A DNA stretch of 64,000 nucleotides from positions 1-64,000 of the forward strand of contig NZ_JAUPED010000010.1 of assembly GCF_030552475.1 (NCBI RefSeq). The letters run 5' to 3'. Below the pieces are notes generated by a model. It made no database searches. It was not told the DNA's origin and saw nothing but the letters and a program-made list of their open reading frames with translations. Shown here one piece after another: positions 1 to 64,000 of the stretch. The first letter of the stretch is position 1. Every line of letters begins with the position of its first letter. The position numbers and the translations under genes are program-made. This DNA comes from Mariniflexile sp. AS56 (GTDB taxonomy: Bacteria > Bacteroidota > Bacteroidia > Flavobacteriales > Flavobacteriaceae).

Positions 1-46
1 ACTTTTTCTCATAATACTGTTTAAAATTAATAATTATTTTACACTT

Positions 47-217
47 TTAAACAGTTCGGTTATAGGGGAAGCTTACAAAATCACCTTCATTTTCTCTGTC
101 TTCGTCATCCATTAAGATAATTCCTTTTCCGTTTTGAAGATGTTTTAATACTTTTTCTAACCGTTCTTGACTATTAATATCGATTGTTTGTAATGTATCT
201 ATTTCTGCAAGTATCAT
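47..217 (-). pseudogene. ribB: N-terminal fragment of 3,4-dihydroxy-2-butanone 4-phosphate synthase
   Basis: Reading the minus strand from an ATG at 217 gives 56 codons ending in TAA at 47-49. The segment contains [10 protein letters not shown], the signature of the RibB active site (riboflavin pathway, ribulose-5-phosphate to DHBP), preceded by a normal-looking RibB start. After that motif the sequence no longer looks like RibB and stops, whereas the full enzyme is about 200 residues or more. It is therefore a truncated remnant, unless it is a short protein in its own right. A Crp/Fnr-like palindrome lies about 55 bp upstream. Confidence 0.65.
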
Positions 218-271
218 TTTTTGTTTTTATAAATTCTATTGCAAAACTAGTGTTGTCTCAAGTCAGATTAT

Positions 272-285
272 TTGACATAGGTCAA
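272..285. promoter_or_regulatory. Crp/Fnr-type palindrome TTGACATAGGTCAA
   Basis: The sequence shows a perfect inverted repeat TTGAC-N4-GTCAA. This is the form recognised by Fnr/Dnr members of the Crp/Fnr family (TTGAY-N4-RTCAA). It sits upstream of the minus-strand ribB fragment and downstream of no other gene start, so it probably once controlled that gene. The regulator is not in the window. Confidence 0.45.
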
Positions 286-392
286 TAAATTGATTTTTTT
301 TTAGAAATCAATAAGCTTTGTTTTTAGGCCTAATTAGCAATCTTATTTAGCGCTTCATCAGGTTCATTTAATTATTTATAAAAACTAGAATT

Positions 393-797
393 CTAGTAAG
401 TAACCTTCAACTTATTCTTTAACTTTTTTTCCATAATAGGGTATAAGTCGTAAGTTGGATAAAACTCTGACTTAAATGCTTTCCATGCGGTTCTTTCAAT
501 CGCCAGATTTACCGCCGCTAATTTTGAAGCAGGGAGTTCCAATACCACCATTTGGCCAATTCCCATAACCACAAACCAATTAACTACAGAAACGCCTTCT
601 GGCGGGAAATTTTCATAAAACCCTTGATCGGTTCTTATCTTTTCAATTTCATTTAAATTCATACTTTGATCGTGTTTCAGAAAAATGGTTAATAACAACT
701 TGTCATCAACTTTTTCAGAAGTTCCATTTACATCAGCCGATTGGGAATAACCAATAATTTGTAATAAGAATAGTGCGAATAATAATGGGTATTTCAT
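393..797 (-). CDS. small secreted protein of unknown function
   Basis: This is a 134-residue protein with an N-terminal signal peptide (MKYPLLFALFLLQIIGYSQ, cleavage near residue 19). The mature part is about 115 residues with alternating hydrophobic segments (around residues 33-40 and 68-85) and a lysine-rich tail, which suggests a small alpha/beta domain. No family was recognised. It lies downstream of the alkaline phosphatase gene on the same strand with a gap of about 160 bp and could be co-transcribed, but no shared function is evident. Its length and good signal peptide make it likely to be real. Confidence 0.7.
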   Translation of the reverse strand: MKYPLLFALFLLQIIGYSQSADVNGTSEKVDDKLLLTIFLKHDQSMNLNEIEKIRTDQGFYENFPPEGVSVVNWFVVMGIGQMVVLELPASKLAAVNLAIERTAWKAFKSEFYPTYDLYPIMEKKLKNKLKVTY

Positions 798-955
798 ATT
801 TTATTAATTTTAGATTTATTGTGTTTTTTAATTAATTTAATGCTTCTTGTTTTGATAACTTGTAAAAAGAATATTGATTCTTCGACAATGGGATATTGTT
901 TTTTTATCACATTAATTGAAAGAATTTTAAAAGAATTTCAACTAAAATGATTGAT

Positions 956-2374
956 TTAAATGCCCATAATGTTTTGAATTTTCTTAGGTAAATCGGTATT
1001 GTCAAAATATTCAGAAAATTTTTCTTGACCTTTTCCTATAACTTTAACAGGAACTGGCGTGCCAGAATGATCGCCAGAGCCCCATGTTATTCCAGCCTTA
1101 TTATTCAAAATATAGGCTGCTGTTTCGCCTATTGATTTTACTGTGTTTTTACTTAAATAATCAGCGTCTGCGTTTATAGTTTTGTTTCCTTTAAATTGTT
1201 TGTCATAAGCTGACTTTAACATGGCTAAATCTTTGTCATCTAATGATAACCCTATAGCACTGTTGCCTAAGCCAAAATCTAGCTGTATTACATCTAAAAG
1301 AGTATTAAATGAAACTTCTGGATCCGCAGTTTTAAGTTCAGTCATTTTTCTTTTAAATTCTTGAACTGAAGTTATCTGGTATTTCAACAACTCAGGCTGC
1401 ATCGCATAATTTATTCCTGTGTATAAAGAGCCTGTTTCATGGTCTGCAGTCACTATAATTAATGTTTCATCGGGTCGTTCTTTATAAAAATCATAAGCTA
1501 CTTTAATAGCGTCATCCAATGCAAGTACTTCATGAACCATGGAAACACCATCGTTTCCATGACATGCCCAATCAATTTTCCCGCCTTCAATCATCATAAA
1601 AAATCCTTTGTCATTATCAATAACTTCAATGCCTTTTTTTGTGAAATCGGCAAGAGAAAGCGCTTCTTCTTTTTTATCAATAGCCCAGAAAAATTCACCT
1701 GAAGGATACATATCAGGGTTTATAGCAATTATTTTTTCATCGCCATTTTTTAAATTTCTAATTTCCTCATGAGTGTCGGCAATGGTATAGCCCTTATTTA
1801 TAGCATTTTCATATGCATCGGGTTGGTCTCCTTTTCCACCTTTTGGATAATGGAAACCTCCGCCTCCAAAATAATCAATATTATAATTGGGTAGCTCCAT
1901 GCTAATTTCGTAATACATATTACGAGAATTTTGATGCGCATAAAAGGATGCTGGAGTGGCGTGATCAATCATAACACTAGATAATATGCCTACCTTAAAA
2001 CCTGCGTTTTTTGCCCTTTCAGAGATGTTTTCATACGATATTTTTTGGTCGGGCGATTTTCCTATGATGCCGTTATTCGTTTTGAATCCTGTAGACATCG
2101 CTGTTGCTGCTGCACACGATGTGGTAACATAGGAATTGGCTGAATAGTTGGTCATATTTGAACTTACGGGAAAACTATTCATTAAAAGTTTATCGATTTT
2201 AATTTCATCTGGCTTTGCATTTAAATACATTTCTGTAGTATAAATTTGACTTAACCCCATACCATCTCCAATAAATAAAAACACATATTTTGCTTTTGTT
2301 TCAGTTTGACTGTATCCAATACTACAAAAAAATGCCATTAAAATGAGGACACTATTTTTTATTAATTTTACCAT
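956..2374 (-). CDS. secreted alkaline phosphatase (PhoA-type family)
   Basis: The 472-residue protein has a signal peptide (cleavage near residue 22) and the metal-site order of the PhoA-type alkaline phosphatase family: FIGDGMG (Asp37), DHATPASF, MIEGGKIDWACHGND, TADHETG and WGSGDHSGTPVPV near the C-terminus. It should hydrolyse phosphate monoesters outside the cytoplasm. Odd point: the segment around the nucleophile reads TTSCAAATA with Ser86, so the Asp that normally precedes the serine (DSA) is Thr and the following residue is Cys. No carrageenan role is implied. It is separated from the PUL by the integration region. Confidence 0.9.
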   Translation of the reverse strand: MVKLIKNSVLILMAFFCSIGYSQTETKAKYVFLFIGDGMGLSQIYTTEMYLNAKPDEIKIDKLLMNSFPVSSNMTNYSANSYVTTSCAAATAMSTGFKTNNGIIGKSPDQKISYENISERAKNAGFKVGILSSVMIDHATPASFYAHQNSRNMYYEISMELPNYNIDYFGGGGFHYPKGGKGDQPDAYENAINKGYTIADTHEEIRNLKNGDEKIIAINPDMYPSGEFFWAIDKKEEALSLADFTKKGIEVIDNDKGFFMMIEGGKIDWACHGNDGVSMVHEVLALDDAIKVAYDFYKERPDETLIIVTADHETGSLYTGINYAMQPELLKYQITSVQEFKRKMTELKTADPEVSFNTLLDVIQLDFGLGNSAIGLSLDDKDLAMLKSAYDKQFKGNKTINADADYLSKNTVKSIGETAAYILNNKAGITWGSGDHSGTPVPVKVIGKGQEKFSEYFDNTDLPKKIQNIMGI

Positions 2375-2623
2375 AATATTTTTTTTAAGTAAATGTACAG
2401 TGCGCTATCTTTTTAGGATGTAACAAAACAGGCTTCTTTATGGTAAATATGTTGCAATAGTTACTAAAAATGATAGTTGCCAAGGGTAATTTATTCGTAT
2501 AGATGAAATTATGGCTTTATGAATTTAAATTTTAAATGGATTATAATTAGTTATAATGATTTTAATTCGAGCGCATATTGTTGTAAATTCCCAAACTAAA
2601 TAGTAATAATAATTCAATATTAA

Positions 2624-3562
2624 ATGAGACATCCATCAAAAAAAAAGGCATCAATTTTTTTCTCAAAATCCATTTGCGTGAGTTTGTTATTTATAATACA
2701 AGTTTCCTGTAAAGCTCAGCAAAAGAATAACAAAGATATTATTGCTGTTGGAGCTGAATTGACTCTACTTGCAGATGGTTTTAATTTTACCGAAGGTCCT
2801 GCCGTAGATAAACTAGGTAATATTTATTTTACAGACCAACCAAATGATCGTATTGTAAAATGGAACGCCATGGATAATACGGTAGCAGATTATATGAAGC
2901 CATCCGGCCGCTCAAATGGACTCTATTTTGATAATGAAGGAAACTTACTTGCCGCTGCCGATGAAAAGAATGAATTATGGCGCATAGATTCGGAAAAAAA
3001 GGTAACGGTACTTATTAAAGATTTTGATAGTAAAAAATTGAATGGGCCCAATGATCTTTGGGTAGATTCCAGTGGCGGCATTTATTTTACAGACCCCTTT
3101 TATCAGCGTTCTTGGTGGAACCATAAAGCGCCCGAACAAAAAGAGAAAAGAGTGTATTATCTAGCTAAAAATACGCATGTGCCAACAATTGTAGCCGAAG
3201 ATAACTTTGTTCAACCAAACGGAATTATAGGTACGCCCGATGGCAAAACATTATATATTGCCGATATTGGGGATAAAAAAACTTACAGCTATATCATGGG
3301 AGCCAATGGAATGCTTTCTAATAAAAAATTATTCGTAGAAATGGGTTCCGACGGGATGACAATAGACCATTTAGGTAATGTTTACTTAACAGGAAATGGG
3401 GTAACTGTATTTAATTCAAACGGTGAACAAATAGCGCATATTGTGGTTCCAGAAAGTTGGACAGCCAATGTTACTTTTGGAGGGAGGGATCGAAAAATAC
3501 TTTTCATTACAGCCATGGATTCTGTGTATACTTTAGAAATGGCGGTTCATGGGGTTCGATAA
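2624..3562 (+). CDS. SMP-30/gluconolactonase/LRE family protein
   Basis: The 312-residue protein shows the six-bladed propeller motifs of the SMP-30 family: FTEGPAVDKLGNIYFTD (metal Glu), NGPNDLWVDSSGGIYFTDP, QPNGIIGTPDGKTLYIAD and GSDGMTIDHLGNVYLTG. These supply the Glu, Asn and Asp metal ligands, so sugar lactonase activity is likely. The N-terminus (to residue about 31) is hydrophobic and ends in VSCKAQ, consistent with a lipoprotein or secreted form. A single GGGTAA lies at 2484-2489, but without the 21-bp partner seen in the PUL. Sugar lactone hydrolysis would fit acidic-sugar metabolism, but a link to the PUL is not shown. Confidence 0.82.
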   Translation: MRHPSKKKASIFFSKSICVSLLFIIQVSCKAQQKNNKDIIAVGAELTLLADGFNFTEGPAVDKLGNIYFTDQPNDRIVKWNAMDNTVADYMKPSGRSNGLYFDNEGNLLAAADEKNELWRIDSEKKVTVLIKDFDSKKLNGPNDLWVDSSGGIYFTDPFYQRSWWNHKAPEQKEKRVYYLAKNTHVPTIVAEDNFVQPNGIIGTPDGKTLYIADIGDKKTYSYIMGANGMLSNKKLFVEMGSDGMTIDHLGNVYLTGNGVTVFNSNGEQIAHIVVPESWTANVTFGGRDRKILFITAMDSVYTLEMAVHGVR

Positions 3563-3796
3563 TTGCCGATATTCAATTTTCACTTAAAATAGCGTTTAAC
3601 CTTTTAGCTATGCGCTAATTAATAATTAAGGCTATATGGGAATTAAAATTTATAACTTTAAAAAAAATCAAATAATTACAAAGTCACCTTTAAAGAATGA
3701 TTCATTATAATGTAAATATTACCGTATAATAGAATTTGATCCAATTTATGTGAGTTTGGAACGCGGACTCAATAAAGAGCAAATGCTTTATCAAAA

Positions 3797-3830
3797 TAAA
3801 AAACTCAAGTAATAAAATCCTTGAGTTTTT
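3797..3830 (-). terminator. hairpin, first tRNA-end unit
   Basis: Arms AAAACTCAAG and CTTGAGTTTT flank a short loop with A/T runs on both sides. It corresponds to the hairpin at 4170-4200 and would lie downstream of the decayed tRNA on the minus strand. Confidence 0.5.
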
Positions 3831-3837
3831 CTTTGTT

Positions 3838-3881
3838 TACTTGTAGCTTGATGATGGCACGATCCCACAATCGAGTTATCA
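3838..3881 (-). pseudogene. strongly decayed tRNA-Met 3' fragment (first copy)
   Basis: This segment aligns base by base with the better preserved fragment at 4213-4257 (shared TTACTxGTAGC, GGCACGATCCC and GTTATxA positions) but with many substitutions. The hairpin on its left matches the hairpin beside the second copy. It reads as an older duplicate of the same tRNA 3' end, as left by repeated integration at one tRNA site. Confidence 0.45.
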
Positions 3882-4169
3882 CCAGAGTCAGCTTTAACAT
3901 AATGTTCTTTCTGCCAAATCATCAATTTTTACTTGTTTATTCAGAAAGGGAGTTGTATGGCATGTTAGTCCATCTCCAAAATAAAAAATTAAGAAAAAAT
4001 TCCAATGTTATTTTTTTTGTAAATGAGAGGTTTACCTGCTTATTTTCATTATTCCGAAGAACTATTGTAAGAAAATAATAAGAGTTTGCTTGAATTTGTT
4101 GCGATTTGTGTGTGTTTGTGATACCAGAGGAAAAAAGTACCAAATGTTTTAGCTATGTTGTACCCAAAC

Positions 4170-4200
4170 AAAAAACCCAAGAATTAAAATCCTTGGGTTT
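4170..4200 (-). terminator. hairpin, second tRNA-end unit
   Basis: AAAACCCAAG and CTTGGGTTT form a stem with an A-rich flank on the left, which reads as a U-run on the minus strand. It sits just past the 3' end of the tRNA fragment at 4213-4257, as a tRNA terminator would. Confidence 0.6.
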
Positions 4201-4212
4201 CCCTGTGTTTAC

Positions 4213-4257
4213 TGGTAGCGAGAGGGGGGCACGATCCCCCGACCTCCGGGTTATGAA
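4213..4257 (-). pseudogene. 3' half of tRNA-Met(CAT), probable attachment site
   Basis: On the minus strand the segment starts at the anticodon (CAT), continues with AACCCGGAGGTC, then a T-arm with a GGGGG/CCCCC stem, and ends in GCTACCA. This matches the 3' half of flavobacterial tRNA-Met. The T-loop (ATCGTGC) departs from TTCRANY, and the 5' half is missing because similarity ends at the anticodon. Loss at the anticodon loop next to a tyrosine recombinase gene (4430) fits an attachment site rather than a working tRNA. Confidence 0.6.
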
Positions 4258-4429
4258 TTGAGAGCGTTGTATCTCGTTTTAATACAAATACCTTTAAAAT
4301 CAATAATTTAAAGCGCTTTCAATATTCTATGATGTTCAATGATGGCGTTTGATATCGTATAATGTTTTAGCTATGTTTTAGCAGAGCTTTAATTTCAAGA
4401 ATTGTACATTGATTTAAAATTGACCAGTT

Positions 4430-5632
4430 ATGTCTTCAGTATCTCCTTTTTTGGTCAAAAGACCGAATTCAAAAAATCTGCATCCTATATCCATTAGGAT
4501 TATTAAGGATAGAAAACCTTCGTATGTTTATTTGGGGCAGGCAATTAAATTGAATCAATGGGATTCTAAAAATGGTCGTGTAAAAAATTCCCATCCAGAT
4601 TATCTAGAAATCAATCAACTTATCATTAGTAAATTATCCAAAGCGAATAGAAGTTTGTTAAACGCTGAAATAAAAGAGGAATATCTATCTTCAAAAAAGA
4701 TAAAGAAACAAATGGTTTCAAATAATGAAAGTGATTTTTTTAAAGTTGCGAAAGCTTATTTGAAAAATATTGAAAACAGGAAGAAATTTCACCAATTGGA
4801 TATTGAAACTAGGCGAGTAGAAGTTTTTAAAGAATTTCTTAAAAAGGATAAACTGCTTTTTACTGAAATAAATATTGAATTGCTTATGGAATTTGAGAAC
4901 TTCTTGCTCAGTAAGCGTAATCTTTCTAGACGCACAGTTATAAATTACATGATTACCATTAGAACTGTTTTTAATTTGGCAATAACCAATTCTTCAGCGG
5001 ATGCAAAGTTATATCCCTTTGGAAAAGGTAAATACCCGATAAAATTTCCTGAAACCCAAAAGATTGGATTAAACATGACTGAAATAACCGCTTTAGAAAA
5101 TGTTGAAGGTTTAACCAAAGCACAGGAATACGCATTGTCTGCATGGTTGCTAAGTTTTTATTTTGCAGGAATTCGAGTAAGTGATGTGCTCCAATTAAAA
5201 TGGAAAGATTTTATGGATGACCGTTTATATTATAGAATGGATAAAAACAGTAAATTGGTATCATTAAAAGTGCCAGATAAAGTTTTAAAAATTTTAGATA
5301 AATTAGAAAGGGAAGAGGATTCAGTGTATTTATTTCGGGAGTTGGAAGGAGTGGATATTTCTGATAATAGATTATTAAGAACTAGAATAAAAACTGCCAC
5401 AAGGAATTTTAATAGACGATTAGAGATAGTTGCAGAAAAAGCTGGAATAGACAAGAAAATGAGTATGCATATAGCACGACATAGTTTCGGAAATATTTCT
5501 GGTGACAAAATTCCTATTCAAATGTTACAGAAATTATACAGGCATTCTTCGGTTACAACTACCATACAGTACCAAACAAACTTTCTTCAGAAGGATACAG
5601 ATGAGGCACTAGATAAAGTAATTAATTTTTAG
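4430..5632 (+). CDS. tyrosine recombinase/integrase
   Basis: The 400-residue protein has an N-terminal arm-type DNA-binding region (about 1-90), a SAM-like core-binding domain (about 100-200) and a C-terminal catalytic domain. Visible catalytic residues are Arg249 (in AGIR), His347-xx-Arg350 (HIARH), the His in LYRHSS and the nucleophile Tyr381. All are present, so the enzyme may be active. It lies beside the tRNA-Met 3' fragment on its left and a tRNA-Pro 3' end on its right, the usual position for the integrase of an element inserted in a tRNA gene. No transfer or cargo genes of an intact element were seen. Confidence 0.92.
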   Translation: MSSVSPFLVKRPNSKNLHPISIRIIKDRKPSYVYLGQAIKLNQWDSKNGRVKNSHPDYLEINQLIISKLSKANRSLLNAEIKEEYLSSKKIKKQMVSNNESDFFKVAKAYLKNIENRKKFHQLDIETRRVEVFKEFLKKDKLLFTEINIELLMEFENFLLSKRNLSRRTVINYMITIRTVFNLAITNSSADAKLYPFGKGKYPIKFPETQKIGLNMTEITALENVEGLTKAQEYALSAWLLSFYFAGIRVSDVLQLKWKDFMDDRLYYRMDKNSKLVSLKVPDKVLKILDKLEREEDSVYLFRELEGVDISDNRLLRTRIKTATRNFNRRLEIVAEKAGIDKKMSMHIARHSFGNISGDKIPIQMLQKLYRHSSVTTTIQYQTNFLQKDTDEALDKVINF

Positions 5633-5666
5633 TCTAAATGTCACTGGTATTTATTTATTTGAAAGT

Positions 5667-5692
5667 TTAGGTTCAAATCCTGTCATCCCGAC
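5667..5692 (+). pseudogene. tRNA-Pro 3' end, probable attachment site
   Basis: The plus strand shows a T-arm with the canonical loop TTCAAAT followed by CCTGT and CATCCCG plus A, the 3' acceptor strand typical of tRNA-Pro (partner CGGGATG). No D-arm or anticodon arm precedes it. A hairpin terminator follows at 5716. This is the piece of tRNA left at the edge of an integrated element. Confidence 0.55.
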
Positions 5693-5715
5693 AAAATAGT
5701 ATATCAATCCATATC

Positions 5716-5749
5716 AAAAACCTGTTAATCGTATGATTTACAGGTTTTT
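5716..5749 (+). terminator. hairpin terminator after the tRNA-Pro end
   Basis: AAAAACCTGT pairs with ACAGGTTTTT, with further pairing inside the loop and a T-run at the end. It lies 23 bp after the tRNA-Pro remnant, consistent with the displaced terminator of that tRNA. Confidence 0.7.
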
Positions 5750-5940
5750 GCATTTATAACGATTTCAAAATAAAACAAAAAATTATGTTAAAAAAGTCAA
5801 CAATTCGGATAACAAAATTAATTCTCGAAATGTGTTGACCGAATTGTTAAAATCCATCGGTTGTTCGGAATATTAAATGTATCTTTAAAGTGATTTGGCT
5901 TTCGTCTGGTAATAAAAAGTATTAACTAAAAGACGAAATC

Positions 5941-7197
5941 ATGAAAACAACAAGTACTTTAGGTATTCTGTTCTGGGCAGATTTAGCAAGAGTAAAAGAC
6001 AGTCAAGCTTCCATTTATGCAAGGATAACAGTAAAGGGCAAGCGAGCAACGCTGAGTTTAAAACGTAAAGTTCGCGTATCGGATTGGGATGCTCATAGGG
6101 GTAGGGCACGTGGAACAAACCAAAGCATCCGGACACTTAACAATTATCTAGAACAAGTTAACAGTGACCTTTTCCAATGCTACCAAGACTTGAAGACAGA
6201 GCGTAAGCTAATAACCTCAAATGCCATCAAGGAAAGATACCTAGGAGATGATGAGCAGAATCATTCCATTAAAGATATCATCAACTACCATTATGAGGAC
6301 ATGGAGGGCAAACTTAAGTGGGGCACTCAAAAAAACTATTATACTACTGAAAAGTATATATCAAAGTTTCTATTGAAGCGTTACAAGACCACTGATATGT
6401 ATTTGAGGGAACTCGATTATAATTTTATACTCATGTTCGAAAAATATCTAAGGGGATATGTTCCAACGGATCACCAAAGGAAAATGGGTAATAATACGGT
6501 GATGAAACATATAGAGCGCTTTCGGAAACTTATTAATCTAGCGCTTAAATTGGGGTGGATGGAAAAAGACCCATTTATAAACTTTAAGTCCCATATTATA
6601 AAAAACGAAAGAGGATTTTTGAGTTCAGATGAATTAAATGCGATAGAGGAGAAACAGTTTACGATAGAGCGGTTGCAACTGGTAAGGGATCTGTTTGTAT
6701 TCAGTTGTTATACTAGTTTAAGCTATATCGATGTAATAAACTTAACAGAAGACAATATCAATATTGGGATTGACGGCGAATTGTGGATTCACTATAAAAG
6801 AGAAAAAACGACCAAGCACATTAGAATCCCTTTATTGCCGAAAGCTTTACAAATTATGGAGATATATAAAAATAACCATAAATCGAAATCTAGAGGAAGT
6901 TTGTTCCCTAAAATATCAAATCAGAAATTGAATTCTTATTTAAAGGAAATTGCAGATGTATGCGGCATCAATAAAAATCTGACCTTTCACATAGCCAGAC
7001 ATACATTTGCCACTACGGTCACACTGAGTAATGGTATTCCCATAGAAACGGTTTCAAAATTGTTGGGTCACTCTAAAATATCCACAACCCAAATCTATGC
7101 TAAGGTCCTAGAGCGAAAGGTCAGTGATGATATGAAAAAGCTAAGAGATCAATTTTTGAGCATGAAAAAGGTGCCAGAGAGAAGGACCAGAAAATGA
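5941..7197 (+). CDS. tyrosine recombinase/integrase, Bacteroidota conjugative-element type
   Basis: The 418-residue protein has an arm-binding domain (about 1-95), a SAM-like domain (about 105-210) and a catalytic domain. His350-xx-Arg353 (HIARH), LLGHSKISTTQIYAKV and Tyr386 are present. At the position of the first catalytic Arg it has Ser261 (TSLSYIDV). The same replacement is known in the CTnDOT integrase subfamily, so it need not be inactive. A 264-bp stub of a related recombinase lies 260 bp downstream. Upstream, at 5799-5808 and 5839-5848, an inverted repeat AACAATTCGG/CCGAATTGTT could be a recombinase binding site. Confidence 0.92.
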   Translation: MKTTSTLGILFWADLARVKDSQASIYARITVKGKRATLSLKRKVRVSDWDAHRGRARGTNQSIRTLNNYLEQVNSDLFQCYQDLKTERKLITSNAIKERYLGDDEQNHSIKDIINYHYEDMEGKLKWGTQKNYYTTEKYISKFLLKRYKTTDMYLRELDYNFILMFEKYLRGYVPTDHQRKMGNNTVMKHIERFRKLINLALKLGWMEKDPFINFKSHIIKNERGFLSSDELNAIEEKQFTIERLQLVRDLFVFSCYTSLSYIDVINLTEDNINIGIDGELWIHYKREKTTKHIRIPLLPKALQIMEIYKNNHKSKSRGSLFPKISNQKLNSYLKEIADVCGINKNLTFHIARHTFATTVTLSNGIPIETVSKLLGHSKISTTQIYAKVLERKVSDDMKKLRDQFLSMKKVPERRTRK

Positions 7198-7457
7198 ACT
7201 TTCTAGTGTTTATAAGCCTTTCGAAAGGGCAACATTTTTAATGGTCACCGAATTTGTACCGATTTAACAAACTTTAACATTTTGTTTTTATTATTAAGGC
7301 CAAAGGCAAACAAAACTATTCAAAGTTAATTTTGCAATTCGCGATTTACAAATTGTAAATAAAATTGGAATTGTATATGTTCATATTTTAATTGTGTTCA
7401 AGAATAATGAACCTATTTAATTCAATGAACATTATTATTGTTTAATTTTGGTCTTAG

Positions 7458-7721
7458 CGTGGTATTGATAAAAAACTAACGTTTCATGTTGCCCGTCATA
7501 CTTTTGCCACCACGATTACCCTTTTAAACAATGTACCGCTGGTAACGGTATCAAATCTTTTGAGCCATAAAAAGATTTCTACAACCCAGAAGTATGCCCG
7601 GGTTATTGAAACAAAGGTAAGTAGGGATATGTGGAAACTCGCACAAACTTTAAGAGTGATTGAATCGAAAAAAGAAGGTGTTATAGGCTCTAATAATACA
7701 AACTCTTTAAGAATTGTTTGA
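7458..7721 (+). pseudogene. C-terminal fragment of a tyrosine recombinase
   Basis: An open stretch of 87 codons follows an in-frame TAG at 7455-7457 and has no plausible start. It encodes HVARHTFATT (His-xx-Arg), LLSHKKISTTQKYARV with the nucleophile Tyr, and a natural C-terminus. It is about 60% like the last 80 residues of the protein at 5941-7197. The arm-binding and core domains are missing, so it is the tail of a deleted recombinase gene. Confidence 0.85.
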
Positions 7722-8313
7722 TGAAATTTTATTTCTATTTGATTTTAGTGAAGATAATAAAGCGCTCTTCTTTAGTCTTAATAGTTTTTTGTATTAGATC
7801 TTTTTGTGTGTGAGGCAATATGAAAATGAATTACTAAAATAAAGACCCCTTTCTTTATTAAAAAGAGACAAGAAAGCATGAACTCACCATGTCCAGTAGT
7901 GAGATAATGAAGTTGTATATTTGCAAATGCATAAGTTGTGGTTCCAGCTGGAAGCGCTGTGTTAAATGAAGCATTTATTGAACCTATTACGAATTTTGAA
8001 TAGAAAAATTTCGGATAGATTAATATATGATTACAAATCATCTTAATTTAACTTGAATGTTTCAATTCTGTTATCTTCCATTCAAGGTAAATGGCTTAAC
8101 TTAATCTACAATTACTCAATTAAAAACCATAATCAGAAATTTTTTGATTATAATGGTAAAATTTAATTAGCAAGGGGTAAATATTGGTGTTTTCATTCCC
8201 TCTATAACAATTAATTTTACCAAATACTATAAATGTGTTTAATTAAATCCAAAGTCAATAAGGAAATTAAATCATTATATATCTGATTTTTTAACTAAAC
8301 TAAAATAAATCAA
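7722..8313. other. 592-bp intergenic region before the first susC
   Basis: No convincing gene is present. An 87-codon minus-strand frame at 7778-8041 has no recognisable features and sits in very AT-rich DNA. The right part holds the operator and promoter described at 8154-8219, followed by a leader of about 90 nt. Confidence 0.6.
8154..8219 (+). promoter_or_regulatory. PUL operator plus -7 box for susC1
   Basis: TGGTAA (8154) and GGGTAA (8175) are direct repeats 21 bp apart. A TAATTTTA -7-like box (8212-8219, consensus TAnnTTTG) begins 32 bp after the second half-site. This is the same geometry as at 18284, 28967 and 63568. Confidence 0.65.
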
Positions 8314-11300
8314 ATGAAATTGAGAAAAGAATTGATAGCTAGAAACTTTTTGAGTAAATGGTTGCTCATTTTGATTTTAGTTTTACATGGAGGCATGTTT
8401 GCCCAAACTAAAAACGTAATAGTACAAGGAACAATTGTTGGACAAGATGGAATGCCTATTCCTGGTGTGACAGTTTTGGTGCTAGGAACTTCAAAAGGAG
8501 CTGTGAGTGATTTTGATGGAAATTATTCCATTGAGACTAAAGTTAACAGTGAATTAGCTTTTAGTTATGTTGGTTTTCAAAAACAAGTTATAAAGGTAAC
8601 TGGACCTAAATTAAATGTTTTGATGAAAGAGGATATTTCAGAGCTAGACGAAGTGGTAGTTATTGGTTATGGTACGCAAAAGAAAAAAGAAATTACAGGC
8701 TCGGTAGGCCAAGTAAAAGCAGAAGAACTTGAGAATGTAATAACAAGTGATATTGGTGCTGCATTACAGGGTCAAATAGCTGGTGTGAGCGTAACAGCTA
8801 ATAGTGGTGAGCCAGGAGAAGGTTCTGCAATTACTATTAGAGGGATATCATCACTAACAGGTTCAAATTCACCATTATGGGTTGTAGATGGCGTTCCGCA
8901 ATCTGGAGATCCTGGATTGAATCCTAATGAAATTGAAACCATGGATATTTTAAAAGATGCGGCTTCAGCTTCTATATATGGTACAAGAGCTGCAGGTGGT
9001 GTTATTTTAGTAACAACGAAAAGAGGAAAAGTTGGAAATACTAAAGTAGGGTTAGAGGTTACTAATGGTCTGCAAATAATTACACGCCAAACACCTCTTA
9101 TGAATACCAATCAGCAAATCTTTTTTGATTTGAATGATCCAACGAGAACAACTTCTGCTGCAAGTTCAGACAGATATAGTTTGCTTAATGATAATGATTT
9201 AAGAGATTTTACTGAAAATGATTTTTCTACTATAAATAGATACAATTTTGATATTTCGGGTGGTAGTGAAGATATAAAATATAGTGTTGTCATGGGACTT
9301 TTTAATCAGGAGGGTACCGTTATAAATTCTAAATTAAAGCGATACAACCTAAGAGCCAACGTTAATTTAACTAAAGGGAAATTTACTATAGATAATGGAT
9401 TTGGTTTTACTGTTGATGAAAGAGAACGTCCAAATTTCAACTTACTTATTTTTGGACAACGTGCGTTACCTTACCTAGATCAAGTAGATGGCAACACAAC
9501 ATCTTTCACCAGTGAAAATGAAGATACTGGAGCAAGTTCTGCTTATGGTCAAATATTAGAAGCTATAACAAGAGACAGACAAGTTGGTCGAGATAGATTT
9601 GAAGCAAGTACTAATATTAAATATCAATTAAATGATCATTTTCAATTAACAACGCTAATTAGTGGTGTTATAGAAAATGAACAAGAAAAACAAGTGCAAC
9701 CGCCTTTTGCGTTATTTGATAATAATGGTAACAATTTACGTACAGCTTCTGATAGTTTTATATATGAAGGACGATCTCGTAATGTATTAATCAATTGGAA
9801 TGGTGGTATAAATTACGATCAACAATTTAACAAACATAAAATAAATGCACTCGCAATTATTAATGTTGAACAAGATTATTTCTCATCTATTGGTGCTGTA
9901 AAAAGGGGATTGTTATTTTCTGATCCTTATGTTAACTTATCTACTGCAACTATTGGAGAAGAATTAGGGTCCGATGTCACTTTAAATTTTACAGGGCCGT
10001 CTACAGTAGAGCCAGATTATAAAACGAAACGAGTAGGTACCGTAGGTCGTGTTCTTTATGATTATGATGGAAAATATCAATTAAGCGCAAGCGCAAGGAT
10101 GGATGCTTCCAATCAATTTTCAAAAGATAATTTATATGCATTTTTCCCTTCTGCATCACTAGGTTGGACAGTTTCTGATGAAAATTTCTGGAAAGGCTTT
10201 AAAAAAACGGTAAATAATTTAAAATTTAGAGCTAGTTATGGTACGACAGGTAACGACCGTTTTACCCCTAACTCCATATATAGTCCTGTAGCGGTAGGCT
10301 ACAATGCAAACTTTCAAAGTGAGAGTGGTACGGATCAAGAAAATTCTGGAATTATTCAACAACAGTTCGGTAATCCTGATTTAAAATGGGAGGTTACTAA
10401 ACAGGCTAATTTTGGTATTGATGTAAGTTTTATGAAAAGTATGTTAGTTTTCACTGCGGATTATTATACTACTAAAAAAGAGGATCTATTAACTCAAGTT
10501 CAAATAAACTCGAGTTTTGGTGCTTCGGTACAAGCAGACCGTGATTTAACAGGTAGCCGATTTGCCGTTTTCAATGTTGGAGACATGACCAATAAAGGTT
10601 TTGAAGCTACATTAAGATATAGACCAAAAGTAGGTAATGTTAGATTTAACATTTTAGGGACATTCACTACAAACAAAAACGTAGTGACGAACCTTCAATC
10701 TGAAAGCGGATTACAAATGTTTACTACCACACCAGTATTTGGCGACAATTTAGCAAGAGCAATTGGTTTACAGGAAGGAAGAGAAGCAGGTTCTTTCCTA
10801 GTATTCAAAACTGATGGTATTTTTAAAGATGCTACAGAATTAGCAGCATACAATGCTAAATATGGTGAAACCAGACAACTTGGTGATTTAAAATATGTTG
10901 ACTCTAACAATAATGGTACCTTAAGAGATGAAGGAGATAGAGTTTACAGCGGTAGCGGACTTGCAGATTATGAAATGGGTCTTAATATTCAAGCCACTTA
11001 TAAAAATTGGTTTTTCCTTACTAATTGGTTTGCTTCTGTAGGTAATGAAGTATATAATGCTACAAGAGCTAGTGCCATGAAAGCGGGTCGTCATAGAGAT
11101 CTAATTTATCAATACATTCCAGGAGTCAATGAAGATACAGATATTCCAACTTTTAGAAGCACATCTAGGGCATCTGGAGATAACAATTATAATGGAAGCT
11201 CCGATTTCTTCATTGAAGATGGATCATTTGTTCGCTTAAGAAATGTAGTTGTGGGTTACACCTTACCTAAAGAGGTTTCAGATAAATTAGGACTTACAAG

Positions 11301-11460
11301 GTTTAATATTTATGCCAATGCACAAAACGTTCTTACAATTACAAATTATACAGGTCTAGATCCTGAAGTTGGTGGTAATAATATCCAATTTAAAGGAATA
11401 GATAATGGCATCATTCCAACTACAGCAAGTTATAATTTAGGTTTAAGATTAAATTTTTAA
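8314..11460 (+). CDS. SusC-like TonB-dependent outer membrane transporter (first pair)
   Basis: The 1048-residue protein has a signal peptide (cleavage after about 31, MFAQ), a carboxypeptidase-D regulatory-like domain (about 36-105, GTIVGQDGMPIPGVTV...DFDGNYSI), a DEVVVIGYGTQKKKE segment marking the SusC plug, a plug domain to about 240, and a 22-strand-type barrel ending in a terminal Phe (LGLRLNF). It should import oligosaccharides in a TonB-dependent manner together with the SusD-like lipoprotein whose gene starts 4 bp after the stop. It heads a three-gene operon that ends at the terminator at 15197. The substrate is inferred to be carrageenan oligosaccharides from the surrounding enzymes. 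Confidence 0.95.
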   Translation: MKLRKELIARNFLSKWLLILILVLHGGMFAQTKNVIVQGTIVGQDGMPIPGVTVLVLGTSKGAVSDFDGNYSIETKVNSELAFSYVGFQKQVIKVTGPKLNVLMKEDISELDEVVVIGYGTQKKKEITGSVGQVKAEELENVITSDIGAALQGQIAGVSVTANSGEPGEGSAITIRGISSLTGSNSPLWVVDGVPQSGDPGLNPNEIETMDILKDAASASIYGTRAAGGVILVTTKRGKVGNTKVGLEVTNGLQIITRQTPLMNTNQQIFFDLNDPTRTTSAASSDRYSLLNDNDLRDFTENDFSTINRYNFDISGGSEDIKYSVVMGLFNQEGTVINSKLKRYNLRANVNLTKGKFTIDNGFGFTVDERERPNFNLLIFGQRALPYLDQVDGNTTSFTSENEDTGASSAYGQILEAITRDRQVGRDRFEASTNIKYQLNDHFQLTTLISGVIENEQEKQVQPPFALFDNNGNNLRTASDSFIYEGRSRNVLINWNGGINYDQQFNKHKINALAIINVEQDYFSSIGAVKRGLLFSDPYVNLSTATIGEELGSDVTLNFTGPSTVEPDYKTKRVGTVGRVLYDYDGKYQLSASARMDASNQFSKDNLYAFFPSASLGWTVSDENFWKGFKKTVNNLKFRASYGTTGNDRFTPNSIYSPVAVGYNANFQSESGTDQENSGIIQQQFGNPDLKWEVTKQANFGIDVSFMKSMLVFTADYYTTKKEDLLTQVQINSSFGASVQADRDLTGSRFAVFNVGDMTNKGFEATLRYRPKVGNVRFNILGTFTTNKNVVTNLQSESGLQMFTTTPVFGDNLARAIGLQEGREAGSFLVFKTDGIFKDATELAAYNAKYGETRQLGDLKYVDSNNNGTLRDEGDRVYSGSGLADYEMGLNIQATYKNWFFLTNWFASVGNEVYNATRASAMKAGRHRDLIYQYIPGVNEDTDIPTFRSTSRASGDNNYNGSSDFFIEDGSFVRLRNVVVGYTLPKEVSDKLGLTRFNIYANAQNVLTITNYTGLDPEVGGNNIQFKGIDNGIIPTTASYNLGLRLNF

Positions 11461-11464
11461 GAAA

Positions 11465-13348
11465 ATGAAAAATATAAAATTAGTTTACGTAATACTTTTA
11501 GTTCTTTTAGGCTTTTCATGTGAAACTTACCTAGAAGAACCGAACCCCAACGCTCCAGAACTTCTCGAGTCTGTAAATAATTTAGATGATACAAATAGAG
11601 TTCTTAATGGTGTTTATAACTCATTATTCAACCACTACGTGTTGAGTATTGAAGAAGATAACTTTAGAACCGATATTGGTGCTGCCAAAAACAGATTAAC
11701 GCCAAGTATTGGTCAAGCAGAACATTTAGATTATTACTATCAAACTGTTACGCCATCCACTAGACGAATAGAGCAACGTTGGGGCGCATTATATCGTGGG
11801 ATTTTCACAGCAAATCAAGCTTTGGCAGCCTTAGATAAAATTGAGCCTACATTATCCACAGCCAATCAAGTAAAAGCTTGGAATGAACAACGTGCACAAG
11901 CACTTTTCTTCAGGGGGTTGTATCACTTTTATGCACATTCAGTTTTTAACAAAGGAGCTGTAATCATAAGAGACAAATATGAATCTAATTTAGAGTTTAG
12001 ACATAAAGATGTTTCAACTTCAGCTGAAGTTATCGCATTTTTCAGAAAAGATTTGGAAGACGCTTTACCTTACTTACCAATGCCTTCTGAAGTTACCGAG
12101 TTAGGTAGAGTAACCAAAGGAGCTGCTAAAATGATTTTGGCTAATTCATATTTATATGAAGCTACCGAGGGCGGACAAAAAAACATGGCACTTATTGATA
12201 AAGCTATAACTCTTTATGAAGAACTAAGAGACAGTTACGGTTATACTCTTGAAACGCAAATAGACAATAAAACTTTAGGTGTTTCAAAAATGTTTACAAC
12301 ATTAGGAGATTTTAATAAGGAATCTATTTTCGAAATTCCTTACACAAATACATTTGGTGAGGAACTTGATGTTTTTAACGAAGCAAGCCCAAGTAATCGA
12401 TTGGCTTGGAGAGCTTCTCATTTTAAGTTTGGCGGACAAAGTTTTATGCAACCAGCAGCTTGGTTAATTATGGCTTATGAAAACGATCCACTGGATACTA
12501 GTAAATCTGTAAATACTATTACTACAGGAGACGGAAATTTAAATACGCGCCGTGAATCGTTAAGATCTTCAAATATGTTGTTTTTAAATAATGATTTAGA
12601 CACGCCAATATATTCATTTCCTAATGTTTTAAACTCCCTTCCAGCTGCTGCGGGGTCATGGCCAGGTTTACGTAATAATACAGGTGATTTTGTAGCCTTT
12701 AAAAAATATACAAATCATGATTTAGGTTTGGCAAGTGAAATAGCTACTCCAGGCGGCGTACAGCAATCGGGTAAAAATGTAGTAATTAATCGTTTATCGG
12801 AGGTATTATTAAATTTAGCTGAGTGCTATATATATAAAGGGAAACTTCAGGAGTCAATAAATGAAATTAATAAAATTCGTGATAGATGGGCTTTAATGCC
12901 TTTAGATTTAAGCAGTCAAATGGATAACCCAGGAGTGGCTTATGATGAAACTACCTTAATGAAAAGACTTATGTATTTTGAAAAACCTTTAGAACTTTCT
13001 TTAGAAGGTCATGCTATACGTGTTATAGATTTAAGAAGATGGAACATAGCTCCACAGCGATTTACAGACCTAAGCACTATATATTATAAAGGTGTAGATT
13101 TTCCAAGAACTGGTAGACGACCTATTACACAAGCATTAGCAAGAGGAACAAACACCAATGTAAGTGGGGGATTTATTAGTGATATAATAACAGTAGATGC
13201 ATCAACCGTTCCAGCGGATGCTAGTACCCAACAAGCTCAAAAAATATTTCAAGAATTTGTAGGAGTTTCTGGGAATTATAACAAAAATGCTGGGTATTTA
13301 CCAATACCAAACGAAGAAGATATTAACAATAACGGATATGAAAATTAA
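11465..13348 (+). CDS. SusD/RagB-like starch-binding-type lipoprotein (first pair)
   Basis: The 627-residue protein starts with a lipoprotein signal (VLLGFSC, Cys about 19) followed by acidic ETYLEEPNPN. The typical SusD features are a helical TPR region with ARxxxARFFRGLYHF-like helices (AQALFFRGLYHF) and a C-terminal RagB/SusD domain with INEIRDRW- and YFEKPLELSLEGHAIRVIDLRRWN-like motifs. It caps the SusC transporter at 8314-11460 at the cell surface and binds the incoming glycan. It lies 4 bp after susC and 6 bp before the glycan-binding protein gene, so the three are surely one transcript. Confidence 0.94.
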   Translation: MKNIKLVYVILLVLLGFSCETYLEEPNPNAPELLESVNNLDDTNRVLNGVYNSLFNHYVLSIEEDNFRTDIGAAKNRLTPSIGQAEHLDYYYQTVTPSTRRIEQRWGALYRGIFTANQALAALDKIEPTLSTANQVKAWNEQRAQALFFRGLYHFYAHSVFNKGAVIIRDKYESNLEFRHKDVSTSAEVIAFFRKDLEDALPYLPMPSEVTELGRVTKGAAKMILANSYLYEATEGGQKNMALIDKAITLYEELRDSYGYTLETQIDNKTLGVSKMFTTLGDFNKESIFEIPYTNTFGEELDVFNEASPSNRLAWRASHFKFGGQSFMQPAAWLIMAYENDPLDTSKSVNTITTGDGNLNTRRESLRSSNMLFLNNDLDTPIYSFPNVLNSLPAAAGSWPGLRNNTGDFVAFKKYTNHDLGLASEIATPGGVQQSGKNVVINRLSEVLLNLAECYIYKGKLQESINEINKIRDRWALMPLDLSSQMDNPGVAYDETTLMKRLMYFEKPLELSLEGHAIRVIDLRRWNIAPQRFTDLSTIYYKGVDFPRTGRRPITQALARGTNTNVSGGFISDIITVDASTVPADASTQQAQKIFQEFVGVSGNYNKNAGYLPIPNEEDINNNGYEN

Positions 13349-13354
13349 GAAATT

Positions 13355-15082
13355 ATGAAAAAATATAATCTAATTTTATTATTATTTGTAGCGCTAGTAG
13401 GTTGTACTATTGACGACTATAACCAGCCTTCAGATTTTAGCAAGCCGCAAGTTTTTACAACTGGTATTTATAACATTAGTGCAAGTACTATAGCAAATAG
13501 CATTCCTATTTCTATCGATGATTTTAGTTCACTAACGGATGTTTCCCAAGGTGTTGTTTCAAGATATTGGACCATTGAAAATGGTACTCGTTTTTTAAAC
13601 TCAGAATTAACAAGAAAAGATAGTCTTGATTTAGCACGATTTATTGATCCTGAATTAGGTAATACCCATTGGAAAGATGCTGTACATGTTTTATTTCAAG
13701 AAGAAGGAGAAACAACGGTAACTTTAAAAAACAAGTTTACTAAAGCCGTAAGTTTATATGGGAAGGATGCTGTACAAACTGCTGATGGCTTATGGGAATT
13801 AACGACGGTTTTTAAATATGATGTACATGCCAAATTAAATGCAGAAGCTTCTGTTAAAAATTTGGAAGATGGTAAAGAGGTGATTCTTTCAGCTAACCAA
13901 AACCCAAGTATAGATAATACTAGTGGTTTTACTACTATTACTATCGAAGCTGGTTCAAAATTAACCTTTAAAGATTTAACAACAACAGGAAGACCAAGTG
14001 ATAGAATTTGGGATTTTAAAGGAGGTCAGCCAGTAACTAGTACAGAAATTGAACAAGTAGTGACTTATAATAGAGTTGGGGAATACACGGCAGTTTTAAC
14101 TGTTTCCAGAGCTAAAAAAGGAAACAATACGCTTAGATATTCTGAACAAACAAAAGCAATACCAGCAGTTATTAAAGTAATTCCATCTACAAAACCGTTT
14201 ACCATAAACGGTAATGCATTTGCAGTTGCAGACACAGACAATATCCCTGGTACTAAAAATATCGCATTTAGGGTTAATGGAATATTAGAGTCGTTTACAG
14301 GATTGACAAATAATTTTTCAGTTAACGTTGTAAATGGATCTTTCAATCAAAATTTTACTGTGACTTCAGCTAAAGTAAGCAGTACAGATGAAACCATGAT
14401 TGAATTAGAGCTTGCGCAACCTATATTAAATTCAGACACCGTTAAGCTTTCTTACAATGGCACAGCTATTATAGCTATTGATGATAGGCAGTTATTGCCA
14501 TTCAATAACGCAACAGTTTCTCCTTTGCTTATTAATTATTTAGCAAATGCTTTTAACCCTAGTTTTGAAGAGGCTTCTCAATCAAGTACAACAGGAGCTC
14601 AAAGTTATACACATTTTGTGGTAGGTAATAATTTAAGTCAAATCACCAATGCCGACGGATCTTTATATGCAGCAAGAAGTACTGAAAAGGCTAGCGACGG
14701 TAGTGCTTCAATGAAATACAATCTTGTTTTACCTTTAGTAACTACGCAAGGATATTTTGGATTAATAAATAATACAGTATCAAATTCTAACATACCTACA
14801 GGGGATTATAAACTTACATTTGATGTGTTTGTTGAAAGTGGTAATTTTATGGGCATATTCAATGCAATGCAAGGTGCGTCGTCATCACCATCTGGGGTGG
14901 GTATTCCATTTAATACACCCGCTATAGGCGAATGGTTTACTCTGGAGCGTACTTTTTCTGTGAATGGAACGCTAGGAGGGAATGTTGTTTTTAATGTGAG
15001 AAATGCCGACAATAGTGGTGTTACAGGAAGACAAGTGTTTTATATTGATAATTTAAAAGTATTAAAAATAGAAACCAGATAA
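13355..15082 (+). CDS. SusE-position surface glycan-binding lipoprotein with PKD-like domain
   Basis: The 575-residue protein has a lipobox (ALVGC, Cys about 16). A PKD-like segment lies at about 200-285 (GSKLTFKDLTTTGRPSDRIWDFKGGQPVTS...YTAVLTVSRAKKG), followed by an Ig-like region and a C-terminal carbohydrate-binding-module-like beta-sandwich (about 395-575) ending in GRQVFYIDNLKVLKIE, a common CBM ending. Its position after susC-susD and its domain mix match surface glycan-binding proteins of marine PULs. It has no catalytic motif. Binding of sulfated galactan is inferred from context only. Confidence 0.82.
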   Translation: MKKYNLILLLFVALVGCTIDDYNQPSDFSKPQVFTTGIYNISASTIANSIPISIDDFSSLTDVSQGVVSRYWTIENGTRFLNSELTRKDSLDLARFIDPELGNTHWKDAVHVLFQEEGETTVTLKNKFTKAVSLYGKDAVQTADGLWELTTVFKYDVHAKLNAEASVKNLEDGKEVILSANQNPSIDNTSGFTTITIEAGSKLTFKDLTTTGRPSDRIWDFKGGQPVTSTEIEQVVTYNRVGEYTAVLTVSRAKKGNNTLRYSEQTKAIPAVIKVIPSTKPFTINGNAFAVADTDNIPGTKNIAFRVNGILESFTGLTNNFSVNVVNGSFNQNFTVTSAKVSSTDETMIELELAQPILNSDTVKLSYNGTAIIAIDDRQLLPFNNATVSPLLINYLANAFNPSFEEASQSSTTGAQSYTHFVVGNNLSQITNADGSLYAARSTEKASDGSASMKYNLVLPLVTTQGYFGLINNTVSNSNIPTGDYKLTFDVFVESGNFMGIFNAMQGASSSPSGVGIPFNTPAIGEWFTLERTFSVNGTLGGNVVFNVRNADNSGVTGRQVFYIDNLKVLKIETR

Positions 15083-15196
15083 AAAATTTAGATACAGAAA
15101 TTTATAATTTAGTATTGTATAGATTTAAGGAACTTAATTGATGCTTTAGGTTAAAACCTAATGAGTCAGATAATTATTAAATTAAAGAGTTAAGAG

Positions 15197-15236
15197 AAAA
15201 GGTAATTTACATATTAATGTGATTACCTTTTTTTTT
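15197..15236 (+). terminator. rho-independent terminator of the first susCD operon
   Basis: AAAAGGTAAT pairs with ATTACCTTTT across a loop of about 18 nt, followed by a run of T. It lies 115 bp after the glycan-binding protein gene. Confidence 0.8.
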
Positions 15237-15939
15237 AACCGAGTTTTTGTTTTTTACTCTGTTTAAGATATAGAAGTGTTTAATTTATATTGATAATATT
15301 CAGGGAAATATTTAATGTAAATACTATACACTCCATTGGAATCAAATAGTTAATAATCAAAAGTATTATTCTTTAATTTCTTTGGCAATAAAATACGCAG
15401 AGTCATTTAATTTAGGTTAATAACAATATGAAATCAATCTAATAATTTAAGTGATATCCAGGTAACCCGAACGTTACTATTGAGATGAAATAAGTAATGA
15501 TATCTGTTGATTTATTAATTGCGATAATTAGAATAACACACAAAAAAATAAGTAATATGGTATTTGAAATAGCAGAGATAATTCTCTCGCTGTTATCAGG
15601 TATTGTTAACTTTACAATAATCGTATTAGAATCTGTTATGATGTTTCCTTTGACGGTTATATTTTTATAAATTATAATTTGTAGATTCTTGAAAATTGTT
15701 ATTAATTATGGAACCTACAAATTTCCCCTTTAAAAGATGATTTTTTTTATCAAAAAGGGTGTCTATTATTTTTCGAACGATTACTATATCAGGATGATTT
15801 TTTCTGTAATAGTGTTCCGTTTTTTCAATCGTTTTATATTCGGTCGGTGTTTGTACCAATGTTTAGTAACTTCAAAATTAGAGAAATAAAACAAAGTGTT
15901 GCCATATATTTAAATGCTTTTCCAAAGATTAATGGCACA

Positions 15940-15978
15940 AAAAAAACTTCCAAAGGGTAAACTAAGGAAGCTTTTTTA
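15940..15978 (-). terminator. rho-independent terminator of the T9SS protein gene
   Basis: AAAAACTTCC and GGAAGCTTTTTT form a stem with A/T runs on both flanks. On the minus strand it lies just past the stop at 16000. The loop contains GGGTAA, which is not an operator (no partner at 21 bp). Confidence 0.7.
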
Positions 15979-15999
15979 TAAACAATTTTAAGATTTTAA

Positions 16000-17055
16000 T
16001 TACTCTTTTATGAATTTTTTGGTTGAAACTCCATTAGCTGAAGTTAATTTTAAAATATATAGTGATTTGTTTAATGACGATACATTAATGTGCTCAGTAT
16101 TATTTTTAACAGAAAGTACATTTTTACCTAAAAGGTCGTATACTTCTACTTTTTGTAATGGCTCTTTTGTATTAATATATAACACATCTTTTGCTGGATT
16201 AGGATATGTTGAAAATTCGAAAGCTGTATTTGTAGTTGTTGATAAAGTGCCAGATGATCCAATTTGACCGTTATCAGTACCATCACTTTCCGCATAACTC
16301 CATAATTTATAAATATGAGCGCCACCATCGTTTGCATTAAGCGAGCTTGTTGTCCAATTTGCAATGTTGCTGATACTCGCTCTTAAAGCACTAGCGCTTC
16401 CTAGCAATTGACCATTATAAACGCCGTTTTGCATCGTTGTACCAGCACCAAATGGGAATAAGATGGTTAAATCGGCACCATCTAAAGCTGTAGGTTTTGC
16501 ACAAAATGCATTTGCGGTGCCTGCTTTTACTTCAGCCCAATCAATTCCTGTTTTTATTCCAGTAATCCATCCTGCTGATGCTCCATCAGTTGGTTCATCA
16601 AATGCACCTGAATGTTGAAAAAACAGAACTGAATCTCCGTTACTTGCATTGTTAGATAATAAATTAAAACCCGCAGTAGTGCCACCTGGAGATTGTTTTA
16701 CCGTGGTACCAACAGATGTTGATGCACCTCCGGTAACTCTAGTTACAACCTCACCAGTCCCTAATGTAAGAATGGTTCCAGAAGGTATTGCGTTGGTCGC
16801 AGTCCAGGTATATACATCATCAACTCCATATGAACCAGTAAAACCTGTTTGATCAGCTAACCATGAACGATTAGAAATATCAATAACAGTTCCGGCATCA
16901 ATGTCTTTTAATATAATAAAGGCGATGGCACCTTGATTCGTGTTAATCGATTTGTAGCCAACAATAGCAATATCGCCTGCAGTTAAAGTTGTTTGTGCCT
17001 TTGTAATTGCAACAAGTGCAAAAACAAATAAAATGGTTGAGTAAATTTTTTTCAT
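16000..17055 (-). CDS. secreted protein of unknown function with T9SS sorting domain
   Basis: The 351-residue protein has a signal peptide (cleavage near residue 20, TKAQ) and a beta-rich domain rich in Gly, Thr and Asn (about 22-265, opening with LTAGDIAIVGYKSINTNQ). The C-terminal T9SS type A tail (about 280-351) has YPNPAKDVLYI, VYDLLGKNV and the final STKKFIKE. It should be exported and anchored or released by the type IX system. No catalytic motif or enzyme family was recognised. Its promoter carries the PUL operator in the correct orientation (17092-17157), so it is probably made together with the carrageenan enzymes. A role at the cell surface in glycan capture or adhesion is only a guess. 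Confidence 0.85.
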   Translation of the reverse strand: MKKIYSTILFVFALVAITKAQTTLTAGDIAIVGYKSINTNQGAIAFIILKDIDAGTVIDISNRSWLADQTGFTGSYGVDDVYTWTATNAIPSGTILTLGTGEVVTRVTGGASTSVGTTVKQSPGGTTAGFNLLSNNASNGDSVLFFQHSGAFDEPTDGASAGWITGIKTGIDWAEVKAGTANAFCAKPTALDGADLTILFPFGAGTTMQNGVYNGQLLGSASALRASISNIANWTTSSLNANDGGAHIYKLWSYAESDGTDNGQIGSSGTLSTTTNTAFEFSTYPNPAKDVLYINTKEPLQKVEVYDLLGKNVLSVKNNTEHINVSSLNKSLYILKLTSANGVSTKKFIKE

Positions 17056-17091
17056 AATGTTTCAGATTTAAAAATTAGAATATTTGATAGT

Positions 17092-17157
17092 GCAATTTAC
17101 TGCGTATAAAGACTTTAGTACTGGTAAATATTACCCTACTATTAATAAAAATTACCT
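17092..17157 (-). promoter_or_regulatory. PUL operator plus -7 box for the T9SS protein gene
   Basis: On the minus strand AGGTAA (17157-17152) and GGGTAA (17136-17131) are direct repeats 21 bp apart. TAAATTGC, a weak TAnnTTTG-like box, begins at 17099, exactly 32 bp after the second half-site. Confidence 0.6.
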
Positions 17158-17388
17158 TATTTTAAAAAGTGTTTTTAATTGTACTGAGGGAAGTCTAAGA
17201 ATGTTATAAATAGTTTTTGTGGGTAAATTTGGTTAGATAATTTATGTGTTGTTCGAATATTCTACATAAAATAGGGGAGGTAAGTTAAAATACCGTTATT
17301 AAATTGCTATGTAACTGTTTTTTTTTATATTAGTATATGAAAAAATGGATAGTAAGCAACATTTTTTTTAATACCGACAAGCCATAAG

Positions 17389-18246
17389 ATGAAACTAGTT
17401 TTAAAAGATTCAAATACATATATTAATAAACGTTTAACTGCAGATGAGCGTGATGAACCCTGCATGGATGTAGCATGGCATTACCACCCACAATTTGAGT
17501 TATTATATATATCTAAAAGTACAGGCATACGTTTTGTTGGTGATAGTGTAGCGCCTTTTTACCCAGGTGAGTTAGTCTTGGTTGGTGGTTATTTACCACA
17601 TCTTTGGAGAAATGACCCAGAATATTATGAAGACAACAAAGGTTTAAGAGTTAAAACGATTGTTATAAAGTTTTTAAAAAACTTTATAGGTGAAGATACC
17701 TTTAAAAATCCTGAATTTTCAGAAATTAATGAGCTTCTAGATATATCAAAATTTGGTGTATCGTTTGGAAGAAGTGTTAGCAAAAAACTTCATAATGAAT
17801 TAATGGAGATTCCATATTTATCATCTACTCAGCAGTCAATAAAAGTTTTGGATATTTTATATCGATTGTCAAAAGTTGAAGATAAAACCTTGTTGTCATC
17901 TTCAGATATGCGTCAATATTCCTTAGATAAACCTGATAGATTAGATTCCGTAATTCGATATATTTCAGATAATTATTCACAAGAAATTACCTTAACTGAA
18001 ATAGCTGACATTGCTTGTATGACCACTAATTCTTTTTGCAGATTTTTCAAAAAAATGACGAACAAATCATTTACTGAATTTTTAAATGAAGTACGTATTA
18101 GAAATGCGTCTCGCTTATTGGTTCAAGAAGATTTGCCTATTTCTGAAATCTGTTATTCAGTAGGCTACAAGTCAATACCTAATTTTAATAAGCAGTTTAA
18201 AGAAATTATGTCTAGTACTCCTAAAGAATATAGATATTCTCTGTAG
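17389..18246 (+). CDS. AraC-family transcriptional regulator
   Basis: The 285-residue protein has an N-terminal cupin-like sensor domain (about 15-150, with WHYHPQFELLYI and GELVLVGGYLPHLWRN) and a C-terminal AraC-type double helix-turn-helix (about 185-285): LTEIADIACMTTNSFCRFFKKMTNKSF for the first HTH and ISEICYSVGYKSIPNFNKQFKEIMSSTPKEYR for the second. No membrane segment or receiver domain is present, so it should sense a cytoplasmic ligand. It is the only transcription factor gene in the PUL part of the window and is monocistronic. It is the natural candidate for recognising the 21-bp direct repeats found in front of the PUL operons; this is inference. Its own upstream region has GGGTAA at 17221 but no 21-bp partner. 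Confidence 0.92.
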   Translation: MKLVLKDSNTYINKRLTADERDEPCMDVAWHYHPQFELLYISKSTGIRFVGDSVAPFYPGELVLVGGYLPHLWRNDPEYYEDNKGLRVKTIVIKFLKNFIGEDTFKNPEFSEINELLDISKFGVSFGRSVSKKLHNELMEIPYLSSTQQSIKVLDILYRLSKVEDKTLLSSSDMRQYSLDKPDRLDSVIRYISDNYSQEITLTEIADIACMTTNSFCRFFKKMTNKSFTEFLNEVRIRNASRLLVQEDLPISEICYSVGYKSIPNFNKQFKEIMSSTPKEYRYSL

Positions 18247-18283
18247 TTTTTTTCAATCTTAAATTTAGAGCATCCCTTGATTA

Positions 18284-18349
18284 GGGTAATAATGTGTATT
18301 AAAAGGGTAACTTTTAATAGAGATACTATACTGTTTTCATTTTCCTTTG
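18284..18349 (+). promoter_or_regulatory. PUL operator plus -7 box for the sulfatase gene at 18414
   Basis: GGGTAA at 18284 and 18305 are direct repeats 21 bp apart. TTCCTTTG (18342-18349), one mismatch from TAnnTTTG, begins 32 bp after the second repeat. Confidence 0.7.
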
Positions 18350-18413
18350 TATTGATAAATACGATTTACTTTTTTTAAGTAAGTATATCATTTAATATAA
18401 TTTCTTATCTATC

Positions 18414-19808
18414 ATGAAAACAATCAAGCTTTTAATTCTACTTACTTTAGTATTTCAATATAATGTTTATGCACAAAAAAAACCAAATATCATTTTGTTG
18501 TTTTCTGATGATGCAGGTTACGCAGATTTTGGTTTTCAGGGAAGCAAAGATTTAAAAACGCCTAACCTTGATAAGCTTGCAAAAAGTGGTGTAATTTTCA
18601 AACAAGGTTATGTTACCGATGCTACATGTGGTCCTTCACGGGCAGGACTTTTGACAGGCAAGTACCAACAAAGATTTGGTTATGAAGAAATTAATGTAGT
18701 TGGGTTTATGAGTGAAAATTCAGGTTTAAAAGGTGAGGATATGGGGTTGCCATTAGATCAGATAACCATGGCAGATTATTTAAAGCAGCAAGGTTATAAA
18801 ACGGCATTATATGGTAAATGGCATCAAGGAGATGCAGATCGCTACCATCCCATGAAAAGAGGTTTTGATGAGTTTTATGGTTTTAGAGGTGGAGACCGCA
18901 GTTATTATGCGTATAAAGATCAATTAGCAGAGGGCCATAAAGATAAGCGAATGGAAAATGGGTTTGGCAATTTCGAGGAACCAAACGGATATGCTACCGA
19001 TATTTTTGCAGACAAAGCTATTGATTTTATTGAGCGAAATAAAGATAATCCATTTTTTATCATGCTATCCTTTAACGCAGTTCACACACCTTTAGAATCA
19101 AAACAAGAAGATTTAGATAAATTCCCTAATCTTACAGGAAACAGAAAAGAATTAGCTGCTATGACTTTAGCATTAGATAGAGCTTGTGGTAATGTTATTA
19201 AAAAATTAAAGGAGCTGGGTTTAGATGAAAATACAATCATAGTTTTTACCAACGATAACGGCGGTCCTTCCGATAAAAATGCGTCTATCAACACACCGCT
19301 TAGCGGTACAAAATCAAACCATTTAGAAGGTGGAATTCGCGTTCCTTTTGTAATGAGTTGGCCAAAACATATCAAGAAAAATTCAACTTATAATTACCCT
19401 ATTAGCACTTTCGATTTACTCCCTACTTTTTTTGCTGCAGCTGGTGGAGATATTAAAGAATTAAAAGATATTGATGGTGTAAATTTAATGCCTTTTATTC
19501 AAGGTGAAAAGAAGGAAAGACCGCATCAAACCTTATTTTGGAAAAAGGAAACCAGAGTTGCCTATAGAGATGGCGATTTAAAATTAATTCGTTTTCCAGA
19601 CCGACCTGCCATGCTATTTGATATTTCTAAAGATATCGCAGAAGAGCATAATCTTGCAAATAAATACCCAGACATTGTAAAAAAAATGTATAAAGAAATT
19701 TTTGCTTGGGAACTTACTTTAGAAAGACCTCTTTGGCTGCTTAAACGGGAGTATGAAAAATACGATATAGACCGTATGGATCAATATTGGAAACTTAAAT
19801 CTGAGTAG
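18414..19808 (+). CDS. secreted S1-family sulfatase
   Basis: The 464-residue protein has a signal peptide (cleavage near 21, VYAQ) and the formylglycine sulfatase signature [11 protein letters not shown] with Cys72, the residue converted to formylglycine. Metal-site motifs are [14 protein letters not shown] near the N-terminus and FTNDNGG in the middle. LYGKWHQG carries the active-site Lys and His, and a C-terminal sulfatase subdomain follows. It removes sulfate esters from the glycan, probably in the periplasm. The QQRFGYE stretch after the signature is like exo-acting galactan sulfatases, but the S1 subfamily cannot be fixed by eye. It is monocistronic behind its own copy of the PUL operator. 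Confidence 0.93.
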
Positions 19809-19857
19809 TTCTTCTAGTCTTTTATAGTTTCAAGGTTGATTATCCATTTCCTTAAAT

Positions 19858-19923
19858 AGGTAAAATAATGTATGAAGTGGGTAAGTTTTGCTTAATTATA
19901 ACATTGAATATGCTGTTATTTTG
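19858..19923 (+). promoter_or_regulatory. PUL operator plus -7 box for the aldolase-kinase operon
   Basis: AGGTAA (19858) and GGGTAA (19879) are 21 bp apart. A TATTTTG box (19917-19923) follows 33 bp after the second half-site, about 60 bp before the aldolase start. Confidence 0.65.
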
Positions 19924-19982
19924 TAAAGAGAAATATCTCAAAAATCTTGAGAATAGCATTTATAAAATTTTAAATATTCAAA

Positions 19983-20660
19983 ATGTATCCAATAGCACAA
20001 CAGGCGATGTCGCCAGAAATTATCAAAAAAATAGACGAAGTAGGCATTATAGCTGTACTTATCATTGACGAATTAAAACATGCAGTTCCAGTAGCAAAAG
20101 CACTTTTAGAAGGCGGTATTGATGCTATCGAATTAACACTGCGTACACCTGTGGCACTGGATGCTGCTCGTTTAATTAAGAAAGAAGTGCCGGAAATTTG
20201 TTTGGGATTTGGAACTGTATTAACTATCGACCAAGTAAAAGCGGTTGTAGATGCCGGGGCAGATTTTGCTGTAGCACCAGGATGCAATCCTAAAATTATC
20301 GCGGAGGCAAGAAAACAAGGTTTGTCTTTTGCACCAGGAATTATGACGCCAACAGATATTGAAATGGCACTTGAAGAAGGTTGTAGAGTTCTTAAATATT
20401 TTCCTGCTGAATCTTCAGGAGGAATGGATCACTTAACAAACATGGTGGCACCTTATCAATATTTAAATCCAAAATTTATTCCATTAGGTGGATGTAATTT
20501 GGAAAATGCAGGTTCGTATTTAGAATCGTCATTAATCACAGCAATCGGTGGGTCATGGGTTGCAAAACGTCCATTAATCCAATCAGAAAATTGGGCAGAA
20601 ATTACTAAAAATGCCACCGAAATCAGAACATTAATTAAAAAGATTAAAGCTAATAAATAG
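19983..20660 (+). CDS. eda: 2-keto-3-deoxy-6-phosphogluconate/galactonate aldolase
   Basis: This 225-residue class I aldolase has the KDPG aldolase active site: Glu50 in IELTLRTP and the Schiff-base Lys138 in LKYFPAE, plus GFGTVLT and FAPGIMTP. It splits 2-keto-3-deoxy-6-phospho-sugar acid into pyruvate and glyceraldehyde-3-phosphate in the cytoplasm. With the kinase gene 11 bp downstream, it forms the last two steps of 3,6-anhydrogalactose breakdown. In this locus the expected substrate is the galactonate epimer (KDPGal), which is inference, since KDPG and KDPGal aldolases are not separable by motif. The start at 19983 is supported by the usual length. Confidence 0.9.
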   Translation: MYPIAQQAMSPEIIKKIDEVGIIAVLIIDELKHAVPVAKALLEGGIDAIELTLRTPVALDAARLIKKEVPEICLGFGTVLTIDQVKAVVDAGADFAVAPGCNPKIIAEARKQGLSFAPGIMTPTDIEMALEEGCRVLKYFPAESSGGMDHLTNMVAPYQYLNPKFIPLGGCNLENAGSYLESSLITAIGGSWVAKRPLIQSENWAEITKNATEIRTLIKKIKANK

Positions 20661-20671
20661 TATATAATATT

Positions 20672-21760
20672 ATGAACACAGTCGTAACATTTGGAGAAAT
20701 AATGGGCAGAATAGCTGCTCCAGAAAATTTAAGATTAAGACAAACACGTCAATTTGATATGACGTATGCTGGCGCAGAAGCTAGTGTTGCCGCATCAATT
20801 TGTAATTTTGGTGGTGTGGCACGTTATGTTACAGCGCTTCCAAAACACGCTTTAGCGGATGCTACAATTGATTCTGTACGTGCCGTGGGTGTAGATACTC
20901 AATATGTATTACGAACTAGTAAAGGTCGTTTAGGATTGTATTTTTTAGAAACAGGTGCCAATCAACGCCCAAGTAATGTAATTTATGATAGAGCAGATTC
21001 TGCAATCGCTATTACACCACCAGATGCTTACGATTGGAATGCTATTTTTAAAGGTGCAAGCTGGTTACATTTAAGTGGTATTACACCTGCGCTTTCAAAA
21101 AATGCTGCAGAAGCAACTTTAGTAGCAGCCAAAAATGCAAAAGCTGCTGGCGCTTCGGTGTCAATAGATTTAAATTTTAGAGGAAAACTTTGGGATTGGG
21201 ATGCATCAAAAACTGCTAGAGAATTAGCACAAGAAACTATGCGTAAAATTTTACCTTTCATTGATGTAGTTATTGGAAATGAGGAAGACTGTCATGATGT
21301 ATTAGGTATTAAAGCCGGTGATACAGATGTACATGCAGGAAAATTAGATACCTCTCGTTACCCAGATGTAGCGCGCCAAGTTTCAAAACAATTTCCTAAT
21401 GTGAGTAAGGTAGCTATCACATTACGTGAAAGCTATTCGGCTTCACATAACAATTGGGGTGCTATGTTATATGATGTGGCTTCAGATAAAGCCTTTTTCG
21501 CGCCTTTAGATGCCAATGGCAATTATCAATCTTACGAAATTAAAAACATAGTTGATAGAGTAGGTGGCGGCGATTCTTTTGCTGGGGGTTTAATATTTGC
21601 ATTAACAACTGCAGATTTAAAAGAACCTCAAACAGCAGTTAAATACGCCGTGGCAGCATCCTGTTTAAAACATTCAATTAAAGGCGATTTTAACTTTTCA
21701 ACACGTTCAGAAGTTGAAGCACTTATGGGTGGTTCTGGATCTGGTAGGGTTGTGAGATAA
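20672..21760 (+). CDS. kdgK: PfkB-family 2-keto-3-deoxygluconate/galactonate kinase
   Basis: The 362-residue protein has the ribokinase/PfkB fold: an N-terminal TFGEIMGRIAAPE, YAGAEASVAASICNFGG for substrate binding, and the C-terminal signature VDRVGGGDSFAGG with catalytic Asp301. It phosphorylates 2-keto-3-deoxy-sugar acid at C6 for the aldolase encoded just upstream. It is translated from the same transcript as the aldolase (11-bp gap) and is followed after 24 bp by a GH16 gene, which ties the cytoplasmic pathway to glycan cleavage. Preference for the galactonate form is inferred from the carrageenan context. Confidence 0.9.
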   Translation: MNTVVTFGEIMGRIAAPENLRLRQTRQFDMTYAGAEASVAASICNFGGVARYVTALPKHALADATIDSVRAVGVDTQYVLRTSKGRLGLYFLETGANQRPSNVIYDRADSAIAITPPDAYDWNAIFKGASWLHLSGITPALSKNAAEATLVAAKNAKAAGASVSIDLNFRGKLWDWDASKTARELAQETMRKILPFIDVVIGNEEDCHDVLGIKAGDTDVHAGKLDTSRYPDVARQVSKQFPNVSKVAITLRESYSASHNNWGAMLYDVASDKAFFAPLDANGNYQSYEIKNIVDRVGGGDSFAGGLIFALTTADLKEPQTAVKYAVAASCLKHSIKGDFNFSTRSEVEALMGGSGSGRVVR

Positions 21761-21784
21761 TTTAATTATTCTAAAATAATTTAA

Positions 21785-22786
21785 ATGAAAAAAATATCTG
21801 CATTATTAATGATGATGGTTATTTGCTTTTTGACTCTAAATTGTAAAAGTCAATCAGTTTCTATGAAATCAGAAGTAAATCCTTCAGCAGTTTATCCATT
21901 TTCAGATCCAAATAATGCAGGTAATTGGATGCTTAATGAAGATGTGAGTGATGAATTTGATGCAGCTACCATTGATGAAGATAAATGGTACATTGTTGGG
22001 AAATTTGAAAATGGGAAACCGGTTTATAAAGATCCAGATTACCCAAATAAAAACGTTTGGAAAGGACGTGCTCCATCGCAATTTTCAGGAAGGAACTACA
22101 GATTAGAAGACGGAAAGCTAATTTTAGAAACCCGTTGGGAACCTGATTTTCCATTTGCAGATGATAATAAACAAACTTGGGGAAAAGATAATAAAATTGA
22201 AAAATTCGCAAACTTAACAACCGCTTGTTTTATTGGTCGTCGAGAGTTTAAATATGGCTATATGGAAATAAAAAGTAAAGCTGCCGATGCCGAAATTACT
22301 AGTGCCTTTTGGGCAACGGGTAGTCAAACTGAATTAGATATTTTTGAGCAATTTGGTGACCATCGTCAAAAAGGAAAAGAATGGATGGATAGAGAACTTT
22401 GGTGGTCTATTCACGATTGGAGTAAAGAAGGCAAAGGAAAATCTGTTTATACCGAACATTTAGATTATGGCTTTAGAGTAGCCGATGATTTTCATGTGTA
22501 TGGCATAGAATGGGATGAAAACGGTTTGAAGCTGTATGTTGATGGTAAATTATTCACACAAGCAACAAAAGAACAAGTGGATGCTTATGCTAAAGAACAA
22601 GAATTGCCTAATGGATGGGTAATGAAAGGCCCAATACATATTTGGTTAGATCAAGAAACATTCCCTTGGCATGGCGTTCCAGATAGTAAGGAAGATTTAG
22701 AATTAAATAGTCCGGAAGGAAAAAAGGATGACGGCATAGTCGATTTTGAAATTGAATATGTGCGTGTTTGGCAAAAAAAAGTATAA
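21785..22786 (+). CDS. GH16 family galactanase, lipoprotein
   Basis: The 333-residue protein has a lipobox (LTLNC, Cys about 20) and one GH16 domain (about 40-333). The catalytic signature is ELDIFE with Glu183, Asp185 and Glu188, of the bulged E-x-D-x-x-E type shared by agarases, porphyranases and carrageenases. APSQFSGRNYRLEDGKL and the ending YVRVWQKK are typical. It is closely related to the proteins at 35570 and 63646 and clearly different from the kappa-carrageenase at 45653, so it probably belongs to another GH16 subfamily acting on hybrid or desulfated carrageenan (furcellaranase or beta-carrageenase type). Agarase or porphyranase activity cannot be excluded by eye. Confidence 0.88.
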   Translation: MKKISALLMMMVICFLTLNCKSQSVSMKSEVNPSAVYPFSDPNNAGNWMLNEDVSDEFDAATIDEDKWYIVGKFENGKPVYKDPDYPNKNVWKGRAPSQFSGRNYRLEDGKLILETRWEPDFPFADDNKQTWGKDNKIEKFANLTTACFIGRREFKYGYMEIKSKAADAEITSAFWATGSQTELDIFEQFGDHRQKGKEWMDRELWWSIHDWSKEGKGKSVYTEHLDYGFRVADDFHVYGIEWDENGLKLYVDGKLFTQATKEQVDAYAKEQELPNGWVMKGPIHIWLDQETFPWHGVPDSKEDLELNSPEGKKDDGIVDFEIEYVRVWQKKV

Positions 22787-22825
22787 TTATTAAAAACCAA
22801 TAAACAAACATTAATATTAAGAATT

Positions 22826-23164
22826 ATGAAAAAACTAGCATTAGTACTTATTATGATAGCTTCATTCACTGGAGTTTATGCGCAAAACAAAACACAGGAC
22901 AAGAAAATTAAATATTTTGTTGAAGCTGCGGTAAAAGAGTTTAGTTTAAATGAAGATCAACACAAAGAATTATTAGACGCCAGAAATGCTTATATAACGG
23001 ATTATATGACTGCTGCTAAAAGTTCTGAAGGTGAAGAGAAAAAAACAAAATTAAATGAAGTTAACACAAAATTTAATCAAATTTTGGCTAAAATTACAGG
23101 TAAAACTAATGGGGAACTTCAACCATTCTTAGCAAGGATGAGAGAAGAATTACCTAAAGTTTAA
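22826..23164 (+). CDS. small secreted helical protein of unknown function
   Basis: The 112-residue protein has a signal peptide (cleavage near 20, VYAQ). The mature 90 residues are charged and predicted helical (FSLNEDQHKELLDARNAY, KLNEVNTKFNQILAKI), loosely resembling Spy/LTXXQ-type periplasmic helical proteins. No enzyme motif is present. It is the last gene of the aldolase-kinase-GH16 transcript, 39 bp after the GH16 gene. A decayed copy follows at 23270-23563. A chaperone-like or binding role in the periplasm is a guess. Confidence 0.75.
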   Translation: MKKLALVLIMIASFTGVYAQNKTQDKKIKYFVEAAVKEFSLNEDQHKELLDARNAYITDYMTAAKSSEGEEKKTKLNEVNTKFNQILAKITGKTNGELQPFLARMREELPKV

Positions 23165-23269
23165 TTTTTATTTAAAAGTTAATTAATTTTTAAAGGAAAA
23201 TCAAGAAAAATATGTTTTTAATTAATGTTATTTACTGTTGCAGAATCATTCCGACAAGTTAATTGCCAA

Positions 23270-23563
23270 ATGAAAAAAATCATTTTTTTTGTGGAGGCTG
23301 CTACCAAATATTTTAGCCTGGACAATGGTCAAACAAACGATTTAATGAGTGCGCCAATTGGCTATTTTTATATTTTCATGGCGGTTAATTAACAAGTTAA
23401 AAAATTGCGAAAATCTGAAGATGAAAAAAACCAAAAATAAATGAGGTTAACAAAATTTTTATTGATTTTTTCTGCAAAAATAACAAATAAAACTCAAGAA
23501 GAACTTCAACTTTTTTATGAAGAATGCGTGAAGAACTTCAAAACATTTAAATCAAAAGATTAA
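23270..23563 (+). pseudogene. decayed tandem copy of the small secreted protein gene
   Basis: In shifting frames the segment encodes pieces that align in order with the 112-residue protein just upstream: VEAATKYFSLDNGQTNDL (compare VEAAVKEFSLNEDQHKEL), then KITNKTQEELQLF (compare KITGKTNGELQPF) and finally MREELQ (compare MREELP). Several stops and frame changes interrupt it. The start codon at 23270 survives, but the signal peptide is mostly gone. It is a tandem duplicate in decay. Confidence 0.8.
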
Positions 23564-23596
23564 GTAACATTTAGAGTTACATATTTTATATTTAAG

Positions 23597-23629
23597 AAAA
23601 TCTTCAAGGGTAATCTCTTGAAGATTTTT
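23597..23629 (+). terminator. rho-independent terminator of the aldolase-GH16 operon
   Basis: AAAATCTTCAAG pairs with CTTGAAGATTTTT across an 8-9 nt loop. It lies after the decayed gene copy and before the second susC promoter. The GGGTAA in its loop is not an operator. Confidence 0.75.
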
Positions 23630-23649
23630 CATTTAAAAAAAACAAAACA

Positions 23650-23714
23650 AGGTAATTTTTTTATGATGAAGGGTAATATGTGACAGTTTTTTAAATTATC
23701 TTATGTTAATTTTG
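23650..23714 (+). promoter_or_regulatory. PUL operator plus -7 box for susC2
   Basis: AGGTAA (23650) and GGGTAA (23671) are 21 bp apart. A perfect TAnnTTTG box, TAATTTTG (23707-23714), begins 31 bp after the second half-site. The leader to the susC start is long, about 160 nt. Confidence 0.75.
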
Positions 23715-23799
23715 AGTTAAGCTATAACTAACTTTAACTGTACTATATGACATAAACTTCTATATCAATCAACTAAACTAATATCATTTTACAAAAAAA

Positions 23800-23829
23800 A
23801 ATCGGCAAATGCTAGAACATTCACCGATT
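23800..23829 (+). promoter_or_regulatory. hairpin in the susC2 leader
   Basis: AATCGG pairs with CCGATT and, after a 2x2 internal loop, AATG with CATT around a CTAGAA loop. It is not followed by a T-run, so it is not a normal terminator. It lies 50 bp before the susC2 start in an unusually long leader and may affect mRNA stability or translation. Confidence 0.4.
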
Positions 23830-23878
23830 AGATAAAATGATTCAAACTTAATTAAACCATTAAACTCAAAACAAAAAT

Positions 23879-26800
23879 ATGAAAAATCACCTTAATTTAG
23901 AGGGAAATACCCTTTATTCATTAAAGTTTGATTTAAAGTTAAGACTTACAATTTGTTTAATTGTATGTTCACTTTTTCAAATACATGCAAATACTTTTTC
24001 TGAAATAGAAAAAACAGAAATAGGATCGATTCAAAAAATTACGGTTACAGGAACAGTTTCGGATGCAAATGGACCATTACCAGGAGTTAATATAATAGTA
24101 AAAGGAACAACAGTAGGAGCTCAAACAGATTTTGACGGGAACTACAGTATAACAGTAGATAATAATCAAGCTGTCCTGGTGTTTTCGTACATTGGTTATA
24201 GCACTAAAGAAGTAGTTGTAGGTAATAACAAAAGCATTATTGTAGTTTTAGATCAGGATACGGCTAAACTCGATGAAGTAGTTGTTGTTGGGTATACCAC
24301 AAGAAAACGAGGGGATATCACTGGTTCTATTAGTACCATAAATGCTGAGGAGATCCAAAATACTGCTAATAAGGATGTTGCCAAGTCTTTATCGGGTAAA
24401 GTTTCTGGTTTAATTGTTGTAGATAGAGGAGGATATCCTGGTTCTACGGATTCTAATGATTTAACACTTTTAATCAGAGGTAAATCTACTTTAAATAACA
24501 ATTCACCTTTAATATTAATTGATGGAGTTCCTAATGGTTCGTTTTCACAATTGGCACCGCAAGATATTGAATCTTTATCTGTTTTGAAAGATGGTGCTGC
24601 TGCAATTTATGGAACTAGAGCTGCAAATGGAGTGATTTTGATAACCACAAAAAGAGGTAAGTCTGGTAAACCAAAATTTAATTTTTCCACGTCTTATTCG
24701 GTGTCTAAATTTTCTGCTTTTCCAGATCAAATGAACTCAGAACAGTATGCGATTTATGAAAATGAAATAGCGGCAAGAAAAAATGTTGCGTTACCGTTTA
24801 CACAAGCTGATATAACAAAATATGCGGATGGCAGCGACCCACTTAATTTCCCTAACACGAATTGGGCAGATTTAACATTTGCTAAATCTTCACCAGAAAC
24901 AAGACATTCCTTATCTATTTCAGGAGGTAATGAAAATGTGAATTATTTTGTTAGTGGTGATGCTCTTAAGCAACAGGGTATTTATAAATCCGGTGATTTA
25001 AATTTTGACCAATATCAACTGCGTTCAAATATTGATATTAAACTTTTTGAAGATTTTAAATTGGGAGTGGATGTATCTGGTAGAGTAGGAGAATCCAATG
25101 AGCCTGGTGTTGATAGAGCAAACATTTACAAACATATTTATACAAACCGACCTACTGATATTGGGGTTTATCCTAATGGCTTACCAGGTTTTGGAGGTGA
25201 AAACGGACAGAATCCTGTAATCATGACGAGTAACGCGTCTGGTTTTGTAAATAGAATAACTAACAACCTTAACTCTAGAATTTCTTATGAATGGAAAATG
25301 GATAAATTTGTTGAAGGTTTAAGTTTAAGAGGCTTTGCCAGTTTAGGTCAAACTAGTTATGAGCAAAAGGATTGGGATAAACCTTGGACTTATTACCAAC
25401 TTGTTAATGGTGAATATGTACCATCTCAAGGGTTTCAAGTAAGTGCAAATAGAGTGTTAAATGAAACGTTTAATAGAAGCAATACATCATTATTAAACTC
25501 AACGCTGCATTATTCAACATTGATTGGAGATGACCATAGTTTAAGTGCGTTTGTAGGGTATGAACAATCTGAAACAAAGAACCGTTCATTTTTTGCGCAA
25601 AGAACTGGCTTTACCTTTGATACAATTACGGAGCTAGATCTTGGTAGTAGCACCCTTCAAACCAACGGAGGTACTTCACAAACCTTTGCATTTGTAAGTT
25701 ATTTCGGTTCAATGTCCTATGACTTTCAGAAAAAATATTTTATTGATTTAACATTACGTCGTGATGGTTCAAGTAGGTTTGCTCCAGGCTATAAATTTGG
25801 TACATTTCCAGGTGTAGCTGTATCATGGGCAATTGATAAAGAATCTTTTATGGAAAATGTTAATTGGGTCAATTCCTTAAAGATTAGAGCCTCTTGGTCC
25901 ATAATGGGTAATGATAGAGTAAATCAATTTCAATATCTAAATAGATATGACTTTGGATATCCTTCAAATAACCAAGGTAATGGGTGGTATCAACCAAATG
26001 GCTATGTTTTTGGAACTCCTGGAGTACAAGTAGGTGGGTTTGGAAGAGCCAACGTGCCCAATGGAGATATTACTTGGGAAACAGCTGAGATAAAGAATTT
26101 AGGTTTGAGCTATGCGTTTTTTGATAGCAGATTATCTGGAGATTTTAATTATTTCTATCAAAAAAGAACCGATATCTTGGTTCAAGACAGTTCAATTCCA
26201 GATATTACAGGGTTAACATTGCCGAACCTACCAGATGAAAATTTAGGAGAGGTTAACAATTCTGGTTGGGAACTAGAATTGGCTTGGAATGACGAAATAG
26301 GAAAAGTAGGCTATAATGTTGGTTTTAATTTTACTAAAACGAAAAACGAAGTAGTGAATTTAGGTGAATCTGCCAATGTACCTGATTATAGAAAGAGAGA
26401 AGGAAGATCTATTGATTCGTATATTGTTTATCCTACAGCGGGGATTTTTAGAGACCAGGCTCAGGTGGATGCTACTGCTGTTAAAAAACCTGGTACGGTA
26501 GAAGGAGAACCTATCTACCTTGATACAAATGGTGATAATAAAATTGACGCTGAAGATAGAATACGAGTAAATTCTTCTGCCATCCCAGAAATTCAATATG
26601 GTATTTATGGAGGTTTAACCTTTAGTAATTGGAACTTTAATTTTCTATTACAAGGACAGGCAGAAGCAGAAGTATTAGTTTTCTTTGATCAATCAGGAGC
26701 AAAACCAGATTTTGTATTTAATGATAGATGGACACCAAATAACCGTGATGCATCATATCCGCGTGCTTTTGGACAAGGAGATTCTTATAGTGCTTTGCAA

Positions 26801-27088
26801 AGTACGGGTCCTAATCAGGTAAACAGTGGTTTTGAAGGTGCCGATTTTTACTTAAAGGACGGCTCTTTTTTAAGATTAAAAGAAATTGAATTAGGGTATA
26901 CACTCACAAAAGATGTCACAAAATTTGCCGATATAAAAATTTCTGTTAGAGGGTTTAATTTATTTACCATGTTCTCAGAAATATATGATTTAGGACTAGA
27001 TCCAGAAGCAACAGGTTACAATAACTTTAGAAACAGTACGTATCCATCTTTAAAGAGTGTTACGTTAGGTTTAAACATAAATTTCTAA
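23879..27088 (+). CDS. SusC-like TonB-dependent outer membrane transporter (second pair)
   Basis: The 1069-residue protein has a signal sequence with a long n-region (cleavage near 38), a carboxypeptidase-D regulatory-like domain (about 54-130, VTGTVSDANGPLPGVNIIVKGTTVGAQTDFDGNYSI), LDEVVVVGYTTRKRGDITGS at the plug start, the plug to about 260, and a barrel ending in the terminal Phe (LGLNINF). It forms the transporter of a second SusCD pair with the next gene. It differs strongly from the first SusC, so the two pairs probably take up different oligosaccharides (for example differing in sulfation or size), which is inference. Confidence 0.95.
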   Translation: MKNHLNLEGNTLYSLKFDLKLRLTICLIVCSLFQIHANTFSEIEKTEIGSIQKITVTGTVSDANGPLPGVNIIVKGTTVGAQTDFDGNYSITVDNNQAVLVFSYIGYSTKEVVVGNNKSIIVVLDQDTAKLDEVVVVGYTTRKRGDITGSISTINAEEIQNTANKDVAKSLSGKVSGLIVVDRGGYPGSTDSNDLTLLIRGKSTLNNNSPLILIDGVPNGSFSQLAPQDIESLSVLKDGAAAIYGTRAANGVILITTKRGKSGKPKFNFSTSYSVSKFSAFPDQMNSEQYAIYENEIAARKNVALPFTQADITKYADGSDPLNFPNTNWADLTFAKSSPETRHSLSISGGNENVNYFVSGDALKQQGIYKSGDLNFDQYQLRSNIDIKLFEDFKLGVDVSGRVGESNEPGVDRANIYKHIYTNRPTDIGVYPNGLPGFGGENGQNPVIMTSNASGFVNRITNNLNSRISYEWKMDKFVEGLSLRGFASLGQTSYEQKDWDKPWTYYQLVNGEYVPSQGFQVSANRVLNETFNRSNTSLLNSTLHYSTLIGDDHSLSAFVGYEQSETKNRSFFAQRTGFTFDTITELDLGSSTLQTNGGTSQTFAFVSYFGSMSYDFQKKYFIDLTLRRDGSSRFAPGYKFGTFPGVAVSWAIDKESFMENVNWVNSLKIRASWSIMGNDRVNQFQYLNRYDFGYPSNNQGNGWYQPNGYVFGTPGVQVGGFGRANVPNGDITWETAEIKNLGLSYAFFDSRLSGDFNYFYQKRTDILVQDSSIPDITGLTLPNLPDENLGEVNNSGWELELAWNDEIGKVGYNVGFNFTKTKNEVVNLGESANVPDYRKREGRSIDSYIVYPTAGIFRDQAQVDATAVKKPGTVEGEPIYLDTNGDNKIDAEDRIRVNSSAIPEIQYGIYGGLTFSNWNFNFLLQGQAEAEVLVFFDQSGAKPDFVFNDRWTPNNRDASYPRAFGQGDSYSALQSTGPNQVNSGFEGADFYLKDGSFLRLKEIELGYTLTKDVTKFADIKISVRGFNLFTMFSEIYDLGLDPEATGYNNFRNSTYPSLKSVTLGLNINF

Positions 27089-27094
27089 TGGGTT

Positions 27095-28861
27095 ATGAAA
27101 AAGTATAATTTAATAAGAAAAAAAATGAAGAATATAAAAATAATATCAATCGGTTTTCTAACGGCTTTTTTTATAATGTTTAGTTGTGAGGAAATATTAG
27201 ATGTTGAACCAAAAGATTCGGTTACTCCTATTGCTATATACCAGGATATTGATCAAGTAGAGAAATTGATAGTAACCATGTACAATAGTACAGAAGGTTG
27301 GGCAATTAGAAGAAATGAATTTTGGGGTCAAAGAATTAACCTTGAAGGAGCTTCATTCGAAGCTAAATTTAATTTTCAGGACAGAAATGATATTTATAAT
27401 TTAAGATCTGGTGGTTGGTCCACCTCAAACGTTGGGTTGGCTTTTGAAGTGAAATGGCAAAATTATTGGTCTTATGTGCAATCAAGCAATGAATTCTTGA
27501 GTAACATTGAAGGAAGTCCTGCCAAAGCAGCAAATCCAGCTAAAGCAGATCTTTTAATTGCTGAAGCAAGGTTTTTGAGAGCCAATTTATATGCTAAATT
27601 GATTAAATATTTTGGGGGAGTACCAATAATTACAGAGCCAAATCAACTAACTGGTGATTTTAGTTTTACTAGAAACAGTTATGAAGATTGTGTTAAGTTT
27701 ATTGTAGCTGAATTAGACGCTGTGGCTCCTATTTTGCCACCAACGCGTCCAGCAGCAGAATTTGGAAGAGCCACAAAATTAGCAGCAATGGCTGTTAAAT
27801 CACGAACACTGTTATATGCTGCTAGTAAAGTACATGATCCTGCTTCATTACCGCAAACTCAGAATACTGAATTGTATTCATATTCTGTTGCTACCAAATG
27901 GGCGGATGCTGAGAAAGCAGCAAAAGATATTATAGACATTGTTGGTGATAATGCATTACCTCAAGTAGCTGATGCAGCAGCGTATCAAAAATTGTTTTTG
28001 TCGCCAAATAGCGAAATACTTTTTGCAAGACCGTATGCTGCTGGATTGTATGAAGTTGGTACAGGTGGGTTTAATGCAGCAAACTCTTTGCCTGATTTAG
28101 CACAATCACCTAGTGGCTATGGTGGATGGGGTTTATGTTCTCCAACCCATAATTTTGCTTTAGAGTTTAATTTTGCCGACGGAACAGCTACTGGGGGTGT
28201 AACTCCAGCAAGTCCAAATACGAATAGAGAAATGAGGTATTATGCAAACCTTAATTATCAAGGGGCGATGTTTAGAGGTCGACCTGTTGATTATGCACTG
28301 GCCGTAACTCCAAGTGTAACAACACCAGACGGGTTAGATTCTCCTAAAGGGTTGGGGAACGTACAGCATTCATCTAAAACAGGCTATAATATTAGAAAGT
28401 TTCAAGATGAAACATTAACAAAAACAAACGAAATTTCTCCTAATCGCCCTTATATTCTATATAGAATAGCTGAAGTCTATTTAAATTATGCTGAAGCTTT
28501 GGCTGAACAAAACAAAGATGCATTAGCATTAACATATCTTAATATTGTATCTACAAGAGCAAAACAACCAACTATTATTGGGCTTACCGGACCAGCTCTA
28601 AAGGCAGCTATAAAAAGAGAAAGACGTGTTGAGCTTTGTTTTGAAGGACATAGTTTCTTTGACGAACGACGTTGGATGAATGAAGACAAACTTGGTTTTG
28701 ATATAAAAGGGTTAACTTGGACTAAACCAACAGCAGGACCTGTAACTTTTGTAGAATATACAGTTGTTAATAGACCTTGGGATAAGAAGATGTACTATTT
28801 GCCAATACCTGCATCAGAGGTTGAGATATCTCCTACATTAAAACAAAACGATTTCTATTAA
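27095..28861 (+). CDS. SusD/RagB-like lipoprotein (second pair)
   Basis: The 588-residue protein belongs to the SusD/RagB family. The lipobox is MFSC, followed by EEILDVEPKD. RFLRANLYAKLIKYFGGVPIITEP and the C-terminal RRVELCFEGHSFFDERRWM are classical SusD segments, and the end PIPASEVEISPTLKQND is typical. A second ATG at 27125 gives a more normal signal peptide (MKNIKIISIGFL), and that start may be the true one. It caps the SusC at 23879-27088. No third gene follows; a terminator comes at once, so this pair has no co-transcribed surface glycan-binding protein. Confidence 0.93.
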   Translation: MKKYNLIRKKMKNIKIISIGFLTAFFIMFSCEEILDVEPKDSVTPIAIYQDIDQVEKLIVTMYNSTEGWAIRRNEFWGQRINLEGASFEAKFNFQDRNDIYNLRSGGWSTSNVGLAFEVKWQNYWSYVQSSNEFLSNIEGSPAKAANPAKADLLIAEARFLRANLYAKLIKYFGGVPIITEPNQLTGDFSFTRNSYEDCVKFIVAELDAVAPILPPTRPAAEFGRATKLAAMAVKSRTLLYAASKVHDPASLPQTQNTELYSYSVATKWADAEKAAKDIIDIVGDNALPQVADAAAYQKLFLSPNSEILFARPYAAGLYEVGTGGFNAANSLPDLAQSPSGYGGWGLCSPTHNFALEFNFADGTATGGVTPASPNTNREMRYYANLNYQGAMFRGRPVDYALAVTPSVTTPDGLDSPKGLGNVQHSSKTGYNIRKFQDETLTKTNEISPNRPYILYRIAEVYLNYAEALAEQNKDALALTYLNIVSTRAKQPTIIGLTGPALKAAIKRERRVELCFEGHSFFDERRWMNEDKLGFDIKGLTWTKPTAGPVTFVEYTVVNRPWDKKMYYLPIPASEVEISPTLKQNDFY

Positions 28862-28900
28862 ATAGTTTATATTTTTATACTGGTTTAAATGAGTATTTAT

Positions 28901-28933
28901 AAAAAAACCGAGAATATAATTCTCGGTTTTTTT
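28901..28933 (+). terminator. rho-independent terminator of the second susCD operon
   Basis: AAAAAACCGAGAAT pairs with ATTCTCGGTTTTTT in a strong near-perfect hairpin with a T-run, 40 bp after the susD stop. Confidence 0.9.
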
Positions 28934-28966
28934 AGTTATTTTGATGAAATGTTATTTTATGCAATT

Positions 28967-29032
28967 AGGTAATATTGATTATTTCAAGGGTAATATAACA
29001 CGGTGTTAAATTATAGATATCGTTTATTTTAG
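28967..29032 (+). promoter_or_regulatory. PUL operator plus -7 box for the 29-41 kb operon
   Basis: AGGTAA (28967) and GGGTAA (28988) are 21 bp apart. TATTTTAG (29025-29032), TAnnTTTG-like, begins 32 bp after the second half-site. It drives the cycloisomerase gene and probably the seven genes that follow. Confidence 0.7.
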
Positions 29033-29130
29033 TACATTGAAATAGTAAGATAATTTCAATTTATAAATTCATGTTTTTATTGTTTAACAAACATTAAAAA
29101 ATATTTTTCTTTAATAATAAAACATATTAT

Positions 29131-30288
29131 ATGGTAATTGAAAAAATAGAAGCATTTGTATTAAAAGATGAACTTTCAAACAGTTTTTTCTTTTCTCAAT
29201 GGGAGTATGCTGAAAGACGCATTTGTGTTGTAAAAGTAACGGCTTCAGACGGAACGTATGGATGGGGCGAAGGTTACGGGCCAGCAGCATTAATAGAAAC
29301 AGGGATTAAAATGCTAGAACCTATAGTTGTAGGTGAAGATCCGTTACAAAACGAGGTTATCTGGAATAAAATGTACCGTAAAACTTTAGATTTTGCGCGA
29401 AGAGGAGTGTTAATGGCATCAATTAGTGCCATTGATATTGCTATTTGGGATTTAAAAGGTAAAATACTTGGATTGCCAATTTCAACCTTATTGGGTGGTG
29501 CTCACAGAATAAAAATTAGACCTTATGCTACCGGTATGTATTTTACCGATCATAATAACCCTACTAAAGATTTTGAAAAGGAAGCAAAACTTTATATTTC
29601 GCAAGGCTTTAAGGCTATAAAGATGAAGGTTGGATTAGGCATAAAAGAAGATGTGGCTAATGTAAAGAAGCTTAGAGGTATTATAGGTGATGATATTCAA
29701 TTAATGGTAGATTCTAATCATGCGTATTCGTTAAGAGAAGCTATAGAACTTGCTAGAAAAATAGAAAAGTATGATATAAGTTGGTTTGAAGAGCCTTTGT
29801 CACCAGAATTTTACGATCAGCATTATGAATTGAGACAAAAAACATCCATACCAATTGCAGGTGGTGAATGCGAATATTTACGATTCGGGTTTCAGCAATT
29901 AATCAAAAGTAAATCTGTAGATATTATTCAACCAGATATTTGTGCAGCTGGTGGTTTAACAGAAGCAAAACGAATTGCTACCTTGGCAAGTACAAATGGA
30001 ATCGATTTAATTCCACATACTTGGGGAACGTCTATCGGTCTTCATGTCGCATTGCATTTTATTGCAAATATTGAGTCGATTCCCGGACGAATGCACCAAC
30101 CAGATTTCCTAATTGAATACGACCAAACTGAAAATGGTCTACGTGATAAATTAACTTTTCCTGCTATTGAAATGAAGGACGGGTATCTTGAAGTTCCAAA
30201 CAGACCAGGACTTGGAATTGATATTGATAAAGCTGTTTTAGAAAGATACGCAGTTTGTAAAACAACATTTAAAAAGAGTATATTATAA
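29131..30288 (+). CDS. enolase-superfamily cycloisomerase, probable 3,6-anhydrogalactonate cycloisomerase
   Basis: The 385-residue protein belongs to the mandelate racemase/muconate lactonizing group of the enolase superfamily. An N-terminal capping domain is followed by a barrel with Lys164-x-Lys166 (KMK), metal ligands Asp194 (VDSNH), Glu220 (FEEP) and Glu246 (GGECE), and catalytic His296 (PHTWG). It lies in one operon with an aldehyde dehydrogenase and a GH127 enzyme. The expected reaction is ring opening of 3,6-anhydro-galactonate to 2-keto-3-deoxy-galactonate. By sequence alone a sugar-acid dehydratase such as galactonate dehydratase is also possible. It is the first gene behind the PUL operator at 28967. 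Confidence 0.85.
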   Translation: MVIEKIEAFVLKDELSNSFFFSQWEYAERRICVVKVTASDGTYGWGEGYGPAALIETGIKMLEPIVVGEDPLQNEVIWNKMYRKTLDFARRGVLMASISAIDIAIWDLKGKILGLPISTLLGGAHRIKIRPYATGMYFTDHNNPTKDFEKEAKLYISQGFKAIKMKVGLGIKEDVANVKKLRGIIGDDIQLMVDSNHAYSLREAIELARKIEKYDISWFEEPLSPEFYDQHYELRQKTSIPIAGGECEYLRFGFQQLIKSKSVDIIQPDICAAGGLTEAKRIATLASTNGIDLIPHTWGTSIGLHVALHFIANIESIPGRMHQPDFLIEYDQTENGLRDKLTFPAIEMKDGYLEVPNRPGLGIDIDKAVLERYAVCKTTFKKSIL

Positions 30289-30295
30289 AAGAATT

Positions 30296-31756
30296 ATGGT
30301 TATGAAGACAGAAAATTTCGGTTATAAAAAATTATATATAGATGGCAAATTAGTTGATTCTGTAAGTGGAGAAAGAGAAGATATTATTTGTCCTGCAACG
30401 GGCGAAGTCATTGCTCAAGTAGCTAAAGCTGGAAAAGCAGATGCCGAAAAGGCTTTGCTATCATCTCAAAAAGGTTTTAAGTATTGGTCTAAATTGTCTT
30501 TGGAAGAAAGAACAGCATGGATGCTGAAATTACGTGCTGCTATTTTAGAAAAAGAGCACGAACTTAAAACAGCCATGGTGCATGAAATGGGTAAAACCTA
30601 TGCCGGATCGCAAGAAGATATTGATAGACTTACTGAAGCATTAGAGTGGTATCCCAACGCCATGAAAAATTTAAGAGAAGAGCAAATTCCAGATTACGAG
30701 GGTACACATACACATAAAATGATTTCTAAACCGGCGGGAGTTGCCATTGCATATTTAGCATGGAATTTTCCGTTATTAAATGTGGGTTATAAAATTGGGC
30801 CAGCATTGGCTTCTGGTTGTTCATTAATCATTAAACCATCATCCTTATCCCCATTATCAGCTTATATGCTTGGCGAAATTTTGCATAGCATTAATTTCCC
30901 TGCAGGAGTTGTTAATATTTTAGCAGGTTCTAGTAGGGAAGTTGCAACACCAATGACTACAAGCAAAATTCCAGCTGTAATAACCATGATTGGTTCTACG
31001 CAAACAGGACAAAGAATAATTGCAGATAGTACAACTTCTATCAAAAAATTAGGAATGGAATTGGGTGGAAATGCACCCTTTATTGTTTTTGAAGATGCAG
31101 ATTTTGAAACCGCTTTAAATTTAGCAATCATATTAAGATTTCATAATACAGGTCAAATTTGTGTAGCTGCAAACAGAATATTTGTTCATAAAAACATTTA
31201 TGATAAGTTTTTAAAAGCTTATGTAAAAAGAGCATCAGAACTAAAAATAGGATTTGGAATTAAAGAAAACGAAGATGTTTTTATGGGACCTTTAGCTTCT
31301 AGTGAATCTAGAGACAGAATGTTCGAATTAATAGAAGATGCGGTTAGCAAAGGGGCAACATTAGAATATGGAGGTAAAATTCCTCATGATTTACCTAAAG
31401 GAGGCTATTGGATGCAACCAACTGTGGTTTCTGGTATAACAACAGAAATGAAATTGTTTAGAGAAGAAACTTTCGGGCCCGTAGCCGGCATCATGTCTTT
31501 TGAAACAGATGAGGAAGTTTTACAGTTAGCAAATGATACGGAATTCGGATTAGCTTCATATATTTTTACTAATAATAATAAGAGAATTGAGCGGTTTACT
31601 GAAGATTTAGAGTTTGGTGAAATTCAAATAAATGGTGTTAAATATGCTATCTATTTACCACATGGAGGCTTTAAAAATAGCGGTATTGGACACGATTGTT
31701 CTCACTTAGCTTTGGAAGATTATTTGGTTAAAAAACGAGTTTCATCAGCCATTTAA
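30296..31756 (+). CDS. NAD(P)-dependent aldehyde dehydrogenase, probable 3,6-anhydrogalactose dehydrogenase
   Basis: The 486-residue protein is of ALDH superfamily length with all key residues: AWNFPLLN (Asn of the oxyanion hole), Glu255 in GMELGGNAPF and catalytic Cys289 in NTGQICVAANR, plus the EETFGPV motif. In this context it should oxidise 3,6-anhydrogalactose to 3,6-anhydrogalactonate in the cytoplasm, feeding the cycloisomerase encoded 7 bp upstream. Whether it prefers the D-form (carrageenan) or the L-form (agar) cannot be read from motifs; the neighbouring kappa-carrageenase argues for D. A second ATG two codons in (30302) could be the start. Confidence 0.88.
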   Translation: MVMKTENFGYKKLYIDGKLVDSVSGEREDIICPATGEVIAQVAKAGKADAEKALLSSQKGFKYWSKLSLEERTAWMLKLRAAILEKEHELKTAMVHEMGKTYAGSQEDIDRLTEALEWYPNAMKNLREEQIPDYEGTHTHKMISKPAGVAIAYLAWNFPLLNVGYKIGPALASGCSLIIKPSSLSPLSAYMLGEILHSINFPAGVVNILAGSSREVATPMTTSKIPAVITMIGSTQTGQRIIADSTTSIKKLGMELGGNAPFIVFEDADFETALNLAIILRFHNTGQICVAANRIFVHKNIYDKFLKAYVKRASELKIGFGIKENEDVFMGPLASSESRDRMFELIEDAVSKGATLEYGGKIPHDLPKGGYWMQPTVVSGITTEMKLFREETFGPVAGIMSFETDEEVLQLANDTEFGLASYIFTNNNKRIERFTEDLEFGEIQINGVKYAIYLPHGGFKNSGIGHDCSHLALEDYLVKKRVSSAI

Positions 31757-31776
31757 TCTGGATGAAATTATTTATT

Positions 31777-32061
31777 ATGAAAAAGTTGTTTTTATTTATT
31801 TCCTTATTAGTAATAAATATTTCAGCATTCAAAGGCAAGAGTTTATTTCATTATTAAAATATATTTAGCCAGAAAACTAAATAGCATTTCATCTTATACA
31901 GTTCAAAAAAACCTATAAAAAGTGAGTCGTATGAATTAGAAATTGGCGAAGGCAATACGCCAGTAACCTATTTTGAAGCTCCTTCGGTAAAAAAATTCCA
32001 AAGTAATAAATGTGACTTTATAAACCTCGCTGTTTTATTAAAGAATAAAAGTAAAAAATGA
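31777..32061 (+). pseudogene. internally deleted gene for a secreted protein
   Basis: Between the dehydrogenase and the FG-GAP gene lies a 26-codon frame (31777-31857) that is a clear signal peptide start (MKKLFLFISLLVINISAF) ending in a stop. A second open stretch (about 31911-32061, about 50 codons, with GEGNTPVTYFEAP) follows, and its TGA overlaps the next ATG as ATGA. The overlap looks like a former translationally coupled gene end. Together they look like the head and tail of one gene with its middle lost. The family is not recognised. Confidence 0.45.
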
Positions 32062-33956
32062 AAAATAATACCCAAATACATATCTCATTATTGATAACAG
32101 TTGTTCTGATTTGTTTTGCCATTTCTTTTGGTAATGCACAGGCAACAAATACAAGTAATTCGAAAGATTTTTTTAACGAGGTTACTAAAGAGTTTCCAAA
32201 ACAAGAGAAAAACTTAAGAAAATGGGATGCGCCAGTAGTAGCCGATTTAGACCAAGATGGTTATCAAGATTTATTGATAAACGACCACGGTTTTGGTATT
32301 CAAGTCTGTTGGAATAACAATGGTAAATTCGAAAAACCTTATGATCTTATCATGGGAGATTTACATGGTGTTGCTGTTGGTGATTTTGATTTTGATGGAA
32401 ATTTGGAAGTCATTATGTCTCGTGGAGGCGGTTCGGGTAGCAATGCCAGAAATTCAAAAACATTTAGAGTTACTAAAAATAGAGAGTTCATTGCTTTACC
32501 TGATTTTAATGTCCCATTAGAGTTAATGCGAGGCAGAACCTTACAATTTTTGGATGGCGATAATGATGGAGATTTAGATTTGTTGAATTTTGCGTTTCCA
32601 GGGGCTGAAAAGAATGGCGAAAGTGAAAATTATGTATATAAAAATAATGGTAATGGAGAGCTTATCCTTCATTCTACACTACCAGCAGTAAAGGCTGATG
32701 GTCAAAAAACATTGGTGACAGATTTTAATAACGATGCCGTTTTCGATTTAGTAATGTACGGAAATGGACCCGTTAAAGCATTTAAAGGTAATGGCGATTT
32801 AACTTTTACCGACGTTTCAAAGGAAGTACTTCCTTATGATATTAAAGATGTAACAGGAATCGCTGAAATTGATTTTGATAACGATGGCGATTTAGACTTA
32901 TATTTTACAAGAGGAAATGGTTTTGAAATTGGAGAAACCTTTTTTGATAATGAAACAAAGACCTTAGGTTTTTTTACAAAACGTGGCGAATTTAATTTTG
33001 AAATGCCCGTTGGAGATGTTTTAAAATTAGAAAATATGCAATCGCAATGGCCAAATGCTGATACTTATTATATTGGTGAAGCATCCTATGATTATACATT
33101 TGAAGGCGAAACTCATACAGGTAAAGATATTAAATTGGTGAATAGTAATGCATTTGGATTTCCAGATAATACTAATTTTAAAGACAAATCAGGCTGGTAC
33201 ATTGGTTATATAGGCAATAAAAAATGGAGAATAGCCGGTTATCTTTCGGCACCATCAACAGGTATTGTTCATGGCGTAGAAGATTATCCAAAATATAATC
33301 ATCCTAAAGAATTAAGCGATATTTTATTAGAAAACAAAGAACGGAAATTGGTTGATGTTACTAAAGAACAACATGTTTTTGAAACATCAAATAATGAAGG
33401 TGTAACCATTGCAGATTTCGACAATAATGGGTATCAAGATATCCTAATTGTAAAAAGAGGTAATTTGATTCATGCTAATGAGTCGATAATTTTTCTGAAT
33501 AAAGGAAAATCAGGGTTTGAAAAACTAACCAATCATCAAATCATTTCTAAAGAATTAGGAGCCATAGGAATGGCGGTTGAGACCATCGATTATAACCAAG
33601 ATGGAAAAATCGATGTGGTTTTGGGCAATGAAAGAGGATTGTGGCACTTGTTTAAAAATGAATTAGCAGAAGCTGGAAACAATCATTTTATCACGATAGA
33701 AGTGGGAAATTCTAATTCAGGAAAAGTAACCGCTTTAGGAGCCAAGGTGGAAGTGAAATCGTGCAAAAACACTCAAATTCAAAGAGTAGGTTCAACAGGG
33801 GCACAATATTCCCAAGGGCTTAACAATTTTATGAATTTCGGATTAGGAACATGCAAGGAGGCTGTAAAAGTAAAAGTAACCTACACAAATGGCGAAACCA
33901 TAGAAAAAAGTATCACCACATTGAATACTAAAGTTTTAATAGGAAAAAATAATTAA
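32058..33956 (+). CDS. FG-GAP/VCBS-repeat secreted protein with C-terminal ASPIC/UnbV-like domain (copy A)
   Basis: The 632-residue protein has a signal peptide (cleavage near 30) and at least six FG-GAP/VCBS calcium-binding loops of DxDxDG type: DLDQDGYQDLL, DFDFDGNLEVI, DNDGDLDLL, DFDNDGDLDLY, DFDNNGYQDIL and DYNQDGKIDVV. These form a beta-propeller. The C-terminal 90 residues (GAKVEVKSCKNTQIQRVGSTGAQYSQG...LGTCKEAVKVKVTYTNGE) match the ASPIC/UnbV domain. It has no catalytic motif, and a binding or scaffolding role outside the cytoplasm is likely. A paralogue of the same size lies at 52648-54516, also within the regulon, which suggests a dedicated role in carrageenan use. Confidence 0.85.
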   Translation: MKNNTQIHISLLITVVLICFAISFGNAQATNTSNSKDFFNEVTKEFPKQEKNLRKWDAPVVADLDQDGYQDLLINDHGFGIQVCWNNNGKFEKPYDLIMGDLHGVAVGDFDFDGNLEVIMSRGGGSGSNARNSKTFRVTKNREFIALPDFNVPLELMRGRTLQFLDGDNDGDLDLLNFAFPGAEKNGESENYVYKNNGNGELILHSTLPAVKADGQKTLVTDFNNDAVFDLVMYGNGPVKAFKGNGDLTFTDVSKEVLPYDIKDVTGIAEIDFDNDGDLDLYFTRGNGFEIGETFFDNETKTLGFFTKRGEFNFEMPVGDVLKLENMQSQWPNADTYYIGEASYDYTFEGETHTGKDIKLVNSNAFGFPDNTNFKDKSGWYIGYIGNKKWRIAGYLSAPSTGIVHGVEDYPKYNHPKELSDILLENKERKLVDVTKEQHVFETSNNEGVTIADFDNNGYQDILIVKRGNLIHANESIIFLNKGKSGFEKLTNHQIISKELGAIGMAVETIDYNQDGKIDVVLGNERGLWHLFKNELAEAGNNHFITIEVGNSNSGKVTALGAKVEVKSCKNTQIQRVGSTGAQYSQGLNNFMNFGLGTCKEAVKVKVTYTNGETIEKSITTLNTKVLIGKNN

Positions 33957-33994
33957 TATTTATACCAACAAACCAACTAAATAATTTACTTAAT

Positions 33995-35560
33995 ATGAGC
34001 AATTTTAAAAAAAACGCCTATAAATACTCTACCATTGTAGCAATGGGTGGTTTTGTCTTTGGGCTTGATGCCGCTTTAATTTCTGGAGCATTTAAATTCA
34101 TTACTGCAGAGTTCAATTTAAATGAGTGGCAAGTTGGTGCTTTAGGTTTTGGACCAGGAATAGGTGTTTTAATTGCTTTACCATTAGCAGCTTGGTCGAG
34201 TAACAAATACGGACGAAAAGCAACTTTAAAAGTTATTGCTGCGTTGTACTTAATATCGGCGTTAGGTTCTGCTTTTGCACCTACATTTGTTACATTATTT
34301 GTAGCGCGACTTCTTGGAGGTTTAGCATTTAGTTCAATTACTCTAGCAGCTATGTATATTGGAGAAATAGCACCTGCCGAGTATCGAGGAAAGTTAGTGT
34401 CAATGACTCAAATTAACATAGTTATTGGTCTTACAGCAGCATATTTTATTAATTATTGGATACTTCAAAATACTAATTCTGATGCGGAATGGGTAACTGC
34501 CATTGGATTAAAACAATATACTTGGAGATGGATGTTAGGTATTGAAATTGTGCCAGCTTTAATTTGGTTTGGATTACTTTATCTTGTACCCCGTAGTCCA
34601 GCTTGGTTAATATATCAAGGTAAGTACGAAGAAGCTAAACGTACATTATCCAAAGTTGTTCCAGAAAATGACATTGATGCACAGGTAGCAGAAATGCAAC
34701 TAAGTGTTCAAGAAAGTAATCAAGACAGATCAGTAGGAAGTCAGATGAAAGAAATCTTTAGTAAAAAGATGACTATCGTTACAATCGTAGCATTTACAAT
34801 GGCTATAGTGCAACAATCTACAGGTATCAATGCTGTTTTAACCTATGCACCAACAGTAATGGAGCAGTTAGGTTTAGGAGAGCAAGCAGCATTTCAACAA
34901 GCCATTTGGATAGGTTTAGTTAGTATTCTTTTTACGGTATTATCATTAGTGTTAATAGACAAGTTAGGAAGACGCCCCATGATGATTTCTGGTTTAATTT
35001 GGGTAATTTTAAGTCTTGGAATATGTGCTTATGGCTTTGGTTCCGCAAAATACGAGGTAACTAATGAGGCTATTGCAGAAATGAGCGATATACCAAATGT
35101 GGAAAAATTGACGACCTTAGTAGGTCAACAATTTGCAACAGATATAGAGTTTAAAGAAGCCGTAAAAGGGGTTATGGGAGATATTTCTGCCAGAGACAAT
35201 TCTAGTGTTTTTCTTCAAAAATCGGCCGTACTTAATGCCACTTTAATTCTTATTGGTATTTTAAGCTTTATCGCAGCATTTCATTTTTCGGTCGGCCCAA
35301 TTATGTGGGTATTGCTTTCAGAAATTTTCCCTATTTCAGTTAGAGGAATTGCCATTCCATTTTTCGCACTTCTTTCTAGTACTATAAGTGCTTTAACACA
35401 GTTTCTTTTTCCTTGGCAACTGGCCACCATGGGTGCAAGTACTATATTTTTATTTTATGGTGGAATTGTTTTTATAGGATTAATAATTCTTTATAAATAC
35501 CTACCGGAAACTAAAAATTTAACGATAGAAGAGATTCAATTAAAATTAAAAACAAAATAA
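33995..35560 (+). CDS. MFS sugar porter
   Basis: The 521-residue membrane protein has about 12 hydrophobic segments and the sugar porter signatures: GRKATLK after TM2, RLLGGLAFSSITLAAMYIGEIAPAEYRGK, LIDKLGRRPM in the second half and PETKN at the C-terminus. It should move a monosaccharide, probably 3,6-anhydrogalactose or galactose, across the inner membrane by proton symport. An insertion of about 60 residues (AEMSDIPNVEK...ISARDNSSVF) extends the loop between two late TM segments. It lies 38 bp after the FG-GAP gene and 9 bp before a GH16 gene in the operon. The substrate is inferred from context. Confidence 0.9.
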   Translation: MSNFKKNAYKYSTIVAMGGFVFGLDAALISGAFKFITAEFNLNEWQVGALGFGPGIGVLIALPLAAWSSNKYGRKATLKVIAALYLISALGSAFAPTFVTLFVARLLGGLAFSSITLAAMYIGEIAPAEYRGKLVSMTQINIVIGLTAAYFINYWILQNTNSDAEWVTAIGLKQYTWRWMLGIEIVPALIWFGLLYLVPRSPAWLIYQGKYEEAKRTLSKVVPENDIDAQVAEMQLSVQESNQDRSVGSQMKEIFSKKMTIVTIVAFTMAIVQQSTGINAVLTYAPTVMEQLGLGEQAAFQQAIWIGLVSILFTVLSLVLIDKLGRRPMMISGLIWVILSLGICAYGFGSAKYEVTNEAIAEMSDIPNVEKLTTLVGQQFATDIEFKEAVKGVMGDISARDNSSVFLQKSAVLNATLILIGILSFIAAFHFSVGPIMWVLLSEIFPISVRGIAIPFFALLSSTISALTQFLFPWQLATMGASTIFLFYGGIVFIGLIILYKYLPETKNLTIEEIQLKLKTK

Positions 35561-35569
35561 CTGATTAAA

Positions 35570-37063
35570 ATGATAAAGCAACTAAAACACGTTCCAAATT
35601 TCATACTCCTTTTAGCATTATTAGTAGTTTTTGGTTGTAATGCCCAAAAAAAAATAAAGACTGATAAAACGGTTCAAACTATTAAAAGCACTTTAAATCC
35701 ATTTTCAGACCAAGAAAACAAAGAAGGATGGGTTTTAAATGACGAAATTAGTGATGAATTTGAAGGTACTTCAATAGATACCACAAAATGGTTTGTTGAA
35801 GGTCAAAATGGCGATTATTACATTTGGAAAGGGCGTGCACCTTCACAATTCGTGCCTCATAATGTACGTGTAGAAGATGGGAAATTAAAATTGAGAACTG
35901 CATGGGAGCCTGATTATCCATTTTTTCAAGAAACATATACCGATGGAAACATGGGAACTGCCAAATATGGTGAATATGAAGGAAAACCGATGCCTGTAAC
36001 AACCGCTGGAGTTATTTCTAAAAAACGTTTTTTAAACGGGTATATGGAAGTAAAATCTAAAGTAGGAAATGCTGCTATTACAGGTGCATTTTGGGCTATT
36101 GGTTATGAACAAGAATTGGATGTGTATGAATTAATGGGTAACCCCAAAAAATCGGGAAACATTAAGGCAAATTCTTATTTAGCTACGGCTCACGATTGGA
36201 GTCCACCAGCTAAAAGACCAACAAATGTATTTCAACATACTGAAGATTTACCTTATAGAACTGCTGATGAATTTCATGTTTATGGTGCAGAATGGGGCGA
36301 AGATTTCTTAAAATTATTTATTGATGGTAAATTAGTTCACCACTTTACTCAAAACGATGTGGGGTTAGACTGGGTACTTAACAACCCAATGGAGGTTTGG
36401 TTGGATTCTGAAATTTTCTTTTGGTTAGGTCTTCCGCATAAAGAAGAATTACCAGTCGACTTTGAAATTGAATATATGAGAGTTTGGCAAAAACCTTCGG
36501 ATAATTTACTGGCAAAAGACCGTGCTTTTTACGGTTTTGAAGGTCCAATCTTATTTGAAGATGTCCCAAGACCATTAACCATGGTTCCTGAAGATTCTAA
36601 TGCTAATGCGTATCAAAAATTTTGGTTAATTGATGAAGGGTCTTCTAAATATTTTTCAATTGTAGAAGGTCAATATGCAAGTGGCGTGGAGAGTCTTCAA
36701 TTTGCAGGATACGGTAAAGGCGAAAATTTTGAAATTGAAAAAGCTTCTGTTTTAACACCTGAAGGTGCCATAAATTTAGGAACTGGTGATTACACTTTTT
36801 CTATGAAAGTATGGTTGGATCAAGGTAGGATTTCGGAAAAAATATATGTTTCCTTTGAAAATCCTAAGTTAGAAATTGTTTTTAAAGATTTATCTAAATT
36901 AGCTAGACGTCAATGGGTAACTCTTGAGGCCAACATTTCAAAAACTGCAGCTTCAGCAAAAAACGATCAACTTAAAATAGAAATTAGAAAAGAAGATTTA
37001 CCGAAAGATAAAGCTCCGAAAATTTTTATTGATGATATCGCAATAAAAAAAGCAAAAAAATAA
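35570..37063 (+). CDS. GH16 family galactanase with C-terminal CBM-like domain, lipoprotein
   Basis: The 497-residue protein has a lipobox (VFGC, Cys about 23) and a GH16 domain (about 40-310) with ELDVYE, Glu182, Asp184 and Glu187 being the catalytic triad of the bulged type. A C-terminal beta-sandwich (about 320-497) with LQFAGYGKGENFEI and IFIDDIAIKKAKK resembles a carbohydrate-binding module. The GH16 part is like the proteins at 21785 and 63646 (shared WKGRAPSQF and RVEDGKLKLRTAWEPDYPF). It probably cuts carrageenan or a hybrid galactan at the cell surface. The exact subfamily, and an agarase or porphyranase alternative, are unresolved. Confidence 0.88.
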   Translation: MIKQLKHVPNFILLLALLVVFGCNAQKKIKTDKTVQTIKSTLNPFSDQENKEGWVLNDEISDEFEGTSIDTTKWFVEGQNGDYYIWKGRAPSQFVPHNVRVEDGKLKLRTAWEPDYPFFQETYTDGNMGTAKYGEYEGKPMPVTTAGVISKKRFLNGYMEVKSKVGNAAITGAFWAIGYEQELDVYELMGNPKKSGNIKANSYLATAHDWSPPAKRPTNVFQHTEDLPYRTADEFHVYGAEWGEDFLKLFIDGKLVHHFTQNDVGLDWVLNNPMEVWLDSEIFFWLGLPHKEELPVDFEIEYMRVWQKPSDNLLAKDRAFYGFEGPILFEDVPRPLTMVPEDSNANAYQKFWLIDEGSSKYFSIVEGQYASGVESLQFAGYGKGENFEIEKASVLTPEGAINLGTGDYTFSMKVWLDQGRISEKIYVSFENPKLEIVFKDLSKLARRQWVTLEANISKTAASAKNDQLKIEIRKEDLPKDKAPKIFIDDIAIKKAKK

Positions 37064-37096
37064 ATTAAAATAAGATTACACTATAACCATACTATT

Positions 37097-39085
37097 ATGA
37101 GCACAAGTTCAAACAAACATAGCAACGCCATAACAAACAATTTTGAGAGTCCGTTTGTAAAGTTAAAAAGCATCAATTTTGGAGACTGTAAATGGAATTC
37201 AGGATTTTGGGCTGAAAAAGTAAAAATTGCAGAAGATAAAATGCTTCCTTATATGGGCGATTTATTATGTGGAGACATCGGTCATGGCTTAAACAACTTC
37301 AAAATTGCCGCTGGAGAAAAGAAAGGTGTTCATAAAGGATTTTATTGGCATGATGGCGATTTCTATAAATTTATGGAAGCCAAAATGTACGTGTACGGTC
37401 TTACTAAAAACGAATCTATATTAAAAGAATTAGATGAATATATTGGTGTTATTGGACGCGCTCAAGAAGAAGATGGTTACATTCATACACATGTTCAAAT
37501 TACAGAAGGTGTAGACCGTTTTGAAAATAGAAAATACCATGAAATGTACAATTTTGGGCATTTGTTTATCGCAGGATCTGTTCATTATAGAATTACTAGT
37601 CAACGTAATTTTTTAGACATTGCTGTAAAAATGGCCGATTTGTTATGTGCTTATTTTATGCCTGATACAAAACATTATCAGCGTTTTGGATTTAACCAAA
37701 CTCAAATTATGGGATTGGTAGAATTGTATAGAACTACAAGAGATAAAAAATATTTAAAACTTGCCGAAAAGTTCATCAACAGAAGAGGAACTTATGAAAT
37801 TAAGCATGATTCTACAACACTTGGTTATCCAATTGGTGATATGGTTCAAGAAAGAACGCCTTTTAGAGAATCTAAAGAAGCCGTTGGTCATGCCGTTTTA
37901 GCTTTGTATTATTATGCAGGAGCTGCCGATGTGTATGCCGAAACTGGTGAAAAAGCATTACTTGATGCTTTAGACGCCTTATGGGAAAATGTTACAGGTA
38001 AGAAAATGTATGTAACTGGTGCCGTAGGTCAAGCACATTACGGCGCTTCTACCAATTTAGATATGATTGAAGAAGGTTTTATAGACGCCTATATGATGCC
38101 GAATATGACTGCTTATAACGAAACCTGCGCAAACTTATGTAACGCCATGTTTAGCAGTAGAATGATGGCAATTAAAGACGAATCCAGATATGCAGATATT
38201 ATTGAACTTGTTTTATATAACAGTGGTTTATCAGGAATTAGCGTTGAAGGGAAAGATTATTTCTATTCCAATCCATTAAGGATGGTTAACAATTCTAGAA
38301 ATTACGATTCGCACGCTGATGTTACTGAAAGCCCAGTTAGACAACCCTATTTAGAGTGTTTTTGTTGTCCACCTAACTTAGTAAGAACCATTTGTAAAAG
38401 TTCAGGATGGGCATATAATTTATCAGAAAATGGTGTTGCTGTTGTTTTATTCGGAGGGAATAATTTGGACACAACCATGTTAGATGGCTCGCCATTAAAA
38501 CTGTCTCAAGATACAGAGTATCCATGGAAAGGACTAGTTAAAATAACTGTAGATGAATGTAAAAATTCAGCATTCGAAATCAAAGTAAGAATCCCTAAGT
38601 GGGCAGTAGGTAGTACTCTAAAAGTAAATGGTGAAGACGCTGGTGTTACTGTTAATCCTGGAAATTTTGCAACCATAAAGCGCGTTTGGAAAGCTAACGA
38701 TGTTATTATTTTAGATATGCCTATGGAAGTAACTTTAGTTGAAGGTCATAACCGAATTGAAGAAGTAAGAAATCAAGTTGCTGTAAAAAGAGGGCCGATT
38801 GTATATTGTATAGAAACACCAGACTTACCAAAGGAAGCTTCTATTTTAGATATTTATTATAACACAAACTCTCCATTAAATGCCGTCCATAAAAATGACT
38901 TTTTAGGTGGTGTAACAGTTGTAGAAACAGAACTCTTGTTAAGAACTGGTAAAAATGACGATATGTATCAAACAGTTACGAAGCCGAGTTTTACATCGTT
39001 TAAAACACAATTGGTGCCGTATTTTGTTTGGAGTAACAGAGGGCAAGCAGAAATGACGGTATTTATGCCTATTATTTGGAATTGA
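37097..39085 (+). CDS. GH127-family enzyme, probable 3,6-anhydro-D-galactosidase
   Basis: The 662-residue protein is of DUF1680/GH127 type. The zinc-thiolate site is complete: Glu342 and Cys344 (NETCANLC) and Cys423-Cys424 (CFCCPPN), Cys423 being the expected nucleophile. It has no signal peptide, so it should work in the cytoplasm. Described GH127 members are beta-L-arabinofuranosidases, but in carrageenan loci of marine Flavobacteriia GH127 enzymes release 3,6-anhydro-D-galactose from the non-reducing end of oligosaccharides. The dehydrogenase and cycloisomerase genes in the same operon strongly favour that role here. Confidence 0.85.
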   Translation: MSTSSNKHSNAITNNFESPFVKLKSINFGDCKWNSGFWAEKVKIAEDKMLPYMGDLLCGDIGHGLNNFKIAAGEKKGVHKGFYWHDGDFYKFMEAKMYVYGLTKNESILKELDEYIGVIGRAQEEDGYIHTHVQITEGVDRFENRKYHEMYNFGHLFIAGSVHYRITSQRNFLDIAVKMADLLCAYFMPDTKHYQRFGFNQTQIMGLVELYRTTRDKKYLKLAEKFINRRGTYEIKHDSTTLGYPIGDMVQERTPFRESKEAVGHAVLALYYYAGAADVYAETGEKALLDALDALWENVTGKKMYVTGAVGQAHYGASTNLDMIEEGFIDAYMMPNMTAYNETCANLCNAMFSSRMMAIKDESRYADIIELVLYNSGLSGISVEGKDYFYSNPLRMVNNSRNYDSHADVTESPVRQPYLECFCCPPNLVRTICKSSGWAYNLSENGVAVVLFGGNNLDTTMLDGSPLKLSQDTEYPWKGLVKITVDECKNSAFEIKVRIPKWAVGSTLKVNGEDAGVTVNPGNFATIKRVWKANDVIILDMPMEVTLVEGHNRIEEVRNQVAVKRGPIVYCIETPDLPKEASILDIYYNTNSPLNAVHKNDFLGGVTVVETELLLRTGKNDDMYQTVTKPSFTSFKTQLVPYFVWSNRGQAEMTVFMPIIWN

Positions 39086-39086
39086 T

Positions 39087-40517
39087 ATGGCATATAAAAA
39101 AAGTATATTAAAAATATCTTTATATGTTGCTAATAGTCTTTTGTTTGCTATGGTTATTTTTACAGCTAATGCGCAATCAAATACAGCCAGCTCAAAAAAG
39201 CCTAATATTGTTTTTTTACTTGCAGATGATTTAGGATATGGAGAACTTGGGAGCTATGGACAACAACAAATTAAAACACCTTTTTTAGATGCATTAGCCG
39301 CGAAGGGAATGAGTTTTACAAATTTTTATGCTGGTAATGCGCTTTGTGCACCTTCACGAGCTGTTTTGATGACTGGTATACACTCTGGGCATAGTTCAGT
39401 TCGTGGGAACACTGGCTTTTATACAGATAGAAATCAATTAGATCGCGTATCTATAAAACCGACTGAAATAACAGTTGCCGAAATGTTAAAACCTGCTGGT
39501 TATGAAACTATATTTTTTGGCAAATGGCATTTGGACGACCCATATTATCTTGAAACTTGGGCAGCAAATCGTGGTTTTGATTATGCGGTACAGGGTCAAT
39601 GGTCTCGGTTAAATGGGGATTTTAAAATAGATCCTGATATGGATTGGGTTAATGGCCTCATGGATTCTAAGAGGTATGATTATGATAAGTATAGTTGTAT
39701 GGATGAGTTTCGTACAACCCAAGCAATTGATTTCTTTGAAAAAAGGAGTAGCGAAAAACCTTTTTTCCTATTCATGTCATACCGTGTTCCTCATGCCCAC
39801 GAAATACATATTCGAAATAAGAATATGTATAAATCTATGAATTGGCCAGAGCTGGAACGCCTTCACGCCACTAGAATTACCCTTTTGGATGAGCAAGTAG
39901 GTCGATTAATACGATATTTAGAATCTAATGGTCAATTAGAGAACACTCTAATTATTTTTTCAAGTGATAATGGTGGTCATGTGGAAAATGGTCATGATAA
40001 AGATTTCTTTTCTAGTAATGGAGTGCTTCGTGGACAAAAAAGAGATTTATATGAAGGCGGAATTCGTGTTCCTTTTTTTGCGGTTTGGGCTAATAAAATT
40101 AAGGCTAATTCAACCAGTACTCATGTGGCTGCATTTCAAGATATGATGCCAACCATTGCTGAAGTTGCTGGTATTGATGTACCAAAACAGACGGATGGAA
40201 TTTCTTTATTACCAACATTATTAGGCAAATCACAGCAGTCTATTCACCCATATTTATATTGGGGACTTCATCTCAACCAAAAACCTAAAGATGGTAATGA
40301 TCTTGGATTTAGGCAAGCTATTCGTCAAGATAAATGGAAAGCAGTGCGTTATGGAGTGAAAAATGTAACCGAACTTTATGATTTATCTAAAGATCCTAGG
40401 GAATCAAATAATATCGCCATAAAATTTCCTGAGAAGGTTCTCGAGTTTGAAGCGTTATTTAAACAGTCATCAAAACCTACAGAACATTTTAAATACGGTG
40501 GAAATTTTGGGTTTTAA
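39087..40517 (+). CDS. secreted S1-family sulfatase
   Basis: The 476-residue protein has a signal peptide (cleavage near 30, ANAQ) and the sulfatase signature CAPSRAVLMTG, Cys87 being the formylglycine site. Other motifs are FLLADDLGYGELG, FFGKWHLDDP and FSSDNGGH. It starts 1 bp after the GH127 stop, so the two are translationally linked. It removes a sulfate ester from carrageenan oligosaccharides, probably in the periplasm. The position attacked (G4S or DA2S) cannot be told from sequence alone. It uses CAPSR, whereas the other four sulfatases of the window use CGPSR. Confidence 0.92.
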   Translation: MAYKKSILKISLYVANSLLFAMVIFTANAQSNTASSKKPNIVFLLADDLGYGELGSYGQQQIKTPFLDALAAKGMSFTNFYAGNALCAPSRAVLMTGIHSGHSSVRGNTGFYTDRNQLDRVSIKPTEITVAEMLKPAGYETIFFGKWHLDDPYYLETWAANRGFDYAVQGQWSRLNGDFKIDPDMDWVNGLMDSKRYDYDKYSCMDEFRTTQAIDFFEKRSSEKPFFLFMSYRVPHAHEIHIRNKNMYKSMNWPELERLHATRITLLDEQVGRLIRYLESNGQLENTLIIFSSDNGGHVENGHDKDFFSSNGVLRGQKRDLYEGGIRVPFFAVWANKIKANSTSTHVAAFQDMMPTIAEVAGIDVPKQTDGISLLPTLLGKSQQSIHPYLYWGLHLNQKPKDGNDLGFRQAIRQDKWKAVRYGVKNVTELYDLSKDPRESNNIAIKFPEKVLEFEALFKQSSKPTEHFKYGGNFGF

Positions 40518-40676
40518 AAAACATTCTAGTATCGGCATTTTTTCTATTGTCCCGCTTTTGTTCAAATTTCATACTGATTCTTAATTTGAAACCGTTCGAA
40601 TCATGTTAAAAAAATTAATACGCACAGAAAGTACTAACAATAATTCGAGGTATGAATTTATTATTAAATAAAAGAG
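40518..40676. other. 159-bp gap with a weak hairpin and no operator
   Basis: An inverted repeat TTCAAATT/AATTTGAA lies at 40561-40590 without a T-run. No GGGTAA pair is present. The aldolase gene downstream is probably read from the upstream operon or from its own plain promoter. Confidence 0.4.
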
Positions 40677-41447
40677 ATGAGTTTATTCGAAAATAAAAAA
40701 TTTGTAATAGGATCATTTATGAAAGTAAGCGATCCTGCTTTAGTAGAAGTAGCCGCATTCGCGGGCTTCGATTTTGTGATTATTGATTTAGAGCATGGTC
40801 CAAATTCGATCCAAACTATTCAAAACCATGTTAGGGCAGCACAAGCCAAAAATATTGTTCCGGTAGTTAGAGTCCCGGAAATCAATGAAAACATGATTTC
40901 AAAAGCATTGGATATTGGAGCTGCGTATGTTCAAGTGCCTCAAATAGAAACTGCTGCAGATGCAAAACGTGTGGTTAAAGCTGCAAAGTTCTTTCCAGAA
41001 GGTTCTAGGGGTGTTTGTAGATATGTTAGAGCCGCAGATTATGCTTCCATGCCTAAGGAGAATTATTTCGGTGACGCAAACAAAAACACGGGCGTTATTA
41101 TCCACATTGAGGGAAATATAGCCTTTAATAACATCGATGAAATCCTAAAAGTGGAAGGTGTCGATGTTATTTTCATTGGCCCATACGATATGTCTCAATC
41201 TTGCGGCGTACCCGGGCAAGTAAATCATCCAATCGTGATTTCGCAAATGAAAGGGATTGTAGAAAAGGCATCTCGTTTAGGAAAAGTAGTAGGTACATTT
41301 GTAGAAAGTCCAGAATCTGCCAAACAATGGATAGATCTTGGTGTTAAATATATTTCTTACGCGGTAGATGTCGGTATTTTTTACGATGCCTGTAAAGGCA
41401 TTGTAGAAAAGATGAACGCACAATCCCAAGACCGTATCACAGTCTAA
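40677..41447 (+). CDS. HpcH/HpaI-family aldolase (2-keto-3-deoxy-sugar acid type)
   Basis: The 256-residue class II aldolase is of the HpcH/HpaI/GarL family: DLEHGP (catalytic His), VVRVPE (Arg), QIETA (metal Glu) and FIGPYDMSQSCG (metal Asp). Members split 2-keto-3-deoxy sugar acids into pyruvate and an aldehyde without prior phosphorylation. In this locus it could cleave 2-keto-3-deoxy-galactonate directly and so bypass the kinase and KDPGal aldolase at 19983-21760. It could also act on another acid. It follows the sulfatase at 39087-40517 after 159 bp. Confidence 0.85.
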   Translation: MSLFENKKFVIGSFMKVSDPALVEVAAFAGFDFVIIDLEHGPNSIQTIQNHVRAAQAKNIVPVVRVPEINENMISKALDIGAAYVQVPQIETAADAKRVVKAAKFFPEGSRGVCRYVRAADYASMPKENYFGDANKNTGVIIHIEGNIAFNNIDEILKVEGVDVIFIGPYDMSQSCGVPGQVNHPIVISQMKGIVEKASRLGKVVGTFVESPESAKQWIDLGVKYISYAVDVGIFYDACKGIVEKMNAQSQDRITV

Positions 41448-41502
41448 ATTTATCTTTTTATTAGTAGGATAATAAACATGTATACCATTTAAAATTGTAA
41501 TT

Positions 41503-41574
41503 AGATAATTTTTAATTGGTAAAGGGTAAGTTTTGTTCATTTTTAAATTCGTAAAATCAGGTTCTTTATACTTG
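41503..41574 (+). promoter_or_regulatory. PUL operator (one degenerate half-site) for the 41-46 kb operon
   Basis: AGATAA (41503) and GGGTAA (41524) are 21 bp apart, with an extra TGGTAA just before the second. TATACTTG (41567-41574), one mismatch from TAnnTTTG, follows after 38 bp, a little farther than at other sites. Confidence 0.55.
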
Positions 41575-41672
41575 AATTATCAATTGTAAAATATTATGAA
41601 ACGGATTTTACACCATTACCATTCAAGACGGAAATAAATTGTACAATAAAAAATTCTTAGTAAATAGATAAT

Positions 41673-43970
41673 ATGCTAATTCGGTTAAAATCAAAGGTGT
41701 TTCTAATGTTTTTTACTCTTTTGTTTGTGGGTTTATGCAATGCACAAACACAAGAAAAATTGGCGCAAGCTAAAATCAAAACCTTAAATACCCTTATTTC
41801 AAAAGTAGAGAAACAAGCTAAAGATGCTTTGAAAGAAAAAATGACCGTTCGTACAGCAGAGGTTTTTTTAGAGTTCGCAAATTGGGATGAGAAAAATGTT
41901 GCAACAAATACCGAGCTGTTTAAACTAGTTAGTAATTATAAAGATAAGGCATTCGAAACTGCAACGGAACTTCCGAATTTTGAAAGAACTGATGTCATCA
42001 AAATGTTAGATGAAGCTATAGAATACTTGACACTTTTAAAAGACGGGAAAGTAAATAGAAAAGAAATTCCTAACGTTGATTGGAAAAAAGTGAATGTAGA
42101 GAAAGCACAAATTACATTCAACAATCGTCCTGTATTTTTAGCAGATTATACTTGGAAACCTGAAACAAAAAAATTAGAAGAATTTTATGGAAGTTTAGAC
42201 GGTTTTTTTATTTCTCCCGCACAAATAATAAATGCATCAGGAAAAGTAAACGAAAATATTCTGAGTAATCTAGATAGTAAACCAAGTATAACCCCTGGTT
42301 TCGTTTTTATCAATAATAAAGGCGTTCCAAAATGGGCAACAACCAAATATGGCGATGGTTTTACCAAGTTTCAAGGGCCTCCTTTTTTTGATTATGATAT
42401 TGATAATCCGGGAGCCAAGGAAATGATGTCTTTTTTAATAAAAGAAACGGTCCCAATAATGGCAGGAAATAAATACACCAATTTGGGTTATATGCTTTGT
42501 AACGAGCCGCGTTGGATTAATTATAAAAATGGTAATAAAAAAGTTTGGTATAATAGTGCCGTAAGTAATTTTACTATTGAAAAGTTTAAAGTTTGGTTAA
42601 AAGAAAAACATAGTTCCATAGCTAATTTGAATAAAATTTGGAACACAAATTATACATCGTTTAATGAAGTAACTATTGAAAATCCCATAGATATTTCACG
42701 ACAAGGAACGCCCCAATGGTATGACTGGAGTACGTTTAACGACGCGCGTGTATTGGAATGGTTTACTTGGATGAAAAAGGAAATAAGAAAATATGATCCG
42801 AGTGCAAAAGCGCAATTAAAAATTATGCCTTCATTTTTTACCGACAACGACCCATGTACAGGAATTGATTTAGAGGCGCTCACGGAGTTAAGTGAAATAA
42901 ATGGCAACGACATTGCGGCACACTATAATTACACACGCAATGGGAAAATGGGATGGGAAGATGACTATATTTTTGGTTGGAGAGAGTTGTTTTTGGGTTA
43001 CGATTTCTTTAAATCTGTACAGCCAAATCAAATAAATTTTAATTCTGAAAGTCATTTATTAAGTACTAGTCATACACGAGACTTGTATATGAATCCAAAA
43101 TATGCTCGCGCCGTTTATTGGGCTGCAACTACTTTAGGAATGAATGCTTCACAAACTTGGTATTGGCCACGAAAAGCAGATGGCTCCTTAAAAGAAAACT
43201 TTAGTGATAATGCTTACGGTGGGTCAAACAACCAGCAACCTCGTGTTACGAATGAATTGCATTCAACTATAATGGATTTAAATTCATATAGTGAAGAAAT
43301 AACGGCGATGCAAAATCAACGTAAACCAATTCGTATTTATTATTCAAAAACGTCTGCGCACAATAAAGGCGAGTACATGGACCATTTATTTAAGCTTTAT
43401 GAGTCTTTAAATTTTGAAGGCATTCCCTTGGGCTTTGCAACAAAAAATATTATAGCTAAGCAAGACCCGTCAAACTGGGATGTTGTGCTGGTTCAAAAAA
43501 CAGAACAGGTAACACAGGACGAATTAGAACAACTTCAAAGTTATTTAGATAAAGGCGGAATAGTGATAGTTGATAAAGTGAGTTTGAAATTTAATGAATA
43601 TGGTATTGCTTTACCAGATTTAACTCAAAGTAAAGGGACATTAATTATCATTGATTCATTAGAAGAAATGAAATTGAAAGCATTACAAATTGTGGAACAA
43701 AAAAATAATGCACCAGAAGTTGCCATTATAGAAGAAAACGGAACCGATATAAAAGGTTGTACATGGAAATGTATCAAGAATGAAAACGGCAACAATGTAC
43801 TGTCCATAATAAATTTAGGAAAAACAAATGCGACGTTGAATATTCAATTTAGGAACTCGAATAATGAGACAACTTGTTTCGATTTGTTAAACGGTATTTC
43901 AATAAGTTCTCAACGAACATTAAAACCATACGAAGTATTATTTGTTGAAGTAAAAACGAAAAATAAATAG
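41673..43970 (+). CDS. secreted clan GH-A glycoside hydrolase, GH42/GH50/GH167-like (copy A)
   Basis: The 765-residue protein has a signal peptide (cleavage near 24, CNAQ), a helical N-terminal region (about 28-140) and a TIM-barrel domain (about 150-540). The likely acid/base is Glu278 (GYMLCNEPRW, the NE motif of clan GH-A) and the likely nucleophile Glu459 (NFNSESHLL). The C-terminal part (about 555-765) resembles the flavodoxin-like domain after GH42 barrels (KPIRIYYSKT, LQSYLDKGGIVIVD). GH42-related exo-carrageenases (GH167) are known from carrageenan loci, and GH50 exo-agarases are the other candidate. A paralogue lies at 54537-56939. The family call is by resemblance, not proven. Confidence 0.75.
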   Translation: MLIRLKSKVFLMFFTLLFVGLCNAQTQEKLAQAKIKTLNTLISKVEKQAKDALKEKMTVRTAEVFLEFANWDEKNVATNTELFKLVSNYKDKAFETATELPNFERTDVIKMLDEAIEYLTLLKDGKVNRKEIPNVDWKKVNVEKAQITFNNRPVFLADYTWKPETKKLEEFYGSLDGFFISPAQIINASGKVNENILSNLDSKPSITPGFVFINNKGVPKWATTKYGDGFTKFQGPPFFDYDIDNPGAKEMMSFLIKETVPIMAGNKYTNLGYMLCNEPRWINYKNGNKKVWYNSAVSNFTIEKFKVWLKEKHSSIANLNKIWNTNYTSFNEVTIENPIDISRQGTPQWYDWSTFNDARVLEWFTWMKKEIRKYDPSAKAQLKIMPSFFTDNDPCTGIDLEALTELSEINGNDIAAHYNYTRNGKMGWEDDYIFGWRELFLGYDFFKSVQPNQINFNSESHLLSTSHTRDLYMNPKYARAVYWAATTLGMNASQTWYWPRKADGSLKENFSDNAYGGSNNQQPRVTNELHSTIMDLNSYSEEITAMQNQRKPIRIYYSKTSAHNKGEYMDHLFKLYESLNFEGIPLGFATKNIIAKQDPSNWDVVLVQKTEQVTQDELEQLQSYLDKGGIVIVDKVSLKFNEYGIALPDLTQSKGTLIIIDSLEEMKLKALQIVEQKNNAPEVAIIEENGTDIKGCTWKCIKNENGNNVLSIINLGKTNATLNIQFRNSNNETTCFDLLNGISISSQRTLKPYEVLFVEVKTKNK

Positions 43971-43997
43971 TATCAATTACTATTAAAGTTTAAATCC

Positions 43998-45566
43998 ATG
44001 AAAAAAACTACAATCACAGCATTATTTTTATTTTTGATAAACTTGGGGTTTGCCCAACCTGATGCACCTTCAATGTTTCCAGTCGATAGAGTAGAAAGTG
44101 ATTTTTTTACTGATGATTCGGCTAGTTTTCCTCCAGCACAAAGAATAACCTTGGTTAATAATGTGGGAGACGATTCTACTACCTTGCAAACTGCAATTAA
44201 TACTTTAACTGGTCTTGGCGGTGGTGTTGTTACAATTTCTGCTGGTAATTGGGAGTTTAACGAAATTCAATTAAAGTCTAATGTGCATTTAATGTTTGAT
44301 GCTTTAGCAGTGGTTAAACCATATGAAACGGCGGACGTTAATAGCCTTCCTAATTTGTCTGTTTTTCGTATTGGTTATACCTCGGTAAAATCTAGTAACG
44401 TGAGCATTAGAGCATTAAGCGGACAATTTAAAATAGATTTAACCCATTTAGCGAAAGAAACCAGAATTACACCCTTCAATGTAAAAGAAACTGAAAATTT
44501 TATGGTGGCCGATTGTTATATTGACGACAACGGCACCATTCATGCGGCATTAAACTGTTCTGCAAGTAAGAGAAACGACATTTGGACAGGACCAGTTAAA
44601 GGATTGATAAAAAATTTAACCAGTATAAATGCCCATGGCGGTTATGGTGTTGTTCAGGTACGAACTGGAGAACGGTTGCTGTTTAAAGATTTAACATCCT
44701 TACGAGGTGGTGTTACACTCCGTCTTGAAAGTGACGACGTTAGTGCCTCTGGCGGAGCAATTCCACTAAGTGTCGCAAAAATGTCTGAGATTTCAGGATA
44801 TAATATTAAATGTACCGAAGGAAATGCAGCAGTGATGCTGCAACCGTGGGATGCCACAAATGGATGGGTTGATGTGCAAAAGATTGAAGCGACTGGTTGT
44901 ATGGCGGCAGTGCGTATTGATAGAGCATATTTAAGCACCATTGGAACCTTCGATCCAGATTCGAGAATCACAGATGTTACCTCTAGTTATGGTACAAATG
45001 CACAAGTAAAACAAGGTGTTTTTCCATGGGTTCCATGTGTATTAAGAACGGATCCAAACATATTGAGACCAAACCCAATTCCCGATATGGAAACCTACCA
45101 TCTTGGACCATCAATAGCGCCCTTACTTTATCGTGCAAGTACCACTGGAGGTGCTACAGGTAACGGATATTATAGCATAAATGTCCCAACATCGACTGAG
45201 CTAATGAATAAAGCAACAGGTTTTAATTGGTCTGTTTCCTTAGTTATTTCAAGAGATAATAATCAGGTAAACTCAAATAACTGTCCAGCGTTGTCTGTTA
45301 ATTCTTTTGATATTGAAAGCCATGTAAAAATGTATCCGAATCCAATTAGTAATGAAGACGGAATTTTAACAATTGATATTCCAGAAGTATCAAATGTAGC
45401 CGTAGACATTTATAATCTATTGTGCAAAAACGTGTTATCAAATAAATATATTCAGAAATCAGAAATTCATATAAATCCATCTCAATTGAAATTAGTAAAG
45501 GGTATTTACCTCGTAAAAATTCAAATTGATTATAAGGTTGTAAGTAGAAAATTAATTGTTAACTAA
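43998..45566 (+). CDS. GH82-like iota-carrageenase candidate with T9SS sorting domain
   Basis: The 522-residue protein has a signal peptide (cleavage near 19, GFAQ), a right-handed beta-helix domain (about 45-420, with LQTAINTLTGLGGGVVTISAG at the start) and a T9SS type A tail (about 440-522, YPNPISNEDGIL...VSRKLIVN). GH82 iota-carrageenases use a Glu-x-Asp pair with a nearby Gln. Here Glu244-Ser-Asp246 (RLESD) and Gln220 (VVQV) are in matching places. The residue expected to be His downstream appears to be Trp or Gln (MLQPW). The gene sits between a clan GH-A enzyme and a kappa-carrageenase. Another helix-fold carrageenan enzyme is the main alternative. Confidence 0.65.
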   Translation: MKKTTITALFLFLINLGFAQPDAPSMFPVDRVESDFFTDDSASFPPAQRITLVNNVGDDSTTLQTAINTLTGLGGGVVTISAGNWEFNEIQLKSNVHLMFDALAVVKPYETADVNSLPNLSVFRIGYTSVKSSNVSIRALSGQFKIDLTHLAKETRITPFNVKETENFMVADCYIDDNGTIHAALNCSASKRNDIWTGPVKGLIKNLTSINAHGGYGVVQVRTGERLLFKDLTSLRGGVTLRLESDDVSASGGAIPLSVAKMSEISGYNIKCTEGNAAVMLQPWDATNGWVDVQKIEATGCMAAVRIDRAYLSTIGTFDPDSRITDVTSSYGTNAQVKQGVFPWVPCVLRTDPNILRPNPIPDMETYHLGPSIAPLLYRASTTGGATGNGYYSINVPTSTELMNKATGFNWSVSLVISRDNNQVNSNNCPALSVNSFDIESHVKMYPNPISNEDGILTIDIPEVSNVAVDIYNLLCKNVLSNKYIQKSEIHINPSQLKLVKGIYLVKIQIDYKVVSRKLIVN

Positions 45567-45652
45567 CGCTTTCATAAAAAAAGGTGAGTTGAAAAGTAAT
45601 ACCTTACTAAGTATTAGATTGCAATCAAACTAAACATTTTAATGGCTATAAG

Positions 45653-46582
45653 ATGAAAAAATTAAAACAAAAACGTTGTTCGAGTTATTCGAATTTAGTA
45701 TTCTTTGCACTATTTTACATCTCAATATTCGGGTTTGCATACGGGCAAAAACCAATAAAAACAGCTAACTCATCCGATCAATGGACTATCAAATGGAGTG
45801 CCTCTGATGAATTTAATGGTTCAAGTCCGGATTGGAAGAAATGGATTAAAACAGGAAATCTTCCTAATACCACAGCTTGGAAATGGGACAATTCAGAAAA
45901 TGTAAATATTAATAACGGCATTGCCGAATTAACCATGCGGCAAAACCCAAACAATGCTCCGGATGGAGACACTTATTTTAAATCTGGGATATTAAAATCG
46001 TACCATACGTTTACTTACGGTTATTTTGAAGCTAAAATTAAAGGAGCCGATATTGGAGAAGGTGTTTGTCCTTCATTTTGGTTATATAGTAACTTTGATT
46101 ATTCTGTTGAAGAAGGTGAAACGGTATACAGTGAAATTGATATTGTAGAATTACAACAATTTGATTGGTATGAAGGGCATCAAGACGACATTCAAGATTT
46201 GGATTTAAATCTACATGCCGTAGTAAAGCAAAACGGAAAGGGGGATTGGAGGCGACCTAAAAAATATCCAAATGAACAATTGAATAAATGGCGAGCGCCA
46301 TGGGACCCTACAAAAGATTTTCATATCTATGGATGTGAAGTTAACGAGCAGGAAATTATCTGGTATGTTGATGGAGTAGAAGTTGGAAGAAAACCAAATA
46401 TTTACTGGAAACGCCCTAAGAATGTGACGCTTTCACTGGGATTGAGAAAACCTTTTGTTGAATTTTTTAACAACAGAAACAATGCTATAAATCCTGAAAC
46501 AAGCCCTAAAGCTTCAGCTAAATTATCTGGTATGCCTACTACCATGTATGTGGATTATGTGCGGGTCTGGGAGAAAATCTAG
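45653..46582 (+). CDS. cgkA: kappa-carrageenase (GH16)
   Basis: The 309-residue protein has a signal peptide (cleavage near 32, AYGQ) and one GH16 domain. The catalytic motif EIDIVE gives Glu161, Asp163 and Glu166. Downstream, LNLHAVVKQNGKGDWRRP, DFHIYG, IIWYVDGVEVGRKPNIYWKRP, NVTLSLGLRKP and MPTTMYVDYVRVWEK run parallel to known kappa-carrageenases such as that of Pseudoalteromonas carrageenovora (recalled, not aligned by program). It cuts beta-1,4 bonds of kappa-carrageenan outside the cell. It is the best single indicator of the substrate of this locus and is the last gene of the operon that starts at 41673. Confidence 0.88.
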   Translation: MKKLKQKRCSSYSNLVFFALFYISIFGFAYGQKPIKTANSSDQWTIKWSASDEFNGSSPDWKKWIKTGNLPNTTAWKWDNSENVNINNGIAELTMRQNPNNAPDGDTYFKSGILKSYHTFTYGYFEAKIKGADIGEGVCPSFWLYSNFDYSVEEGETVYSEIDIVELQQFDWYEGHQDDIQDLDLNLHAVVKQNGKGDWRRPKKYPNEQLNKWRAPWDPTKDFHIYGCEVNEQEIIWYVDGVEVGRKPNIYWKRPKNVTLSLGLRKPFVEFFNNRNNAINPETSPKASAKLSGMPTTMYVDYVRVWEKI

Positions 46583-46672
46583 TTATCAACCACCACCAAA
46601 TTTATGAAGAGGGTGTAATTACTTTCTAGAATCCTGTTTCTATTTGATTTATACGAATGTTGTGCACTGGAT

Positions 46673-48115
46673 TTATATTCTGTAAAATACACTTTCATTT
46701 ATTTCGAAATCAGGTTCTTCGTAATATCTTTTTGTCTCTAATCGATAAGCTGCTTGATTTTTTATATGTCCTTTATAATTAGAGTGTTTTAAAAGAAGAA
46801 TTGAAACTAGCATATGAATTCTATCAGCTTCTAAATTCAGTTCTTTCATTTTAGTTTTTAGTGTTCCTTCTTTGTATGGTGTTTTTCCGTGTAAAAATTT
46901 ATTTCTATTGTTTAATAGTTTTTTTAAATTTTCAGGTAATTCTATTTTAAAGAAGTCATAAGCCAATAGAAATTTGTCTTTATTGAAAGGTGTATTTATA
47001 TAAGTGATTTTTTTAACTAGTGATTCAAATTCTATTTCGCTAAATTTTTCTTTTTTCGATGAGATTATTGTTTGTAGTTCTTCTTTTAAAATTTCTAGGT
47101 TTTCAGTACTCTTTATAGGTTCAAAGAATTTTTTATTTTCTGAATTAATTAATCCAACAATTGTTTCTAGAGCTACGTGGAAATTTGAACATCTAATTAA
47201 AGGTGAACTTATTCCATTTCCTTCGATTAGTAGCTCAACTGTTCGCTCTAGTTCAGGTTTTTCTTTTAGGTCGCTTACAAGTTTGGATAACGTCTTTTCA
47301 GGGAATAATAAAGGTGTTAATAAAGGTCGTTTTTCCAAATCCGTTTCCATAAACGTTCTAAATTGGCTAGGATTTATAATTTCTTGATTAGAAATGATTG
47401 AATCTCCTAATGATTCGTAATAAAGTGTTTCTGTGTTCTCAAAATTTGAAGAGTTATAAGAGAATATGAAATGCTCATTTTGATGCCAATTACCAGTTAA
47501 AAACCCAATTGATTTTAAAATTAATTCGCTAATGTTTTTAAAAGTTTCTAAATCCGTTTTATTTAAGCATTCGATAACTAATAAGTTATAATCTTTTTGT
47601 CGATGTCTATAAACGTGAAAAATTAGATTGTCTACTTCTAATACAATTAATCCCAAAGCATAATGAGTTTCTCCACAAGAATATTCTTGCCCTAGAAAAA
47701 TTGTTGTTAAACTTTCCTTTCCAATATTAAGTATTGAGCGAAATATAGAATTTGATTTTATTGGAAATTTTTCAGAATATATTGTTCCAAACTCTCCCTT
47801 TAAATTATTGGTTGGAACAAAACTTTTTCCGACTAATCTATTTGCACTTCGTGCTGGAATCAGAAATATATTTTTATCCGAAATGAGTTTGAAATCCGCA
47901 TTAAAACCCAATTTTTTAAATGTAACTTCATTTGGGTTTTGTGATGTTTTTAATTTTAAATCAAAATCAATATTTTCTTGAACCTTTGTTAAAGTAATCT
48001 CACTATTGTTTAATGGGAACTTTTCATTGTGCTTAATTAAAAAGGTTTCGGATAGAAGAAAACTACTAATTTTTTGAATTTCATTTTCTATATTTTTCTG
48101 AAGTTTCTCTTTCAA
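46673..48115 (-). CDS. HEPN-like domain protein of unknown function
   Basis: The 480-residue cytoplasmic protein has no signal peptide and no resemblance to PUL genes. The C-terminal region is helical and contains LLNNRNKFLHGK: Arg404-Asn-x3-His409-Gly fits the R-x4-6-H motif of HEPN domains, many of which are RNases in defence or stress systems (ApeA-like HEPN). The N-terminal part (about 1-290) is of mixed alpha/beta type and not recognised. It stands alone on the minus strand between two PUL operons, has no PUL operator and is very AT-rich, so it looks like an inserted accessory gene. Function is uncertain. Confidence 0.7.
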   Translation of the reverse strand: MKEKLQKNIENEIQKISSFLLSETFLIKHNEKFPLNNSEITLTKVQENIDFDLKLKTSQNPNEVTFKKLGFNADFKLISDKNIFLIPARSANRLVGKSFVPTNNLKGEFGTIYSEKFPIKSNSIFRSILNIGKESLTTIFLGQEYSCGETHYALGLIVLEVDNLIFHVYRHRQKDYNLLVIECLNKTDLETFKNISELILKSIGFLTGNWHQNEHFIFSYNSSNFENTETLYYESLGDSIISNQEIINPSQFRTFMETDLEKRPLLTPLLFPEKTLSKLVSDLKEKPELERTVELLIEGNGISSPLIRCSNFHVALETIVGLINSENKKFFEPIKSTENLEILKEELQTIISSKKEKFSEIEFESLVKKITYINTPFNKDKFLLAYDFFKIELPENLKKLLNNRNKFLHGKTPYKEGTLKTKMKELNLEADRIHMLVSILLLKHSNYKGHIKNQAAYRLETKRYYEEPDFEINESVFYRI

Positions 48116-48261
48116 TTCGAATGTTTCTTAATCTTGTTCACAACTCGTTATATAATAACTTTTATCACTCATATCCCGTAAATATAATTATTTTTTCTTA
48201 CAGAATATTTTAAAAAACTGAGGTTTCGAAACAGGTGTTTTTACTTTACGGGATAATGATT

Positions 48262-49212
48262 TTAATCAAACGCAACCTTTTCTAAAGTCCAGTTTTCTGC
48301 ATTTCTATCTTTCCAATCTTGATTTATAACGTAGTAAACATTGGGTTTTATTTGAGTAATTGTGGTGCTCTTTTTTGTTGTTTTAGAATTTGAAACACTG
48401 GAAGTTTTCCAGTTATCATCACTTTTTAGTTCTATTACCGCATGATTTCCATCGGCATCAGGTGAAAATGTAACACCAACCAAACGACCTTTTTCATTTA
48501 AAAGCATGCCATCAAAACCTTTAAAATCAAAATTTTCAATAAGCACTATTTCTGCAGCTTCAGGGTTATTAATGGGGATTTTTACTAAACTAGAATTTTG
48601 ATGGCTGTATGAAACTAATAAAAACCCGTCAGGATGATAAACAATACCATTTGGTTTCGTGTATCCATCCTTTTGAAAAAACACGCTGGGATTCAAATCT
48701 TTGTTAATTTTATAAATAGCATCTTCCAATCTGCCAGTAACATAAATAGTGTTGTTGCTATCCACAATCAAATCATTTATTTGATAATTTTCCTTTTCAG
48801 GAAGTAAGGATGAAAGATTGATAATGTGTTCCAAATCGCCGCTATTAAGATTGTAAATATTTAGGTTTCCAATTTTCGGCCCGTTAATGCAAGCAATTAA
48901 TCGGTTATTTTTTATATCGGTCTTTAAGCCAAAACTAGCTCTTGATGTATCATTTTTATCGTTTGAAAATGTTTTAACATTGCCATCAAAATCCACTGAT
49001 ATGATAGAAGGATTTTGGTTAATGGCACTTAAATAAAAAGTATTATTGGTAGCATTAAAGGTGATGCCTTCGGGGTTTTGTCCGGGTGCATGAAACACAA
49101 TTTCTTGTGGGAGAGTGGTGTTTTTATCTTGGGCATTCAATGTTGATTCAAAAGCAGTGCACAAAAGAATTGTAGCTATAAAACTCGGTTTTATCAATTT
49201 ATTTAATGTCAT
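48262..49212 (-). CDS. secreted SMP-30/NHL-like beta-propeller protein
   Basis: The 316-residue protein has a signal peptide (cleavage near 27, LNAQ). Repeated blade-like segments (NPEGITFNATNNTFYLS, INDLIVDSNNTIYVTG, KPNGIVYHPDGFLLVSY, FDGMLLNEKGRLVGV) indicate a six-bladed propeller of the SMP-30/gluconolactonase-like group. The metal Glu and Asp-Asn positions are only partly visible (NPEG, IND, KPNG, FDGM), so lactonase activity is possible but not certain. The ending NWTLEKVAFD is a normal C-terminus. It lies downstream of the sulfatase at 49307 on the same strand but behind a strong hairpin. A role in the PUL is unproven. Confidence 0.78.
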   Translation of the reverse strand: MTLNKLIKPSFIATILLCTAFESTLNAQDKNTTLPQEIVFHAPGQNPEGITFNATNNTFYLSAINQNPSIISVDFDGNVKTFSNDKNDTSRASFGLKTDIKNNRLIACINGPKIGNLNIYNLNSGDLEHIINLSSLLPEKENYQINDLIVDSNNTIYVTGRLEDAIYKINKDLNPSVFFQKDGYTKPNGIVYHPDGFLLVSYSHQNSSLVKIPINNPEAAEIVLIENFDFKGFDGMLLNEKGRLVGVTFSPDADGNHAVIELKSDDNWKTSSVSNSKTTKKSTTITQIKPNVYYVINQDWKDRNAENWTLEKVAFD

Positions 49213-49249
49213 AATCTGGATTTTATTTTGGTTCGTTTTCGACTAAACA

Positions 49250-49289
49250 AAAAATCCAAAGCTTGTTATTATTGAGGCTTTGGATTTTT
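49250..49289 (-). terminator. hairpin between the sulfatase and propeller genes
   Basis: AAAAATCCAAAGC pairs with GCTTTGGATTTTT with a loop of about 13 nt. It lies 18 bp past the sulfatase stop on the minus strand and could work in both directions. Confidence 0.75.
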
Positions 49290-49306
49290 AATGGCGATTT
49301 GTTTTT

Positions 49307-50926
49307 CTAATATGTTTTATTAAATAAAGCAATCAGTTCATTTACAGTTTTAGGGTTTTGTGCCGCAATATTAACCGTTTCGTTAGGGTCGTTGGCATGA
49401 TCAAAAAGCTCAACAAAAAGTGGTGTGTCATCAGGAAATCGTCTGTCTTTCCAAATAATAATGCGGTATTTATCAGTACGCATGGCATAACCCATCACAA
49501 ACTTCTCGAAGGTTTTACGATTCCATTTATCACCCATTTGCGCTTCTATTTTGGCTTCAATTTTTTCAATTAAAGGCATAAAAAACGAGTTTCTAAAAGG
49601 TGGAGTAAAAGGTCGTGCCGCCCATTCGCGCAATGCAGGTGTGGGGAAAACACTAAATGCAGGTTTACTTGATTGTAAACTTGGCTTTTTAAGTATTGAA
49701 ACCAAACTGTTTCCTTCTAAATGTTCAGGTTGTTTTAAGCCCGTTAAATCGCATAAAGTTGGAAATACATCAACGAGTTCCACCAAGGCATCCGATTGTT
49801 GCCCTTTTACTTTATCGGTTACTCCAGGTGCTACGATAATAAATGGTACGCGGGTAGCCATTTCATAATTAGTTGCTTTTCCCCAATAGCCCATTTCGCC
49901 TAAGTTAAATCCGTGGTCGGACCATAATACAATAATGGTGTTATCATATTGACCAGAATCCTTCAAAGCTTGAACCATTTTACCTATTTGAGCATCAATA
50001 TAACTAACACAGGCATAGTAGCCATGACGCAGTTTTCTTTGCAGTTCTGGCGAGAATTCGGCTGTTTTTGGCATATCGGCACCCACACGAACTTCTAAAG
50101 ATTCTGACAAACCCATAGACGCACCATCTTTTGGAGGATTTACTTGGGTAGCAATAGGGATACTTGATTCTTCATACATATCCCAATATTTTTTAGGAGC
50201 AATCCAGTCTAAATGAGGCTTTAATAGTCCCAATCCGAGAAACCAAGGTTTATCGCTTTTAACCATTTCATTAAGTGTGGCTATTGCAGATAAAGTGTTG
50301 TAGCCGTCTTCATAAGTTTCGTCTGGCACATCGGCACATTCGGTTTCAGGACCTTTGGCCAGCCAATTTTCACGGATTACTTTTTCACCGTATTTTTCTT
50401 CTAATGCAATTTTGTTTTTTAAGTACATCAATTGGTTTTCAGGAAGTGCGTAACCACCATCAGTTTCTGGTACGTTTGGACCTACTTTCACTTTTACAGC
50501 TTTTCTACTCCACGACATTTCTTCGTCTGTGTATTGACCATGAAACACTTTTCCCGTATAAACTGTTTCATAACCATTGTTCTTTAAGTGTTGAGGAATG
50601 GTTATAATACTAGGTCGGTTTTCTCTAAAATCTTGAAACAAATCAATAACATTAATGGTTTCTGGTCGAGCTCCTGTCATGATACTGGCTCTAGATGGTC
50701 CGCAAATAGCTTGTTGGCAATAGGCACGATTAAATTGTACACCCGAGCTAGAAAGCTTATCTATATTAGGTGATTTTACTATTTCTGAACCATAAGAACC
50801 TAATTCGCCTCTTAAATCATCAATAGCGATAAACAAAATATTCGGTTGTTTTTTCTTTTGTGAAAAACCATTGAATGAAAGAATAAATGTAAAAGTGAAA
50901 AGAAAAATTATATGGATGTTTTTCAT
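49307..50926 (-). CDS. secreted sulfatase, S1_7/iduronate-2-sulfatase-like (copy A)
   Basis: The start at 50926 is preferred because it begins a normal signal peptide (MKNIHIIFLFTFTFILSFNGFSQ). An upstream in-frame ATG at 50983 would add 19 unlikely residues. The mature protein has FIAIDDLRGELGSYG (metal Asp pair), QQAICGPSRASIMTG with formylglycine Cys75, YTGKVFHG and WSDHGFNLGEMGYWGK. The layout matches iduronate-2-sulfatase-like enzymes (S1_7), a subfamily found in carrageenan loci. It is a paralogue of 56942-58594. It is read away from the operon at 51177 and shares the intergenic operator cluster. Confidence 0.92.
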   Translation of the reverse strand: MKNIHIIFLFTFTFILSFNGFSQKKKQPNILFIAIDDLRGELGSYGSEIVKSPNIDKLSSSGVQFNRAYCQQAICGPSRASIMTGARPETINVIDLFQDFRENRPSIITIPQHLKNNGYETVYTGKVFHGQYTDEEMSWSRKAVKVKVGPNVPETDGGYALPENQLMYLKNKIALEEKYGEKVIRENWLAKGPETECADVPDETYEDGYNTLSAIATLNEMVKSDKPWFLGLGLLKPHLDWIAPKKYWDMYEESSIPIATQVNPPKDGASMGLSESLEVRVGADMPKTAEFSPELQRKLRHGYYACVSYIDAQIGKMVQALKDSGQYDNTIIVLWSDHGFNLGEMGYWGKATNYEMATRVPFIIVAPGVTDKVKGQQSDALVELVDVFPTLCDLTGLKQPEHLEGNSLVSILKKPSLQSSKPAFSVFPTPALREWAARPFTPPFRNSFFMPLIEKIEAKIEAQMGDKWNRKTFEKFVMGYAMRTDKYRIIIWKDRRFPDDTPLFVELFDHANDPNETVNIAAQNPKTVNELIALFNKTY

Positions 50927-50980
50927 TATATAAAAGTTTGAATAATTCTTTGTTCCGGATTTAATTAAGATTAAAATATT

Positions 50981-51046
50981 CAAATTACCAATATTTATTT
51001 AAAAAAAACTTCTTTAATATTATCTTTTGTTAAAGATATTTTACCC
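50981..51046 (-). promoter_or_regulatory. PUL operator (reversed quality order) for the S1_7-like sulfatase
   Basis: On the minus strand GGGTAA (51046-51041) and AGATAA (51025-51020) are 21 bp apart. A TAATTTG box (50987-50981) starts 33 bp after the second half-site, and the sulfatase start is at 50926. Here the weak half-site is the promoter-proximal one. Confidence 0.45.
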
Positions 51047-51074
51047 ATAATTGGTTTCGTTTAATGAAAGATTG

Positions 51075-51158
51075 GGGTAATGGGTAAAATTGCATTAATA
51101 GTGGGTAAATTTCAATTAACGGGAAGTGGTTTTATGTTTTTACTTAGCAAACGGGTAA
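51075..51158 (+). promoter_or_regulatory. cluster of GGGTAA half-sites for the 51-63 kb operon
   Basis: GGGTAA occurs at 51075, 51082, 51103 and 51153 on the plus strand. The 51082/51103 pair has the 21-bp spacing of the other PUL operators. The -7 box is unclear (TATGTTTT at 51133 or TACTTAGC at 51141). The first gene starts at 51177. Confidence 0.6.
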
Positions 51159-51176
51159 AAAACACATTATAACCAA

Positions 51177-52637
51177 ATGAAAATTATTTACACTTGCTTT
51201 CTTATTATTATAAATTTTGGTGTTTTTGCCCAATCAAATCCAGAAGTGTCCATTATTAATAATTATAATAATTGGGGATGGGATAATGTTCATGTTACCA
51301 AAAATAAATTTATAAGTATTGCGGTAGTTCCAGATGCCGCGGGAAGGATTTTAGAATTTAATTTAGGCAACGTTTCTTCTCTGTGGATAAACCCGAAGCT
51401 TTTAGGAAAATCTTATTTGCCGAATGATGAAGTTAAGCAAGATGAGTGGCGTAATTTTGGTGGGTATAGGTTGGTGCCAATACCCGTTGATAATTGTGCA
51501 ATAAACGATAATGGCGAAAAAACAAGGCGCTGGCCACCTCCTGCTACCATAGGAGATAGTCCTTATTATGTAGAAATTTCAACAAATAATGAAGGCCAAC
51601 AAACCATCAATGTAACTTCAGGTATTCAAAATTTGCCAGTTCCGGTTTATGATTATCAATCAAAATCATTTAGTAGTGTAAATAAAATTGAGGAGCAACT
51701 TCAATATAAGCGCAGTCTCCATATTGAAGATGGTAAAAGTTTGGCTTTTATAAAACACACACTTCAGAATAAAGGTTTAAATACGATTGAAAGAGGTCTT
51801 AAAATCACAAGTCAGCATCCTTCAAGAAGCAACCCCGATTTAGAGGATGGCGAAAATTTTTTAGCATATATTCCTTTTAATGAAAATCTTAAACTCCCTG
51901 ATGGGGAACAGTTTGAAATTACAACAACCCCACAAAACCGCTGGAATTTTATTAATAAAAATCGGTTTCCAATTGATAAGAATAATCAAGAGCATTTAGA
52001 AAAATATTTTAACACTGGCACCAATTGGAAAGGCGAGGTAGCACCTGGTATTTTTGAGTTGCATTACGATTATAATTTAATGGCAGGGTTTCGAATGATA
52101 GCATCAAAATCGTGGATTTGTTATGTGAATAAACTCGAACAAACCGCATTTGTAAAGATTTTTGAGCCTTATGACAAAACGATAAATTATGAATATGGTG
52201 TTAATGCTGAAATTTATAACAGCGGTTTGGAAACAGGATATTTGGAAACCGAAATTAAAACACCTATTTACAAATTAAAAGCTAATGAGTATTTCGATTA
52301 TAATGAAATCCAAGGGGCTGCTAAAATAAATTCATTGCCAATACTTGATGTTAACAAAACTGGAATCATCACCAAGCATATGAATTTTAATAATAAAACT
52401 AAATCGTTGAGTGGGGAATATGGGGTTTTTATTGAAGGCAAGGCAATCCTTCATGTGAAAAATGAATCTGGAGAAGTTACCCAAATCATTGATTTGGGTA
52501 AAGTAAACCCGTTAGAAGCTTTTTCTTTTAAAATGACCATAAAAATAGATTCAAGCTTCCAAACATTGGAGCTCTGTATTAAGGACACAGCCGATAATAT
52601 ATATCTATTAGACACTTACAATTCAAATAAAATATAA
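51177..52637 (+). CDS. secreted DUF4380-like protein
   Basis: The 486-residue protein has a signal peptide (cleavage near 19, VFAQ). VVPDAAGRILEFNLG near residues 50-65, the conserved WRNFGGYRLVPIP and ELHYDYNLMAGFRMIA are of the type seen in DUF4380 proteins, which have a galactose-mutarotase-like beta-sandwich fold. No assigned catalytic role is known to me for this family. Such proteins are common in marine PULs and may bind or modify sugars. It is the first gene after the operator cluster and is followed after 10 bp by an FG-GAP gene, so it belongs to the carrageenan regulon. The family call is by resemblance. Confidence 0.65.
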   Translation: MKIIYTCFLIIINFGVFAQSNPEVSIINNYNNWGWDNVHVTKNKFISIAVVPDAAGRILEFNLGNVSSLWINPKLLGKSYLPNDEVKQDEWRNFGGYRLVPIPVDNCAINDNGEKTRRWPPPATIGDSPYYVEISTNNEGQQTINVTSGIQNLPVPVYDYQSKSFSSVNKIEEQLQYKRSLHIEDGKSLAFIKHTLQNKGLNTIERGLKITSQHPSRSNPDLEDGENFLAYIPFNENLKLPDGEQFEITTTPQNRWNFINKNRFPIDKNNQEHLEKYFNTGTNWKGEVAPGIFELHYDYNLMAGFRMIASKSWICYVNKLEQTAFVKIFEPYDKTINYEYGVNAEIYNSGLETGYLETEIKTPIYKLKANEYFDYNEIQGAAKINSLPILDVNKTGIITKHMNFNNKTKSLSGEYGVFIEGKAILHVKNESGEVTQIIDLGKVNPLEAFSFKMTIKIDSSFQTLELCIKDTADNIYLLDTYNSNKI

Positions 52638-52647
52638 TTTTTTATAA

Positions 52648-54516
52648 ATGAGATATCTCATCCTTACCATCGTTTTGTTTTCAAGTTTAATAAACGCCCA
52701 AGAAAACCATATCATTGAGCTTCAAAATCAAATTAAATTTAGTGAAGCAAATTCAAAAATAATACCTCTTGAAGCCCGTTCGCGCAGAAAATTTGACAAC
52801 GCAGTAATTGCAGATTTGGACCAAGATGGTTATTTAGATTTACTTCTCACCGATCATGCTCGAAGAGTCGAAATATTCTGGAATAACAAAGGTACTTATA
52901 TTAATGGTAAGCCATTTATTTTGGGAGATACTCATGGTTTAGCTGTTGGGGATTATAATCAAAATGGACTTATTGATATTTTGGTGCAACCAGGAGGTGG
53001 AAATGGCGCGAAGCCAAGTAAAACGCTGTCGTTTCAGGTTAATTTAGATAGAACGATACAAGGCGGTGAAGCTTTTTCACATTTTGAAGGCAGCAGAGGT
53101 AGAGCCGTTAAATTTGTTGACATGAATAAAGATGGCGTGATGGATTTAGTGACGTCCTCATTTCCAGGTGGAACCAAGCTAAATCATGCGCACTTTTTGT
53201 ATGAAGCAAATAAAGACTTGCAATTTGAGTTTAACAAATACCTACCAACTGCTGATGCTTTTAATATGCGTACTTTATTAACGGATTTTAATAATGACGA
53301 TATTACAGATATCTTGTTTTATGGAGGCAAAAAAATATTAGCTCTTAAAGGAAATGGTGTGAACGATTTTGAAGATGTATCTGAACTAGTTTTAGGTGAC
53401 ATCTCAAATACTGAGAATGTAAATAGTATTTCTGAAATTGATTTTGATAACGATGGTGATTTAGACTTGTTTTTAACGCGCTCTAAAGAACCCTTTGATT
53501 CAGAAAGTGATTACGATGAAAACACTAAAACCTTCTACTTTTTCGAAAGAAACAAACCTTTTCTGTATGACAATCTAAAAATAAAAGGCGATTTCAAATT
53601 AGAAAACCTTCAAATGGCATTTCCGCATTTTGATGTTTTTATTGGTGCTAATAAAAAATTGTTCGAACGTAAAGAAGATAAGCACGGACAGCATGATTTT
53701 ACCCTAACTCAAGAAGAAGCAAAAGGGTGGCCAACAGACAAATCAAAAAAAGGAATATACATAGGGTATTTAGGTGATGGTTATTGGCGTATTGAAGGCG
53801 ATACAGATGCTGCAAACTCTGCAGTAATACATAATGTTATAGAAAAGCCAAAGGTTGTTATACTTGAGGATATGCCTGCAAAATTGTTAGAAAATAGAAA
53901 TGGTGTTTTCGTAGATGTTAGTATTAAATATGGAATCAATATTTCTGAGCAAACCACGAGTTCCGCAATTGGTGATTTTAATAATGATGGATGGGACGAT
54001 ATTTTTGTGGTACGTTATGGACATTCCGCAAGTGAAATTGACCAATTTTTATATCGTAATGATAAAGGAAAGAAATTTGTAGGTTCAGAAAATCATGGAA
54101 TCATTAGAAATGAATTAGGTGCCACAGGAATGGGCGCTGATGCTTTTGATTATGATAAAGACGGCGATCTAGATATAATTTATGCCAACGAAAGAGGTAG
54201 ATGGCATTTGTTCACAAATAACACGATCTCTAAAAATAATTACTTACAAGTAAATATAGGTAATTCGCCATCAGGAAAAGCGACCGCTGTGGGAGCATCA
54301 CTATTAATTAGAGCTTGTAATGGTACATATAAACGTATTGTAGGCGCTTCGTCTTCACCATATTCACATAGTTTTAATACGTATATACACGTTGGGCTAG
54401 GTGAATGTGACCAAGTTGAAGAAGCTGTAGTCACTTGGAGTAATGGAGAAAATCAAAGTTTAACATTAACAGGAATTAACAAAATATATCAAGCAGGTAA
54501 ATTTTTGATATTTTAA
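52648..54516 (+). CDS. FG-GAP/VCBS-repeat secreted protein with C-terminal ASPIC/UnbV-like domain (copy B)
   Basis: The 622-residue protein has a short signal peptide (cleavage near 17, INAQ). Calcium loops are DLDQDGYLDLL, DYNQNGLIDIL, DMNKDGVMDLV, DFDNDGDLDLF, DFNNDGWDDIF and DYDKDGDLDII, in the same order as in copy A at 32058. The C-terminus (GASLLIRACNGTYKRIVGASSSPYSHS...VTWSNGE) is an ASPIC/UnbV domain. Both copies share an unusual central region (GWP/GWY...IGYLGDGYWRIEGD) that interrupts the propeller repeats. It lies between the DUF4380-like gene and a clan GH-A gene with gaps of 10 and 20 bp. Confidence 0.85.
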   Translation: MRYLILTIVLFSSLINAQENHIIELQNQIKFSEANSKIIPLEARSRRKFDNAVIADLDQDGYLDLLLTDHARRVEIFWNNKGTYINGKPFILGDTHGLAVGDYNQNGLIDILVQPGGGNGAKPSKTLSFQVNLDRTIQGGEAFSHFEGSRGRAVKFVDMNKDGVMDLVTSSFPGGTKLNHAHFLYEANKDLQFEFNKYLPTADAFNMRTLLTDFNNDDITDILFYGGKKILALKGNGVNDFEDVSELVLGDISNTENVNSISEIDFDNDGDLDLFLTRSKEPFDSESDYDENTKTFYFFERNKPFLYDNLKIKGDFKLENLQMAFPHFDVFIGANKKLFERKEDKHGQHDFTLTQEEAKGWPTDKSKKGIYIGYLGDGYWRIEGDTDAANSAVIHNVIEKPKVVILEDMPAKLLENRNGVFVDVSIKYGINISEQTTSSAIGDFNNDGWDDIFVVRYGHSASEIDQFLYRNDKGKKFVGSENHGIIRNELGATGMGADAFDYDKDGDLDIIYANERGRWHLFTNNTISKNNYLQVNIGNSPSGKATAVGASLLIRACNGTYKRIVGASSSPYSHSFNTYIHVGLGECDQVEEAVVTWSNGENQSLTLTGINKIYQAGKFLIF

Positions 54517-54536
54517 TAAACAACTAAATAATAAAG

Positions 54537-56939
54537 ATGAAAACTAAAAAAAGTAATCAAAAATCATTAGTATCGAAATTCTTTTTAGGTCTCCTATTAA
54601 TTGCGGCATTCTCATTTATAGGTTGTAAAAATGAACCTGTAACTCTGGAAGAAGAGGCATTGCGAAAAATAAGCAATCTTGAGTCTTTAATGGAAGAGGC
54701 TCGGTCAAAATCTATTGATGTCACTAGAGAAGAGACGGTACTATGGTTTTCAAAGGAATTTTTAAAATTTGCCAATTGGGATGAGTCCAATAAAGATGCT
54801 GTTGCAAAGTTGTTTGGATATGAGCGCTATTATGCTGATAAAAAAGATCAAATGGCCGAAGAATTGCCTGATTTTGAACGTAAAAAAGTAATTCAAATAT
54901 TGGATAAAGGTATAGAAGCATTAAATAAGGAGCTTAGTGGCGAAACTACACGTCGTCCTGTGAACAAAGTAGATTGGCAAAATACTAAAGCTGGAGATAA
55001 CATGTTTGTAAGCAATGGTAAACCTTCTTTTCCATATGATTACTTTTCAAAAACGGTAGGACAACCTTTAACTAATAAATCTGTTTATAATGATCACTTA
55101 GGGGCCATTTATCATGGTGGTGAGAACCTATATCCAGTGGACCATGACCGTGCCATTAACTCTTTTTTATTAAAAGAAGATGGAACCTTTGATGAGGAAC
55201 TTATGAAGGAACTTACGGGTATTCCAGATACCAATATAGGGTTCCTAATTTATTGGTCTATGGGTATTCCAGAGTGGGTTGAAGCCAAAGAGCCAGAAAT
55301 AAGAAAAGGACGTTCCTTGTTTACTGGTTTTGATATTGATAACCCATTGGCAAGAGACCTGTGGGGTAAAATTATCCGTCGCACGGGAGAATTGACAAAA
55401 GGTAAAAAAGTGACGGAACTAGGATATATTTTTGCTAACGAGCCACACTGGTTTTCAGAAAAAGATCACTGGACTTACAAGTATAAAGAGATGAATGGGA
55501 TATCATCATACACTCTTAATAATTTCAAGTCATGGTTGAAAAATAAATACAACGGTAATATTAAAACGCTAAATTCAAATTGGAACACTTCATTTACTAG
55601 TTTCAATAATGTGAATATAGAAATCCCAATAGATACGGCATTACAAGGTAAACCTATCTGGTTTGATTGGAACCGTTATAATATGGATAGAGTTACAAAT
55701 TGGTTCAAATTTAATCAAGATGAATTACATGCCGTAAACCCTGAAGCAGATACTCATATTAAATTATTCCCACGTACATTTTATGAGGATTCACGTTCTC
55801 ATGGGATGGACTTTGAAGCCCTTACTGAATTAACTACTATGATTGGTCATGATGCCAAAGCTTTAGGTGGCCCAAGTATTAGACCGCAGATAAAGTCTGA
55901 TTGGGTTGAGCAATACGCCTACAAGTGGGATGGGATGGCTATTTTACAAGATTTTTTAGAGTCTGTTGGTCCAAATAAAATCAATGTAAATTCTGAATCT
56001 CACTTTCTTTCATCAGGTATGTGGAGAGATATGGACGCACGCACTAGTTACGTTCGTAATGTTTATTGGTTATCAACCTTAATGGGTATGGATGCCAATA
56101 TGGGATGGTTTTGGGCAAGAGATCCCGATGGTTCTCCAGAAGATAGATTGGAAGGTGAACTTAATTTCTTTGATCCAGGTTTAGGTGGTGCTTATGCTGG
56201 TTCAAACAACATGCAACCTCATATAGCTAACGAAGTGACTCAGGTTATGTATGACTTAAATACCTTTTCTGAAGAAATAGTAAAGCTTCGCGAACAACCT
56301 CGTCCGTTACGATTATTCTATTCTGAAACCTCTGCCATTAATACATCCAATTATATGACGAAAACAGGAAAGCTATATGAGTCCTTGTTTTTTGAAGGCT
56401 TGCCGTTAGGTTTCGTTACTAAAAATATCATTGAAAAACAAGATAATAGTATTTGGAATACTGTGGTTGTTTATAATACAAAATATGTAACCAATGCTGA
56501 ATTTAATGCGTTGCAGTCTTATTTGAATAATGGAGGTAAAGTAATTCTTGATTCTTCTGAAAGCTTATCAATGAACGAATATGGGCAAAAAAGAAATAAG
56601 AAATTAACCTCAGGTAAAGGCAAACTTATAGTTTTAGAAGATGCAGATATTTCAAAAATAAAAAAGATAGCACTAGCTGAAGTAGCAGGTCAGATGCCTG
56701 AAGTGATTATTGAATCTGATAACGGCAAGGACTTCAAAACAACAATTTCGAGAGTTGTTAAGCAAGAAAATGGTACTTACTTGCTTAATTTACTTAATGT
56801 AGGCAACGATGCCACTAAGATTAAATTGTCTTTAAAATCAGGAGCACCAGTAACTATTAAAAATTTAATAACATCCAATTCTGTTGATTCTGATTTTAAC
56901 TTAGCATCAGAAGAAGTGTTGTTACTAGAAATAAAATAA
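54537..56939 (+). CDS. lipoprotein clan GH-A glycoside hydrolase, GH42/GH50/GH167-like (copy B)
   Basis: The 800-residue protein has a lipobox (FIGC, Cys about 30), so it is membrane-anchored, unlike copy A at 41673, which has a plain signal peptide. The order of domains is the same: helical N-terminal part (about 35-145), barrel with likely acid/base Glu302 (GYIFANEPHW) and likely nucleophile Glu487 (NVNSESHFL), and a C-terminal flavodoxin-like part (about 590-800). It is about half identical to copy A by eye. Exo-acting carrageenan hydrolase is the preferred role. A different product pattern from copy A is likely given the divergence. It is the third gene of the operon from 51177. Confidence 0.75.
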   Translation: MKTKKSNQKSLVSKFFLGLLLIAAFSFIGCKNEPVTLEEEALRKISNLESLMEEARSKSIDVTREETVLWFSKEFLKFANWDESNKDAVAKLFGYERYYADKKDQMAEELPDFERKKVIQILDKGIEALNKELSGETTRRPVNKVDWQNTKAGDNMFVSNGKPSFPYDYFSKTVGQPLTNKSVYNDHLGAIYHGGENLYPVDHDRAINSFLLKEDGTFDEELMKELTGIPDTNIGFLIYWSMGIPEWVEAKEPEIRKGRSLFTGFDIDNPLARDLWGKIIRRTGELTKGKKVTELGYIFANEPHWFSEKDHWTYKYKEMNGISSYTLNNFKSWLKNKYNGNIKTLNSNWNTSFTSFNNVNIEIPIDTALQGKPIWFDWNRYNMDRVTNWFKFNQDELHAVNPEADTHIKLFPRTFYEDSRSHGMDFEALTELTTMIGHDAKALGGPSIRPQIKSDWVEQYAYKWDGMAILQDFLESVGPNKINVNSESHFLSSGMWRDMDARTSYVRNVYWLSTLMGMDANMGWFWARDPDGSPEDRLEGELNFFDPGLGGAYAGSNNMQPHIANEVTQVMYDLNTFSEEIVKLREQPRPLRLFYSETSAINTSNYMTKTGKLYESLFFEGLPLGFVTKNIIEKQDNSIWNTVVVYNTKYVTNAEFNALQSYLNNGGKVILDSSESLSMNEYGQKRNKKLTSGKGKLIVLEDADISKIKKIALAEVAGQMPEVIIESDNGKDFKTTISRVVKQENGTYLLNLLNVGNDATKIKLSLKSGAPVTIKNLITSNSVDSDFNLASEEVLLLEIK

Positions 56940-56941
56940 GT

Positions 56942-58594
56942 ATGAATCGAGTTATTTGCTTACTAATAATCATCGCTCTTTTTTCTTGTAAAGAACAGCA
57001 AGTTTTGCAAAAGAAAAAACCGAACATCCTTTTTATAACTATTGACGATTTACGTCCGGAATTAGGTTGTTATGGGTCTGATATTGCAATAAGTCCGAAT
57101 CTAGACAAGTTAGCTAGTGAAGGTTTATTATTTAATAAAGCCTATTGTCAACAAGCTATTTGTGGTCCTTCAAGGGCAAGTTTGTTAACAGGAATTCGTC
57201 CTGAAACCAGCGGCGTTTTCCATAATTACATCAAATTTAGGGAAGCCAATCCCGATGTGGTAACCTTGCCGCAAATGTTTAAAGAAAATGGTTATGAAAC
57301 TGTCTATACAGGTAAAATATTCCACCATGGCGATTTAGATGATGAATTGTCTTGGAGCAGAAAACCTGCTGTAGATAGCATGACAGTTAAAGGTGTAAAA
57401 GAACCCGGTGGATTTGCGTTACAAGAAAATATTGAAGCCACGGAGCGACAACGAAAGTTAATGATTGAAAAATATGGTGACGTCGCAAAATTTGGTTTAG
57501 CCAGTGGTCCAGCATACGAAGGTGCCGATGTTCCAGACAATGGTTATATAGATGGCTACAATACAGAATTGGCCATTGAGACCATGAAAGAGATGGCGGC
57601 AAATGGAGATAAACCTTTTTTCTTGGGACTAGGCTTTAATAAGCCGCATTTAAACTGGACAGCTCCAAAAAAGTATTGGGATTTATATGACCGAGATAAA
57701 ATTAATATAACTGCACAAGATACCATGCCATATCACGGTGCTCAAATGGGCTTACATCCTTCTTTCGAATTGCGTGTACGTGATGGTATTCCAAAGGTAG
57801 GGTCTATTGATTTGGAACTTGCCAAAACATTAAAACATGCCTATTTAGCTTGTGTGAGTTATGTAGATGCACAAATTGGAAGAATGATTGAAGCTTTAGA
57901 TGAAGCTGGACTTCGAGAAAATACTATTATTGTGGTTTGGAGTGACCATGGTTGGCATTTAGGAGATATGGGCATTTGGGGAAAAGCCACCAATTACGAA
58001 ATTGCTACACGAGTACCAATGATGATTTTGACACCCAATATGCCAAAAGAAACTCGTGGAAAAAAAACAGATGCTTTAGTGGAATTGGTAGATATATATC
58101 CTACTTTATGTGATATAGCAGGTTTACAAATACCAAAAACTGTTGAAGGATATAGCTTTAAAGAATTAATTAAAGACCCAAACAAAACTTGGAAAACGGC
58201 TGCATTTAGTCAATTTCCAACACCGGCTTTGCGTGAATGGGGTGCTTATCCTTTACGACCTGCCATGAGAGAAACCTATTTCGGACCTCTTATTGAAGAA
58301 GTTGAAGGTCGAATTATTGAACAGCAAAAAGAAAAATGGAATCGCGACATGTTCGAAAACACGTTGATGGGTTATGCGATGCGTACCGAACAATATCGTT
58401 TTATAGTTTGGAAAGACAGAGCACATCTTGAAAAGGAACCGATTTTCATCGAATTGTATGACCATAGAAAGGATCCATTGGAAACGGTAAATATTGCAGA
58501 TAAAAACCCAGATTTGGTTACCAAATTAATGATTCAGTTTGTTAAAGGATGGAAAGGTAATCTGCCAAAAAGCAAACACGAAATAACCAACTAA
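56942..58594 (+). CDS. sulfatase, S1_7/iduronate-2-sulfatase-like lipoprotein (copy B)
   Basis: The 550-residue protein begins with a short lipoprotein signal (MNRVICLLIIIALFSC). It has FITIDDLRPELGCYG, QQAICGPSRASLLTG with formylglycine Cys74, YTGKIFHHG and WSDHGWHLGDMGIWGK. Long shared stretches with the copy at 49307-50926 (for example FPTPALREWGAYPLRP and NRDMFENTLMGYAMRTEQYRFI) show they are paralogues. It lies 2 bp after the clan GH-A gene. It removes a sulfate ester from carrageenan oligosaccharides in the periplasm, and the site is not known. Confidence 0.92.
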   Translation: MNRVICLLIIIALFSCKEQQVLQKKKPNILFITIDDLRPELGCYGSDIAISPNLDKLASEGLLFNKAYCQQAICGPSRASLLTGIRPETSGVFHNYIKFREANPDVVTLPQMFKENGYETVYTGKIFHHGDLDDELSWSRKPAVDSMTVKGVKEPGGFALQENIEATERQRKLMIEKYGDVAKFGLASGPAYEGADVPDNGYIDGYNTELAIETMKEMAANGDKPFFLGLGFNKPHLNWTAPKKYWDLYDRDKINITAQDTMPYHGAQMGLHPSFELRVRDGIPKVGSIDLELAKTLKHAYLACVSYVDAQIGRMIEALDEAGLRENTIIVVWSDHGWHLGDMGIWGKATNYEIATRVPMMILTPNMPKETRGKKTDALVELVDIYPTLCDIAGLQIPKTVEGYSFKELIKDPNKTWKTAAFSQFPTPALREWGAYPLRPAMRETYFGPLIEEVEGRIIEQQKEKWNRDMFENTLMGYAMRTEQYRFIVWKDRAHLEKEPIFIELYDHRKDPLETVNIADKNPDLVTKLMIQFVKGWKGNLPKSKHEITN

Positions 58595-58624
58595 GTAATA
58601 AAACACTATTAAACTTTTTAAGAC

Positions 58625-60550
58625 ATGCAAAGACGAGATTTTTTTAAAAAAGGAACAACAGCGGCGATAGCTGCTGGTGTCATTCCATTAGTTGCCAGTT
58701 CTTGTGCAAGTACTCAGGATGTCGTTTACGATAGGAAATTAGATAAATGGTATCATCTTGGTACAGGAAAGACGGGTATGCCTTCTAGAAAAAAAACAAT
58801 TGGTTATGATGTTGCTGTTATAGGTGGTGGTGCAGCTGGAATTTGTGCAGCCGTTGCCGCAGCTCGTAATGGTTCTAAAACCGTTTTAGTGCAAGATAGA
58901 CCAGTGTTAGGAGGTAACGCATCAAGTGAAATGCGTGTACACTTAAATGGTGTAAATCAACTTAATAATGGCGAAGCAGAACGTGAAACTGGTATTATAG
59001 AAGAAATGCTTTTGCATAATCGTTTTGAAAATGAACAAGAATCTTTTCCTATTTTCGACCATGTATTGTATGATTTTGTAGTAAGAGAGCCCAATTTAAC
59101 CTTGATGTTAAATACTCAAGCTGTAGATGCTGAAATGAAAGGTGATATAATAAAATCTGCCTTGTGTTGGCAAGCTACAACTGAAATTCTTTATACTATT
59201 AATGCGCATATATTTATTGATTGCTCAGGTGATGGATTATTAGCAGCAACTTCAGGCGCTGAATATAGAACGGGAAGAGAAGGAAAAGCAGAGTTTAATG
59301 AAACCTACGCCCCAGATGAGCCAGATGGGTGGCAAATGGGAGCTACACTTTTGATGTCTTCAAAAGACATGGGTCGGCCTATAAAATATAGTCCACCATC
59401 TTATGTTATAAAATACACTCACGAAGGCGCAAGTCTAAAACGAAAATTTGCAGGTTATCATGAAGGTATTTGGTGGATTGAAGTAGGTAGTGAAGGAGAT
59501 ATTATAGCTGATTTTGAGGTGAATAGGCATAAATTAATGGGTTATTTACATGGAGTTTGGGATTATATTAAAAACTCAGGAAAATTCCCTGAAGCTGAAA
59601 ATTTAGCACTAGATTGGGTAGGCTCATTACCTGGAAGAAGAGAATCCCGAAGATTTATTGGCGATTATATTGTTTCTGAAAAAGACATGACTGAATATAA
59701 GCAGTTTGAAGATGCCATCGCTTTTGGTGGTTGGTCTTTAGACGAACATAATCCGGGAGGAATCGAAAATATTTCAGAGCCACCAAGTTATTTTCATCAT
59801 CATTTTGATGAAGTATATCAGTTTCCTTTTAGAGCTTTGTACTCTAAAAATGTATCTAATTTAATGTTTGCTGGTCGAAATGTAAGTCAAACACATATTG
59901 CACTCTCATCTTCAAGAATTATGGCAACTTGTGCCTTAATGGGGCAAGCTGTAGGAACAGCGGCAACTATTTGTAATAAGAAAAATATATTGCCTAGAGA
60001 AGTAGCTCAAAAACATATTAATGAACTTCAAGAACAAATAATGAGAGATGACGTTTTTATCCCAAAACGTCCAGCTAATGACCCAAATGATTTAGCAAGA
60101 AAAGCTAATTTAATTTTTGGTTCAACAACACTATCTGGTGATGCTAAAAACTTAACTAATGGTATATCAAGAGATATAGATGGTGCAATTAACCATTGGC
60201 AATCTGATGGATTATCTGCCGAACTTCAATTGGAATGGGAATTGCCAATAGCACTTTCATCAGTAGAGATAAAGTGCGATACCAATGTAAAGCGGAACAT
60301 CATGATGCGTAAAGATAGTAGAAATGACGATCTTTATGGTAATGCTATTCCCCCTGAAATGTTGAAATCTTTAAGTTTGGAAGGGCGTGTAAATGGTGTT
60401 TGGCAAAATATTGGAGATATTAAAGAAAACCGTACACGTTTGATAAAATTTAAGTTTGATAGCATGAATGTTACGGCCATTAGGGTAAAAATGACAGAAA
60501 CTTATGGTGCCGAACATGTGAAATTATTCGAGATACGTTGTTATGCTTAG
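58625..60550 (+). CDS. Tat-exported FAD-dependent oxidoreductase lipoprotein
   Basis: The 641-residue protein starts with a twin-arginine signal (QRRDFFKKG) and a lipobox-like ASSC (Cys about 27). This suggests export folded with cofactor and lipid anchoring. A Rossmann FAD site is at about 57-90 (YDVAVIGGGAAGICAAVAAARNG, then VLGGNASSEMRVHLNG), as in the FAD_oxidored family. A further FAD segment is FAGRNVSQTHIALSSSRIMATCALMGQAVG. The last 140 residues form a beta-sandwich resembling an F5/8-type C module (LSSVEIKCDTN...VRVKMTETYGAEHVKLFEIRCY). Its stop overlaps the start of the next gene by 8 bp. Substrate unknown; an oxidative step on the glycan is possible. Confidence 0.8.
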   Translation: MQRRDFFKKGTTAAIAAGVIPLVASSCASTQDVVYDRKLDKWYHLGTGKTGMPSRKKTIGYDVAVIGGGAAGICAAVAAARNGSKTVLVQDRPVLGGNASSEMRVHLNGVNQLNNGEAERETGIIEEMLLHNRFENEQESFPIFDHVLYDFVVREPNLTLMLNTQAVDAEMKGDIIKSALCWQATTEILYTINAHIFIDCSGDGLLAATSGAEYRTGREGKAEFNETYAPDEPDGWQMGATLLMSSKDMGRPIKYSPPSYVIKYTHEGASLKRKFAGYHEGIWWIEVGSEGDIIADFEVNRHKLMGYLHGVWDYIKNSGKFPEAENLALDWVGSLPGRRESRRFIGDYIVSEKDMTEYKQFEDAIAFGGWSLDEHNPGGIENISEPPSYFHHHFDEVYQFPFRALYSKNVSNLMFAGRNVSQTHIALSSSRIMATCALMGQAVGTAATICNKKNILPREVAQKHINELQEQIMRDDVFIPKRPANDPNDLARKANLIFGSTTLSGDAKNLTNGISRDIDGAINHWQSDGLSAELQLEWELPIALSSVEIKCDTNVKRNIMMRKDSRNDDLYGNAIPPEMLKSLSLEGRVNGVWQNIGDIKENRTRLIKFKFDSMNVTAIRVKMTETYGAEHVKLFEIRCYA

Positions 60551-61676
60551 TAAACTGAATATTGTCATTATTTTAACATTTCCTTTTTGGATATTTTTCC
60601 AAAGTGGCAGTGATGTTTCCAATAATTACGATATTAAAATTCAGCACACATTTTATGTTAACCATCCAGGGGAAAAAGAACCTATGGAAGTCGTTCTCAT
60701 AGAAATTCAAAATAAAGACAGCCTTCCTATTCAATATTATATGGATGTGAAATCCGTGATTTGTTTAGAGCAGGTTTGCAAGGTTATTCCTGTTCGAATT
60801 TTTTGGAATAATATTGGCGAATATCAAAACTATAAGCTAAAAGAAGGAGCCACCCTCGAAAAATATGAAGCCGATTTGTTTGAGTCCGAAGATTATGTGA
60901 AACTTCAATCTATTCTTTCCAATAAAAATTCGCCATTTAAAGAGGTGAAATTGGATGAGGTTTTAACCGTTGTTGATGAAACAGATTTTGAAGACGTTGA
61001 TGCGGTTTCTGGCGCTACGGCCTTGGAACTTAATGAAAATGACACGGTAGCCGGAGCAGCATTAACCTGTTATACCTTGTGGCATTGGGCAAATGGAAAT
61101 ATGGTTGCTCTTATAAAAAAGAATACAACAGAAACTGTATCTAATGAACAACTTTTAGATTTTCTGAATGAAAAAAATAAGGATTATTATTTATTAGCAC
61201 TAAATGAATTAACCAAACGAAAAGTTTATGGAGAAGACTTTACAAATGCTGTTTTAAATCGTGTTTTTAAGGATGCGAATTTATTAAGAGCCTCTTTTAA
61301 ATATATTGAAACAGCTCCCAAAAGTATATACTTTTCAGTAGTGAAAAATATTTTCGAAAGAGGAGGGCAGGAACAAAAAATTGCAGCTATAAAATCGCTT
61401 CATGCTAGTCCGTTTGAAATATCAAAAGCGTATTTAGATTTATTTTGTGTTCAGATACCTAATTTAAAATCATTTCAAGAAGTGATGGTGTTTTTAGAAT
61501 TGATGCAAAGTAGAAATGCAAACTCAACTAAAGTAATAGATTGTACAATTCCATTATTGGACGCGAATTTTTTAATAGCACGTCGAACTTATTGGTTTCT
61601 AATTAATGAAAATTTGGATACACTGCAACAGCAAAAAGTAGAGGCGTTTTATATAAAAAATAAAGACAAATTGTAA
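60543..61676 (+). CDS. secreted protein with FMN-binding-like flavinylation motif and helical repeats
   Basis: The 377-residue protein has an N-terminal hydrophobic signal (about 1-22). The N-terminal half ends with DAVSGAT: Asp153, Ser156, Gly157, Ala158, Thr159. This matches the Dxx(S/T)GA(T) motif in which ApbE attaches FMN to Thr in NqrC/RnfG-type FMN-binding domains. The C-terminal half (about 195-377) is all-helical, HEAT-like (EKNKDYYLLALNELTKRKV, QKIAAIKSLHASP). The gene overlaps the FAD oxidoreductase by 8 bp, so the two are translationally coupled. A covalent-flavin electron carrier partnering the oxidoreductase is my inference. Confidence 0.65.
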   Translation: MLSKLNIVIILTFPFWIFFQSGSDVSNNYDIKIQHTFYVNHPGEKEPMEVVLIEIQNKDSLPIQYYMDVKSVICLEQVCKVIPVRIFWNNIGEYQNYKLKEGATLEKYEADLFESEDYVKLQSILSNKNSPFKEVKLDEVLTVVDETDFEDVDAVSGATALELNENDTVAGAALTCYTLWHWANGNMVALIKKNTTETVSNEQLLDFLNEKNKDYYLLALNELTKRKVYGEDFTNAVLNRVFKDANLLRASFKYIETAPKSIYFSVVKNIFERGGQEQKIAAIKSLHASPFEISKAYLDLFCVQIPNLKSFQEVMVFLELMQSRNANSTKVIDCTIPLLDANFLIARRTYWFLINENLDTLQQQKVEAFYIKNKDKL

Positions 61677-61693
61677 CCTTAGCGTTTAACAAT

Positions 61694-61813
61694 ATGATAA
61701 GTTTTTTAGTAATTATTTTAATTTTAGTTTTAGGTTGTTTTGTTTATGGCAACCATATTGAAAAAAAATTTGGGAAGGATCCCAATCGTGAAATGCCTGC
61801 TAGAAAAGAGTGA
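61694..61813 (+). pseudogene. cstA: N-terminal stub of carbon starvation protein CstA
   Basis: A 39-codon frame encodes one hydrophobic segment followed by YGNHIEKKFGKDPNREMPAR and a stop. This resembles the start of CstA-family transporters, where the first TM is followed by YG..vE..FG.D..R.TPA. The full protein has well over 450 residues, and nothing resembling the rest follows. It is therefore a remnant, lying 17 bp after the flavoprotein gene. Confidence 0.55.
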
Positions 61814-61947
61814 TTTTTACTAAATAAAAAAGGTAATTCTGATTCTGTTTATGATAAAAATGAAATCAAAAAGGAAGGGTTTAATATGTAATTTCGTTTC
61901 CGTATTAATTTTTGAAAATATTTCAATTCAAATATAATTTAAGAACC

Positions 61948-63426
61948 ATGATTAATAAAAGTATCAATAATTGTTTGATTTTGTCAATAGTATTGCTGTT
62001 TGCATGTTGTTCAGGCGTGAAAAGTCAATCAGTAAAATCAAGTGATGCCCAAACTTCAAGACCTAATATTATTGTTGTTATGACGGACGATATGGGCTAT
62101 GCCGATGTAGGTTTTAATGGATCAAAAGATATCATCACTCCTGAAATTGATAAATTGGCAAACGGAGGCACTATTTGTACATCTGCTTATGTAGCACATT
62201 CATTTTGCGGACCAAGTAGAGCTGCTTTATTAACGGGTAGATATCCACATGAATTTGGGTCTCAATTTAATTTACCTGCTAATAGTGAGGAAAGCGTTGG
62301 AGAGGGAATTCCATTAAGTGAAAAATTTTTAAGTTCAGTACTACAAGAATCGGGTTATCGTACAGGTGTGATTGGAAAATGGCATTTAGGGGCGGTTGAA
62401 GGATATGAACCAAAAGATAGAGGATTCGATGATTTTTATGGTTTTCTTGGAGGCGGACATAACTATTTTCCCGAAGATTATGTTACAAAATATAACCAGC
62501 AAAAAGCTGCGGGAAACAAACATATTTGGGAATACTTAACACCATTACAACGCAATGGTGTTGAGGTTGAGGAAGATGAATATTTAACAGATGAACTTTC
62601 AGATGATGCAGTTCGTTTTGTATCTGATTCTTCAAAAAATGATAAACCATTTTTTTTGTATTTAGCATACAACGCACCACACACACCTTTGGAAGCTAAA
62701 GAAGATGATATGCAGAAATTTGATCATATTAAAGATAAAGCAAGACGCACTTATGCTGCAATGGTGTACGCTGTAGATAGAGGTGTTGGGGAATTAGTTG
62801 CAGCATTAAAAGCGACAAATCAATATGACAATACGTTAATCGTTTTTTTAAGTGATAATGGAGGAAGAACTGACCAAGGAGCAAATAATTATCCTCTTAA
62901 AGGTGTAAAAGGAGACACTTATGAAGGTGGTTTCCGTGTGCCTATGTTCTTTCATTGGCCAAACAAAATTCCTGCTGGTAAAAAGTTTGATTACCCGGTT
63001 ACAGCCTTAGATTTCTATCCAACATTTGCCAGTATTGCAAATGCTAAAATTCCTCAAGACAAACAACTTGATGGTAAAAATATTTTGAATGATTTAGTTA
63101 AAGGGGAAAACCCACGCAAAGGAGAAATGATATTTGCTATGCGCCATCGTAATGGTTTTTCTGATGTTGGTGTTAGAGAAGATGAATGGAAAGCTACGAA
63201 AGCATATAATAGCCCATGGAAGCTTTATAATATTAATAAAGATATGGGTGAAACAACAGACTTAAGTAAACAAAATCCAGAGCAATTAAAATCCATGGTA
63301 TTAGGTGCTCAAATGTGGAGTAAAAAACACACAGAACCAAGATGGTTTGACCCAGAAAGTTTAAGAGAAATTTGGAAAGAAAAGAAAATGGGTGAGTTTA
63401 TAAATACATTTAAAATTTCAAATTAG
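61948..63426 (+). CDS. S1-family sulfatase lipoprotein
   Basis: The start at 61948 is preferred: it gives a normal lipoprotein signal (MINKSINNCLILSIVLLFAC). The upstream in-frame ATG at 61912 would add 12 residues. Motifs are VVMTDDMGYADVGFNG, SFCGPSRAALLTG with formylglycine Cys87, IGKWHLG, and LSDNGGR. The mature enzyme is about 470 residues, normal for S1. It should desulfate carrageenan pieces outside the cytoplasm. PHEFGSQFNLP after the signature is like the sulfatase at 18414, so both may belong to related S1 subfamilies. A terminator follows at 63464. Confidence 0.92.
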   Translation: MINKSINNCLILSIVLLFACCSGVKSQSVKSSDAQTSRPNIIVVMTDDMGYADVGFNGSKDIITPEIDKLANGGTICTSAYVAHSFCGPSRAALLTGRYPHEFGSQFNLPANSEESVGEGIPLSEKFLSSVLQESGYRTGVIGKWHLGAVEGYEPKDRGFDDFYGFLGGGHNYFPEDYVTKYNQQKAAGNKHIWEYLTPLQRNGVEVEEDEYLTDELSDDAVRFVSDSSKNDKPFFLYLAYNAPHTPLEAKEDDMQKFDHIKDKARRTYAAMVYAVDRGVGELVAALKATNQYDNTLIVFLSDNGGRTDQGANNYPLKGVKGDTYEGGFRVPMFFHWPNKIPAGKKFDYPVTALDFYPTFASIANAKIPQDKQLDGKNILNDLVKGENPRKGEMIFAMRHRNGFSDVGVREDEWKATKAYNSPWKLYNINKDMGETTDLSKQNPEQLKSMVLGAQMWSKKHTEPRWFDPESLREIWKEKKMGEFINTFKISN

Positions 63427-63463
63427 TTCATTTAAAGTAAAAACGAATTAATTGTAATAATAT

Positions 63464-63508
63464 AAACACCAGTAGCGAACAGCTTTGTTTACTACTGGTG
63501 TTTTTTTG
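63464..63508 (+). terminator. rho-independent terminator of the 51-63 kb operon
   Basis: AAACACCAGTAG pairs perfectly with CTACTGGTGTTT, followed by a T-run, 37 bp after the sulfatase stop. Confidence 0.9.
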
Positions 63509-63567
63509 TTTTGTAATAAATTTATTTGTAATTATTTGAGGAGGTTAAGGGATATTTCGTTTTAAAA

Positions 63568-63633
63568 GGGTAAAAATCAATAATTCATGGGTAAATCTTC
63601 AAGGTCATTTTAGAAGCATGCATTTTATCTTTA
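63568..63633 (+). promoter_or_regulatory. PUL operator plus -7 box for the GH16 gene at the right edge
   Basis: GGGTAA at 63568 and 63589 are exact direct repeats 21 bp apart. TATCTTTA (63626-63633), one mismatch from TAnnTTTG, begins 32 bp after the second repeat and 20 bp before the GH16 start. Confidence 0.75.
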
Positions 63634-63645
63634 CAAAAAAAGTGT

Positions 63646-64000
63646 ATGCATAAAATTACCCTACAATTTACAAAATTTAATTCCGCAAAAAATCTCTATT
63701 TCATTGTAGGGTTTTTTGCGTTATTTATCCAAGTGTCCAAGGCGCAAGTATATCCGATGTCAGACCCAACGAATAGTGGGAATTGGACAATAAACACTAT
63801 TATAAGTGATGAGTTTGATGCTTCAGTTTTAAATGAAAACAAATGGCTTATTCAAGGAAGAAATGGTGTTTTCCAATCCAATTTTAAAGGACGAGCACCT
63901 TCTCAGTTTTCAACAAACAATGTTCGATTAGAAGATGGAAAACTTAAATTAGAAACCCGATGGGAGCCTAGTTACGCATTTTCGCCTTCTGTTGACGCTG
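63646..64000 (+). CDS. GH16 family galactanase, N-terminal part (cut by window end)
   Basis: The first 118 codons are present and the frame is open to the last base. A signal peptide (MHKITLQFTKF..., cleavage near 34, SKAQ) is followed by YPMSDPTNSGNWTINTIISDEFDA, GRAPSQFSTNNVRLEDGKLKLETRWEP. This is the same GH16 opening as at 21785 and 35570. The catalytic motif lies beyond the edge. It has its own PUL operator and shows that the locus continues to the right. Confidence 0.85.
   Translation, partial: MHKITLQFTKFNSAKNLYFIVGFFALFIQVSKAQVYPMSDPTNSGNWTINTIISDEFDASVLNENKWLIQGRNGVFQSNFKGRAPSQFSTNNVRLEDGKLKLETRWEPSYAFSPSVDA

Follow-up and report, generated by a model that had tools for sequence, protein, structure and literature searches.

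AraC-family proteins can either activate or repress transcription. In Escherichia coli, AraC at araI1-I2 occupies two direct half-sites 21 bp apart, with the proximal one beside the -35 region, and activates there. In Zobellia galactanivorans, AusR is a GntR-type repressor of alginate genes. For the carrageenan genes of the same organism, the available text of PMC5698469 reports that on carrageenans a cgrA deletion mutant lags and grows less, and that CgrA is needed for normal growth on carrageenan. A DNA operator for CgrA is not described in that text, where a search of the main text returns neither the word "operator" nor GGGTAA, and the direct targets of CgrA are therefore not readable from a genome on its basis. 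Here we analyse a locus of the same kind in Mariniflexile sp. AS56, in a window of 64,000 nucleotides (positions 1 to 64,000 of contig NZ_JAUPED010000010.1), for which the initial annotation proposed a regulon-wide operator made of GGGTAA-like direct repeats and serving an activator with two tandem subunits, probably the AraC-family protein. The regulator gene and the ten candidate operators are as follows, with scores from a weight matrix derived from other genomes and E-values from the genome-wide scan with model R1.

cgrA, 17389 to 18246, plus strand: 285-aa AraC-family regulator with an AraC DNA-binding domain at residues 205-282 and a weak N-terminal cupin match.
Operator 1, 8154 to 8180, plus strand: exact pair before a SusC/SusD-like pair (8314-13348) and a PKD-domain protein (13355-15082); matrix 30.2.
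Operator 2, 17131 to 17157, minus strand: exact pair before a 351-aa protein with a type IX secretion tail (16000-17055, minus strand); matrix 28.6; R1 match partial only, E 0.27; box poor.
Operator 3, 18284 to 18310, plus strand: before a sulfatase (18414-19808); matrix 37.1; R1 E 1.0e-5; box TTCCTTTG at 18342-18349.
Operator 4, 19858 to 19884, plus strand: before KDPG-type aldolase, PfkB kinase and GH16 genes (19983-22786); matrix 44.7, the best; also the top own-genome match of R1, E 7.8e-8; box TTATTTTG at 19916-19923.
Operator 5, 23650 to 23676, plus strand: before a second SusC/SusD-like pair (23879-28861); matrix 25.9; R1 E 1.4; box TAATTTTG at 23707-23714.
Operator 6, 28967 to 28993, plus strand: before cycloisomerase-like and aldehyde dehydrogenase genes (29131-31756), and perhaps serving the genes after them; matrix 26.0; R1 E 0.012.
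Operator 7, 41503 to 41529, plus strand: variant AGATAA...GGGTAA before GH42-like, GH82-like iota-carrageenase and GH16 genes (41673-46582), the GH82 call resting on PDB 1h80 (E 4.6e-32, residues 54-316); matrix 23.5; R1 E 0.13; box weak.
Operator 8, 51020 to 51046, minus strand: variant GGGTAA...AGATAA before a sulfatase (49307-50983, minus strand); matrix 22.4; R1 E 3.6.
Operator 9, 51082 to 51108, plus strand: before 51177-61676, including a GH167-like gene at 54537 (PDB 9whd, E 2.8e-147) and a sulfatase at 56942; matrix 36.4; R1 E 3.4e-6; box weak.
Operator 10, 63568 to 63594, plus strand: before an ORF that starts at 63646 and runs past the window, the contig going on in L090; matrix 21.1; R1 E 0.07; box TATCTTTA at 63626-63633.

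The paired repeat is real. All ten pairs announced by the initial annotation are present in the sequence, each with its half-sites in the same orientation and 21 bp apart; its two minus-strand coordinates need correction, since these first half-sites start at 17157 and 51046 rather than at 17152 and 51041. The pattern DGGTAA-N15-GGGTAA is exact at eight sites (8154, 18284, 19858, 23650, 28967, 51082 and 63568 on the plus strand, 17157 on the minus strand), and the other two (41503 on the plus strand and 51046 on the minus strand) carry a one-base variant in one half-site. Among the spacings from 8 to 60 tested in the window, GGTAA pairs occur eight times at 21 and at most twice at every other. 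The 4.65 Mb genome has 11 exact matches, eight of them within the locus, against four for the reversed control; the three outside were rejected as operators, all being contained in open frames of 60 codons or more. Across the genome, the looser GGTAA-N16-GGTAA stays at chance level (40 matches, 42 in the control) and is left out of the evidence for that reason; specificity therefore lies in the extra G, in the AT-rich extension and in the promoter box. In fact, GGGTAA is only part of the half-site, which on the side away from the promoter is about GGGTAAAATAATGTA. In operators of araI1-I2 type, half-sites of about 17 bp with two contacted boxes are expected; here the distal half-site reaches GGTAAAATAATGTA, and the proximal one has a weak second box.

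The weight matrix was trained on 74 sites from other genomes, leaving out the window and its 98% relative (L012), and 11 of the 74 sites, four of them box-bearing, were removed by hand for alignment A1. The ten best matrix scores in the window are exactly the ten sites, from 44.7 down to 21.1, with the next at 9.3 and the best of five Markov-1 shuffles at 13.8. Among 78 control genes the top score is 23.0; it was kept in the control, and is probably a genuine operator (G286:C1:609614) beside a paralogue with an N-A-F-C-R recognition helix. The scan that the initial annotation had proposed thus finds the exact pair concentrated in the locus and not before unrelated genes, while in the scored R1 scan only five sites, the strongest (19858, 51082, 8154, 18284 and 28967), stand clear of the best match outside the locus, at C25:6717 with E 0.036. 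That match was rejected, being a short array of GGTAA/GGGTGA-like repeats in a 3-kb locus where the only ORF found is on the opposite strand, and three of the loci with R1 matches ranking below it hold no matrix score above 8. The other five window sites, with E from 0.07 to 3.6, fall among chance matches, so that they are supported by where they lie within the locus rather than by genome-wide score. Several members of the set are weak sites.

The pair stands in a fixed register to the promoter. In eight of the ten cases the -7 box fits best 31 nt past the second hexamer, that is, at offset 58 counted from the pair's first base, and one base closer at 17157 (minus strand) and 23650 (plus strand). 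The two sites that the initial annotation regarded as odd, 41503 and 51082, both follow the common register, and their boxes are poor (TTTA and TTAG for TTTG). Several window boxes are weak, those at 41503, 51082 and 17157 (minus strand) being poor, and the register is much clearer in relatives, where the modal distance of the TAnnTTTG-like box is likewise 31 nt past the second half-site. Among the 74 training sites, 43 have TnnnTTTG at offset 57-59, exactly at 58 in 40 of them; in the relatives' loci, a TnnnTTT[GA] box lies at offset 57-59 in 62 of the 83 pairs at spacing 21 and in none of the five in-frame ones among them. TTG starts three times at offsets 31-37 and seven times at offset 30 among 50 box-bearing sites, and its rarity at 31-37 shows that the -33 element is mostly absent.

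Below we report the pair around CgrA genes in other Bacteroidota. In 44 CgrA-orthologue loci, GGTAA pairs number 83 at 21 bp, three at 20 bp and seven at 22 bp, and 78 of the 83 lie outside open frames of at least 150 codons; pairs are exact in 37 loci and degenerate in the other seven. Comparison of orthologous upstream regions thus finds the pair mostly before genes that best match genes of the window locus, and together with the genome-wide scan it supports the proposed regulon-wide operator. For example, the susC of operator 5 is the best window match for the genes downstream of 14 sites in relatives, and in eight loci besides L012 a site precedes a gene whose best match is the susC of operator 1, with 36-61% identity. 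In L012 the counterpart of operator 1 is found 160 bp upstream of the corresponding susC; an exact-core scan recovers all five window operators that fall within this stretch. Core conservation between this relative and the window (no difference at 50 core positions, 10 differences at 85 other element positions) was not used as evidence, the argument being circular since the L012 sites were found by those same cores; only the recovery of the five operators counts. The named records among them belong to the orders Flavobacteriales, Cytophagales, Marinilabiliales and Saprospirales. Among 299 family genomes, pair and box occur together in all 12 having a CgrA of at least 61% identity (32 matches), and in 65 of the remaining 287 (76 matches, 0.26 per genome).

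The protein itself belongs to the AraC family. Its DNA-binding domain matches Pfam HTH_18 (1.6e-20), and the C-terminal double-HTH domain is detected by HTH_18 and HTH_AraC in all 39 aligned relatives. These are what alignment A2 retains of 49 sequences (the window and 48 loci) after dropping ten: L054 (no read-through), the distant paralogues L055, L056, L058 and L059, and also L027, L043, L044, L053 and L057. On the N-terminal side, Cupin_2 is found in 39 of 39 at E<=1, with a best value of 1.1e-5 and just 0.054 for the window protein, and AraC_binding in 23 of 39. The AF2 model of CgrA (pLDDT 78, pTM 0.56) has domain matches in Foldseek to the AraC-family regulators 3oou, 6swi, 3w6v and 2k9s; full-length superpositions reach TM 0.35-0.39, so that only the DNA-binding domain is relied on and the model was set aside as support for a sensor fold. 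No kinase domain is found in the 285 aa, unlike in HTCS regulators, which combine a periplasmic sensor and a histidine kinase in one protein. The window cgrA has no operator in front of it, and autoregulation was rejected as a rule, with an upstream score of at least 20 in only one of 40 orthologues. From a sequence comparison drawing on 18 paralogue loci, operator presence follows the recognition helix: of 11 genomes scanned with R1 that have only a 37-40% relative, six have matches, at E about 0.001 or better, and a regulator with the helix N-A-F-C-R, while the five without matches have S-[AS]-F-S-R. Against the CgrA reading, the 20 kb around one CgrA-like protein with the helix N-S-F-C-R (L058, overall identity 28%) hold no operator.

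The match to a published regulon comes from the genome identified as Z. galactanivorans, in which DagB is identical to 5opq over 693 residues. Five strong sites (34.2-44.0), found genome-wide, stand before published carrageenan-induced units, distal ones included: cgtAB, cgsB2, dagA3, the ZGAL_3157 (dau) unit and probable cgiA3 (34.2). Four more induced units have weak sites (9.3-18.3), which come from a targeted scan of regions picked for induced genes, and none of which is an R1 match at E<=1. In our own grouping of Table 1 of PMC5698469 into 11 carrageenan-induced units, five thus have a strong site and four a weak one, cgrA has none, and none is found for ZGAL_3629-3638, where the interval expected to hold this induced cluster has no R1 match at E<=1. 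The non-induced cgiA2 has no site. Overall, R1 gives 14 matches at E<=1 in this genome, nine of them (five inspected) away from assigned units. Because of the weak and missing sites, these unassigned matches and probable cgiA3, whose D-AnG response is nil in the published data consulted, the carrageenan response as a whole is not accounted for by a single factor acting at a single type of operator.

The pair, its spacing, its distance from the promoter, its conservation across orders, its linkage to CgrA and its match to the published regulon are computational observations. The reading that we regard as highly probable is that the pair is the operator of CgrA, on which a dimer bound to the tandem repeat activates from the -33 position; we infer the binding, the dimer arrangement, the activation step and the ligand from sequence. 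Two subunits would sit head-to-tail on the same side of the helix, with one half-site of GGGTAA type (extended GGGTAAAATAATGTA) for each of them and a spacing of 21 bp, or two helical turns, between the half-sites. The promoter-proximal subunit would end near -33 of a promoter with a TAnnTTTG-like -7 box and mostly no -33 TTTG, and the dimer would replace the absent contact and recruit RNA polymerase. This recruitment would take place when the N-terminal cupin-like domain senses a product of carrageenan degradation, for which 3,6-anhydro-D-galactose (D-AnG) and oligosaccharides containing it are plausible candidates. Genes outside the locus would join by carrying an operator copy, giving a regulon scattered over the chromosome.

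The pair could instead belong to another regulator, an HTCS protein or an AraC paralogue encoded elsewhere, with an indirect effect of CgrA. HTCS proteins of Bacteroides likewise use direct repeats averaging 21 bp in the available text of PMC3878776, AraC-like genes are many in the family genomes (up to 75 first-look candidates each), and some AraC paralogues have GGTAA pairs of their own upstream. We nevertheless consider this unlikely, because cgrA lies inside the loci, operator presence tracks CgrA orthology and the recognition helix, and a scan of 38 of the 44 window ORFs of at least 100 aa, the other six overlapping longer ORFs, recognises no regulator besides CgrA. It seems very improbable that CgrA binds the pair as a repressor freed by sugar: the site does adjoin the region contacted by polymerase, but promoters mostly lacking a -33 element are expected where an activator is needed, and the lower growth of the cgrA mutant on carrageenan, in the consulted part of PMC5698469, points to activation.

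We give hardly any credence to the notion that the pairs are chance repeats of AT-rich DNA or an element of an alternative-sigma promoter. The chance level of the loose pattern and the five sites not above the R1 background would agree with it, but the spike at one spacing, the intergenic placement, the fixed promoter register and the conservation across orders are against chance, and the element sits upstream of a standard -7 box, so that it does not replace the promoter.

If CgrA indeed acts through this operator, the strength of each copy may also matter. Over nine units of Z. galactanivorans, site score correlates with published D-AnG induction (Spearman 0.82, p 0.007), a post hoc correlation with genes assigned partly by position and weak sites from the targeted scan; with kappa-carrageenan induction there is no correlation (0.17). 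We tentatively suggest, as a possibility that we rate below even, a dose code in which CgrA grades the scattered regulon by the match of each copy to the consensus. Strong copies (the ZGAL_3157/dau unit, dagA3, cgtAB and cgsB2) would respond to the D-AnG monosaccharide alone, and weak ones, such as those of the carrageenases cgkA and cgiA1, would depend on a larger amount of activator or on an additional signal; uptake and sugar processing would then answer another signal level than the polymer-cutting enzymes. Exceptions are seen: probable cgiA3 is a clear one, and ZGAL_3158 and ZGAL_3147 respond to D-AnG despite weak sites. A strict rule equating the operator with D-AnG inducibility was rejected owing to probable cgiA3 and the carrageenase sites.

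As a sequence rule, the operator would predict direct CgrA targets in several orders of Bacteroidota, even where the genes are remote from the locus, and would explain how single genes enter a scattered regulon. Its occurrence correlates with certain recognition-helix residues of the regulator, and the idea of D-AnG as effector becomes directly testable through it. Compared with known systems, it shares with araI1-I2 of E. coli the direct half-sites 21 bp apart, the proximal one next to the core promoter and, as predicted here, activation from that position, while differing in half-site sequence and in sitting on a Bacteroidota promoter. The common ground with AusR, a repressor of another family, is that a transcription factor controls a polysaccharide system in a marine flavobacterium. 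The Z. galactanivorans regulon, as given in the consulted text of PMC5698469, likewise has an AraC-family regulator encoded within the carrageenan locus, the same kinds of enzymes and transporters, and a distal susCD and sulfatase; its CgrA is about 38% identical to that of the window. The Bacteroides HTCS motifs, in the consulted text of PMC3878776, are also direct repeats of about 21 bp at PUL promoters, assigned to an AraC-type DNA-binding domain and found by comparative genomics; however, HTCS proteins are membrane hybrid sensors whereas CgrA is a 285-aa one-component protein, and the proposed CgrA operator has a defined, fixed distance to the -7 box, of which none was found in that text for the HTCS motifs. 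The initial annotation named no described operator of this form for carrageenan loci; the general geometry is not new, since AraC-type domains of HTCS proteins had already been inferred to act on repeats of about 21 bp in that work. The predicted operator and the regulon map appear to be new.

All ten paired half-sites reported by the initial annotation are present in the window, and the positions given there are right for the eight plus-strand pairs, while the two minus-strand pairs start at 17157 and 51046 rather than at 17152 and 51041. Among them, eight match DGGTAA-N15-GGGTAA exactly and two differ from it by a single base. A scan of the whole genome to which the window belongs (4.65 Mb on 49 contigs; the window is C2:1-64000) gives 11 exact matches against 4 for the reversed control; 8 of the 11 are located in this locus, and the other three each lie inside an open frame of at least 60 codons. 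The loose GGTAA pair at spacing 21 occurs at chance level genome-wide (40 vs 42 in the control), therefore the claim depends on the fuller motif. With R1, a model of the operator built from 63 sites and from sequence only, only five of the ten window sites outrank the best match elsewhere in the genome, and the other five have E-values of 0.07 to 3.6. The best R1 match outside the locus (G000:C25:6717, L096) is a short, half-site-like array of GGTAA/GGGTGA-like repeats.

In total, 48 loci around CgrA relatives, 44 of them close orthologue loci, contain 83 GGTAA pairs at spacing 21, compared with a mean of 5.5 per other spacing from 8 to 60 and 5 for the reversed pattern at 21. In the close orthologue loci only, there are 83 pairs at 21, 3 at 20 and 7 at 22. 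A weight matrix was trained on 74 sites from 36 of 43 loci, excluding the window and L012. Its top ten in the window are the ten reported sites (44.7 down to 21.1), with the next score at 9.3; the highest score in five Markov-1 shuffles is 13.8, and both strands of the other fetched DNA, 118 kb long, have one score above 20 and none above 30. The proposed operator is found throughout the orthologous loci, with exact pairs in 37 of 44 and a degenerate site scoring at least 28 in each of the remaining seven, which were outside the training; none of the four distant-paralogue loci has a site at the threshold of 20. In L012, from Mariniflexile fucanivorans DSM 18792, CgrA is 98% identical to that of the window, and all five window operators falling within the fetched stretch are retained. 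Conservation of the half-site cores between L012 and the window is not counted as evidence, being circular; it had little weight in the overall judgement. The cgrA of Flavobacterium algicola MBE-1 (L054:10001-10849) has no single-frame read-through in this assembly, and its locus retains three operators.

Of the 83 pairs in the 44 loci, 78 lie outside open frames of at least 150 codons; the box (last base G or A) accompanies 62 of the 83 and none of the five in-frame pairs. The genes downstream of the 78 pairs were assigned by their best window match.

Genes downstream of 78 pairs outside long frames
SusC-like (two window susC genes): 14 and 9
Sulfatase 18414: 7
Cycloisomerase: 7
GH16: 7
Aldolase: 5
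GH127: 4
Eight others, matched to further genes of the region: 9
No window-protein match or no downstream ORF: 16

cgrA itself lacks an operator in the window and in the Zobellia genome, as do 39 of 40 orthologues. Two further observations concern the window.

46673-48112 (-), a 479-residue protein downstream of operator 8, for which neither Pfam nor PDB sequences gave a match at the thresholds applied
4430-7197, a pair of genes for tyrosine-recombinase integrases directly adjoining the start of the carrageenan locus

The adjoining integrase genes, together with the lack of a close CgrA in the same-genus genome G134 (best 36%), suggest that the locus is mobile or recently acquired.

CgrA is a one-component AraC-family protein; its DNA-binding domain gives a clear match with which the structure model agrees, and its N-terminal cupin signal, although weak, is seen at E<=1 in every one of the 39 aligned relatives. 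CgrA with at least 61% identity occurs in 12 of 299 family genomes, and all 12 have the pair plus box (32 hits); so do 65 of the 287 others (76 hits, hand count). Two sets of 11 genomes were scanned with R1, one with CgrA and one with a 37-40% relative only. In the second set, six genomes (G001, G236, G289, G011, G129 and G286) have matches at E about 0.001 or better; in the DNA fetched around these matches there are genes for cycloisomerase, aldehyde dehydrogenase, GH127, sulfatase or SusC. The regulators of these six all have N-A-F-C-R in the first recognition helix, the window CgrA having N-S-F-C-R. The other five of this set (G162, G226, G173, G248 and G152) have R1 matches at 0.01 or worse, or none, and the helix S-[AS]-F-S-R. 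Seven further relatives outside the scan have P- or T-A-F-C-R (3) or S/T-A-F-S-R (4). A counter-example is locus L058, with N-S-F-C-R yet no operator within its 20 kb. At G286:C1:608724-610620, an AraC paralogue, 32% identical to CgrA and carrying the N-A-F-C-R helix, has a CgrA-like operator in its divergent intergenic region, and no other gene of this stretch matches a window protein. A second similar 21-bp pair (about GGTAATwTAGnACATnTTTTnGGTAATTTTG) occurs at G018:C8:17561, G211:C12:130464, G247:C66:33508, G289:C18:168456 and G184:C1:1750438; the four whose surroundings were inspected (all but G211) lie immediately upstream of an AraC paralogue. These are possibly autoregulatory operators, and recognition of GGTAA may be shared within this AraC group.

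Published expression is available for Zobellia galactanivorans. The DagB of G301, a genome of the same genus as G236, is the same over 693 residues as PDB 5opq, which PMC5698469 gives as ZGAL_3152 of this species; we assigned the other ZGAL numbers ourselves from the order and position of the genes and from their identity to window proteins. The matrix used here included 11 sites from four non-Zobellia genera and none from Zobellia.

Matrix score in G301; published log2 change on kappa-carrageenan, D-AnG (Table 1 of PMC5698469)
dagA3 unit ZGAL_3150: 44.0; 8.1, 7.1
ZGAL_3157 unit: 43.8; 8.4, 7.0
cgtAB: 41.6; 9.6, 4.3
cgsB2 ZGAL_181: 34.3; 8.4, 5.1
GH82 gene with internal stop, probably cgiA3 ZGAL_1973: 34.2; 7.6, 0.1
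cgkA ZGAL_236: 18.3; 10.6, 0.8
ZGAL_3147 unit: 16.8; 7.2, 3.3
ZGAL_3158: 12.5; 4.3, 4.1
cgiA1 ZGAL_4265: 9.3; 8.7, 0.0

The five sites scoring 34.2-44.0 are among 14 R1 matches at E<=1 in G301; of the other nine, five were inspected, all lying in frames or having a low matrix score. In this assembly an in-frame stop interrupts the GH82-like gene (G301:C1:2298228-2299517) that follows the 34.2 operator. The cgkA, ZGAL_3147, ZGAL_3158 and cgiA1 sites are not among the R1 matches at E<=1; they came from a scan of regions chosen because of their genes. Upstream of 78 control genes, two reach 9.3 and one reaches 12.5 or more, so certainty is lowest for the weakest assignments. Sites corresponding to those of ZGAL_3147 and ZGAL_3158 exist in G001 (25.7, 15.2) and G236 (20.8, 22.0). 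The best score is 2.9 upstream of cgiA2, which is reported to be down-regulated on carrageenans (PMC5698469), and -11.6 upstream of cgrA; from 4,148,480 to 4,422,919, where ZGAL_3629-3638 are expected by gene number, there is no R1 match at E<=1.

In an ungapped stack of 85 non-redundant sites, window included, the first half is about GGTAAAATAnnGTA and the second GGTAAnTT, and a T-[TA]-n-n-TTTG box starts at offset 58 from the first base of the pair. The fixed distance to the -7 box proposed initially holds in most of the training sites, with TnnnTTTG at offset 57-59 in 43 of 74 and at exactly 58 in 40. Bacteroides promoters have a -7 TAnnTTTG plus TTTG near -33, and in Flavobacterium johnsoniae the -7 consensus alone was confirmed (PMC7366714). 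Among 50 box-bearing sites, TTG starts only three times at offsets 31-37 (and seven times at offset 30), showing that the -33 element is mostly missing. The proximal half-site occupies its place. Pair and box are laid out as at the site of a class II activator, for which araI2 is the model. The initial annotation knew of no described operator of this form for carrageenan loci; in our search of the open-licence literature, no paper described a CgrA, carrageenan or related operator in its title or abstract. The general form is not new: HTCS motifs, as described in PMC3878776, are direct repeats averaging 21 bp, the same form as the pair in CgrA loci.
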